Made by a program: the position numbers and the translations under genes. Below, piece by piece: positions 1 to 64,000 of a stretch of 64,000 bases of DNA. Under the pieces are notes generated by a model. That model did no database searches. It saw only the letters and a program-made list of their open reading frames with translations, and was not told the DNA's origin. The stretch comes from Bretschneidera sinensis (Eukaryota > Streptophyta > Magnoliopsida > Brassicales > Akaniaceae). How positions within the stretch are numbered: position 1 is the first letter of the stretch; each line of letters begins with the position of its first letter. Location of the stretch: assembly GCA_023935145.1 (NCBI GenBank), contig CM043698.1:143324001-143388000 (forward strand), written 5' to 3'.

Positions 1-336
1 TCCTTGGTTTCTCACCGACAAGAAAAAAGAAAGAAGACTCTGAGCCCGCAATAGGTCACATTTAAACTCAAGCCAAATTGGGTAGAACATTTAGGATAAG
101 CTAAAAGCCTTTCAGTCCATCCAGGGTTTTTATAATTTTCGAACTTATCTCCACCTTCCTTTAAACCAAAGAGAGCAAAATAAAGGAATTTATCTTCCTT
201 CCTCCTTAAAGCAATAAAATAAAGTTTTCCTCTTCTATAAGACATTTTTTATTCAAACAGTACATCAACATTTTCTTGTATAAAATCTGGCATGACAGCT
301 TAAAGCTTCAACAGATTGATTGAACAAATAGATTAC

Positions 337-3300
337 CAATGTCCTTTAATTCCAATGATGGGGTAGACTGTGGCCCAGAAATTTCTCTGTCCAAGTGAAC
401 AGACAAGTCAACTCGAGAGGGGCCCCTCAATGATGAGCATTCCATGCATTCTATGCCACCGACATCCAATATTATATGTGTATATCTTGACATAATGCAA
501 CCACAGTGAATTGCCTGGGCAGGAAAATGAAGCATTAGCGTATAGAGAATATAGAGTAGTAATCAAAAGCGAGTTCTTTGATTAAGAATAATCAGGATAT
601 AAACCCACAGGAGAGAGACACAATATGACCGCCCATAAAGGCCAGCAAGGGGAAAATGTGCAAAAGCAATAAAAAGTTCAAGATACCTTTTCGCAAGTAA
701 CACAATTTCTCCAGCCATCATCATTCAAGTGAAATATATTGCAAAATCTTCCCTCCTCATAAGCAGAGCTGAATTTGCAAAAGACTTAAGTCAATTAATC
801 ATAAACAGTGTGGGAAAGGAAGAAGATTCAATCAAATTTATAATCCCATCACAAGCTTCACCATGAAGACAATAAAGACGCACAAATGAAAATAAAACGA
901 GTACTTTGCCGGGAGTACAGACAATTCATCTAATTGGAAATATTAAAATTTATAAACTTGTTCGCATGTGATGTGGAGTCAAAATCTAATTCTGCAACTA
1001 AGATCCCTCCAGAATATAAAGTTATGCACTAAAGGTGATCACACCAAATAGGGGCAGTTATGATAGAGGAGAGAAAAGAAGAAAAAGTAAAAGAAAGAAA
1101 AAGAAACTTCGTTGGGAAAAACCTTATTGAAACAACTTATGTTTGTGAATGGTGAAATATCTAAAAGATTTGCTTATGCAAAGTCATAAAGTTACTATTC
1201 ATGTCTAACGCGTGCACGTACATGCGCGACAAAAGGATGCATGTGTACGTGCATGGGCACCCAAAACATACTCAAGCACACAATAACATGTGTTGACAAA
1301 ACAATATCTTCAATGAAACAAGCATCAGGCACAGGCAACACCTTCTGGTGTAAGGAAAAGCAATAGACATAAGGAATAGAAATCTTAAAATAGACATCAA
1401 TAGCTTGCTATGAACGATCCAGAAATATGAACTTGAATATATTGGAAATGTAATAAAATCGAATTGATGCCTGATGAAGAGACACATCTTTGAAAAAATC
1501 CTTTTCTCGCAAAGTGATGGAACAAATAAATAAAAAGAGAAAGAGGACCACTCATATCGTCAAACATCAAAAGACACGTAATATTACTTTTAGAGAAAAA
1601 CTTAGATTAGATAGTTTAACACAATTCTTTTACGCCACATTTCTTTTGATTTGTGGATTAAATAATGGAGAAAGCAGCAAGCCCATTTACCTCATATTCT
1701 ATTAGTAAAGGGCTTACAGAAATCATCAAATTCAGATTATACACACATAAGAAAGATAAAGCATTAGAATTTTGTTTACATTAAGAAACTAATAGTATAC
1801 CTATGTAATTCAATAACTTCCTTATCTAAAATGCCTCTTCAGTACATAACTTCCAAAGAAGGTCTTACCATAGTCATAAAGGAAAAATATTTTATATGTA
1901 ATAAGTAAATTATTTCTTTGTAATATGTGTTGGACTAACTAACTAATTCCATAATTTAGCACTCACACACTCACATACTTGCAATATAATGTTGGTAACA
2001 CAACATCCAAACTACATATTTAAATTTTATCAATTCAGTCTATTGCAGATTTTGCATAACAGTGATAATATTAACTGAGCAGAAGTCATAATAAGACATG
2101 AATAGCCAAACACTTGCGTGAAAATTTTACAACCAACAGTAGCCCATAAAAGCCTAGCAAACATTAGCTAAATGCATTCAGAACTTGATGAGGCATTTTG
2201 AATCGAAACAATCATTTCATTGTATTATTGGTATCTATCTATTTTCCTACCTTTTAACCCTAATGACCTGAAAAATTAATAATATTCATTATTCAATAAA
2301 AAAAAATTTATTCTCAACTAAAGGGTAATGGAAAGGGGAAGTAGAGTGAAGAGAAACGATTTTAGGCAATAATTCTTTGGAGGACAGAAACTACCAATTT
2401 AATACTACAATCCAGGTACAAAATGACAAAGTGGTTGCAGCATTATTCTAAATAGAACAAAACCGATGTTGTTTTAATATATGAAGCTAGAACAAGATCA
2501 TTTCACGACAAAACTATGAATGAAAAATGGTAACTTATTAAAAAAATGGAAAAACAGTAAGGTTAACATTTACCAACCATGCTGAAAAACAGTTTTGCTT
2601 ACCTTTTTCTTTTCCTGATTGTACGAAGAAAATAAATCATTCTTGAAAAAATAATACCATTAACACAAATTCCAGTACATAACTGTGGCTAAATTAATTT
2701 TTTTTTTTTTTGTAGTGCTACCAAGGCGGTGTCAAATTCGTTTTAAGCTATGAGGAAAAGTTTCTCTGTTCAATTGTTACTTAACTATTTAATTCGCATT
2801 AAACTTGGTCGTACTTAATGATGGGTTGAATATATGAATTTTTCAGCATAGAACATAAATTTATCTATCATATATCCTTTTCTTTTGAAAATTATAAGTC
2901 ATTTAATGTATACCTATTTCACTCCCTTGTCCACAAATTCAAAGCATGAGCAATAATGACTACAGCAGGAAGAAGTTAAAAAAGAAGGAACTACAACATA
3001 TCAATGGCCTAATAATATACTGGTTTTCTTCCTCCTTCGCTGAGAACCATTCTGCCTTCTTCCAAACAGGAAAAAAAAATGAATTGTGAATTGGATGAGT
3101 TTTCCACTGATCACATATCGCAAGATCTAATGATTTGGGAAATTGATGATACTTTTAGTTTTAGCTAATTAATTTGAGGTGGAGTCTTGAGAAAGAAAGC
3201 AAGAGTACCATCAGTAATAAGGTCTATTGCGGTAAACCTTCCACTGTTTGTTAATAAAACTGAACTACTAGGGGGACATAAAAGATGGATTCTATCTAGT

Positions 3301-6300
3301 ATAAACTTGTTCTAATCTAAGGTAGTACGCTCATGAGCTTGACCATATTTCACTGTCAAGAAATTATTGAAGACTCCCATCTTCAAGTTTGACACAAACA
3401 TAGGTACATAGTTTAGTTCTTCTAAGTCGGGAACGAGTGTCAATCATTTATTCCAAAAAAAATGTAAGGAGAGTGGGAGTTACTACTGCACCTTCCTTAA
3501 GGCCACCCTGTTAGACTTACTTTGGTTACTAGAACTACATTGCAGTGAAGAGACAACTTCAAAAATGTTCAACTCTATAGCATTCAAAAAGGTTTCTATA
3601 TGATTTCTATAAAACACGAAAACGATTTCACCACCATAAGATATTAGTGGTTGTTAGCTATTATAATTTCACTAAAAAGATATCGCAATTAGCATCAAAT
3701 TTTTCAACAAAATTTATTTGCTTCAAAAACTATAGTGTTTTTTATTTTATTTTGTTTTTTGTGTGTAATTTTATTTCATTGCACCAAACTTAACTCATTG
3801 CAACATCATTGCTTTCTGTTGCCATATTCTTAATCTACTGCAGTATCATGGTGTCATGGTGCTACTCGTCTAGCTTATGGCAGCATTTTTTTTCATGCTG
3901 CTCTTAACCTATTGCAACATCATTATTTCTTGTTGCTATATAACAAATTTCATTCGGGTTACCCTCCAAGCCAAGAATAGATTCTTGTAAGTTATTTCAC
4001 CCTTCCAAGATCAAAACCCTTTTCATGCAGTTCTCATGTTGCCCACAGCATAAGGATCGTGATTATTTATCATCATTTTTGCATCCTTTCTCAAACAAAG
4101 TACAAGGTTATTTCAAAATATTTAGTTTCACTCGATACTGGATGATTGTTTAATACCTTAGGTTACCTATGTTTTGTACTATCTTGACAGTATTCATTCT
4201 TTCGTATTTGTAGATAAACATTAACATTTAACAATGCCGGCCCAAATTTTGATAATTGTTTTAAATAGAATATACAATTTCATAGTTTCATCACAATTAA
4301 AGTACGTGTATGGACATTTTTTAACGAAATATGTACAAATAAAAGAATATGGTCCATTAAATCGTCGATAAATTTACATAATCTCACACAGATTTTTGTG
4401 CCACCTACAAAATTTTTATTAAAGGCAAGAGTTTTCCTTGTAATGTGTTTCGTCACACACCACATGAATGTGAATCCAAGATCCAAACACCCATAAAATA
4501 AGTCTTGAGCCTAATAGTGACAGCCTAAGAGAAAGAATCAATTGAAGAGGATCTCTATCACTGGACTAAAATCTTCTATTGGTAGCAAATCAGATACTTC
4601 ATCTAACCTGTAAATGCACCGATTCTTTTTTTGCCGGGGTGTTGGAGTGTTATCGTGAATTCACTCTTACCCAATTAAACAATTTATACAAGAATTACAT
4701 CATCAAAATACAAAGAGAACACGAAAACTGAAAATTATCAAGATCAACATTAAAAATAAAAGCTATGGAGCTGGCAACTAGTGCTGGTAAATGACAGCAA
4801 CAAGAATAATTTCAAGAGAGATCACTCCCCTCCTTTCCTTTATTATTCCTCTGTGCAACTTCTACAATCTATAGTTCTTCCAGTTTCAACTACCACAAAC
4901 ACTAAGCAACACCAGTATAGAAGGGACAACTACCGCAGTAGTCACATAGACTTCCTGCCCTTTACTCCTTCTGCTTCCTCTTCAACATGATTAAAAAGGA
5001 CAGTTTTTAAAAAAAAGAGAGCAACAATCATGGAACAAGAGTGAAGTGGAAAACAAGAGCCCCATACCATTACCCTATAATTAACTCCATGGGACAATTC
5101 AAACAGTGAGAAATATTACCTAATCATAGATCATAGTTATAAGCACAATTTTTTGATAATTAAAATGTATAAATAGAAAGAAACACGCATCAAGGGGGTG
5201 CAACCCATGTACAAGGCCATAGTTATAAACAAAATAGACGAAAGAAAAGGGAATAATTGTACTGATCCGTCATAAAATATATGCAATTCAGTATTGAATA
5301 AATGAATATGACATTAGATGGTTGAATAACCAAAAAGGAGATTACTGAAGAAAAATATGGCATCACTAAAATGACAAACTGGTTCAAACAGAATATAAGA
5401 TGACAACTACATACTTTACTGACAACTAATTAAGGTGCTTTGTGTTTCATTCACCTTAATGCACTTCTTACTAACAATGGATCCATTAAATCGTTACTAA
5501 TGATGTTATTCACATTTTCAAAATTTTATCAACACAGACTATTGCACATGAAGTATAACTTCCTACTCTGTTGCTATACATATATATATATATATATATA
5601 TATCCACTTATAATGCCAAACAACTAATAGAACCATAAAAAGGAAAACCAAGATAATATCTCAAGCAATTTTTTGCTTTAGATGAAACAACTGAGCCGTG
5701 CAACTCCTAAATGAGACATAATAACTGCATAAAAGTACAAATCTAAAAATTCCTATGATAAAATCCACCAATTTGAACATAGTAAAAGTACAATAAGTCT
5801 ATCCGGAAAAAAAAAAATTATGCAAAGAAAAGGTTCATAAAGACTCACAAAGGCATGACATTTATCAAGTCAATATTAAGGCATATTTATTACAAGTTTA
5901 TTCATCAGTTTCAAAATAGTAAAATAAATTATTTTAATAGACAGTAAACCAATATGTACCCATTAGAAATATTGAAACAATCCCAACAATAAAAATCTGA
6001 GATATCAAAACAAAAAAAAAAAATTGAAAACCACATAATTAAATTTCTTTGGAAAAAAATTGTAGATCATAATCATCGTTGTGAGGCTTGCCTTCTTTTA
6101 GAAGGAACCTAAGATAATTAAATTTTCGCTATCTTATTATACATAAAAAAGGAATCGCTCAGGGGTAAAAATAATCATCAAAAGCAAGATAACAGAAATG
6201 ACATCGAAAATAAAATGAGAGAGAAATAAAAACAAGTAAAATGCTTACGCGCATCGATCACAGATCATGGCATAACCTCCACTAGTCCGCCAGCCTTGTC

Positions 6301-6379
6301 TGGGTTCAATAGAGAAAGAGTGGCAATAAAAACAGGTCAAGCCCATTGGTGATGAGGAGGTTGAAGAAGAAACATCCAT
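337..6379 (-). CDS. VAL-like: VAL-like gene A, exons 1-3 (3' end outside window)
   Basis: Partial minus-strand gene: exon 1 6249-6379 (ATG at 6379), exon 2 687-768, exon 3 337-514. Exons 4-6, which encode B3, would lie left of the window. Exon 1 starts MDVSSSTSSSPMGLTCFYCH and ends at donor gc|gtaagc. Exon 2 follows acceptor cag|ctctgc and ends aaaag|gtatct. Exon 3 follows cccag|gcaatt and ends cattg|gtaatc. All splice sites are canonical and the frame is open across 130 codons. The zinc-ligand pattern is complete: C16, C19, C40, C43, C53, H57, C66, C69, H74, C75, C77, C94, C97. This matches the N-terminal Cys-rich (PHD-like) region of VAL1/HSI2-type repressors. The gene is probably functional if its left part is intact, which cannot be seen. 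Confidence 0.8.
515..686 (-). other. Intron 2 of VAL-like gene A
   Basis: Intron of 172 bp between exons 2 and 3, GT-AG. The equivalent intron in gene D (34559-34730) is also 172 bp. Only neutral-looking differences are seen. Confidence 0.7.
1208..1270. repeat. Purine/pyrimidine minisatellite, short form (unit 1)
   Basis: Alternating CG/CA/TG-rich blocks (gcgtgcacgtacatgcgcg ... gcatgtgtacgtgcatg), two blocks left. It lies in intron 1, about 440 bp from exon 2. Confidence 0.75.
5575..5603. repeat. TA microsatellite (unit 1, expanded)
   Basis: A run of TA dinucleotides, clearly longer than the equivalent runs in unit 2 (near 17565), unit 3 (near 25355) and unit 4 (near 39600). Ordinary slippage. 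Confidence 0.85.
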
Positions 6380-9300
6380 TGAATAAACTGAAAAAACTGA
6401 AAAATAGGCTTTTGTTTTTTTGTTTCTTCTCTTTTGTTCTCTTTTTCTGTGTGGTAGTGAATACTGAATACTAAGAAACCTGTGCAGATAGAGAGAAAGA
6501 AGTGGATAGTGAGAGATAGAGAGAAGTGCCTATTTGGTATAAAGTGCTTTGATAGAGACATAATGAGAAGGAAAAAGATGGTCAATTTTGCAGTCATGAC
6601 AGCAGTCAAGGTCCACTGAACCAAGAGGATAAGTTGAGAATAATTTCAAACTATTTAAGAAACATTTTTTTTTTAATTTCCAAATTAGATGATTGGATTT
6701 TTGAGAATGTGAAATCAAACGTTTAGGATTCATTTTGTAAGTGAAGTCCAAATTAGCAGAATTGCCAAATATGAAAATTCAAATTGGTTTTTTCATTAAC
6801 ATGAAGCAATATGAGTATCAAGTGTGCAATTTGCCACTTTTGTAAATAGAGTTATTAAGGTGCTAATAACGCCTCAAAAACACAACTTAGCATGACAAAT
6901 GAGATAAAAAGGTACTTTGTATTTTCTTACCAATTGGCCGCCATTCGGTTCAATGCACCAGCCAAGTTTGTCCTGTTATGACCAAAAGGGATCAAAATTG
7001 AACCCAACTTGACTGCTTCTCTGACCATGTCTGTAACTGCAGAGATGAGTAAATGAAATGCTGCAATTGTTTATACATTAACTCTTTTGCAAAAATTTTC
7101 TCTACGGTTTTACAAGGGTTTTTCTCGCTAACCAAACAGCAACAGGAAGTTTTAGAGAGCGATGTTGAAATTGCGATGGAGAGAGTTTACTGGCAACGAC
7201 ACATTTCTCAAAATATGGGCTGCTGGGACGTACATAGTCAATATGTGCTACTAGATGATTGGGCTTATTGAAGTTAGTGGGCAGATGGTCAATTTGCTCT
7301 TTTAAAATAAAAAACATAAAAATCAGATGAAGTCCTTGAATTTTAATATAAAATCAAATCAACAAACATCAAAGTTTATGGTAAAAATATTTTAAGTAAT
7401 AATTGCATACCCAATCCAAACATCCAGAAAAACTTCCTGCAAAACTCAATCATAATTTTATGAAAACTTGTGTGGTAATTACCATTTAAATTTTCAGAGT
7501 GTTCAACGCGAGTGTTTAAATATCACAACTCGAACAATTTAAAGAGAACAACCATTAATTGTTGGTTGCATAACCACGTGATAAACTCTTAATAATTACT
7601 AGAATTCACTTTGTTTAAACAAAGAAACGCAATTAAAATAACATATACTCAAAGCTAATGGAGGCATAATTTAATATGAGTAATTCCATAAACTCATATC
7701 TTAAACGAGTAATTCGGTAGCAAGTACTCACTACTTAAACATTTGAATTTTCGAAATATATTGTGTTACTTAGGCGGATTTTTTCTTCTTCATTTTTTTG
7801 AATTTTTAATGATGCAATCCGTTTATTTTAATTTCTCTTCATTATCTCCTAAAGTTTGATTGTCTAACTTTGAAATAGTTCAAAAATTATTTGATAACAT
7901 TTTTTAATTGTTAAAGATTGATTATTTTATTTGAATATAAAATATTAGATTAATTTTTTAATTGCTTTGACATACACAATAAATATTTTATCAGTTTGAG
8001 AACATTTAAAGAGCGATTTACAAAGATATTGTTATCGTATTCATAAAATACAAGAAAATAAAATCTTAGATTAAAATTTTAAGGGGTAGTGATATTGACA
8101 CTCCATGAATAGTTATCAACACTCTATTTTTTTCTTCTAAAACTTACAATAGTGCCCATAATAAAAGTTAGATACACAATTTGACTTTTAAATTATAATT
8201 ACTACCGCGTATTCTCTTTACAAGTTTCTGTTATACAAAATATTATATTAATTACATTCTTTCTTTGTTTTTTTTCTACTTTTCTCTCTTTTGTTTTCTT
8301 CTGTTTTTCCTTCAATTTTTGTTAGAGACACGAATTAAACTTTTACGTGAAAAATATTGATCCTACTGAATGCAAATGATCCAACTTCTGAAAGTCTTCT
8401 TAATATTTACTATTTTCAGCTAATAATTCTAATTAAGTTGATTAATAAGAGCCATTAATTCTATAATCTTGAGAGTTATTAATATTCAATGTATAACACA
8501 TATTCCGTCAATTGAATATCTAATATTATGAAAAAGGTGAAGAAAGAATTAAAATTAATATTACAATGTTGAAGACAAAGATTTTGATAATAGAAGAACC
8601 AAAACACTGTTGGAGCCTTTGTACACCCTAATTTTTGAGTAACGCCTTTTGTGTTCAACTATATAGGGAGTCATTTTGGTGTTAGAGACATTTTAATTTG
8701 ACATGATTTACTTTTACTCTATGAAGAACCAAGATGATGAGATAGTGAGGGTAAAGATTTAGAGATGAAGAAAGTATAATTAATAGAAATTTTTGTATTA
8801 TAAAAACTTGTAAAGAATATAAATGGCAGTAATGGTATTTCAAAGTCAAAAGAGCACATAACTTTAATTAGGAGTATTATTGTAAGTTTTAGAAACAAAA
8901 AAAATAATAATTGGAATGCCAATAATTAAAGATTTATGGAGTGTTGATATCGCTACCCATATTTTATTTGCTTACACAAACATGCTATAATATTTATTAT
9001 ATAAATTAAAGTGTGTTTCATCTTACACAAGACCCAGTCCTATTAAAGACCTTATATTTTGTCAAGGAATTTCGTATTTAAATTTAAATATGATGTATTA
9101 TTAAGATAGTTTTATCAATGTCTTATTTAATATAATCATTATAGTATTAAAAGTTCATATGCATTCAATACTCAATGATTTAAAACTCCATTTAATTTTG
9201 ATGGTACGCACAAAATGTAGTTCCCTTTTGAGATTGAACAAGTTTCCCAACCAGTATTAGGTGTAGTACAAGATGCCACTGTGACTCAAATAATTTAAAA

Positions 9301-10435
9301 ATTCAGTTTAAAAATTCTTATCCTCCATCAAACTTAAATAATTCCCTCCAACCTGCAACGAGAGAGTTTTTTGTAATTTAATATTTCTATTATTAGAGAG
9401 AAAGGAAGCAGAGAAGGATGGAGATAGAAAATTTTCTAGGGTTGTTTTTTAATAAGAAAAAAAGTGTAGAACAAAGGACTATGTACAAGATAGGCTTCAA
9501 TAAAATCTATACGGTGAATCTCATTTACAAAATAGTTTCCTCCAGCCAAAAAAAGAGAGTATGTTAAGCCAACAATCTTTAAGAAAATAAATCGATCTTT
9601 CCACCCTGTCAAAAAGCTCCCCTATTACTTTATAAGCTAACCACAAATGGAAGATGGGATCAAGGTGATGTGCTTCTTCTTTTCACTTGAAGATTGAAAA
9701 ATTGTTCCATGCCCAAATCTCCTGAACCACAGACTCACTACTCAATGCAATAAAGCCCCAAAACCCGATAAATTTAAAACAATGAAAAACAGCCCAATAA
9801 GCATTGAATTTGTCATTGATTTGACTACTTCCATACCACTCCTAGAAATGAGTCATATAGGCAATATGTAGGGCTGTAAATCGGCTCAGGCCGCCCGAGC
9901 TCGACTATTAGCTCACTCAAACTCGCTAATAACGCTTCATGAGCCAATCTCGAGCAGAATTTTAGCTCATTAAATTCTTGTGTCGAGCATGAGAATAGTG
10001 TGGCTTGCCTCAATAACACTCAAGCATTTTCAGCTCGTTACTTTCCAAGCTGAGCAATCAATACAATTCGTCTCAGCTCGATTTAAATTAAAATATGAAT
10101 ATATTTATATACTGTTATACATATATAAAACTCCCATACAAGTTTTACAATATAGGAAATAAAAGTCAACTTTACTTCAAGGGAAAAACTTACATTTAAA
10201 ATAAAAAAGGGGAAAACTTACATAAAAAAGTACTTCAAGCAAAAAACTACCATATATATAGTCTTATATAGTTACTAGGGCTTTTATGTTCAACTCTTCT
10301 TTTTGTCATTGAGCTCAATATCATATCTCATAACAATATCATACCTATACCATTTCAGGTCCAAGGTACAACTGCACCCCCAAAATAAACTCTAAACAAT
10401 GGCTTAAACCTTCTAAGAGTAGTTACTTTATCATG
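6380..10435. other. Spacer between gene A exon 1 and gene B exon 6
   Basis: The first 170 bases are the gene A leader and candidate promoter. An exon-like minus-strand stretch lies at about 6938-7046 (after ctgcag, reading MVREAVKLGSILIPFGHN, before a gtaaga donor). The rest is AT-rich. It includes the degenerate GGGCTGTAAA element at 9869-10090 and probable 3' untranslated sequence of gene B just below 10436. No gene is recognised. Confidence 0.6.
9869..10090. repeat. Degenerate GGGCTGTAAA...GAGCTCG element (unit 1)
   Basis: Starts tagggctgtaaatcggctcagg and continues with many GAGCTCG/AGCTCA motifs, a wording common in old dispersed plant repeats. I see no matching inverted end. It is present at the same place in units 3, 4 and 5, so it predates the array. 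Class unknown; a hAT-like non-autonomous element is one possibility. Confidence 0.4.
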
Positions 10436-12724
10436 CTAGAGCTTCTGATTCGATCCACCAGCTTGGGCCTTTTGTAGTCCTATGACCAGTTTCCCCTCTG
10501 GTTCCTTCGGAGAAAAGTTAACTGCAAAGTCCACCACTCATGGTCACTATCTCTTCATACATCAAATAGTAACTCACAAGTGCATTAAGTAAACACTTTA
10601 AAAACTTTCAAAATGTTTTTCAGGTAAGATACAGAAAACTATTAAAGATTAATCAAGGTGCATGAAAGAAGGAACTAAAATGATATTGCTATTATTTAGA
10701 AAATTTAAATATGTAATTTCATTATACAGGATCAATAGAAATTGAAATGTGTTTATATATGCAAGATTGAGCTCAAAATAATTACTTGATTGTGACTAAA
10801 AGAGTGAGATGTGATGGCAGAAATAAGAGTGATAAATCAAAATTAGAAAACATAATTATCAAGATTGCCTGAGCATTACTTAAGCTAGAATTACATGAAT
10901 TACCTTTGTCACCGGGTTTACCATCCATCAAAGTCATGTACCCTCTGAGCCCTTCTAAGTTGTAAGTCTTGCTGCTATTGAGAGGCCGAGAGTAGTAGTT
11001 AAACTGCCACTCAAGGCCTGTTGTATCCTGGACTCTAATAGGAATTCGTTGCCCTGCAGAAATTTTAGGGAAGAAAGCCTGCATTATTTAGTATCTATTA
11101 CCACAAAAGACTTTAAATCCAAGGTCTACTAGACACTATAACAAGACCATATGTCATTTCTCATGAATCAATTAGTTTAATGACCATGCAGAGCCATTAA
11201 ACAAAAGGGAAACTGGTATAGGGGAGTAGCCTTTCTACTTTCCTCCTCCCTAAGCATGGTTTTAGTTATTACAATCATCATCATCTTAACATTCACACTT
11301 ACCTCCGCATGCTTTTTCGGAATCAACATGCGACCCGTCCTGGGATCAGAATCAGTTGCAGTCAAGATTTTATTGAATAAAGAGACAAGTTGATGCTCTC
11401 TGGCTTCTATAGGCTTCTGACCATTTGGTTCAGAGGTTGATGATGTTGGATCGGCCCCACAGTTTCCTGCAACTGAACATCAACATAGAGTTAGTAGTCA
11501 ATGAAAAACAATGATCATCCAGTATAACAGCTTAAAATTGCAAGCTATAAATATACTTTTTGAAAAAAAAAGACCGCACTTCAATGGAATCATAACTGGT
11601 GAGGTAGAACCACAAGCATAGTATCAAGAGAGAGGGAGAAGAATTAAAAAGAAACCAAGAAACAAATGCGGTGCAAATAACAGTGGAATCACAAAAAACC
11701 TCAAAAATAGGTATTTATTCGTCAACCAATGCACTAATGTCCAAAACATAATAGAGTGCTCTTACATATGCACAAAAACCTAACTATAAAAGGAAACAAA
11801 ATATTAAGTCCTCAAACAAATCAAAATCCCTCAAATAGAATCCCTAATTTTAAATCTGTTTCTGTAATATTCCGTTTAAAATCCTTGATTAGTACTCCAT
11901 AGTAATCACCCTTCTAGATAGAAGAGTCGGAAAGAAACACACAACTCCATGTTACTTCTTTGGTTTGTCACCGACATGAAAAAAGAAAGAAGACTCTGAG
12001 CCCGCAATAGGTCACATTTAATTTCAAGACAAATTAGGTAGAACATTTAGCATAAGCTAAAAGCCTTTCAGTCCATCCAGTGTTTTTATAATTTTCAAAC
12101 CTATCTCCACCTTTCTTTAAAGCAAAGAGAGCAAAATAAAGGAATTTATCTTCCTTCCTCCTTAAAGCAATAAAATAAAGTTTTCCTCTTCTATAAGACA
12201 TTTTTTATTCAAACAGTACATCAACATTTTCTTGTATAAAATCTGGCATGACAGCTTAATGCTTCAACAGATTGATTGAACAAATAGATTACCAATGTCC
12301 TTTAATTCAAATGATGGGGTAGACTGTGGCCCAGAAATTTCTCTGTCCGAGTAAACAGACAAGTCAACTCGAGAGGGGCCCCTCAATGATGAGCATTCCA
12401 TGCATTCTATGCCACCGACATCCAATATTATATGTGTATATCTTGACATAATGCAACCACAGTGAATTGCCTGGGCAGGAAAATGAAGCATTAGCGTATA
12501 GAGAATATAGAGTAGTAATCAAAAGCGAGTTCTTTGATTAAGAATGATCAGGATATAAATCCACAGGAGAAAGACACAATATGACCGCCCATAAAGGCCA
12601 GCAAGGGGAAAATGTGCAAAAGCATTAAAAAGTTCAAGATATCTTTTCGAAAGTAACACAATTTCTCCAGCCATCATCATTCAAGTGAAAGATACTGCAA
12701 AATCTTCCCTCCTCATAAGCAGAG

Positions 12725-15700
12725 CTGAATTTACAAAAGACTTAAGTCAATTAATAATAAACAGTGTGGGAAAGGAAGAAGATTCAATCAAATTTATAAT
12801 CCCATCACAAGCTTTACCATGAAGACAATAACGACGCACAAGTGAAAATAAAACGAGTACTTTGATGGGAGTACAGACAATTCATCTAATAGGAAATATT
12901 AAAATTTATAAACTTGTTCGCATGTGATGTGGAGTCAAAATCTAATTCCGCAACTAAGATCCCTCCAGAATATAAAGTTATGCACTAAAGGTGATCACAC
13001 CAAATAGGGGCAGTTATGATAGAGGAGAGAAAAGAAGAAAAAGTAAAAGAAAGACAAAGAAACTTCGTAGCGAAAAACCTTATTGAAACAACTTATGTTT
13101 GTGAATGGTGAAATATCTTAAAGATTTGCTTATGCAAAGTGATGAAGTTACTATTCATGTCAAACGCGTGCACGTACATGTGCACACAAAAATATGCATG
13201 TGCGCATACATGCGCACAAAAAAACATTCATCGACACGTATATGCACACACAAAAGGATGCACGTGTACGTGCATGCGCACACAATAACATGTGTTGACA
13301 CAACAATATCTTCAATGAAAAAAGCATCAGGAACAGGCAACACATTCTGGTATAAGGAAAAGCAATAGACATAAGGAAAAGAAATCTTAAAATAGACATC
13401 AGTTTCTTGCAATCAACGATCCAGAAATATGAACTTGAATCTATTGGTAATGTAATAAAATCGAACTGATGCCTGATGAAGAGACACGCCTTTGAAAATA
13501 TCATTTTCTCGCAAAGTGATGGAGCAAATGAATAAAAAGAGAAAGAGGACCACTCATATCGTAAAACATCAATAGACACCTAATACTACTTTTAGAGAAA
13601 AACTTAGATTAGATAGTTTAACACAATTCTTTTATGCCACATTTCATTTGATTTGTGGATTAAATAATGGAGAAAGCAGCAAGCCCATTTACCTTATATT
13701 CTATTATTATTCAGATTATACACACATAAGAAAGATAACGCATGAGAATTTTGTTTACATTAAGAAACTAATAGTATACCTATGTAATTTAATAACTTCC
13801 TTAGCTAAAATGCTTCTGCAGTACATAACTTCCAAAGAAGATCTTACTATAGTCATAAAAGGACAAATATTTTATATGTAATAAGTAAATTATTTCTTTG
13901 TAATACGTGTTGGACTAACTAACTAATTTCATAATTTAGCACTCACACACTCACATACTTGCAACATAATGTTGGTAACACAACATCCAAACTACATATT
14001 TAAATTTTATCAATTCAATCTATTGCAGACTTTGCATAACAATGATAATATTAACTGAGCAGAAGTCATACATGTCTACACATATAATAAGACATGAATA
14101 GCAAAACACGTGTGTGAAAAATTTACAACCAACAGTGGCCCATAACAGCCTAGCAAACATTAGCTAAATGCATTCAGAACTTGACGAGGCATTTGGAATC
14201 GAAACAATCATTTCATTGTATTATTGGTATCTATCTATTTTCCTAACTTTTAACCCTAATGACCTAAAAAATTAATAATATTCACTATTCAATAAAAAAT
14301 TGTTTATACTCAACAAAAGGGTAATGGAAAGGGGAAGTAGAGTGAAGAGAAACGGTTTTAGGCAAGAATTCTTTGGAGGACAGATAAACTACCGATTTAA
14401 TACTACAATCAAGGTACAAAACGACAAAGTGGTTGCAGCATTATTTTAAATAGAACAAAAACGATGTTGTTTTAATATGTGAAGCTAGAACAAGATCATT
14501 TCACGACAAAACTATAAATGCAAAATGGTAAATTATTAAAAAAATATGGAAAAACGGTAAGGTTAACATTTACCAACCATGCTGAAAAACAGTTTTGCTT
14601 ACCTTTTTCTTTTCCTGATAGTACAAAGAAAATAAATCATTCTTGAAAAAATAAATATCATTAACACAAATTCCAGTACATAACTGCGGCTAAATTCTTT
14701 TTTTTTTTTTGTATAGTGCTACCAAGGCGGTGTCAAATTCATTTTAAGCTAAGAGGAAAAGTTTCTCTGTTCGATTGTTAATTAACTATTTAATTCGCAT
14801 TAAACTTGGTCGTACTTAATGATGGGTTGAATATATGAATTTTTCAGCATAGAACATAAATTTCTCTATCATATATCCTTTTCTTCTGAAAATTATAAAT
14901 CATTTAATATATACCTATTTCACTCTCTTGTCCACAAATTCAAAGCATGAGCAATAATGACTACAGCAGGAAGAAGTTAAAAAAGAAGGAACTACAACAT
15001 ATCAATGGCCTAATAATATACTGGTTTTCTTCCTCCTTCGCTGAGAACCATTCTGCCTTCTTCTAAACAGGGAAAAAAAAATTGAATTGTGAATTGGATG
15101 AGTTTTCCACTGATCACATATCACAAGATCTAATGATTTGGGAAATTGATGATAGTTTTAGTTTTAGCTAATTAATTTGAGGTGGAGTCTTGAGAAAGAA
15201 AGCAAGAGTACCATCAGTAGTAAGGTCTATTGTGGTAAACCTTCCACTGTTTGTTAATAAAACTGACCGACTAGAGGGACATAAAAGATGGATTCTATCA
15301 AGTATAAACTTGTTCTAATCTAAGTTAGTACGCTCATGAGCTTGACCATATTTCACTGTCAAGAAATTATTGAAGGCTCCCATCTTCAAGTTTGACACAA
15401 ACATAGGTACATAGTTTGGTTCTTCCTAAGTCGTGAACGAGTGTCAATCATTTATTACTAAAAAATTGTAAGGACAGTGAGAGTTACTACTGCAACTTCC
15501 TTAAGGCCACCCTGTCAGACTTACCTTGGTTACTAGAACTACATTGCAGTGAGGAGACAACTTCAAAAATGTTCAACTCTATAGCATTCAAAAAGGTTTC
15601 TATATGATTTCTATAAAACACGAAAACGAGTTCACCACCATAAGATATTAGTGGTTGTTAGCTATTATATTTTCACTAAAAAGATATCACAATTAGCATC

Positions 15701-18217
15701 AAATTTTTCAACAAAATTTATTTGCTGCAAAAACTATAGTTTTTTTTAGTGTAATTTTATTTCATTTAAACAAACTTAACTCATTGCAACATCATTGCTT
15801 TCTGTTGCCATATTCTTAATCTACTGCAGCATCATGGTGTCATGGTGCTACTCGTCTAGCTTATGGCAACATTTTTTTTTTCATGCTGCTCTTAACCTAT
15901 TGCAACATCATTATTTCTTGTTGCTATATAACAAATTTCATTCGGGTTACCCTCCAAGCAAAGAACAGATTCTTTTAAGTTATTTCACCCTTCAAAGATC
16001 AAAAGCCTTTTCATGCAGTTCTCATATTGCCCACAGCATAAGGATCATGATTACTTATCATCATTTATACATCCTTTCTCAAACAGAGTACAAAGTTATT
16101 TCAAAATATTTAGTTTCTCTCAATGCTGGATGATTGTTTAAGACGTTAGGTTACCTACGTTTTGTACTATCTTGACAGTATCATTCTTTCGTATTTGTAG
16201 ATAAACATTAACATTTAACAATGCCGGCCCAAATTTTGATGATTGTTTTAAATAGAATCTACAATTTCATAGTTTCATCACAATTAAAGTACGTGTATGG
16301 ACATTTTTTAACAAAATATGTGCAAATAAAAGAATATGGTCCATTAAATCCTAGATAAATTTACGTAATCTCACACAGGTTTTTGTGCCACCTACAAAAT
16401 TTTTATTAAAGGCAAGAGTTTTCCTTGTAATGTGTTTTGTCACACACCACATAAATGTGAATCCAAGATCCAAACACCCATAAAATCAGTCTTGAGCCTA
16501 ATAGTGACAGCCTAAGAGAAGGAATCATTTGAAGAGGATCTCTATCACAGGACTAAAATCTTCTATTGGTAGCAAATCAGATACTTCATCTAACCTGTAA
16601 ATGCACCGATTCTTTTTTTGCCGGGGTGTTGGAGTGTTATCATGAATTCGCTCTTACCCAATTAAACAATTTATACAAGAATTACATCATCAAAATACAA
16701 AGAGAACACGAAAACTGAAAATTATCAACATCAACATTAAAAATAAAAGCAACTGAGCTGGCAACTAGTGCTGGTAAATGACAGCAACAAGAACAATTTC
16801 AAGAGAGATCACTCCCCTCCTTTCCTTTATTATTCCTCTGCGCAACATCTAGAATCTATAGTTCTTCCAGTTTCAACTACCACAAACACTAAGCAACACA
16901 AGTATAGAAGGGACAACTACAGCAGTAGTCACATAGACTTCTTGCCCTTTACTCCTTCTGCTTCCTCTTCAACATGATTAAAAAGGACAGTTTTGAAGAA
17001 AAAAAAGAGAGCAACAATCATGGAACAAGAGTGAAGTGGAAAACAAGAGCCTCATACCATTACCCTATAATTAACTCCATGAGACAATTCAAACAGTGAG
17101 AAATATTACCTAATCATAGATTCATAGTTATAAGCACAATTTTTTGATAATTAAAATGTATAGATAGAAAGAAAAGCGCACCAAGGGGGTGCTACCCATG
17201 TACAAGGCCATAGTTATAAACAAAGTAGACGAACGAAAAGGGAATAATTGTAGTGATCCGTCATAAAATATATGCAATTCAATATTGAATAAATGAATAT
17301 GACATTAGATGTTTGAATAGCCAAAAAGGAGATTACTGAAGAAAAATATGGCATCACTAAAACGACAAACTGGTTCAAGTAGATTATAAGATGACAACTA
17401 CATACTTTATTGACAACTAATTAGGTGCTTTGTGTTTCATTCACCTTAATGCACTTCTTACTAACAATGGATCCATTAAATCATTACTAATGATGTTATT
17501 CACATTTTCAAAAATTTTATCAACACAAACTATTGCACATGAAGTATAACTTCCTACTCTGTTGCTATATATATATCTACTTATAATGCCAAACAACTAA
17601 TAGAACCATAAAAAGGAAAACCAGTATAATATCTCAAGCAATTTTTTGCTTTAGATGAAACAACTGAGCCGTGCAACTTCTAAAAGAGACATAATAACTG
17701 CATAAAAGTACAAACCTAAAAATTCCTCCGATAAAATCCACCAATATGAAGATAGTAAAAGTACAATAAGTCTATCTAGAAAAAAAAAATTGTGCAAAGA
17801 AAAGGTTCATAAAGACTCACAAAGGCATGACATTTATCACGTCAATGTTAAGGCATATATATTACAAGTTTATTCTCAATTTCAAAACAGTAAAATAAAT
17901 TATTTTAATAGACATTGAACCAATATGCACCCATTAGAAATATTGAAACAATCCGAACAATAAAAATATGAGATATCAAAACAAAAAAAAATTTGAAAAC
18001 CACATAATTAAATTTCTTTGGAAAAAAATTGTAGATCATAATCATCGTTGTGAGGCTTGCCTTCTTTTAGAAGGAACCTAAGATAATTAAACTTTTGCTA
18101 TCTTATTATACATAAAAAAGGAATCGTTCAGGGGTAAAAATAATCATCAAAAGCAAGATAACAGAAATGACATCGAAAATAAAATGAGAGAGAAATAAAA
18201 ATAAGTAAAATGCTTAC
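12725..18217 (-). other. Intron 1 of gene B (5.5 kb)
   Basis: Collinear with intron 1 of gene A. It has the long minisatellite form (13165-13285), a short TA tract near 17565 and a poly-T tract near 14698. The ORFs in it (for example 15795-16133 and 16768-16977, plus strand) show no recognisable protein features. Confidence 0.6.
13165..13285. repeat. Purine/pyrimidine minisatellite, long form (unit 2)
   Basis: About five blocks of roughly 22-30 bp built from ATGCATGTGCGCACACAAAAA-like sequence, including a block with cattcatcgacacg shared only with unit 5. Alternating purine-pyrimidine runs can adopt Z-DNA in principle. Confidence 0.78.
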
Positions 18218-18348
18218 GCGCATCGATCACACATCATGGCATAACCTCCACTAGTCCACCAGCCTTGTCTGTGTTCAATAGAGAAACAGTGGCAATAAAA
18301 ACAGGTCGAGCCCATTGGTGATGAGGAGGTTGAAGAAGAAGCATCCAT

Positions 18349-20950
18349 TGAATAAACCTAAAAAACTGAAAAATAGGCTTTCGTTTTTTTTTTTCTTCTC
18401 TTTTCTTCTCTTTTTCTGTGTGGTAGTGAATACTGAATACTAAGAAACCTGTGCAGATAGAGAGAAAGAAGTGGATAGTGAGAGATAGAGAGAAGTGCCT
18501 ATTTGGTATAAAGTGCTTTGATAGAGACATAATGAGAAGGAAAAAGATGGTCAATTTTGCAGTCATGACAGCAGTCAAGGTCCACTGAACCAAGAGGATA
18601 AGTTGAGAAGAATTTCAAACTATTTAAGAAACATTTTTTTTTTAATTTCCAAATTAGATGATTGGATTTTTGAGAATGTGAAATCAAATGGTTAGGATTC
18701 ATTTTGTAAGTGAAGTCCAAATTAGCAGAATTGCCAAATATGAAAATTCAAATTGGTTTTTTGATTAACATGAAGCAATATGAGTATCAAGTGTGCAATT
18801 TGCCACTTTTGTAAATAGTCAATATGGGCTACTAGATGATTGGGGTTATTGAAGTTAGTGGGCAGATTGTCAATTTGCTCTTTTAAAATTAAAAAATAGA
18901 AAAATCAGATGAGGTCCGTGAATTTTAATATAAAATCAAATCAACAAACATCAAAATTTAAGGTAAAAATAATTTAAGTAATAATTGCATACCCAATTCA
19001 AACATCCAGAAAAACTTCCTGCAAAACTGAATTATAATTGTATGAAAACTTGTGTGGTAATTACCATTTCAATTTTTAGAGTGTTCAAAGCGAGTGTTTA
19101 AATAGCACTACTCAAACAATTTAAAAAAAACAACTATTAGTTGTTGGTTGCATAACCACGTGATAAACTCTTAATAATTACTAGAATTCACTTTGTTTAA
19201 ATAAAGAAACACAATTAAAATAACATATGTTTTAACCTAGCTAATGCATGCATAATTTAATATGAGTAATTCCATAAACTCATATCTTAAACGAGTAATT
19301 CGGTAGCAAGTACTCACTACTTAAACATTTGAATTTTCTAAATATATTTTGTTACTTAGGTGGATTTTTTGTTTCATTTTAATGAATTATTAATGATGTT
19401 ATCCATTAATTTTAATTTCTCTTAATTATATCCTAAAATTTGATTGTTTAACTTTTAAATAGTTCAAAAATTATTTGATAACCTTTTTTAATTGTTAAAG
19501 ATTGATTATTTTATTCGAATATAAAATATTAGATTAATTTTTTAATTGCTTTGACATACACAATAAATATTTTATCTGTTTTAGAACATTTAAAGAGCAA
19601 TTTACAAAGATAATGTTATCGTATTCATAACAAGAAAATAAAATCTTAAATTAAAATTTTAAGGGGTAGTGATATTGACACTCCACGAATAGTTATCGGC
19701 ACTCTATTTTTTTCTTCTAAAACTTACAATAGTGCCCATAATTAAAGTTAGATACACAATTTGACTTCTAAATTATAAATACTACCACCTATTCTCTTTA
19801 CAAGTTTCTATGATACAAAATATTATATTAATTACATTTTTTCTTTGTTTTTTTCTACTTTTCTCTCTTTTGTTTTCTACTATTTTTCCTTCAATTATTG
19901 TTAGAGACACTAATTCAACTTTTACGAGAAAAATCTTGATCCTATTGAATGCAAATGATCCAACATCTGAAAATCTTCTTAATATTTACTATTTTCAGCT
20001 AGTAATTCTAATTATGTTGATTAATAAGAGCCATTAATTCTATAATCTTAGGAGTTATTAATATTCAATGTAGAACACATATTCCGTCAATTGAATATCT
20101 AATATTATGAAAAAAGGTGAAGAAAGAATTAAAATTAATATTACAGGGTTGAAGACAAAGATTTTAATGATTGAAGAACCAAAACACTGCTGGAGCCTTT
20201 GGACACCCTAATTTTTGAGTAAAACCTTTTGTGTTCAACTACATATGGAGACATTTTGGTGATAGAGACATTTGAATTTGACATGATTTACTTTTACTCT
20301 ATGAAGAACCGAGATGATGAGATAGTGAGGGTAAAGATTTAAAGATGAAGAAAGAATAATTAATAGAAATTTTTGTATTATAAAAACTTGTAAAGAATAT
20401 AAATGGTAGTAATGGTATTTCAAAGTCAAAAGAGCATATAACTTTAATTAGGGATATTATTGTACGTTATAGAAACAAAAAATAAAAATCGGAATGCTAA
20501 TAATTAATGATTTATGGAGTGTCGATATCCCCACCCATATTTTATTTGCTTACACGAACATGCTATAATATTTATTATAAAAATTAAAGTATATTTCATC
20601 TTACACAAGACCCAATCCTATCAAGGAACTTATATTTTGTCAAGGAATTTTGTATTTAAATTTAAATATGATTTATTATTAAGATAGTTTTATCAATGTC
20701 TTATTTATTATAAGCTAAAAGCCTTTCACTCCATCAAGGGTTTTTATAATTTTCAAACTTATCTCCACCTTCCTTTAAACCATAGAGAGCAAAATGTAGG
20801 AATTTATCTTCCTTTCTCCTTAAAGCAATAAAATAAAGATTTCTTCTTCTATAAGACATTTTTTATTCAAACAGTACATCAACATTTTCTTGTATAAAAT
20901 CTGGCATGACAGGTTAAAGCTTCAACAGATTGATTGAACAAATAGATTAC
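18349..20950. other. Shortened spacer between gene B and gene C remnant
   Basis: Starts with the gene B leader and promoter region. The 388 bp segment holding the exon-like stretch is missing (junction 18815-18818). The unit then breaks off near 20708, where gene C exons 4-6 and their flanks have been lost. The rest is AT-rich DNA with no gene recognised. Confidence 0.65.
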
Positions 20951-21382
20951 CAATGTCCTTTAATTCCAATGATGGGGTAGACCGTTGCCCAGTAATTTCT
21001 CTGTCAGAGTTAACAGAAGAGTCAACTCGAGACGGGCCCCTCAATGATGAGCATTCCATGCCTTTTATGCCACCGACATCCAATATTATATGTGTATATC
21101 TTGACATAATGCATCAACAGTGAGTTGCCTGGGCAGGAAAATGAAGTATTAACGTATAGAGAATATAGAGTAGTAATCAAAAGCGAGTTCTTTGATTAAG
21201 AATAATCAGGATATAAATCCACAGGAGAGAGACACAATCTGACCACCCATAAAGGCCAGCAAGGGGAAAATGTGCAACAGCAATAAGAAGTTCAATATAC
21301 CTTTTCGCAAGTAACAAAATTTCTCCAGCCATTATCATTCAAGTGAAAGATATTGCAAAATCTTCCCTCCTCATAAGCAAAG

Positions 21383-24300
21383 GTGAATTTGCAAAAGACT
21401 TAAGTCAATTAATCATAAACAGTGTGGGAAAGGAAGAAGATTCAATCAAATTTATAATCCCATCACAAGCTTTACCATGAAGACAATCAAGACGCACAAC
21501 TGAAAATAAAACAAGTACTTTGCCGGGAGTACCGACAATTCATCTAATAGGAAATATTAAAATTTATAAACTTGTTCGCATGTGATTTGGTGTCAAAATC
21601 TAATTCTGCAACTAAGATCCCTCCAGAATATAAAGTTATGCACTAAAGGTGATCACACCAAATAGGGGCAGTTATGATAGAGGAGAGAAAAGAAGAAAAA
21701 GTAAAAGAAAGACAAAGAAACTTCATAGGGAAAAACCTTATTGAAACTGCCTATGTTTGTGAATGGTGAACTATCTGAAAGATTTGCTTATGCAAAGTCA
21801 TAAAGTTACTATTCATGTCGAACGCATGCACGTACATGCGCACACAAAAATATGCATGTGCGCATGCATGCGCACAAAAAAACATGCATGTGCACGTATA
21901 TACACACACAAAAGGATGCATGTGTACGTGCATGCGCACACAAAACATACTCAAGCACACAATAACATGTGTTGACAAGCTCTTTTACGCCACATTTCAT
22001 TTGATTTGTGGATTAAATAATGGAGAAAGCAGCAAGCCCATTTACCTCATATTCTATTAGTAAAGGGCTTACAGAAATCATCAAATTCAGATTATACACA
22101 CAGAAGAAAGATAACGCATGAGAATTTTGTTTACATTAAGAAACTAATAGTATACCTATGTAATTTAATAACTTCCTTATCTAAAATGCCTCTGCAGTAC
22201 ATAACTTCCAAAGAAGGTCTTACCATAGTCATAAAAGGACAAATATTTTATATGTAATAAGTAAATTATTTCTTTGTAATATGTGTTGGACTAACTAACT
22301 AATTTCATAATTTAGCACTCACGCACTCACATACTTGCAACATAATGTTGGTAACACAACATCCAAACTACATATTTAAATTTTATCAATTCAATCTATT
22401 GCAGACTTTGCATAACAGAGATAATATTAACTGAGCAGAAGTCATACATGTCTACATGTATCATAAGACCTGAATAGCCAAACACGTGCGTGAAAAATTT
22501 ACAACCAACAGCCTAGCAAACATTAGCTAAATGCATTCAGAACTTGATGAGGCATTTTGAATCGAAACAATCATTTCATTGTATTGTATTGTTGGTATCT
22601 ATCTATTTTCCTACCTTTTAACCCTAATGACCTGAAAAATTAATAATATTCACTATTCAATAAAAAAAAAAGTATACTCAACAAAAGGGTAATGGAAAGG
22701 GGAAGTAGAGTGAAGAGAAACGATTTTAGGCAATAATTCTTTGGAGGACAGAAACTACCAATTTAATAGTACAATCCAGGTACAAAATGACAAAGTGGTT
22801 GCAGCATTATTCTAAATAGAACAAAACCGATGTTGTTTTAATATGTGAAGCTAGAACAAGATCATTTCACGAAAAAACTATGAATAAAAAATGGTAACTT
22901 ATTAAAAAACGGAAAAACAGTAAGGTTAACATTTACCAACCATGCTGAAAAACAGTTTTGCTTACCTTTTTCTTTTCCTGATAGTACGAAGAAAATAAAT
23001 CATTCTTGAAAAAATAAATACCATTAACACAAATTCCAGTACATAACTAAGGCTAAATTCATTTTTTTTTTTTGTAGTGCTACCAAGGCGGTGTCAAATT
23101 CATTTTAAGCTAAGAGGAAAAGTTTCTCTGTTTGATTGTTAATTAACTATTTAATTCGCATTAAACTTGGTCGTACTTAATGATGGGTTGAATATATGAA
23201 TTTTTCAGCATAGAACATAAATTTATGTATCATATATCCTTTTCTTTTGAAAATTATAAATCATTTAATATATACCTATTTCACTCTCTTGTCCACAAAT
23301 TCAAAGCATGAGCAATAATGACTACAGCAGGAAGAAGTTAAAAAAGAAGGAACTACAACATATCAATGGCCTAATAATATACTGGTTTTCTTCCTCCTTT
23401 GCTGAGAACCATTCTGCCTTCTTCCAAACAGGAAAAAAATTTGAATTGTGAATTGGATGAGTTTTCCACGGATCACATATCACAAGATCTAATGATTTGG
23501 GAAATTGAGGATACTTTTGGTTTTAGCTAATTAATTTGAGGTGGAGTCTTGAGAAAGAAAGCAAGAGTACCATCAGTAATAAGGTCTATTGCGGTAAACC
23601 TTCCACTGTTTGTTAATAAAACTGAACGACTAGAGGGACATAAAAGATGGATTCTATCAAGTATAAACTTGTTCTAATCTAAGGTAGTACGCTCATGAGC
23701 ATGACCATATTTCACTATCAAGAAATTATTGAAGACTCCCATCTTCAAGTTTGACACAAACATAGGTACATAGTTTAGTTCTTCCTAAGTCGTGAATGAG
23801 TGTCAATCATTTATTCCAAAAAAATGAAAGGAGAGTGGGAGTTACTACTGCACCTTCCTTAAGGCCACCCTGTTAGACTTACTTTGGTTACTAGAACTCC
23901 ATTGCAGTGAAGAGACAATTTCAAAAATGTTCAACTCTATAGCATTCAAAAAGGTTTCTATATGATTTCTATAAAAACACGAAAACGAGTTCACCACCAT
24001 AAGATATTAGTGGTTGTTAGCTATTATAATTTCACTAAAAATATATCACAATTAGCATCAAAATTTTCAACAAAATTTATTTGCTGCAAAAACTATAGTT
24101 TTTTTTTTTTTAGTGTAATTTTATTTCATTGCACCAAACTTAACTCATTGCAACATCATTGCTTTCTGTTGCCATATTCTTAATCTACTGCAGCATCATG
24201 GTGTCATGGTGCAACTCGTCTAGCTTATGGCAACATTTTTTTTCATGCTGCTCTTAACCTATTGCAACATCATTATTTCTTGTTGCTATATAACAAATTT

Positions 24301-26007
24301 CATTCGGGTTACCCTCCAAGCCAAGAACAGATTCTTTTAAGTTATTTCACCCTTCCAAGATCAAAACCCTTTTCATGCAGTTCTCATGTTGCCCACACCG
24401 ATTCTTTTTTTGCCGGGGTGTTGGAGTGTTATTATGAATTCACTCCTACCCAATTAAACAATTTATACAAGAATTACATCATCAAAATACAAAGAGAACA
24501 CGAAAACTGAAAATTATCAACATCAACATTAAAAATAAAAGCTATGGAGCTGGCAACTAGTGCTGGTAAATGACAGCGACAAGAACAATTTCAAGAGAGA
24601 TCACTCCCCTCCTTTCCTTTATTATTCCTCTGTGCAACTTCTACAATCTATAGTTCTTCCAATTTCAACTACCACAAACACTAAGCAACACAAGTATAGA
24701 AGGGACAACTACAGCAGTAGTCACATAGACTTCCTGCCCTTTACTTCTTCTGCTTCTTCTTCAACATGATTAAAAAGGACAGTTTTGAAAAAAAAAAGTT
24801 CAACAATCATGGAACAAGAGTGAAGTGGAAAACAAGAGCCCCATACCATTACCCTATAATTAACTCCATGGGACAATTCAAACAGTGAGAAATATTACCT
24901 AATCATATAGTCATAGTTATCAGCACAATTTTTTGATAATTAAAATGTATAAATAGAAAGAAACATGCACCAAGGGGGTGCAACCCATGTACAAGGCCAT
25001 AGTTATAAACACACTAGATGAAAGAAAAGGGAATAATTGTACTGATCCGTCATAAAATATATGCAATTCAATATTGAATAAATGAATATGACATTAGATG
25101 TTTGAATAAGCAAAAAGGAGATTACTGAAGAAAAAAATGGCATCACTAAAATGATAAACTGGTTCAAGCAGAATATAAGATGACAACTACATACTTTATT
25201 GACTACTAATTAAGGTGCTTTGTGTTTTATTCACCTTAATGCACTTCTTACTAACAATGGATCCATTAATTCATTACTTATGATGTTATTCACATTTTCA
25301 AAAATTTTATCAACACAGACTATTGCACATGAAGTATAACTTCCTACTCTGTTGCTATATATATCCACTTATAATGCCAAACAGCTAATAGAACCATAAA
25401 AAGAAAAACCAAGATAATATCTCAAGCAATTTTTTGCTTTAGATGAAACAACTGAGCCGTGCAACTCCTAAATGAGACATAATAACTGCATAAAAGTACA
25501 AATCTAAAAATTTCTATGATAAAATCCACCAATATGAAGATAGTAAAAGTACAATAAGTCTATCCAGAAAAAAAAAATTGTGCAAAGAAAAGGTTCATAA
25601 AGACTCACAAAGGCATGACATTTATCAAGTCAATATTAAGGCATATATATTACAAGTTTATTCATCAATTTCAAAACAGTAAAATAAATTATTTTAATAG
25701 ACAGTGAACCAATATGCACCCATTAGAAATATTGAAATAATCCCAACAATAAAAATTTGAGATGCAAAAAAAAAAAAAAATTTGAAAACCACATAATTAA
25801 ATTTCTTTGGAAAAAAAATTGTAGATCATAATCATTGTTGTGAGGCTTGCCTTCTTTTAGAAGGAACCTAAGATAATTAAATTTTTGCTATCTTATTATA
25901 CATAAAAAAGGAATCGTTCACGGGTAAAAATAATCATCAAAAGCAAGATAACAGAAATGACATCGAAAATAAAATGAGAGAGAAATAAAAACAAGTAAAA
26001 TGCTTAC
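21383..26007 (-). other. Intron 1 of gene C, shortened by two deletions
   Basis: Homologous to the other intron 1 copies but missing about 330 bp near 21978 and about 575 bp near 24397. It keeps the minisatellite (21820-21950). The acceptor at its 3' end is mutated AG to AC. Confidence 0.65.
21820..21950. repeat. Purine/pyrimidine minisatellite (unit 3)
   Basis: About five blocks with gcatgcatgcgcac and aacatgcatgtgcacg. The adjoining 330 bp is deleted just to its right. Confidence 0.78.
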
Positions 26008-28349
26008 GCACATCGATCACAGATCATGGCATAACCTCCACTAGTCTGCCAGCCTTGTCTGGGTTCAACAGAGAAAGAGTGGCAATAAAAACAGGTCAAG
26101 CCCATTGATGATGAGGAGGCTGAAGAAGAAGCATCCATCGAATAAACTTAAAAAATTGAAAAATAGGCTTTGTTTTTTTTTTTTGTCTTCTCTTTTGTTC
26201 TCTTTTTATGTGTGGTAGTGAATACTGAATACTAAGAAACCTGTGCAGATAGAGAGAAAGAAGCGGATAGTGAGAGATAGAGAGAAGTACCTATTTGCTA
26301 TAAAGTGCATTGATAGAGACATAATGAGAAGGAAAAAGACGGTCAATTTTGCAATCATGACAGCAGTCAGGTCCACTGAACCAAGAGGATACATTGAGAA
26401 GAATTTCAAACTATTTAAGAAACATTTTTTTAATTTCCAAATTAGATGATTGGATTTTTGAGAATGTGAAATCAAACAGTTAGAATTCATTTTGTAAGTG
26501 AAGTCCAAATTAGCAGAATTGCCAAATATGAAAATTCAAATTGGTTTTTTGATTAACATGAAACAATATGAGTATCAAGTGGGCAATTTGCCACTTTTGT
26601 AAATAGAGTTATTAAGGTGCTAATAACGCCTCAAAAACACAACTTAGCATGACAAATGAGATAAAAGGGTACTTTGTATTTTCTTACCAATTGGCCGCTA
26701 TTCGGTTCAATGCACCAGCCAAGTTTGTCCTGTTATGACCAAAAGGGATAAAAATTGAACTCAACTTGACTGCTTCTCTGGCCATGTCTGTAACTGCAGA
26801 AATGAGTAAATGAAATGCTGCAATTGTTTATAGATAAACTCGTTTGCAAAAATTTTCTCTACGGTTTTACAAGGGTTTTTCTCGCTAACCAAACAGCAAC
26901 AGGAAGTTTTAGAGAACGATGTTGAAATTGCGATGGAGAGAGTTTACTGGCAACGACACATTTTTCAAAATTTGGGCTGCTGGGACGTACATAGTCAATA
27001 TGGGCTCCTAGATGATTGGGCTTATTGAAGTTAGTGGGCAGATGGTCAATTTGCTCTTTTAAAATTAAAAAATAGAAAAATCAGATGAAGTCCATGAATT
27101 TTAATATAAAATCAAATCAACAAACATCAAAGTTTACGGTAAAAATATTTTAAGTAATAATTGCATACCCAATCCAAACATCCAGAAAAACTCTCTGCAA
27201 AACTCAATCATAATTGTATGAAAATTTGTGTGGTAATTACCATTTTAATTTTCAGAGTGTTCAAACCGAGTGTTTAAATATTACTACTCAAACAATTTAA
27301 AGAGAACAACCATTAATTGTTGGTTGCATAACCACATGATAAACTCTTAATAATTACTAGAATTCACTTTGTTTAAACAAAGAAACGCAATTAAAATAAC
27401 ATGTTCAAAGCTAAAGGATGCATAATTTAATATGAGTAATTCCATAAACTCATATCTTAAACGAGTAATTCGGTAGCAAGTACTCACTGCTTAAACATTT
27501 GAATTTTCTAAATATATTGTGTTACTTACGTGGATTTTTTTTCTTCATTTTATTGAATTTTTAATGATGCTATCCATTTATTTTAATTTCTCTTAATTAT
27601 CTCCTAAAATTTGATTGTCTAACTTTGAAATAGTTCAAAAATTATTTGATAACATTTTTTAATTGTTAAAGATTGATTATTTTATTTGAATATAAAATAT
27701 TAGATTATTTTTTTAATTACTTTGACATACACAATAAATATTTTATCAGTTTGAGAACATTTAAAGAGCGATTTACAAAGATACTGTTATCGTATTCATA
27801 AAATACAAGAAAATAAAATCTTAGATTAAAATTTTAAGGGGTATGATATTGACACTACATGAATAGTTATCCGCACTCTATTTTTTTCTTTTAAAACTTA
27901 CAATAATGCCCATAATAAAAGTTAGATGCACAATTTGACTTCTAAATTATAATTACTACCACGAATTCTCTTTACAAGATTCTATGATACAAAATATTAC
28001 ATTAATTACATTCTTTATTCGTTTTTTTTTCTACTTTTCTCTCTTTTGTTTTCTTCCGTTTTTCCTTCAATTTTTGTTAGAGACACGAATTAAACTTTTA
28101 CGTGAAAAATATTGATCCTACTGAATGCAAATGATCCAACTTCTGAAAATCTTATTAATATTTACTTTTTTCAGCTAATAATTCTAATTAAGTTGATTAA
28201 TAAGAGCCATTAATTCTATAATCTTGAGAGTTATTAATATTCAATGTAGAACACATATTCCGTCAATTGAATATCTAATATTATGAAAAAGATGAAGAAA
28301 GAATTAAAATTAATATTACAGGGTTGAAGACAAAGATTTTAATAATAGA

Positions 28350-28354
28350 AGAAC
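28350..28354. repeat. Left target-site duplication of solo LTR
   Basis: AGAAC directly before TGTAACGACC; partner GGAAC at 30684-30688. Confidence 0.75.
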
Positions 28355-30683
28355 TGTAACGACCCATCCCAGGTTGGCCACCCCTGGACGGTGTCATCAC
28401 ATTTTGAAAATCCAAGCACGACACATATATGCAACAATAAATATAATACTACCAGATTTTTTTTTTCTTTTAACAGGAGAGGTAAACAAATCTGATATTC
28501 ACTTAAACATAAAATACATAAATGCATGAATATTTACAATAAAATTTTTACAAGTCTTTAACTGGATTGTCTGAAGATATTAACACGTACTTGGCTAACA
28601 GAAAAAGATCTCGACGGATTCTCAACCCACCAGACTATTTATCTTGACTGCTACCTAAAATTGTTGAACAGTGAGGAGTGAGCTTCTCAAGCTCAGCGAA
28701 TTAAATTTACTGGAAGTATTCCAAATTCCATCAATAATCCTTTAATATTAAAAATTTATTTTTCGCATAACCTGATGACAACTTTCTACTATCAATCTCT
28801 TCTTCTCAATCATTGGTTCACCTTAAGACTATCAATTATTTCCTAATTACCTCGTAATGAGGTTCATATCAAAAAGTCCATCATTTAGATAAGTCTTATC
28901 ACTGTCTTTTTATATGAAACTCAACCTTCTATAATTAAATTCACAAAAAGTATCACATCTCAGCATCTCGAAAATCTCATCATTATAGCTGTTTTTTTTT
29001 TTTTTATGAGACCCAGCCATCTATAATTTAATTCACAAATAATATACCACATCTTAGCATTTCAAATAATGCAACGATAATTAAAACAGATGCAAATGCA
29101 TGAATGATTATGATGGGAACGTCTTCCCACCTATCGACAGGTTATTATTATCTTAGATCGGCTGCCCTCCCAGTTCTTTTATTCTCATCAGACCGGCTGC
29201 ATTCCCGGTTAATTCCAGCATATACCGGATGTCACGGTTTTCACTTTTCATCCCAGCATATACCGGCTGTCACGGTTTTTATTTTTAATCCCAGCATATA
29301 CCGGCTGTCACGGTTATTTCATTATACCGGCTGCCTTCCCGGTTCTTTTGGTTATATTATTTAATGCATATGTGCATGAACAATGATATAAAACTGTAAT
29401 ATAAACAGAAATATAAAAACAATATAAAGATTCCAACCACTTAATTTGACTATCTTAATTATCCACAAATTTTATCTAACAAAGTTTCTTTAAAATTTAA
29501 CATCCAATCATCCAGATTTTTATCAAATTATAAAATTTCCACAAGATTCTTCTTCTCCTAAATCACATCAAATAATCCATTAAAGTCTGACCAGATCCGC
29601 TAAATTTCATCTTAAATTGTCCATCCGAATTGTCAAATTCCACTAAAATTCATCTTAAATCATCCATAAAAAATTTAGCAAGATCCACTAAAATTCATCT
29701 CGTCCTAATTCGTGTTAAAACATCGGTATGTCTCATCAATAATTTATTAATTGCTTTTTATCCTCAAATAAACTTATAATTTTCAAAAATATTACTTCTC
29801 ACCGAGAAATATTTCTACAAGACCAATTTTCTATCATTCCCATAAATCACTTTTTCATCGATCACCCAAGCATACTTAAATAATTAAACTTAATATTGTC
29901 ACGAAATAATTGATTTTTCATTTAGACTACTAAGAGTAAATCCAACTCACCACGTAGCACTTTAAAGCTACTCGTGGGCCACCTCTTTGCCTTTCCCGAT
30001 CTTCCTCGAATTTTCTCCCGATTGTTGACTACCAACACCTGACATAATATTGGAATTTAAATTTCTTATTATTTCTTCTTTTCTCCATAAACTACACAGT
30101 TTGAAAATTTTCTATTTTAACCTCTTGAAACTTTCATAAATGATAAAATAACATTACCTTATTACCTTCTGCTATTTTGATAGCTTCCCGAAATATTTTC
30201 GAAAATACTCCCAAAATCTTGTTCCTTCCACCTTTCTTTAAATTCCCAAGTGTTTTAAGAACACAGATGAAATATTTGGAACTAATCAAAAATTCTTTCG
30301 CGTTCCCTTCATAAACCGCTCATACACATTATATAGGAGAGCTTGGCTGCAAATTTCAGCAGCTCCCTCCTTCAATAGTCTCCATGAGATACCAAACAAA
30401 CATAATGATAAAAAAAAAACATCATCATTATGTTTTGTTCTCCACTTCCCATTAAACAACAAAAACCAATATATCAATTATCCCACTTAGAATTGTTCTC
30501 TCGGTGGCAGTAGGTATGCTGCCCCGAGTTACTGTTCCAAGTTGACTTTTTTAATTTTTTTTTTTTTTTTTACTTTTCAGCCTTGGTCTCCAGAAATCTT
30601 CATTCAGCCATTCAGGGATTTAACTCTTTGTCATATTGATAAAAATATACACTTACCCAACTTTTTAAAATACGGATATTACA
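28355..30683 (-). mobile_element. Solo LTR (Gypsy-type, probable) with target duplication
   Basis: Insertion of 2329 bp found only in unit 3. On the plus strand it starts TGTAACGACCC and ends GGATATTACA, so it has the TG...CA ends of an LTR. It is flanked by AGAAC (28350-28354) and GGAAC (30684-30688), a 5 bp target duplication with one mismatch. The empty site (gaagaaccaaaacactg) is seen in units 1, 2, 4 and 5. No protein-coding domains lie inside, so it is a solo LTR left by recombination between two LTRs. Minus orientation is preferred because a TATATAA box (minus strand, 30327-30337) then lies in the upstream third and the far end reads GGGTCGTTACA, common in plant Gypsy LTRs. Family assignment is from memory of such ends and not tested. 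Confidence 0.85.
29190..29344. repeat. 38 bp tandem repeat inside the solo LTR
   Basis: CCAGCATATACCGG starts at 29215, 29253 and 29291 (period 38), each followed by a TGTCACGGTT block. Related ACCGGCTGC..TCCCGGTT pieces flank it on both sides. It is locally GC-richer than its surroundings. Its role in the LTR is unknown. Confidence 0.8.
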
Positions 30684-30688
30684 GGAAC
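30684..30688. repeat. Right target-site duplication of solo LTR
   Basis: GGAAC directly after the TTACA end; differs from the left copy at one base. Array sequence resumes with cgaaacactgttgg. Confidence 0.7.
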
Positions 30689-31956
30689 CGAAACACTGTT
30701 GGAGCCTTTGGACACCCTAATTTTTCAGTAAAACCTTTTGTGTTCAACTACATAAGGAGTCATTTTGCTGTTAGAGACATTTTAATTTGACATGATTTAC
30801 TTTTACTCTATGAAGAACCGAGATGATGAGATAGTGAGGGTAAAGATTTAGAGATGAAGAAAGTATAATTAATATAAATTTTTGTATTATAAAAACTTGT
30901 AAAGAATATAAATGACAGTAATGGTATTTCAAAGTCAAAAGAGCACATAACTTTAATTAGGGGTATTATTGTAAATTTTAGAAACAAAAAAAATAATAAT
31001 CGGAATGCCAATAATTAAAGATTTATGGAGTGTCGATATTGCTACCCATATTTTATTTGCTTACACAAACATGCAATAATATTTATTATATAAATTAAAG
31101 TGTATTTCATCTTACACAAGACCCAATTCTATCAAAGACCTTATATTTTGTCAAGGAATTTCGTATTTAAATTTAAATATGATTTATTATTAAGATAGTT
31201 TTATCAATGTCTTATTTAATATAATCATTATAGTATTAAAAGTTCATATGCATTCAATACTATCAATTATTTAATACTCCATTTAATTTCGATGGTACGC
31301 ACAAAATATAGTTCCCTTTTGAGATTGAACAAGTTTCTCAATCAGTATTAGGTGTAGTAAAAGATGCCACTGTGACTCAAATAATTTAAAAATTCAGTTT
31401 AAAAATTCTTATCCTCCATCAAACTTAAATAATTCCCTCCAGCCTGCAACGAGAGAGTTTTTTGTAATTTAATATTTCTATTATTAGAGAGAAAGGAAGC
31501 AGAGAAGGATGGAGATAGAAAACTTTCTAGGGTTGTTTTTAATAAGAAAAAAAGTGTAGAACAAAGGACTATGTACAAGATGGGCTTCAATAAAATCTAT
31601 ACAGTGAATCTCATTTACAAAATAGTTTCCTCCAGCCAAAAAAAGAGAGTATTAAGCCGACAATCTTTAAGAAAATAAATCGATCTTTCCACCCTGTCAA
31701 AAAGCTCTCCTATTAATTTATAAGCTAACCACAAATGGAGGATGGGATCAATGTGATGTGCTTCTTCTTTTCACTTGAAGATTGAAAAATTGTTCCATGC
31801 CCAAATCTCCTGAACCACAGACTCACTACTCAAGGCAAAAAAGCCCCAAGATCTGATAAATTTAAAACAATGAAAAACAGCCCGATAAGCCATGAATTTG
31901 TCATTGATTTGACTACTTCCGTACCACTCCTAGAAAAGAGTCATATAGGCAATATG

Positions 31957-32175
31957 TAGGGCTGTAAATCAGCCCAGGCCGCCCGAGCTCGACTTTTAGC
32001 TCACTCAAACTCGCTCATAACGCTTCATGAGCCAATCTCGAGCAGAATTTTAGCTCATAAAATTCTTGTTCCGAGCATGGGAATAGTGTGGCTTGCCTCA
32101 ATAACACTCGAGCATTTTAAGCTCGTTACTTTCCAAGCTGAGCAATCAATACAATTCGTCTCAGCTCGATTTAAA
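31957..32175. repeat. Degenerate GGGCTGTAAA element (unit 3)
   Basis: Same element as at 9869, beginning tagggctgtaaatcagcccagg. Confidence 0.4.
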
Positions 32176-32523
32176 TTAAAATATGAATATATTTCTATAC
32201 TGTTATACGTATATAAAACTCCCATACAAGTTTTACAATATACGAAATAAAAGTCAACTTTACTCCAAGGGAAAAACTTACATTTATAACAAAAAAGGGA
32301 AAAGCTTACATAAAAAAGTACTTCAAGCAAAAAACTACCATATATATAGTCTTATATAGTTACTAGGGTTTTTACGTTCAACTCTTCTTTTTGTCATTGA
32401 GCTCAATATCATATCTCATAACAATATCATACCTATACCATTTCAGGTCCAAGGTACAACTGCACCCCCAAAATAAACTCTAAACAATGGCTTAAACCTT
32501 CTAAGAGTAGTTACTTTATCACG

Positions 32524-32609
32524 CTAGAGCTTCTGATTCGATCCAGCAGCTTGGGCCTTTTGTAGTCCTATGACCAGTTTCCCCTCTGGTTCCTTCAGAT
32601 AAAATGTAA
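32524..32609 (-). CDS. VAL-like: Gene D exon 6: end of B3 domain and stop
   Basis: It follows tttgcag|ttacat and encodes VTFYLKEPEGKLVIGLQKA then QAAGSNQKL and TAG. The EPEGKLVxGxxKA ending is the usual last strand of VAL-type B3 domains. The stop right after B3 occurs at the same codon in all four copies visible (genes B, D, E, F), so the short form predates amplification of the array. Confidence 0.86.
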
Positions 32610-35600
32610 CTGCAAAGTCCATCACTCATGGTCACTATCTCTTCATACATCAAATAGTAACTCACAAGTGCATTAAGTAAACACTTTAAAAACTTTCAAA
32701 ATGTTTTTCAGGTAAGATTTAGAAAACTATTAAAGATTAATCAAGGTGCATGAAAGAAAGAACTAAAATGATATTGCTATTATTTAGCAAATTTAAATAT
32801 GTAATTTCATTACACAGGATCTGTAGAAAGTGAAATGTGTTTATATATGCAAAATTGAGCTCAAAATAACTACTTGATTTGTGACTAAAAGAGTAAGATG
32901 TGACGGCAGAAATAAGAGTGATAATTGAAATTAGAAAACATAATTATCAAGATTGCCTGAGCATTACTGAAGCTAGAATTACATGAATTACCTTTGTCAC
33001 CGGGTTTACCATCCATCAAAGTCATGTACCCTCTGAGCCCTTCTAAGTTGTAAGTCTTGCTGCTATTGAGAGGCCGAGAGTAGTAGTTAAACTGCCACTC
33101 AAGGCCTGTTGTATCCTGGACTCTAATTGGAATTCGTTGCCCCGCAGAAATTTTAGGGAAGAAAGCCTGCATTATTTAGTATCTATTACCAAAAAAGAGT
33201 TTAAATCCTAGGTCTACTAGACACTATAACAAGACCATATGTCATTTCTCATGAATCAATTAGTTTAATGACCATGCAGAGCCATTAAACAAAAGGGAAA
33301 CTGGTAGAGGGGAGTAGCCTTTCTACTTTCCTCCTCCCTAAGCATGGTTTTAGTTATTACAATCATCATCATCTTAACATACAGACTTACCTCCGCATGC
33401 TTTTTCGGAATCAACATGCGACCCGTCCTGGGATCAGAATCAGTTGCAGTCAAGATTTTATTGAATAAAGAGACAAGTTGATGCTCTCTGGCTTCTATAG
33501 GCGTCTGACCATTTGGTTCAGAGGTTGATGATGTTGGATCGGCCCCACAGTTTCCTGCAACTGAACACCAACATAGAGTTAGTAGTCATTGAAAAACAAT
33601 GATCATCCAGTATAACAGCTTAAAATTGCAAGCTATAAATATAATTTTTGAAAAAAAAAAGACCGCACTTCAGTGGAATCATAACTGGTGATGTAGAACC
33701 ACAAGCACAGTATCAACAGAGAGGGAGAAGAATTAAAAAGAAACCAAGAAACAAATACAGTGGAAATAACAGTGGAATCACAAAAAACCTCAAAAATAGG
33801 TATTTATTCGTCAACCAATGCACTAATGTCCAAAACATAATAGAGTGCTCTTATATATCCACAAAAACCTAACTATAAAAGGAAACAAAATATTAAGTCC
33901 TCAAACAAATCAAAATCCCTCAAATAGAATCCCTAATTTTAAACCTATTTCTATAATATTCCGTTTAAAATCCTTGATCAGTACTCCATAGTAATCACCC
34001 TTCTAGATAGAAGAGTCGGAAAGAAACACACAACTCTATGCTACTTCCTTGGTTTCTCACCGACAAGAAAAAAGAAAGAAGACTCTGAGCCCGCAAAAGG
34101 TCACATTTAAATTCAAGACAAATTGGGTAGAACATTTAGCGTAAGCTAAAAGCCTTTCAGTCCATCCAGGGTTTTATAATTTTCGAACTTATCTCCACCT
34201 TCCTTTAAACCAAAGAGAGCAAAATAAAGGAATTTATTTTCCTTCCTCCTTAAAGCAATAAAATAAAGTTTTCCTCTTCTATAAGACATTTTTTATTCAA
34301 ACAGTACATCAATATTTTCTTGTATAAAATCTGGCATGACAGTTTAAAGCTTCAACAGATTGATTGAACAAATAGATTACCAATGTCCTTTAATTCCAAT
34401 GATGAGGTAGACTGTGGCCCAGAAATTTCTCTGTCCAAGTAAACAGACAAGTCAACTCGAAAGGGGCCCCTCGATGATGAGCATTCCATGCATTCTATGC
34501 CACCGACATCCAATATTATATGTGTATATCTTGACATAATGCAACGACAGTGAATTGCCTGGGCAGGAAAATGAAGCATTAGTGTATAGAGAATATAGAG
34601 TAGTAATCAAAAGCGAGTTCTTTGATTAATAATAATCCGGATATAAACCCACAGGAGAGAGACACAATATGACCGCCCATAAAGGCCAGCAAGGGGAAAA
34701 TTTGCAAAAGCAATAAAAAGTTCAAGATACCTTTTCGCAAGTAACACAATTTCTCCAGCCATCATCATTCAAGTGAAAGATATTGCAAAATCTTCCCTCC
34801 TCATAAGCAGAGCTGAATTTGTAAAAGACTTAAGTCAATTAATCATAAACAGTGTGGGAAAGGAAGAAGATTCAATCAAATTTATAATCCCATCACAAGC
34901 TTTACCATGAAGACAATAAAGACGCACAAGTGAAAATAAAACGAGTACTTTGCCGGGAGTACAGACAATTCATCTAATTGGAAATATTAAAATTTATAAA
35001 CGTGTTCGCATGTAATGTGGAGTCAAAATCTAATTCTGCAACTAAGATCCCTCCAGAATATAAAGTTATGCACTAAAGGTGATCACACCAAATAGGGGCA
35101 GTTATGATAAAGGAGAGAAAAGAAGAAAAAGTAAAAGAAAGACAAAGAAACTTCGTAGGGAAAAACCTTATTGAAACAACTTATGTCTGTGAAAGGTGAA
35201 ATATCTAAAAGATTTGCTTATGCAAAGTCATAAAGTTACTATTCATGTCAAACGCGTGCACGTACATGCGCGACAAAAGGATGCATGTGTATGTGCATGC
35301 GCACACAAAACATACTCAAGCACACAATAACATGTGTTGACACAACAATATCTTCAATGAAACAAGCATCAGGCACAGGCAACACCTTCTGGTATAAGGA
35401 AAAGCAATAGACATAAGGAAAAGAAATCTTAAAATAGACATCAATAGCTTGCTATCAACGATCCAGAAATATGAACTTGAATATATTGGAAATGTAATAA
35501 AATCGAATTGATGCCTGATCGCAAAGTGATGGAACAAATGAATAAAAAGAGACAGAGGACCACTCATATCGTCAAACATCAAAAGACACGTAATATTACT

Positions 35601-38600
35601 TTTAGAGAAAAACTTAGATTAGATAGTTTAACACAATTCTTTTACGCCACATTTCATTTGATTTGTGGATTAAATAATGGAGAAAGCAGCAAGCCCATTT
35701 ACCTCATATTCTATTAGTAAAGGGCTTACAGAAATCATCAAATTCAGATTATACACACATAAGAAAGATAAAGCATGAGAATTTTGTTTACATTAAGAAA
35801 CTAATAGTATACCTATGTAATTCAATAACTTCCTTATCTAAAATGCCTCTTCAGTACATAACTTCCAAAGAAGGTCTTACCATAGTCATAAAAGGAAAAA
35901 TATTTTATATGTAATAAGTAAATTATTTCTTTGTAATATGTGTTGGACTAACTAACTAATTTCATAATTTAGCACTCACACACTCACATACTTGCAATAT
36001 AATGTTGGTAACACAACATCCAAACTACATATTTAAATTTTATCAATTCAATCTATTGCAGATTTTGTATAACAGTGATAATATTAACTGAGCAGATGTC
36101 ATACATGTCTACATGTATAATAAGACATGAATAGCCAAACACTTGCGTGAAAATTTTACAACCAACAGTAGCCCATAAAAGCCTGGCAAACATTAGCTAA
36201 ATGCATTCAGAACTTGATGAGGCATTTTGAATCGAAACAATCATTTCATTGTATTATTGGTATCTATCTATTTTCCTACCTTTTAACCCTAATGACCTGA
36301 AAAATTAATAATATTCACTATTCAATAAAAAAAATTATACTCAACAAAAGGGTAATGGAAAGGGGAAGTAGAGTGAAGAGAAACAATTTTAGGCAATAAT
36401 TCTTTGGAGGACAGAAACTACCAATTTAATACTACAATCCAGGTACAAAATGACAAAGTGGTTGCAGCATTATTCTAAATAGAACAAAACCGATGTTGTT
36501 TTAATATGTGATGCTAGAACAAGATCATTTCACGACAAAACTATGAATGAAAAATGGTAACTTATTAAAAAAATGGAAAAACGGTAAGGTTAACATTTAC
36601 CAACCACGCTGAAAAACAGTTTTGCTTACCTTTTTCTTTTCCTGATAGTACGAAGAAAATAAATCATTCTTGAAAAAATAAATACCATTAACACAAATTC
36701 CAGTACATAACTATGGCTAAATTCATTTTTTTTTTTGTAGTGCTACCAAGGTGGTGTCAAATTCATTTTAAGCTAAGAGGAAAAGTTTCTCTGTTCGATT
36801 GTTAATTAACTATTTAATTCGCATTAAACTTGGTCGTACTTAATGATGGGTTGAATATATGAATTTTTCAGCATAGAACATAAATTTATCTATCATTTAT
36901 CCTTTTCTTTTGAAAATTATAAATCATTTAACATATACCTATTTCACTCTATTGTCCACAAATTCAAAGCATAGCAATAATGACTACAGCAGGAGGAAGA
37001 TAAAAAAGAAGGAACTACAACATATCAATGGCCTAATAATATACTGGTTTTCTTCCTCCTTCCCTGAGAACCATTCTGCCTTCTTCCAAACAGGAAAAAA
37101 AAATGAATTGTGAATTGGATGAGTTTTCCACTGATCACATATCACAAGATCTAATGATTTGGGAAATTGATGATACTTTTAGTTTTAGCTAATTAATTTG
37201 AGGTGGAGTCTTGAGAAAGAAAGCAAGAGTACCATCAGTAATATGGTCTATTGCGGTAAACCTTCCACTGTTTGTTAATAAAACTGAACTACTAGGGGGA
37301 CATAAAAGATGAATTCTATCAAGTATAAACTTGTTCTAATCTAAGGTAGTACGCTCATGAGCTTGACCATATTTCACTGTCAAGAAATTATTGAAGACTC
37401 CCATCTTCAAGTTTGACACAAACATAGGTACATAGTTTAGTTCTTCCTAAGTCGCGAACGAGTGTCAATCATTTATTCCAAAAAAATGTAAGGAGAGTGG
37501 GAGTTACTACTGCACCTTCCTTAAGGTCACCCTGTTAGACTTTGGTTACTAGAACTACATTCCAGTGAAGAGACAACTTCAAAAATGTTCAACTCTATAG
37601 CATTCAAAAAGGTTTCTATATGATTTCTATAAAAGACGAAAACGATTTCACCACCATAAGATATTAGTGGTTGTTAGCTACTATAATTACACTAAAAGAT
37701 ATCGTAATTAGCATCAAATTTTTCAACAAAATTTATTTGCTTCATAAACTCTAGTGCTTTTTTTTTTTTTTTTTGTGTGTAATTTTATTTCATTGCACCA
37801 AACTTAACTTATTGCAACATCATTGCTTTCTGTTGCCATATTCTTAATCTACTGCAGCATCATGGTGTCATGGTGCTACTCGTCTAGCTTATGGCAACAT
37901 TTTTTTTCATGCTGCTCTTAACCTATTGCAACATCATTATGTCTTGTTGCTATATAACAAATTTCATTCGGGTTACCCTCCAAGCCAAGAACAGATTCTT
38001 GTAAGTTATTTCACCCTTTCATGATCAAAACCCGTTTCATGCAGTTCTCATGTTGCCCACAGCATAAGGATCGTGATTATTTATCATCATTTTTACATCC
38101 TTTCTCAAACAAAGTACAAGGTTATTTCAAAATATTTAGTTTCACTCGATGCTGGATGATTGTTTAATACCTTAGGTTACCTAAGTTTTGTACTATCTTG
38201 ACAGTATTCATTCTTTCGTATTTGTAGATAAACATTAACATTTAACAATGCCGGCCCAAATTTTGATAATTGTTTTAAATAGAATATACAATTTCATAGT
38301 TTCATCACAATTAAAGTACGTGTATGGACATTTTTTAACGAAATATGTGCAAATAAAAGAATATGGTCCATTAAATCCTAGATAAATTTACGTAATCTCA
38401 CACAGGTTTTTGTGCCACCTACAAAATTTTTATTAAAGGCAAGAGTTTTCCTTGTAATGTGTTTCGTCACATACCACATGAATGTGAATCCAAGATCTAA
38501 ACACCCATAAAATCAGTCTTGAGCCTAATAGTGACAGCCTAAGAGAAGGAATCAATTCAAGAGGACCTCTATCACTGAACTAAAATATTCTATTGGTAGC

Positions 38601-40388
38601 AAATCAGATACTTCATCTAACTTGTAAATGCACTGATTCTTTTTTTGCTGGGGTGTTGGAGTGTTATCATGAATTCACTCTTACCCAATTAAACAATTTA
38701 TACAAGAATCACATCATCAAAATACAAGGAGGACACGAAAACTGAAAATTATCAACATCAACATTAAAAATAAAAGCTATGGAGCTGGCAACTAGTGCTG
38801 GTAAATGACAGCAACAAGAACAATTTCAAGAGGGATCACTCCCCTCCTTTCCTTTATTATTCCTCTGTGCAACTTCTACAATCTATAGTTCTTCCAGTTT
38901 CAACTACCACAAACACTAAGCAACACAAGTATAGAAGGGACAACTACAGCAGTAGTCACATAGACTTCCTGCCCTTTACTCCTTCTGCTTCCTCTTCAAC
39001 ATGATTAAAAAGGACAGTTTTGAAAAAAAAGAGAGCAACAATCATGGAACAAGAGTGAAGTGGAAAACAAGAGCCCCGTACCATTACCCTATAATTACCC
39101 TATAATTAACTCCATTGGACAATTCAAACAGTGAGAAATATTACCTAATCATAGATTCATAGTTATAAGCACAATTTTTTTATAATTAAAATGTATAAAT
39201 AAAAAGAAACACGCATCAAGGGGGTGCAACCCATGTACAAGGCCGTAGTTATAAACACAATAGACAAAGAAAAGGGAATAATTGTACTGATCCGTCATAA
39301 AATATATGCAATTCAATATTGAATAAATGAATATGACATTAGATGTTTGAATAACCAAAAAGGAGATTACTGAAGAAAAATATGGCATCACTAAAATGAC
39401 AAACTGGTTCAAACAGAATATAAGATGACAACTACATACTTTACTGACAACTAATTAAGGTGCTTTGTGTTTCATTCACCTTAATGCACTTCTTACTAAC
39501 AATGGATCCATTAAATCGTTACTAATGATGTTATTCACATTTTCAAAATTTTATCAACACAGACTATTGCACATGAAGTATAACTTCCTACTCTGTTGCT
39601 ATATATATATATCCACTTATAATGCCAAACAACTAATAGAACCATAAAAAGGAAAACCAAGATAATATCTCAAGCAATTTTTTGCTTTAGATGAAACAAC
39701 TGAGCCATGCAACTCCCAAATGAGACATAATAACTGCGTAAAAGTACAAATCTAAAAATTCCTATGATAAAATCCACCAATTTGAACATAGTAAAAGTAC
39801 AATAAGTCTATCCTAAAAAAAAAAAAATTATGTGAAGAAAAGGTTCATAAAGACTCACAAAGGCATGACATTTATCAAGTCAATATTAAGGCATATATAT
39901 TACAAGTTTATTCATTAGTTTCAAAATAGTAAAATAAATTATTTTAATAGACAGTAAACCAATATGCACCCATTAGAAATATTGAAACAATCCCAACAAT
40001 AAAAATCTGAGATATCAAAAAAAAAAAAAATTTGAAAACCACATAATTAAATTTCTTTGGAAAAAAAATTGTAGATCATAATCATCGTTGTGAGGCTTGC
40101 CTTCTTTTAAAAGGAACCTAAGATAATTAAATTTTTGCTATCTTACTATACATAAAAAAGGAATCGTTTAGGGGTAAAAATAATCATCAAAAGCAAGATA
40201 ACAGAAATGACATCGAAAATAAAATGAGAGAGAAATAAAAACAAGCAAAATGCTTACGCGCATCGATCACAGATCATGGCATAACCTCCACTAGTCCGCC
40301 AGCCTTGTCTGGGTTCAATAAAGAAAGAGTGGCAATAAAAACAGGTCAAGCCCATTGGTGATGAGGAGGTTGAAGAAGAAGCATCCAT
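32524..40388 (-). CDS. VAL-like: VAL-like B3 repressor-type gene D, the one complete intact copy
   Basis: Six exons (minus): 40258-40388, 34731-34812, 34381-34558, 33391-33554, 32992-33166, 32524-32609. They sum to 816 nt, giving 271 residues plus stop TAG at 32524-32526. Every intron is GT-AG and all phases agree. Residues 16-97 form a Cys/His-rich region (C16, C19, C40, C43, C53, H57, C66, C69, H74, C75, C77, C94, C97) like the N-terminus of VAL1/HSI2. Residues about 160-262 form a B3 domain (GRMLIPKKHAE, AFFPKIS, LEWQF, TYNLEGL, PGDKVTFY, EPEGKLVIGLQKA). VAL proteins act in the nucleus, bind RY elements and recruit Polycomb and deacetylase complexes. This one ends nine residues after B3, so it lacks the CW finger, EAR motif and tail of the usual 700-900-residue members. 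It could be a competitor or adaptor rather than a full repressor (inference). HCGC is HCRC here (G76R). Confidence 0.85.
32992..33166 (-). CDS. VAL-like: Gene D exon 5: core of B3 domain
   Basis: It encodes AFFPKISAGQRIPIRVQD, GLEWQFNYYSRPLNSSKTYN, LEGLRGYMTLMDGKPGDK. The layout fits a B3 core. The loop that normally reads about RYWPNNNSRMYVLEG in RY-binding members reads YYSRPLNSSKTYNLEG, so several positions expected to touch DNA differ. It ends in phase 1 at acaaag|gtaatt. Confidence 0.86.
33391..33554 (-). CDS. VAL-like: Gene D exon 4: linker and start of B3 domain
   Basis: It follows gttgcag| and reads NCGADPTSSTSEPNGQ, then LVSLFNKILTATDSD and GRMLIPKKHAE, the first beta strands of a B3 domain (compare the GRLVLPKACAE signature of VAL proteins). 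Donor gcggag|gtaagt is intact. Lys148 in copies B and E is Thr here. Confidence 0.85.
34381..34558 (-). CDS. VAL-like: Gene D exon 3: end of Cys/His-rich region and linker
   Basis: It starts at cccag|gcaatt with AIHCRCIMSRYTHIILDVGG and continues through IECMEC, then a hydrophilic linker to ELKDIG. The donor cattg|gtaatc is chosen over later GTs because it leaves phase 1, which joins exon 4 as Gly131 without a stop. Reading on past the donor reaches a stop about 10 codons later. Confidence 0.83.
34731..34812 (-). CDS. VAL-like: Gene D exon 2: middle of Cys/His-rich region
   Basis: The 82 nt exon encodes SAYEEGRFCNIFHLNDDGW then RNCVTCEK, matching the SAYE...FC..FH....GWR.C..C stretch conserved in VAL proteins. 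Acceptor attcag|c and donor aaaag|gtatct are intact. The preceding intron is 5445 bp and the following one 172 bp. This exon is the most damaged part of the other copies (genes B, C, E and F all carry changes here). Confidence 0.85.
34813..40257 (-). other. Intron 1 of gene D (5445 bp)
   Basis: Bounded by gc|gtaagc and attcag|c. It contains the short minisatellite (35251-35310), a TA microsatellite near 39599-39612, a duplicated tattaccctataat block near 39083-39108 and the conversion-like tract 38470-38740. It is about twenty times longer than introns 2-5 (172-826 bp). No nested gene is recognised. Confidence 0.65.
35251..35310. repeat. Purine/pyrimidine minisatellite, short form (unit 4)
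   Basis: Same contracted form as unit 1 (catgcgcgacaaaaggatgc), in intron 1 of gene D. Confidence 0.75.
40258..40388 (-). CDS. VAL-like: Gene D exon 1: start and first Cys pair
   Basis: ATG at 40388-40386, preceded by a long pyrimidine-rich leader. This start is chosen because it is the first ATG in frame with the Cys region and is kept at the same place in all five visible exon 1 copies. The exon encodes a Ser-rich start, then CFYC (C16, C19), GWRTSGG and CDRC (C40, C43), and ends in phase 2 at gc|gtaagc. Confidence 0.85.
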
Positions 40389-40560
40389 TGAATAAACTGA
40401 AAAAAACTGAAAAATAGGCTTTTGTTTTTTTGTTTCTTCTCTTTTGTTCTCTTTTTCTGTGTGGTAGTGAATACTAAATACTAAGAAACCTGTGCAGATA
40501 GAGAGAAAGAAGCGAATAGTGAGAGATAGAGAGAAGTGCCTATTTGGTATAAAGTGCTTT
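40389..40560 (-). promoter_or_regulatory. Gene D leader and candidate core promoter
   Basis: Upstream of the gene D start the minus strand shows a TATA-like CTTTATACCAAATA (40543-40554). It is followed by a pyrimidine-rich run of CTCTCTATCTCTCAC type (about 40500-40535), the usual look of plant transcription starts and leaders. An A-rich stretch of about 60 bases then precedes the ATG. The same arrangement sits upstream of exon 1 in units 1 (6533-6544), 2, 3 (TTTATAGC) and 5. No transcript data, so the start site is inferred. Confidence 0.4.
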
Positions 40561-43500
40561 GATAGAGACATAATGAGAAAGAAAAAGATGGTCAATTTTG
40601 CAATCATGACAGCAGTCAAGGTCCACTGAACCAAGAGGATAAGTTGAGAAGAATTTCAAACTATTTAAGAAACATTTTTTTTTTAATTTCCAAATTAGAT
40701 GATTGGATTTTTGAGAATGTGAAATCAAACGGTTAGGATTCATTTTGTAAGTGAAGTCCAAATTAGCAGAATTGCCAAATATGAAAATTCAAATTGGTTT
40801 TTTGATTAACATGAAACAATATGAGTATCAAGTCGGCAATTTGCCACTTTTGTAAATAGAGTTATGAAGGTGCTAATAACGCCTCAAACACACAACTTAG
40901 CATGACAAATGAGATAAAAAGGTACTTTGTATTTTCCTACCAATTGGCCGCCATTCGGTTCAATGCAGCAGCCAAGTTTGTCCTGTTATGACCAAAAGGG
41001 ATCAAAATTGAACTCAACTTGACTGCTTCTCTGGCCATGTCTGTAACTGCAGAGATGAGTAAATGAAATGCTGCAATTGTTTATACATAAACTCTGTTGC
41101 AAAAATTTTCTCTACGGTTTTACAAGGGTTTTTCTCGCTAACCAAACAGCAACATGAAGTTTTAGAGAGCGATGTTGAAATTGCGATGGAGAGAGTTTAC
41201 TGGCAACGACACATTTCTCAAAATATGGGCTGCTGGGACGTACATAGTCAATATGTGCTACTAGATGATTGGGCTTATTGAAGTTAGTGGGCAGATGGTC
41301 AATTTGCTCTTTTAAAATAAAAAAACATAAAAATCAGATGAAGTCCTTGAATTTTAATATAAAATCAAATCAACAAACATCAAAGTTTACGGTAAAAATA
41401 TTTTAAGTAATAATTGCATACCCAATCCAAACATCCAGAAAAACTTCCTGCAAAACTCAATCATAATTTTATGAAAACTTGTGTGGTAATTACCATTTAA
41501 ATTTTCAGAGTGTTCAAAGCGAGTGTTTAAATATCACAACTCGAACAATTTAAAGAGAACAACCATTAATTGTTGGTTGCATAACCACGTGATAAACTCT
41601 TAATAATTACTAGAATTCACTTTGTTTAAACAAAGAAACGCAATTAAAATAACATATACTCAAAGCTAATGGATGCATAATTTAATATGAGTAATTCCAT
41701 AAACTCATATCTTAAACGAGTAATTCGGTAGCAAGTACTCACTACTTAAACATTTGAATTTTCTAAATATGTTGTGTTACTTAGGTGGATTTTTTCTTCT
41801 TCATTTTTTTGAATTTTTAATGATGCAATCCATTTATTTTAATTTCTCTTCATTATCTCCTAAAATTTGATTGTCTAACTTTGAAATAGTTCAAAAATTA
41901 TTTGATAACATTTTTTAATTGTTAAAGATTGATTATTTTATTCGAATATAAAATATTAGATTAATTTTTTAATTGCTTTGACATACACAATAAATATTTT
42001 ATCAGTTTGAGAACATTTAAAGAGCGATTTACAAAGATATTGTTATCGTATTCATAAAATACAAGAAAATAAAAAATTAGATTAAAATTTTAAGGGGTAG
42101 TGATATTGACACTCCATGAATACTTATCAGCACTCTATTTTTTTCTTCTAAAACTTACAATAGTGCCCATAATAAAAGTTAGATACACAATTTGACTTCT
42201 AAATTATAATTACTACCACGTATTCTCTTTACAAGTTTCTGTGATACAAAATATTATATTAATTACGTTCTTTCTTCGTTTTTTTTTTCTACTTTTCTCT
42301 CTTTTGTTTTCTTCCGTTTTTCCTTCAATTTTTGTTAGAGACACGAATTAAACTTTTACATGAAAAATATTGATCCTACTGAATGCAAATGATCCAACTT
42401 CTGAAAGTCTTCTTAATATTTACTATTTTCTGCGAATAATTCTAATTAAGTTGATTAATAAGAGCCATTAATTCTATAATCTTGAGAGTTATTAATATTC
42501 AATGTATAACACATATTCCGTCAATTGAATATCTAATATTATGAAAAAGGTGAAGAAAGAATTAAAATTAATATTATACGGTTGAAGACAAAGATTTTGA
42601 TAATAGAAGAACCAAAACACTGTTGGAGCCTTTGGACACCCTAATTTCTGAAAGTGTTCAACTACATAAGGAGTCATTTTGGCGTTAGAGACATTTTAAT
42701 TTGACATGATTTACTTTTACTCTATGAAGAACCGAGATGATGAGATAGTGAAGGTAAAGATTTAGAGATGAAGAAAGTATAATTAATAGAAATTTTTGTA
42801 TTATAAAAACTTGTAAAGAATATAAATGGCAGTAATGGTATTTCAAAGTCAAGAGAGCACATAACTTTAATTAGGGGTATTATTGTAAGTTTTAGAAACA
42901 AAAAAAATAATAATTGGAATGCCAATAATTAAAGATTTATGGAGTGTCGATATCGCTACCCATATTTTATTTGCTTACACAAACATGCTATAATATTTAT
43001 AATATAAATTAAAGTGTATTTCATCTTACACAAGACCCAGTCCTATCAAAGACCTTATATTTTGTCAAGGAATTTCGTATTTAAATTTAAATATGATTTA
43101 TTATTAAGATAGTTTTATCAATGTCTTATTTAATATAATCATTATAGTATTAAAAGTTCATATGCATTCAATATTCAATTATTTAAAACTCCATTTAATT
43201 TTGATGGTACGCACAAAATGTAGTTCCCTTTTGAGATTGAACAAGTTTCCCAATCATTATCAGGTGTAGTATAAGATGCCACTGTGACTCAAATAATTTA
43301 AAAATTCAGTTTAAAAATTCTTATCCTCCATCAAACTTAAATAATTCCCTCCAGCCTGCAACGAGAGAGTTTTTTGTAATTTAATATTTCTATTATTGGA
43401 GAGAAAGGTAGCAGAGAAGAATGGAGATAGAAAACTTTCTAGGGTTGTTTTTTTATAAGAAAAAAAGTGTAGAACAAAGGACTATGTACAAGATAGGCTT

Positions 43501-44436
43501 CAATAAAATCTATACGGTGAATCTCATTTACAAAATAGTTTCCTCCAGCCAAAAAAAGAGAGTATTAAGCCAACAATCTTTAAGAAAATAAATCGATCTT
43601 TCCACCCTGTCAAAAAGCTCTCCTATTACTTTATAAGCTAACCACAAATGGAGGATGGGATCAAGGTGATGTGCTTCTTCTTTTCACTTGAAGATTGAAA
43701 AATTGTTCCTTGCCCAAATCTCCTGAACCACAGACTCACTACTCAAGGCAATAAAGCCCCAAAACCCGATAAATTTAAAACAATGAAAAACAGCCCAATA
43801 AGCCATGAATTTGTCATTGATTTGACTACTTCCGTACCACTCCTAGAAATGAGTCATATAGGCAATATGTAGGGCTGTAAATCGGCTCAAGCCGCCCGAG
43901 CTCGACTTTTAGCTCACTCAAACTCGCTGATAACGCTTCATGAGCCAATCTCGAGCAGAATTTTAGCTCATAAAATTCTTGTGTCGAGCATGAGAATAGT
44001 GTGGCTTGCCTCAATAACGCTCGAACATTTTAAGCTCGTTACTTTCCAAGCTGAGCAATCAATACAATTCGTCTCAGCTCGATTTAAATTAAAATATGAA
44101 TATATTTATATACTGTTATACATATATAAAACTCTCATACAAGTTTTACAATATAGGAAATAAAAGTCAACTTTACTTCAAGGGAAAAACTTACATTTAA
44201 AATAAAAAAGGGGAAAACTTACATAAAAAAGTACTTCAAGCAAAAAACTACCATATATATAGTCTTATATAGTTACTAGGGCTTTTATGTTCAACTCTTC
44301 TTTTTGTCATTGAGCTCAATATCATATCTCATAACAATATCATACCTATACCATTTCAGGTCCAAGGTACAACCGCACCCCCAAAATAAACTCCAAACAA
44401 TGGCTTAAACCTTCTAAGAGTAGTTACTTTATCATG
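40561..44436. other. Spacer upstream of gene D and downstream of gene E
   Basis: Distal upstream sequence of gene D (minus strand), homologous to unit 1. It keeps the exon-like stretch (about 40940-41048 minus) and, on the plus strand, an open stretch at 41063-41281 with no known similarity. The GGGCTGTAAA element lies at 43870-44090. No gene is recognised. Confidence 0.6.
43870..44090. repeat. Degenerate GGGCTGTAAA element (unit 4)
   Basis: Same element, beginning tagggctgtaaatcggctcaag. Confidence 0.4.
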
Positions 44437-46726
44437 CTACAGCTTCTGATTCGATCCACCAGCTTGGGCCTTTTGTAGTCCTATGACCAGTTTCCTCTCT
44501 GGTTCCTTCCGATAAAATGTAACTGCAAAGTCCACCACTCATGGTCAATATCTCTTCATACATCAAATAGTAACTCACAAGTCCATTAAGTAAACACTTT
44601 AAAAACTTTCAAAATGTTTTTCAGGTAAGATACAGAAAACTATTAAAGATTAATCAAGGTGCATGAAAGAAAGAACTAAAATGATATTGCTATTATTTAG
44701 AAAATTTAAATATGTAATTTCATTACACAGGATCAGTAAAAAGTGAAATGTGTTTATATATGCAAAATTGAGCTCAAAATAACTACTTGATTGTGACTAA
44801 AAGAGTAAGATGTGATGGCAGAAATTAGAGTGATAATTCAAATTAGAAAACATAATTATCAAGATTGCCTGAGCATTACTGAAGCTAGAATTACATGAAT
44901 TACCTTTGTCACCGGGTTTACCATCCAACAAAGTCATGTACCCTCTGAGCCCTTCTAAGTTGTAAGTCTTGCTGCAATTGAGAGGCTGAGAGTAGTACTT
45001 AAACTGCCACTCAAGGCCTGTTGTATCCTGGACTCTAATTGGAATTCGTTTCCCCGCAGAAATTTTAGGGAAGAAAGCCTGCATTATTTAGTATCTATTA
45101 CCACAAAAGAGTTTAAATCCAAGGTCTACTAGACACTATAACAAGACCATATGTCATTTCTCATGAATCAATTAGTTTAATGACCATGGAGAGCCATTAA
45201 ACAAAAGGGAAACTGGTAGAGGGGAGTTGCCTTTCTACTTTCCTCCTCCCTAAGCATGATTTTAGTTATTACAATCATCATCATCTTAACATACAGGCTT
45301 ACCTCCGCATGCATTTTCGGAATCAACATGCGACCCGTCCTGGGATCAGAATCAGTTGCAGTCAAGATTTTATTGAATAAAGAGACAAGTTGATGCTCTC
45401 TGGCTTCTATAGGCTTCTGACCATTTGGTTCAGAGGTTGATGATGTTGGATCGGCCCCACAGTTTCCTGCAACTGAACATCAACATAGAGTTAGCAGTCA
45501 ATGAAAAACAATGATCATCCAGTATAACAGCTTAAAATTGCAAGCTATAAATATACTTTTTGAAAAAAAAAGACCGCACTTCAATGGAATCATAACTGGT
45601 GATGTAGAACCACAAGCATAGTATCAACAGAGAGGGAGCAGAATTAAAAAGAAACCAAGAAACAAATACGGTGCAAATAACAGTGGAATCACAAAAAACC
45701 TCAAAAATAGGTATTTATTCGTCAACCAATGCACTAATGTCCAAAACATAATAGAGTGCTCTTGTATATGCACAAAAACCTAACTATAAAAGGAAACAAA
45801 ATATTAAGTCCTCAAACAAATCAAAATCCCTCAAATAGAATCCCTAATTTTAAACCTATTTCTGTAATATTCCGTTTAAAATCCTTGATTAGTACTCCAT
45901 AGTAATCACCCTTCTAGATAGAAGAGTCGGAAAGAAACACACAACTCTATGTTACTTCCTTGGTTTGTCACCGACAAGAAAAAAGAAAGAAGACTCTGAG
46001 CCCGCAATATGTCACATTTAAATTCAAGACAAATTAGGTAGAACATTTAGCATAAGCTAAAAGCCTTTCAGTCCATCCAGGGTTTTTATAATTTTCAAAC
46101 TTATCTCCACCTTCCTTTAAAGCAAAGAGAGAAAAATAAAGGAATTTATCTTCCTTCCTCCTTAAAGCAATAAAATAAAGTTTTCCAGAGAAAAATAAGA
46201 CATTTTTTATACAAACATTACATCAACATTTTCTTGTATAAAATCTTGCATGACAGCTTAAAGCTTCAACAGATTGATTGAACAAATAGATTACCAATGT
46301 CCTTTAATTCAAATGATGGGGTAGACTGTGGCCCAGAAATTTCTCTGTCTGAGTAAACAGACAAGTCAACTCGAGGGGGGCCCCTCAATGATGAGCATTC
46401 CATGCATTCTATGCCACCGACATCCAATATTATATGTGTATATCTTGACATAATGCAACCACAGTGAATTGCCTGGGCAGGAAAATGAAGCATTAGCGTA
46501 TAGAGAATATAGACTAGTAATCAAAAGCGAGTTCTTTGATTAAGAATGATCAGGATATAAACCCACAGGAGAGAGATACAATATGACCGCCCATAAAGCC
46601 CAGCAAGGGGAAAATGTGCAAAAGCATTAAAAAGTTCAAGATACCTTTTCGAAAGTAACACAATTTCTCCAGCCATCATCATTCAAGTGAAAGATAATGC
46701 AAAATCTTCCCTCCTCATAAGCAAAG

Positions 46727-49700
46727 CTGAATTGACAAAAGACTTAAGTCAATTAATAATAAACAGTGTGGGAAAGGAAGAAGATTCAATCAAATTTATA
46801 ATCCCATCACAAGCTTTACCATGAAGACAATAAAGACGCACAAGTGAAAATAAAACGAGTACTTTGCTGGGAGTACAGACAATTCATCTAATACGAAATA
46901 TTAAAATTTATAAACTTGCTCGCATGTGATGGGGAGTCAAAATCTAATTCTGCAACTAAAATCCCTCCAGAATATAAAGTTATGCACTAAAGGTGATCAC
47001 ACCAAATAGGGGCTGTTATGATAGAGGAGAGAAAAGAAGAAAAAGTAAAAGAAAGACAAAGAAACTTCATAGCGAAAAACCTTATTGAAACAACTTATGT
47101 TTGTGAATGGTGAAATATCTGAAAGATTTGCTTATGCAAAGTCATGAAGTTACTATTCATGTCAAACGCGTGCACGTACATGTGCACACAAAAATATGCA
47201 TGTGCGCATACATGCGCACAAAAAAACATTCATCGACACGTATATGCACACACAAAAGGATGCACGTGTACGTGCATGCGCACACAAAACATACTCAAGC
47301 ACACAATAACATGTGTTGACACAACAATATCTTCAATGAAAAAAGCATCAGGAACAGGCAACACATTCTGGTATAAGGAAAAGCAATAGACATAAGGAAA
47401 AGAAATCTTAAAATAGACATCAGTTTCTTGCAATCAATGATCCAGAAATATGAACTTGAATATATTGGTAATGTAATAAAATCGAACTGATGCCTGATGA
47501 AGAGACACATCTTTGAAAATATCATTTTCTCGCAAAGTGATGGAGCAAATGAATTAAAAGTGAAAGAGGACCACTCATATCGTAAAACATCAAAAGACAC
47601 CTAATACTACTTTTAGAGAAAAACTTAGATTAGATAGTTTAACACAATTCTTTTATGCCACATTTCTTTTGATTTGTGGATTAAATAATGGAGAAAGCAG
47701 CAAGCCCATTTACCTGATATTCTATTATTATTCAGATTATACACACATAAGAAAGATAATGCATGAGAATTTTGTTTACATTAAGAAACTAATAGTATAC
47801 CTATGTAATTTAATAACTTCCTTAGCTAAAATGCCTCTGCAGTACATAACTTCCAAAGAAGGTCTTACTATTGTCATAAAAGGACAAATATTTTATATGT
47901 AATAAGTAAATTATTTCTTCGTAATAAGTGTTGGACTAACTAACTAATTTCATAATTTAGCACTCACAAACTCACATACTTGCAACATAATGTTGGTAAC
48001 ACAACATCCAAACTACATATTTAAATTTTATCAATTCAATCTATTGCAGACTCTGCATAACAGTGATAATATTAACTGAGCAGAAGTCATACATGTCTAC
48101 ACGTATAATAAGACATGAATAGCAAAACACGTGTGTGAAAAATTTACAACCAATAGTGGCCCATAACAGCCTAGCAAACATTAGCTAAATGCATTCAGAA
48201 CTTGACGAGGCATTTGGAATCGAAACAATTATTTCATTGTATTATTGGTATCTATCTATTTTCCTACCTTTTAACCCTAATGACCTAAAAAATTAATAAT
48301 ATTCACTATTCAATAAAAAATTGTTTATACTCAACAAAAGGGTAATGGAAAGGGGAAGTAGAGTGAAGAGAAACGGTTTTAGGCAAGAATTCTTTGGAGG
48401 ACAGATAAACTACCGATTTAATACTACAATCAAGGTACAAAACGACAAAGTGGTTGCAGCATTATTTTAAATAGAACAAAAACGATGTTGTTTTAATATG
48501 TGAAGCTAGAACAAGATCATTTCACAACAAAACTATAAATGCAAAATGGTAACTTACTAAAAAAATATGGAAAAACGGTAAGGTTAACATTTACCAACCA
48601 TGCTGAAAAACAGTTTTGCTTACCTTTTTCTTTTCCTGATAGTACAAAGAAAATAAATCATTCTTGAATAAATAAATACCATTAACACAAATTCCAGTAC
48701 ATAACTGCAGCTAAATTCTTTTTTTTTTTTGTAGTGCTACCAAGGCGGTGTCAAATTCATTTTAAGCTAAGAGGAAAAGTTTCTCTGTTCGATTGTTAAT
48801 TAACTATTTAATTCGCATTAAACCTGGTCCTACTTAATGATGGGTTGAATATATGAATTTTTCAGCATAGAACATAAATTTGTCTATCATATATCCTTTT
48901 CTTCTGAAAATTATAAATCATTTAATATATACCTATTTCACTCTCTTGTCCACAAATTCAAAGCATGAGCAATAATGACTACAGCAGGAAGAAGTTAAAA
49001 AAGAAGGAACTACAACATATCAATGGCCTAATAATATACTGGTTTTCTTCCTCCTTCGCTGAGAACCATTCTGCCTTCTTCTAAACAGGGAAAAAAAATT
49101 GATTTGTGAATTGGATGAGTTTTCCACTGATCACATATCACAAGATCTAATGATTTGGGAAATTGATGATACTTTTAGTTTTAGCTAATTAATTTGAGAT
49201 GGAGTCTTGAGAAAGAAAGCAAGAGTACCATCAGTAGTAAGGTCTATTGTGATAAACCTTCCACTGTTTGTTAATAAAACTGACCGACTAGAGGGACATA
49301 AAAGATGGATTCTATCAAGTATAAACTGGTTCTAATCTAAGTTAGTACGCTCATGAGCTTGACCATATTTCACTGTCAAGAAATTATTGAAGGCTCCCAT
49401 CTTCAAGTTTGACACAAACATAGGTACATAGTTTGGTTCTTCCTAAGTCGTGAACGAGTGTCAATCATTTATTACTAAAAAATTGTAAGGAGAGTGGGAG
49501 TTACTACTGCACCTTCCTTAAGGCCACCCTGTTAGACTTACCATGGTTACTAGAACTACATTGCAGTGAGGAGACAACTTCAAAAATGTTCAACTCTATA
49601 GCATTCAAAAAGGTTTCTATATGATTTCTATAAAACACGAAAACGAGTTCACCACCATAAGATATTAGTGGTTGTTAGCTATTATAATTTCACTAAAAAG

Positions 49701-51517
49701 ATATCACAATTAGCATCAAATTTTTCAACAAAATTTATTTGCTGCAAAAACTATAGTTTTTTTTTAGTGTAATTTTATTTCATTTCAACAAACTTAACTC
49801 ATTGCAACATCATTGCTTTCTGTTGCCATATTCTTAATCTACTGCAGCATCATGGTGTCATGGTGCTACTCGTCTAGCTTATGGCAACATTTTTTTTTCA
49901 TGCTGCTCTTAACCTATTGCAACATCATTATTTCTTGTTGCTACATAACAATTTTCATTCGGGTTACCCTCCAAGCCAAGAACAGATTCTTTTAAGTTAT
50001 TTCACCCTTCCAAGATCAAAAGCCTTTTCATGCAGTTCTCATATTGCCCACAGCATAAGGATCATGATTACTTATCATCATTTATACATCCTTTCTCAAA
50101 CAGAGTACAAAGTTGTTTCAAAATATTTAGTTTCACTCAATGCTGGATGTTTGTTTAATACCTTAGGTTACCTACGTTTTGTACTATCTTGACAGTATCA
50201 TTCTTTCGTATTTGTAGATAAACATTAACATTTAACAATGCCGGCCCAAATTTTGATGATTGTTTTAAATAGAATCTACAATTTCATAGTTTCATCACAA
50301 TTAAAGTACATGTATGGACATTTTTTAACGAAATATGTGCAAATAAAAGAATATGGTCCATTAAATCCTAGATAAATTTACGTAATCTCACACAGGTTTT
50401 TGTGCCACCTACAAAAGTTTTATTAAAGGCAAGAGTTTTCCTTGTAATGTGTTTCGTCACACACCACATGAATGTGAATCCAAGATCCAAACACCCATAA
50501 AATCAGTCTTGAGCCTAATAGTGACAGCCTAAGAGAAGGAATCAATTGAAGAGGATCTCTATCACAGGACTAAAATCTTCTATTGGTAGCAAATCAGATA
50601 CTTCATCTAACCTGTAAATGCACCGATTCTTTTTTTGCCGGGGTGTTGGAGTGTTATCATGAATTCGCTCTTACCCAATTAAACAATTTATACAAGAATT
50701 ACATCATCAAAATACAAAGAGAACACAAAAACTGAAAATTATCAACATCAACATTAAAAATAAAAGCAACGGAGCTGGCAACTAGTGCTGGTAAATGACA
50801 GCAACAAGAACAATTTTATCAACACAAACTATTGCACATGAAGTATAACTTCCTACTCTGTTGCTATATATATATCTACTTATAATGCCAAACAACTAAT
50901 AGAACCATAAAAAGGAAAACCAGTATAATATCTCAAGCAATTTTTTGCTTTAGATGAAACAACTGAGCCGTGCAACTTCTAAAAGAGACATAATAACTGC
51001 ATAAAAGTACAAACCTAAAAATTCCTCCGATAAAATCCACCAATATGAAGATAGTAAAAGTACAATAAGTCTATCTAGAAAAAAAAAAATTGTGCAAAGA
51101 AAAGGTTCATAAAGACTCACAAAGGCATGACATTTATCACGTCAATATTATGGCATATATATTACAAGTTTATTCTCAATTTAAAAACAGTAAAATAAAT
51201 TATTTTAACAGACATTGAACCAATATGCACCCATTAGAAATATTGAAACAATCCGAACAATAAAAATATGAGATATCAAAACAAAAAAAAAATTGAAAAC
51301 CACATAATTAAATTTCTTTGAAAAAAAATTGTAGATCATAATCATCATTGTGAGGCTTGCCTTCTTTTAGAAGGAACCTAAGATAATTAAACTTTTGGTA
51401 TCTTATTATACATAAAAAAGGAATCGTTCAGGGGTAAAAATAATCATCAAAAGCAATATAACAGAAATGACATCGAAAATAAAATGAGAGAGAAATAAAA
51501 ACAAGTAAAATGCTTAC
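46727..51517 (-). other. Intron 1 of gene E, 0.73 kb deletion
   Basis: Homologous to intron 1 of gene B, with the long minisatellite (47166-47288). Shortened by a private deletion joined near 50811-50818. No gene is recognised. Confidence 0.6.
47166..47288. repeat. Purine/pyrimidine minisatellite, long form (unit 5)
   Basis: Almost identical to the unit 2 copy, including the cattcatcgacacg block. Confidence 0.78.
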
Positions 51518-51648
51518 GCGCATCGATCACAGATCATGGCATAACCTCCACTAGTCCGCCAGACTTGTCTGTGTTCAATTTAGAAACAGTGGCAATAAAA
51601 ACAGGTCGAGCCCATTGGTGATGAGGAGGTTGAAGAAGAAGCATCCAT

Positions 51649-54600
51649 TGAATAAACCTTAAAAACTGAAAAATAGACTTTCGTTTTTTCTTTCTTCTCT
51701 TTTGTTCTATTTTTCTGTGTGGTAGTGAATACTGAATACTAAGAAACCTGTGCAGATAGAGAGAAAGAAGCGGATAGTGAGAGATAGAGAGAAGTGCCTA
51801 TTTGGTATAAAGTACTTTGATAGAGACATAATGAGAAGGAAAAAGATGGTCAATTTTGCAATCATGACAGCAATCAAGGTCCACTGAACCAAGAGGATAA
51901 GTTGAGAAGAATTTCAAACTATTTAAGAAACATTTTTTTAATTTCCAAATTAGATGATTGGATTTTTGAGAATGTGAAATCAAACGGTTAGGATTCATTT
52001 TGTAAGTGAAGTCCAAATTAGCAGAATTTCCAAATATGAAAATTCAAATTGGTTTTTTGATTAACATGAAACAATATGAGTATCAAGTGGGCAATTTGCC
52101 ACTTTTGTAAATAGTCAATATGGGCTACTAGATGATTGGGGTTATTGAAGTTAGTGGGCAGATTGTCAATTTGCTCTTTTAAAATTAAAAAATAGAAAAA
52201 TCAGATGAGTCCGTGAGTTTTAATATAAAATCAAATCAACAAACATCAAAATTTAAGTTAAAAATAATTTAAGTAATAATTGCATACCCAATTCAAACAT
52301 CCAGAAAAACTTCCTGCAAAACTGAATTATAATTGTATGAAAACTTGTGTGGTAATTACCATTTAAATTTTTAGAGTGTTCAAAGCGAGTGTTTAAATAG
52401 CACTACTCAAAGAATTTAAAGAGAACAACTATTAGTTGTTGGTTGGATAACCACGTGATAAACTCTTAATAATTACTAGAATTCACTTTGTTTAAATAAA
52501 GAAACGCAATTAAAATAACATATGTTTTAACCTAGCTAATGCATGCATAATTTAATATGAGTAATTCCATAAACTCATATCTTAAACGAGTAATTCGGTA
52601 GCAAGTACTCACTACTTAAACATTTGAATTTTCTAAATATATTTTGTTACTTAGGTGGATTTTTTGTTTCATTTTATTGAATTATTAATGATGTTATCCA
52701 TTAATTTTAATTTCTCTTAATTATATCCTAAAATTTGATTGTTTAACTTTTAAATAGTTCAAAAATTATTTGATAACTTTTTAATTGTTAAAGATTGATT
52801 ATTTTATTCGAATATAAAATATTAGATTAATTTTTTAATTGCTTTGACATACACAATAAATATTTTATCAGTTTTAGAACATTTAAAGAGCAATTTACAA
52901 AGATAATGTTATCGTATTCATAAATGACAAGAAAATAAAATCTTAGATTAAAATTTTAGGGGGTAGTGATATTGACACTCCACGAATAGTTATCGGCACT
53001 CTATTTTTTTCTTCTAAAACTTACAATAGTGCCCATAATTAAAGTTAGATACACAATTTGACTTCTAAATTATAAATACTACCACCTATTCTCTTTACAA
53101 GTTTCTATGATACAAACTATTATATTAATTACATTTTTTCTTCGTTTTTTTCTACTTTTCTCTCTTTTGTTTTCTACCATTTTTCCTTCAATTTTTGTTA
53201 GAGACACTAATTCAACTTTTACAAGAAAAATCTTGATCCTATTGAATGCAAATGATCCAACTTTTGAAAATCTTCTTAATATTTACTATTTTCAGCTAGT
53301 AATTCTAATTATGTTGATTAATAAGAGCCATTAATTCTATAATCTTAGGAGTTATTAATATTCAATGTAGAACACATATTCCGTCAATTGAATATCTAAT
53401 ATTATGAAAAAGGTGAAGAAAGAATTAAAATTAATATTACAAGGTTGAAGAAAAAGATTTTAATGATTGAAGAACCAAAACACTGCTGGAGCCTTTGGAC
53501 ACCCTAATTTTTGAGTAAAACCTTTTGTGTTCAACTACATATGGAGACATTTTGGTGATAGAGACATTTGAATTTGATATGATTTACTTTTACTCTATGA
53601 AGAACCGAGATGATGAGATAGTGAGGGTAAAGATTTAGAGATAAAGAAAGAATAATTAATAGAAATTTTTGTATTATAAAAACATGTAAAGAATATAAAT
53701 GGTAGTAATGGTATTTCAAAGTCAAAAGAGCATATAACTTTAATTAGGGATATTATTGTACGTTATAGAAACAAAAAATAATAATCGGAATGCCAATAAT
53801 TAATGATTTATGGAGTGTCGATATCCCCACCCATATTTTATTTGTTTACATGAACATGCTATAATATTTATTATATAAATTAAAGTATATTTCATCTTAC
53901 ACAAGACCCAATCCTATCAAGGAACTTATATTTTGTCAAAGAATTTCGTATTTAATTTTAAATATGATTTATTATTAAGATAGTTTTATCAATGTCTTAT
54001 TTAATATAATCATTATATTATTAAAAGTTCATATGCATTCAATACTCAATTATTTAAAACTCCGTTTAATTTTGATGGTACACACAAAATGTGGTTCCCT
54101 TTCGAGATTGAACAAGTTTCCCAATCAATATTAGGTGTAGCATAAGATGCCACTGTGACTCAAATAATTTAAAAATTCAGTTAAAAAATTCTCATCCTCC
54201 ATAAAACTTAAATAATTTCTTCCAGCCTACGACGAGAGAGTTTATTGTAATTTAATATTACTATTAATAGAGAGAAAGGAAGCAGAGTAGGATGGAGACA
54301 AAAAAAAAACTTTCTAGGGTTGTTTTTTTCTAAGAAAAAAGTGTAGAACAAAGGACTATGTACAAGATAGGCTTCAATAAAATCCATAAGGTGAATCTCA
54401 TTTACAAATTAGTTTCCTCCAGCCAAAAAAAGGGAGAGTATTAAGCCGACAATCTTTAAGAAAATCAATCGATCTTTCCACCTTGTCAAAAGCTCTCCTA
54501 TTACTTTATAAGCTAACCACAAATGGAGGATGTGATCAAGGTGATGTGCTTCTTCTTTTCGCTTGAAGATTTAAAAATTGTTACCTGCCCAAATCTCCTG

Positions 54601-55310
54601 ATCCACTGACTCACTGCTCAGGCAATAAAGCCCGAAAACTCGATAAATTTAAAACAATGGAAAACAGCCCGAAAATCCATGAATTTGTCATTGATTTGAC
54701 TTCTTCCGTACCACTCCTGGAAATGAGTCATATAGCCAATATGTACGGCAGTAAATCAGCTCAGGCCGCCTGAGCTCGACTTTTAGCTCATTCAAACTCG
54801 CTCATAACGCTTCATGAGCCAATATCGAGCAGAATTTTAGCTCATAAAATTATTGTGCCGAGCTTGAGAGTAGTGTGGCTTGCCTTAATAACGCTCGAGC
54901 ATTTTAAGCTCGTTACTTTCCAGGCCGAGCATTCAATACAATTCGTCTAAGCTCAATTTAAATTAAAATATGAATATATTTATATACTGTTATACATATA
55001 TAAAACTTCCCATACAAGTTTTACAATATAGGAAATAAAAGTCAACTTTACTTCAAGGGAAAAAATTACATTTAAAATAAAAAAGGGAAAAACTTACATA
55101 AAAAAGTACTTTAAGCAAAAAACTACCATATATATAGTCTTATATAGTTACTAGGGCTTTTATGTTCAACTCTTCTTATTGTCATTGAGCTCAATATCAT
55201 ATCTCATAACAATATCATACCTATACCATTCAGGTCCAAGGCACAACTGCACCCCCAAAATAAACTCTGAACAATGGCTGAAACCTTCTAAGAGTAGATA
55301 CTTTATCACA
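51649..55310. other. Spacer between gene E exon 1 and gene F exon 6
   Basis: Begins with the gene E leader and candidate promoter. The 388 bp segment is missing (junction 52111-52114), as in unit 2. The GGGCTGTAAA element at about 54743-54965 is more diverged here. No gene is recognised. Confidence 0.6.
54743..54965. repeat. Degenerate GGGCTGTAAA element (unit 5)
   Basis: Same element with more changes (tacggcagtaaatcagctcagg). Confidence 0.4.
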
Positions 55311-57582
55311 CTAGAGCTTCTGATTCGATCCAGCTGCTTGGGCCTTTTGTAGTCCTATGACCAGTTTCCCCTCTGGTTCCTTCCGATAAAAAGTAACTGC
55401 AAAGTCCACCATTCATGGTCACCATCTCGTCACACATCAAATAGTAACTCACAAGTGCATTAAGTAAACACTTTAAAAACTTTCAAAATGTTTTCCAGGA
55501 AAGATATAGAAAACTATTAAAGATTAATCAAGGTGCATGAAAGAAAGAACTAGTGATATAGCTATCATTTAGCAAATTTAAATATGTAATTTTCATTACA
55601 CAGGATCACCAGAAAGTGAAATGTGTTTATATATGAAAAATTAAGCTCAAAATAACTACTTGATTGTGACTAAAAGAGTAAGATGTAATGGAAGAAATAG
55701 GAGTGATAATTCAAATTAGAAAACATAATTATCAAGATTGCCTAAGCATTACTGAAGCTAGAATTACATGAATTACCATTGTCACCGGGTTTACGATCCA
55801 TCAAAGTCATGTAGCCTCTGAGCCCTTCTAAGTTGTAAGTCTTGCTGCTATTGTGAGGCCGAGAGTAGTTGTTAAATTGCCACTCAAGGCCTGTTGTATC
55901 CTGGACTCCAATTGGAATTCGTTACCCCACAGAAATTTTAGGGAAGAAAGCCTGCATTATTTAGTATCTATTACCACAAAAGACTTTAAATCCAAGGTCT
56001 ACTAGACACTATAACAAGACCATATGTCATTTCTCATTAATCAGTTATGTTAATGACCATGCAGAGCCATTAAACAAAAGAGGAACTGGTAGAAGAGAGT
56101 AGCCTTTCTCCTTTCCTCCTCCCTAATCATGGTTTTAGTTAATACAATCATCATCATCTTAACATACAGACTTATCTCCGCATGCTTTTTTGGAATCAAC
56201 ATGCGACCCGTCCGGGGATCAGAATCACTTGCAGTCAAGATTTTGTTGAATAAAGAGACAAGTTGATGCTCTCTGGTTTCTATAGGCTTCTGACCATTTG
56301 GTTCAGAGGTTGATGATGTTGGATCGGCCCCACAGTTTCCTGCAACTGAACACCAACATAGAGTTAGTAGTCAATGAAAAACAATGATCATCCAGTATGA
56401 CAGCTTAAAATTGCGTGCTATAAATATACTTTTTGAAAGAAAAAAAGACCGCACTTCAATGGAATCATAACTGGTGATGTAGAACCACAAGCATAGTATC
56501 AGCAGAGAGGAAAGAAACCAAGAAACAAATACGGTGCAAATCACAGTGGAATCACAAAACCTCAAAAATAGGTATTTATTCGTCAACCAATGCACTAATG
56601 TCCAAAACATAATAGGGTGCTCTTATATATGCACAAAAATCTAACTATAAAAGGAAACAAAATATTAAGTCCTCAAACAAAACAAAATCCCTCAAATAGA
56701 ATCCCTAATTTTAAACCAATTTCTGTAATATTCCGTTTAAAATCCTTGATCAGTACTCCATAGTAATCACCCTTCTAGATAGAAGAGTCGGAAAGAAACA
56801 CACAATTCCATGTTACTTCCTTGGTTTGTCACGGACAAGAAAAAAGAAAGAAGACTCTGAGCTCGCAATAGGTCACATTTAAATTCAAGACAAGTTAGGT
56901 AGAACATTTATTATAAGCTAAAAGCCTTTCACTCCATCAAGGGTTTTTATAATTTTCAAACTTATCTCCACCTTCCTTTAAACCATAGAGAGCAAAATGA
57001 AGGAATTTATCTTCCTTTCTCCTTAAAGCAATAAAATAAAGATTTCCTCTTCTATAAGACCTTTTTTATTCAAACAGTACATCAACATTTTCTTGTATAA
57101 AATCTGGCATGACAGGTTAAAGCTTCAACAGATTGATTGAACAAATAGATTACCAATGTCCTTTAAATCCAATGATGGGGTAGACCGTTGCCCAGTAATT
57201 TCTCTGTCCGAGTTAACAGAAGAGTCAACTCGAGACGGGCCCCTCAATGATGAGCATTCCATGCCTTTTATGCCACCGACATCCAATATTATGTGTATAT
57301 CTTGACATAATGCATCCACAGTGAGTTGCCTGGGCAGGAAAATGACGTATTAGCGTATAGAGAATATAGAGTAGTAATCAAAAGCGAGTTCTTTGATTAA
57401 GAATAATCAGGATTTAAATCCACAGGAGAGAGACACAATATGACCACCCATAAAGGCCAGCAAGGCGAAAATGTGCAAGAGCAATAAGAAGTTCAATATA
57501 CCTTTTCGCAAGTAACAAAATTCTCCAGCCATTATCATTTAAGTGAAAGATATTGCAAAATCTTCCCTCCTCATAAGCAAAG
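55311..57582 (-). pseudogene. VAL-like: VAL-like gene F, exons 2-6, multiply disrupted
   Basis: Exons visible (minus): 2 57502-57582, 3 57154-57329, 4 56176-56339, 5 55777-55951, 6 55311-55396. Exon 1 lies beyond the window. The exon 2 acceptor reads cac instead of cag (57583-57584). Exon 2 has lost one base (near 57518-57523) and exon 3 two bases (near 57287-57295), so the frame shifts and is then restored. The exon 4 donor is AT instead of GT (56174-56175). Exon 5 has TAA for the Gln of SAGQR (55922-55924). Exon 6 is open and reads VTFYRKEPEGK, the form closest to the family consensus. Clearly dead as a B3 protein. Confidence 0.83.
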
Positions 57583-60500
57583 GTGAATTTGCAAAAGACT
57601 TAAGTCAATTAATCATAAACAGTGTGGGAAAGGAAGAAGATTCAATCAAATTTATAATCCCATCACAAGCTTTACCATGAAGACAATCAAGACGCACAAG
57701 TGAAAATAAAAGGAGTACTTTGCCGGGGGTACCGACAATTCATCTAATAGGCAATATTAAAATTTATAAACTTGTTCGCATGTGATTTTGAGTCAAAATC
57801 TAATTCTTCAATAAGATCCCTGCTGAATATAAAGTTATGCACTAAAGGTGATCGCACCAAATAAGGGAAGTTATGATACAGGAGAGAAAAGAAGAAAAAG
57901 TAAAAGAAAGACAGAGAAACTTCGTAGGGAAAAACCTTATTGAAACAACCTATGTTTGTGAATGGTGAAATATGTCAAAGATTTGCTTATGCAAAGTCAT
58001 AAAGTTATTATTCATGTCAAACGCGTGCATGTACATGCGCACACAAAAATATGCATGTGCGCATGTACGTGCACACAAAAATATGCATGTGCGCATACAT
58101 GCGCACACAAAAACATGCATGTTCACGTATATGCACACACAAAAGGATGCACGTGTACGTACTTGCGCACACAATAGCACGTGTTGACACAACAATATTT
58201 TCAAGGAAAAAAGCATCAGGCACAGGCAACACCTTCCGGTATAAGGGAAAGCAATAGACATAAGGAAAAGAAATCTTAGAATAGACATCAGTTGCTTGCT
58301 ATCAACGATCCAGAAATATGAACTTGAATATATTGATAATGTAATAAAATCGAATTGATGCCTGATGAAGAGACACATCTTTGAAAATATACTATTCTCG
58401 CAAAGTGATGGAACAAATGAATAAAAAGAGAAAGAGGACCACTCATACTGTAAAACATCAAAAGACACCTAATACTACTTTTAGAGAAAAACTTAGATTA
58501 GATAGTTTAACACAATTCTTTTATGCCACATTTCATTTGATTTGTGGATTAAATAATGGAGAGAGCAGCAAGCCCATTTACCTGATATTCTATTATTATT
58601 CAGATTATACACACATAAGAAAGATAATGCATGAGAATTTTGTTTACATTAAGAAACTAATAGTATACCTATGTAATTTAATAACTTCCTTAGCTAAAAT
58701 GCCTCTGCAGTACATAACTTCCAAAGAAGGTCTTACCATAGTCATAAAAGGACAAATATTTTATATGTAATAAGTAAATTATTTCTTTGTAATACGTGTT
58801 GGACTAACTAACTAGTTTCATAATTTAGCACTCACACACTCACATACTTGCAACATAATGTTGGTAACACAACATCCAAACTACATATTTAAATTTTATC
58901 AATTCAATCTATTGCAGACTTTGCATAACAGTGATAATATTAACTGAGCAGAAGTCATACATGTCTACTTGTATAATAAGACATGAATAGCCAAACAAAT
59001 GCATGAAAAATTTGCAACCAGCAGTAGCCCATAACAGCCCATTAGCTAAATGCATTCAGAACTTGATGTGGAATTTTGAATCGAAACAATCATTTCATTG
59101 TATTATTGGTATCTATCTATTTTCCTACCTTTTAACCATAATGACCTGAAAAGTTAATAATATTCACTATTCAGTAAAAAATTGTTTATACTCAACAAAA
59201 GGGTAATGGAAAGGGGAAGTAGAGTGAAGAGAAACGGTTTTAGGCAAGAATTCTTTGGAGGAGAGATAAACTACTGATTTAATACTACAATCCAGGTACA
59301 AAACAGCAAAGTGGTTGCAGCATTATTCTAACTAGAACAAAAACGATGTTGTTTTAATATGTGAAGCTAGAACTAGATCATTTCACGACAGAACTATAAA
59401 TGCAAAATGGTAACTTAATAAAAAAATGGAAAAACGGTAAGGTTAACATTTACCAACCATGCTGAAAAACAGTTTTGCTTACCTTTTTCTTTTCCTGATA
59501 GTACGGAGAAAATAAATCATTCTTAAAAAAATAAATACCATTAACACAAATTCCAGTACATAACTATGGCTAAATTCAATTTTTTTTTTGGTAGTGCTAC
59601 CCAGGCGGTGTCAAATTCATTTTAAGCTAAGAGGAAAAGTTTCTTTGTTCGATTGTTAATTAACTAGTTAATTCGCATTAAACTTGGTTGTACTTAATGA
59701 TGGGTTGAATATATGAATTTTTCAGCATAGAACATAAATTTGTCTATCATATATCCTTTTCATGTGAAAATTATAAATCATTTAATATATACCTATTTCA
59801 CTCTCGTCCACAAATTCAAATCATGAGCAATAATGATTACAGCAGGAAGAAGTTAAAAAAGAAGGAACTACAACATATCAATGGCCTAATAATATACTGG
59901 TTTTCTTCCTCCTTCGCTGAGAACCATTCTGCCTTCTTCCAAACAGGAAAAAAATTTGAATTGTGAATTGGATGAGTTTTCCACTGATCACATATCACAA
60001 GATCTAATGATTTGGGAAATTGATGATACTTTTAGTTTTAGCTAATTAATTTGAGGTGGAGTCTTGAGAAAGAAAGCAAGAGTACCATCAGTAATAAGGT
60101 CTATTGCGGTAAACCTTCCACTGTTTGTTAATAAAACTGAACGACTAGAGGGACATAAAAGATGGATTCTATCAAGTATAAACTTGTTCTAATCTAAGGT
60201 AGTACGCTCATGAGCTTGACCATATTTCACTTTCAAGAAATTATTGAAGACTCCCATCTTCAGGTTTGACACAAACATAGGTACATAGTTTAGTTCTTCC
60301 AAAGTCGTGAATGAGTGTCAATCATTTATTCCTTAAAAATGTAAGGAGAGTGGAAGTTACTACTGCACTTTCCTTAAGGCGAGCCTGTTAGACTTACTTT
60401 GGTTACTAGACTTACATTGCAGTGAAGAGATAACTTCAAAAATGTACAACTCGATAGCATTCAAAAAGGTTTCTATATGATTTCTATAAAACACGAAAAC

Positions 60501-61195
60501 GAGTTCACCACCATAAGATAGTAGTTGTTGTTAGCTATTATAATTTCACAAAAAAGATATCACAATTAGCATCAAATTTTGCAACAAAATTTATTTGCTG
60601 CAAAAACTATAGTTTTTTTTAGTGTAATTTTATTTCATTGCAACAAACTTAACTCATTGCAATATCATTGCTTTCTGTTGCCATATTCTTAATCTACTGC
60701 AGCATCATGGTGTCATGCTGCTACATGTCTAACTGATGGCAACATCTTTTTTCATGCTGCTCTTAACCTATTGCAACATCATTATTTCTTGTTGCTATAT
60801 AACAAATTTCATGCGGGTTACCCTCCAAGCCAAGAACAGATTCTTTTAAGTTATTTAACCCTTCCAAGATCAAAACCCTTTCATGCAGTTCTCATATTGC
60901 CCACTGCATAAGGATCATGATTCCTTATCATCATTTTTACATGCTTTCTCAAACAAAGTACAAGGTTCTTTCAAAATATTTAGTTTCACTTAATACTGGA
61001 TGATTGTTTAATACTTTAGGTTACCTACGTTTTGTACTTTCTTGACAGTATTCATTCTTTCATATTTGTAGATAAACATTAACATTTAACAATGCTGGCC
61101 CAAATTTTGATAATTGTTTTAAATAGAATCTACAATTTCATAGTTTCATCACAATTAAAGTACGTGTATGGACATTTTTTTGTTATTTCTTAATG
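57583..61195 (-). other. Intron 1 of gene F, visible proximal part
   Basis: Type 3-like intron 1 sequence with the longest minisatellite in the window (58021-58180). The predicted acceptor at its 3' end is mutated. No nested gene is recognised. A plus-strand open stretch at 58381-58770 is antisense to the intron and has no recognisable domain. Confidence 0.6.
58021..58180. repeat. Purine/pyrimidine minisatellite, longest form (unit 6)
   Basis: About six blocks, with one extra gcatgtacgtgcacacaaaaat block compared with unit 3. Confidence 0.78.
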
Positions 61196-61851
61196 AACTA
61201 TGTGCAAATAAAAGAATATGGTCCATTAAATCCTAGATAAATTTACATAATCTCACACAGGTTTTTGTGCCACCTACAAAAATTTTATTAAAGGCAAGAG
61301 TTTTCCTTGTAATGTGTTTCTTCACATACCACATGAATGTGAATCCAAGATCTAAACACCCATAAAATCAGTCTTGAGCCTAATAGTGACAGCCTAAGAG
61401 AAGGAATCAATTCAAGAGGACCTCTATCACTGAACTAAAATATTCTATTGGTAGCAAATCAGATACTTCATCTAACTTGTAAATGCACTGATTCTTTTTT
61501 TGCTGGGGTGTTGGAGTGTTATCATGAATTCACTCTTACCCAATTAAACAATTTATACAAGAATCACATCATCAAAATACAAGGAGGACACGAAAACTGA
61601 AAATTATCAACATCAACATTAAAAATAAAAGCAACAAAGCTAGCAACTAGTGCTGGCAAATGACAGCAACAAGAACAATTTCAAGAGAGATCACTCCCCT
61701 CTTTTCCGTTATTATTCCTCTGTACAACTTCTACAATCTATAGTTCTTCCAGTTTCAACTACCACAAACACTAAGTAACACAAGTATAGAAGGGACAACT
61801 ACAGCAGTAGTCACATAGACTTCTTGCCCTTTACTCCTTCTGCTTCCTCTT
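61196..61851. repeat. Left arm of 655 bp duplication around Copia fragment
   Basis: Equivalent to unit-1 positions of about 4326-4982. Between about 61320 and 61620 it matches unit 4 (38470-38740) base for base where I compared it, including acttgtaaatgcactg and caaggaggacacg, both different from units 1, 2 and 5. After about 61625 it diverges again (aaagcaacaaagctagc). Confidence 0.82.
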
Positions 61852-62066
61852 TATTGAGACAGAGCTTATTTCATGAGTTTTATGTTATTAGTTTTACTGA
61901 TATAGAAACCACTTTTTTAGTTTGTTATGCCAGCTGGTACAGTTGTATATTAGCTGGAGTCCAGGTGGCTTGTTTCTATTGGTTTAGACTTATTGCATAT
62001 AAGAGCCAACTTGTAACTTTTTTGTTCATTCAATGAGATTTGTTTCTTTTCTTCTCTTTTGTAATA

Positions 62067-62077
62067 TGGTATCAGAG
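62067..62077 (+). other. Copia primer-binding site (initiator tRNA-Met type)
   Basis: TGGTATCAGAG, complementary to the 3' end of plant initiator tRNA-Met, as in most plant Copia elements. It marks the end of the LTR remnant just before it. Confidence 0.85.
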
Positions 62078-62177
62078 AAATGTTTTTGCTCAGCTGCGAA
62101 TTGCAGAAATTGCGATTTCGTTTATTTTCATTGATCTTCGTTCTTCGTTTTTCTTCGTTTGTTCTTGTTGATCTTCA

Positions 62178-62880
62178 ATGGCTTGTGGAGGAGGAGCTCG
62201 GGGAGGCAACAATGGCGGTAATCGGAATAACAAAAATTCCTTTTCAGTCTCGGATTCTGTTGGTCGCGTCCATGAAGATTCAAACAGCCCTTTCCATCTC
62301 AGTAATGGTGATCATCCAGGTCTAAGCTTGGTTTCGAGTCCTTTGACAGGTAGGAACTGTAACTCTTGGCATTGTTCTATGGTAATAGCTCTTATTGCTA
62401 AGAACAAAATTGGATTTGTTGATGGATCAATTGCTAAACCAGAAATTGGTGATAATAAGCACAATTTTTGGTCTCGTTGTAATAACATGGTTATGTTATG
62501 GATCTTGAATGCTGTTTGTAAAGACATAGTAGATAGTATAATGTGTGTTCATGATGCTGAAAGTATGTGATTGATTTACATGATCGGTTTAATCAAAGCA
62601 ATGGTCCTAGGATTTTTCAATTAAAGCAAGAAAGACATGCTCTCACACAGGGTTCAAATGATGTTAGTACCTAGTTCACCAAGCTTAAAATTTTTTGGGA
62701 TGAATTACGTGATTTTAGACCTGCACCAGCGTGTCATTGTGGAGGAATGAAGAGTTTTACAGAATATCAACATCAAGACTATGTGTTACAGTTCCTTATG
62801 GGTTTAAATGAGTCTTTTATTCAGATCAGGGCTCAAATCCTTATGAGTGATCCACTACCTCCGATTAACAAAGTTTTTTC
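62178..62880 (+). pseudogene. gag: Copia gag fragment, frameshifted
   Basis: ATG at 62178 opens MACGGGARGGNNGG, a low-complexity start, then NSPFHLSNGDHPGLSLVSSP, LTGRNCNSWHCSMVIAL, NKIGFVDGSI and WSRCNNMVMLWILNAV. These are the typical N-terminal motifs of plant Copia gag (Retrotran_gag / UBN2 type). The frame ends at a TGA at 62568-62570, where a few codons are lost. Similarity resumes in another frame: DLHDRFNQSNGPRIFQLKQE, an in-frame TAG at about 62672, then FWDELRDFRPAPACHCGG and YVLQFLMGLNESFIQIRAQI, stopping at the element's end. Non-functional. Confidence 0.88.
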
Positions 62881-63535
62881 CGAAATATGTGCAAATAAAA
62901 GAATATGGTCCATTAAATCCTAGATGAATTTACGTAATCTCACACAGGTTTTTGTGCCACCTACAAAATTTTTATTAAAGGCAAGAGTTTTCCTTGTAAT
63001 GTGTTTCGTCACACACCACATGAATGTGAATCCAAGATCCAAACACCCATAAAATAAGTCTTGAGCCTAATAGTGACAGCCTAAGAGAAAGAATCAATTG
63101 AAGAGGATCTCTATCACTGGACTAAAATCTTCTGTTGGTAGCAAATCAGATACTTCATCTAACGTGTAAATGCACCGATTCTTTTTTTGCCGAGGTGTTG
63201 GAGTGTTATCATGAATTCACTCTTACCCAATTAAACAATTTATACAAGAATTACATCATCAAAATACAAACGAAAACTGAAAATTATCAACATCAACATT
63301 AAAAATAAAAGCTATGGAGCTGGGAACTAGTGCTGGTAAATGACAGCAACAAGAACAATTTCAAGAGAGATCACTCCCCTACTTTCCTTTATTATTCCTC
63401 TGTGCAACTTCTACAATCTATAGTTCTTCCAGTTTCAACTACCACAAACAGTAAGCAACACAAGTATAGAAGGGACAACTACAGCAGTAGTCACATAGAC
63501 TTCCTGCCCTTTACTCCTTCTGCTTCCTCTTCAAC
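62881..63535. repeat. Right arm of 655 bp duplication around Copia fragment
   Basis: Second copy of the same segment, starting cgaaatatgtgc and passing without a break into the rest of the unit. It resembles unit 1 (ataaaataagtcttgagcc; gaagaggatctctatcactgg) rather than the left arm. The arms therefore come from different repeat types. Confidence 0.82.
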
Positions 63536-64000
63536 ATGATTAAAAAGGACAGTTTTGAAAAAAAAAGAGAGCAACAATCATGGAACAAGAGTGAAGTGGA
63601 AAACAAGAGCCCCGTGCCATTACCCTATAATTAACTCCATGGGACAATTCAAACAGTGAGAAATATTACCTAATCATAGATTCATAGTTATAAGCACAAT
63701 TTTTTGATAATTAAAATGTATAAATAGAAAGAAACACGCATCAAGGGGGTGCAACCCATGTACAAGGCCATAGTTATAAACACAATAGACGAAAGAAAAG
63801 GGAATAGTTGTACTGATCCGTCATAAAATATATGCAATTCAATATTGAATAAATAAATATGACATTAGATGTTTGAATAACCAAAAAGGAGATTACTGAA
63901 GAAAAATATGGCATCACTAAAATGACAAACTGGTTCAAACAGAATATAAGATGACAACGACATACTTTACTGACAACTAATTAAGGTGCTTTGTGTTTCA

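What the first reader, a model, noticed from the sequence alone, without database searches (positions are those of the whole stretch)
1..64000. Higher-order tandem array: three-unit block duplicated, each unit carrying a VAL-like gene
Six units of about 12 kb sit head to tail. Diagnostic differences pair 1 with 4, 2 with 5 and 3 with 6. Examples are the contracted minisatellite in 1/4, the 388 bp deletion in 2/5, and the lost exon 2 acceptor and ccgttgcccagtaatttc wording in 3/6. That is a higher-order repeat of the kind known from centromeric satellites, but built from a chromatin-repressor-like gene. A first triplication was followed by duplication of the whole 34-36 kb block.
Basis: seen in the sequence. 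Interest (0 to 1): 0.85.

Follow-up and report, generated by a model that had tools for sequence, protein, structure and literature searches.

The report
Tandem array of short VAL genes
A plant chromosome stretch carries six head-to-tail copies of a short, mostly broken gene of the VAL repressor family; a block of about two and a bit copies was probably duplicated by one mismatched exchange, which is a neat but ordinary way for gene arrays to grow.

Summary
Six ~12 kb units lie head to tail, plus a seventh fragment. Pairings 1/4 (97.6% identity) and 2/5 (97.8%) are confirmed along the units; other pairs are 94-96%. The 3/6 pairing holds only in the first ~0.9-1.1 kb; beyond, unit 3 groups with 1/4 and is ~4.6% from unit 6. 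So three whole units were not duplicated. Best reading: one unequal crossover between units three apart, leaving unit 3 a hybrid joined in intron 1 near the minisatellite.

The gene is on the minus strand. Gene 4 is an intact six-exon, 273-aa frame with a VAL1-type zinc finger and a B3 domain, stopping right after B3. Similar short VALs occur in many eudicots. Genes 2, 3, 5 and 6 carry lesions; exons diverge about as fast as the rest. 'Centromere-like higher-order repeat' overstates two block copies. A misjoined-haplotype artefact is not excluded. A copia fragment resembles elm sequences.

The parts
1..11956 (.). unit 1 (pairs with unit 4)
   Evidence: 97.59% over 11874 columns to unit 4
11957..20713 (.). 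unit 2 (pairs with unit 5); its right end, with the B3 exons of gene 3, is deleted
   Evidence: 97.84% over 8026 columns to unit 5; deletion junction at 20703-20713
20703..34045 (.). unit 3, hybrid: left ~0.8-1.1 kb pairs with unit 6, the rest groups with units 1/4
21499..21981 (.). inferred exchange breakpoint in unit 3 (unit position 885 to 1626), spanning the minisatellite and a 324-bp gap private to unit 3
34046..45956 (.). unit 4
45957..56817 (.). unit 5 (~0.7-kb absence with 5-bp microhomology at 50812-50816)
56818..61851 (.). unit 6, left part only
61852..62873 (+). truncated copia element (LTR-like part, primer-site-like TGGTATCAGAG by my reading, gag)
   Evidence: read from sequence; Retrotran_gag_3, E 5.7e-15 for 62172-62567
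62874..64000 (.). fragment of a seventh unit (unit positions 4318-5449), nearest to units 1 and 4, weakly resolved
   Evidence: 97.5% to unit 1, 97.4% to unit 4, 95.9% to unit 2, 96.1% to unit 3 (827 columns), 96.9% to unit 5 (488 columns), 94.5% to unit 6 (658 columns)
40258..40388 (-). gene 4 exon 1 (ATG; zinc-finger start)
34731..34812 (-). gene 4 exon 2
34381..34558 (-). gene 4 exon 3
   Evidence: zf_VAL1_N on the ORF 34355-34606
33391..33560 (-). gene 4 exon 4 (B3 start)
32992..33166 (-). gene 4 exon 5 (B3)
32524..32609 (-). gene 4 exon 6 (B3 end and stop codon)
337..6379 (-). gene 1, exons 1-3 (6249-6379, 687-768, 337-514), no lesion seen; B3 half lies left of the window
10436..18348 (-). 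gene 2 (exons 18218-18348, 12643-12724, 12293-12470, 11303-11472, 10904-11078, 10436-10521): exon-2 donor GT to AT, conserved Cys69 to Phe; frame otherwise open
20951..26138 (-). gene 3 (26008-26138, 21301-21382, 20951-21128): exon-2 acceptor lost, stop in exon 3, no B3 exons
44437..51648 (-). gene 5 (51518-51648, 46645-46726, 46295-46472, 45303-45472, 44904-45078, 44437-44522): stop in exon 1, Cys69 to Phe
55311..57582 (-). gene 6 remains (57502-57582, 57154-57329, 56176-56345, 55777-55951, 55311-55396): acceptor lost, two frameshifts, stop in B3, B3 donor lost; exon 1 not in the window
6846..7233 (.). 388-bp stretch ~0.5-0.85 kb upstream of the gene's ATG, absent in units 2 and 5; 4-bp ATAG at both edges
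28355..30683 (.). probable solo LTR (2329 bp, TG...CA ends, flanks AGAAC/GGAAC) in unit 3 only
   Evidence: read from sequence; no family search

Best explanation
A tandem array of a short VAL-type gene (VAL1-type zinc finger plus B3, frame ending after B3), probably in a rosid plant. Older duplications gave units that now differ by about 4-6%. Later, at ~2.3% divergence, one unequal crossover between homologous units three places apart copied a block and left a hybrid unit. The product order is u0, u1, u2, [left of type 3 | right of u0], u1', u2', u3'. The exchange point lies in intron 1, at unit position ~0.9-1.3 kb. Shown: the pairings, the sharp switch in unit 3, the gene models and the lesions. 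Inferred: that the switch is a crossover rather than conversion, and that the unseen unit left of the window matches the right part of unit 3. Function: the array as it stands has no visible shared function. Exons diverge at about the rate of the rest, and two of the three unit types already carried damage (lost acceptor; lost conserved cysteine) before the block was copied. An intact copy such as gene 4 would, if expressed, most likely bind RY-type DNA through B3 without a CW histone reader; that is inference from the family.
For: Even 1/4 (2.41%) and 2/5 (2.15%) divergence along the units, variance/mean 1.19 and 1.34 in 250-column bins, fits one event. 3/6 shows 1.8% up to position 885, then 7.2%. 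The best change point for the two conflicting splits lies between 1137 and 1251, with 0 of 2000 label shuffles as strong. Trees: 3+6 bootstrap 100 at positions 89-1137 (100 at 89-700, 99 at 701-1137); 2+5+6 against 1+3+4 bootstrap 100 at 1623-4045. Block pairing is contiguous from window 1 to ~21.5 kb against 34.0 to ~57.7 kb. Gene 4: open 822-bp reading frame, consistent splice sites and phases, zf_VAL1_N E 2.4e-19 and B3 E 1.3e-8, PDB VAL1 and VAL2 matches. Exon against non-exon divergence, e.g. u1-u4 22/822 (2.7%) and 264/11052 (2.4%), u1-u3 3.9% and 3.75%.
Against: The unit left of the window, which the model needs, cannot be seen. The breakpoint is blurred: three 3+6 sites lie between 886 and 1137 although 3-6 divergence there is already 7.2%, and three more (3078, 3079, 3434) lie far to the right. 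Support for 2+5+6 is 100 at 1623-2500 but only 56 at 2501-3300 and 68 at 3301-4045. 3-6 divergence in the paired stretch is uneven (variance/mean 3.33 over 4 bins at 89-1137). Five 4+6 sites at 4620-4718 show that conversion-like patches occur. There is no outgroup, so indel direction is inferred. No reads were available, so haplotype misjoining remains open. Exon counts are small: u3-u4 has 31 nonsynonymous against 4 synonymous differences, which could also be read as adaptive change.
Confidence: 0.7

Rival explanations
1. Assembly artefact: the two haplotypes of a heterozygous plant were placed one after the other, joined inside unit 3, so that 1/4, 2/5 and 3/6-left are alleles.
For: Pairs differ by an even ~2.2-2.4%, a value an outcrossing tree's haplotypes could reach (recalled, not tested). 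A switch inside a repeat unit is also what a misjoin would give.
Against: No N in the window. The putative alleles would differ by a ~2.9-kb absence (unit 2), a ~0.7-kb absence (unit 5) and several gene lesions. Even then, at least three diverged tandem units remain.
Confidence: 0.17
2. Whole three-unit block duplication, followed by gene conversion that overwrote the right part of unit 3 or of unit 6.
For: Conversion-like patches exist (4+6 at 4620-4718).
Against: Needs a tract covering at least unit positions 1.25-4.98 kb, where unit 6 can be seen, and, if it lies in unit 3, perhaps 10 kb. One crossover explains it without a second event.
Confidence: 0.1
3. A functional dosage array: several copies make short VAL proteins under diversifying selection.
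For: Gene 4 is fully open. dN exceeds dS in u3-u4 (0.0505 against 0.0225).
Against: Genes 2, 3, 5 and 6 carry splice, stop or frameshift lesions. Exons diverge about as fast as non-exonic sequence. Synonymous counts are tiny.
Confidence: 0.03

Closest known systems
Short VAL-like proteins, several annotated 'B3 domain-containing protein Os07g0563300-like' (e.g. Sesamum P0005, Solanum P0018; also Coffea P0001, Rehmannia P0003, Pistacia P0047)
   Same: zf_VAL1_N then B3, about 255-275 aa in many asterid members; Coffea P0001 ends right after B3, and its B3 has the same one-residue-longer loop (TDxD) as the window protein.
   Different: The window protein is mostly 38-45% identical to those covered over most of its length and sits on a long branch (1.16 changes per column) beside rosid members. 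Pistacia P0047 is longer (393 aa). No tandem array was looked for in those genomes.
Arabidopsis VAL1/HSI2, VAL2, VAL3
   Same: PHD-like zinc finger and B3, matched to solved VAL1 and VAL2 structures.
   Different: HSI2/VAL1 and HSL1 also have a CW domain and an EAR motif (PMC4232687, passages). Gene 4 stops after B3, and no CW was found in the ORFs tested.
Rhox cluster, three-gene duplication unit
   Same: A multi-gene block as the unit of tandem duplication; named in PMC6060901 (abstract and passages) as a case beyond the simple neighbour model.
   Different: Different genes; not compared by sequence.
NBPF 3-mer higher-order repeats (Olduvai triplets)
   Same: A three-monomer tandem repeat within gene sequence (PMC9584774: outline with its short abstract; PMC10475015: search listing only).
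   Different: ~1.6-kb monomers and about 50 tandem 3-mers in human (search listing), against ~12-kb units and two block copies here.
Gene cluster growth by unequal crossing over inside genes (Gehring's model)
   Same: Predicts hybrid genes at the exchange point (PMC6060901, abstract and passages); unit 3 / gene 3 looks like such a hybrid.
   Different: The model treats adjacent genes; here the mispairing spans three units.
Maize alpha-zein tandem clusters
   Same: Tandem copies in a plant; in the z1B cluster only two copies keep an intact frame (PMC3121756, passages).
   Different: Seed storage genes; the passages seen argue for a mechanism other than unequal crossing over in those clusters.

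Membership tests
VAL (HSI2/VAL) repressors | N-terminal VAL1-type zinc finger | tested here: met
   PF25813 E 2.4e-19, 69.4 bits against cut-off 27
VAL (HSI2/VAL) repressors | B3 DNA-binding domain of the VAL type | tested here: met
   PF02362 E 1.3e-8, 35.1 bits against cut-off 30.1; best PDB match VAL1 E 5.3e-23
VAL (HSI2/VAL) repressors | zf-CW domain (called essential to plant VAL proteins in PMC6599366, passages) | tested here: not met
   In-frame stop right after B3 in gene 4; no CW in gene 4, nor in 12 of the 17 minus-strand ORFs of 33 aa or more at 42495-44404, the stretch downstream of B3 as seen in unit 4 (ORF list). Shorter exons and the other five ORFs were not tested
VAL (HSI2/VAL) repressors | EAR repression motif | not tested
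   Protein ends 'GSNQKL'; no motif search was run
Short VAL-like (zinc finger + B3 only) proteins | Both domains in ~255-275 aa, ending after B3 | tested here: met
   Gene 4 has both in 273 aa. 64 of 81 hits carry both Pfam domains; that search takes only proteins of about 150-478 aa and scored a capped 7987 candidates, and some hits may be fragments of longer proteins
Higher-order repeat (HOR) | Period of n monomers repeated, with higher identity between periods than between monomers within one | tested here: inconclusive
   Met for units 1/4 and 2/5, not for unit 3/6 beyond ~1 kb; two periods, a third only weakly hinted at by unit 7
Higher-order repeat (HOR) | Centromeric location or function | not testable with these tools
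   Chromosomal position unknown; the genome search did not complete
Unequal-crossover gene cluster | Hybrid unit at the exchange point with a sharp change of affinity | tested here: met
Unequal-crossover gene cluster | Right part of the hybrid matches the unit preceding the first block | not testable with these tools
   That unit lies left of the window

The most novel reading that the evidence does not exclude
The array is a still-growing higher-order repeat that spreads an intact short VAL (B3 without CW, a possible competitor of full VALs at RY sites). It may also control itself through RY-bearing minisatellites in its own intron 1, much as VAL1 acts on two RY elements in FLC intron 1 (PMC5485006, passages). 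Supports: unit 7 is nearest to units 1 and 4 in identity, as a third period would predict, though only 3 informative sites join it to them and bootstraps are 65-69; 21 of the window's 53 CATGCA motifs sit in the six intron-1 minisatellites, 707 bp in all. Against: base composition explains most of those motifs, and four of six genes carry lesions.
Probability: 0.05. Interest if true: 0.7.

Novelty: new member of a known kind. Interest (0 to 1): 0.33.

Why it matters
It is a readable example of how a plant gene array grows: the likely exchange point, the hybrid unit and the relative age of the block can be read from one window, and gene lesions can be placed before or after the block was copied. 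It also shows a short form of the VAL repressor family amplified and decaying, probably in a rosid. It does not overturn anything known about VAL function or about higher-order repeats.

Tried and rejected
Rejected: 3/6 as a whole-unit pair. The 388-bp difference as a transposon is unlikely: 4-bp ATAG at both edges and, by eye, no matching inverted ends; of two ORF pieces inside it given to Pfam plus one overlapping it, none passed a cut-off. A deletion in the 2/5 ancestor is more likely, but without an outgroup this stays open. RY-motif clustering in the minisatellites: the excess over the whole window is clear (53 against 32 expected, 0 of 100 shuffles). Against dinucleotide shuffles of each minisatellite it is weak: unit 3 has 8 against 3.3, 22 of 1000 shuffles as high; the other five had 67, 595, 228, 516 and 175 of 1000. 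A loose CW-like DNA pattern of my own gave 0 matches with 0.6 expected, so it is uninformative. Rfam and tRNA scans of the window gave nothing. A plasmid comparison of 34046-37000 gave no match, as expected for plant DNA.

Literature: ten searches, seven of them touching VAL or B3 genes. I saw no paper on a tandem VAL array or on a CW-less VAL class in their listings; one search was narrowly worded and found nothing, and only the listed rows were seen. Limits: the genome collections here hold prokaryotes, viruses and plasmids, so no plant relative's DNA, no outgroup unit and no left flank could be fetched. The tree used 32 of the 81 hits, chosen by me for spread of taxa, and 3 window proteins. 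The tool flagged four long end branches (Selaginella, Craigia, Liquidambar, Drosera), and the window clade's stem is as long (1.16), so placements are unsure.

Full report
What was checked. The window is 64,000 bases without N, 32% GC. Self-comparison shows head-to-tail repeats across all of it; the longest match, 1507-16799 against 35519-50816, is 97.0% identical. Taking window position 1 as the start, unit starts are 1, 11957, ~20614 (where the first 88 bases are deleted, so the visible start is 20703), 34046, 45957 and 56818. The units are not equal in length: unit 2 lacks its right end, unit 3 carries a 2.3-kb insert, and unit 6 breaks off at 61851 into a copia fragment that is followed by unit positions 4318-5449 again.

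Pairing. I aligned the six units and the unit-7 fragment, leaving out the unit-3 insert. Identity is 97.59% for 1-4 (11,874 columns) and 97.84% for 2-5 (8,026 columns); the other 13 pairs among units 1-6 are 94.2-96.2%. Among units 1-5, sites with a minority pair split 133 for 2+5 and 47 for 1+4, against 17 for the eight other pairs together. Identical gaps shared by two or three of units 1-5 point the same way: 8 for 2+5, 5 for 1+3+4 and 4 for 1+4, against 8 for all other groupings.

Unit 3 is a hybrid. Units 3 and 6 differ by 14/794 (1.8%) at unit positions 89-885, near the age of the other pairs (1-4 2.1%, 2-5 3.3% there), and by 18/251 (7.2%) at 886-1137, where unit 3 is nearer to unit 1 (12/252, 4.8%). 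Sites for 3+6 number 27 at or left of position 1250 and 3 to the right; sites for 1+3+4 against 2+5+6 number 0 and 17. Trees give 3+6 bootstrap 100 at 89-1137, and 2+5+6 against 1+3+4 bootstrap 100 at 1623-4045; in thirds of that stretch the support is 100, 56 and 68. The exact point is uncertain: divergence jumps at ~885, while the last 3+6 site before the switch is at 1137. Right there unit 3 has a private 324-bp gap beside the 32-bp minisatellite.

Interpretation of the array. A single unequal crossover between units three places apart gives this picture: units 1, 2 and the left end of 3 are copied, and the unit at the junction takes its left from one parent unit and its right from another. 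Even divergence of 1-4 and 2-5 along the unit (variance/mean 1.19 and 1.34) fits one event. The unit-7 fragment is nearest to units 1 and 4 (97.5% and 97.4%), as a third period would predict, but support is weak: among units 1, 2, 3, 4 and 7 three sites join 1+4+7 against 2+3, one joins 4+7 and one joins 3+4+7, and tree supports are 65-69. Conversion-like patches also occur: five sites at 4620-4718 join 4 and 6. A theory paper on gene clusters describes such hybrids and names the three-gene Rhox block as outside its simple model (PMC6060901, abstract and passages).

The gene. It runs on the minus strand, so exons 1-3 lie in one unit and the B3 exons in the unit to the left. Gene 4 has six exons with matching splice phases and an open 822-bp frame: 273 aa. 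Pfam finds zf_VAL1_N (E 2.4e-19) and B3 (E 1.3e-8); solved VAL1 and VAL2 domains match. The frame stops just after B3. No CW turned up in gene 4 or in 12 of 17 minus-strand ORFs downstream of B3 in unit 4. A profile search found 81 relatives, 64 of them with both domains, mostly asterids with some rosids; its length filter (about 150-478 aa) hides full-length VALs, and only the 7987 best candidates were scored. In a tree of 32 of these and 3 window proteins, the window proteins join the rosids Pistacia and Xanthoceras (90/78), then Craigia (94/94), on a stem of 1.16 changes per column. With so long a stem the placement is a lead only.

State of the copies. Gene 1: exons 1-3 clean, B3 unseen. 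Gene 2: exon-2 donor lost and Cys69 to Phe. Gene 3: exon-2 acceptor lost, stop in exon 3, B3 exons deleted. Gene 4: intact. Gene 5: stop in exon 1 and Cys69 to Phe. Gene 6: acceptor lost, frameshifts, stop in B3 and B3 donor lost. Cys69 to Phe in 2/5 and the acceptor loss in 3/6 are shared and so probably predate the block copy; the lesions seen in one copy only are probably later. Exons diverge like the rest in the four units that hold all exons (1, 3, 4, 5; units 2 and 6 were left out because they lack some): u1-u3 32/822 against 378/10086, u1-u4 22/822 against 264/11052, u1-u5 38/822 against 535/9932, u3-u4 37/822 against 382/10088, u3-u5 48/822 against 498/9013, u4-u5 41/822 against 525/9900. 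This is what decay looks like, although synonymous counts are too small to exclude selection on one copy. [quoted passage not shown] I did not check that the residue is the same.

Which plant. The copia gag piece is 76-77% identical to two Ulmus minor proteins, and 10 of its 15 hits are from Ulmus minor; 3 are unnamed and the other two are from Vitis and Abeliophyllum. With the rosid lead from the gene tree, an elm or a close relative is likely, not proven; no Ulmus protein was among the 81 VAL hits.

Verdict. Real tandem array, well-supported block duplication, short VAL genes mostly dead. Not a three-whole-unit higher-order repeat, and no evidence for a centromeric role. The main doubt is haplotype misjoining, which only reads can settle.

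Noticed in passing
61852-62873: Truncated copia element (LTR-like part, primer-site-like TGGTATCAGAG and gag) joins two different units, so a deletion probably fused unit 6 and a seventh unit; its gag is closest to Ulmus minor proteins.
   Followed up: partly
28355-30683: 2329-bp probable solo LTR in unit 3 only, with TG...CA ends and near-identical 5-base flanks AGAAC/GGAAC.
   Followed up: partly
1206-1277, 13162-13292, 21820-21950, 35250-35322, 47164-47300, 58019-58181: Intron-1 minisatellites hold 21 of the window's 53 CATGCA (RY) motifs, the type of site that VAL B3 domains bind; composition explains most of it.
   Followed up: partly
unit positions 4620-4718 (units 4 and 6): Five sites join units 4 and 6 against the other four units, a small conversion-like patch.
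   Followed up: no
8084-8265 and 8768-8958: Inverted pair of ~190 bp (73% alike) between the genes, also seen in other units.
   Followed up: no
P0001-P0081: A zinc finger plus B3 short VAL class appears in many eudicots under varied names (Os07g0563300-like, VAL2-like, VAL3-like); the listings of my paper searches showed no paper naming it as a group.
   Followed up: partly
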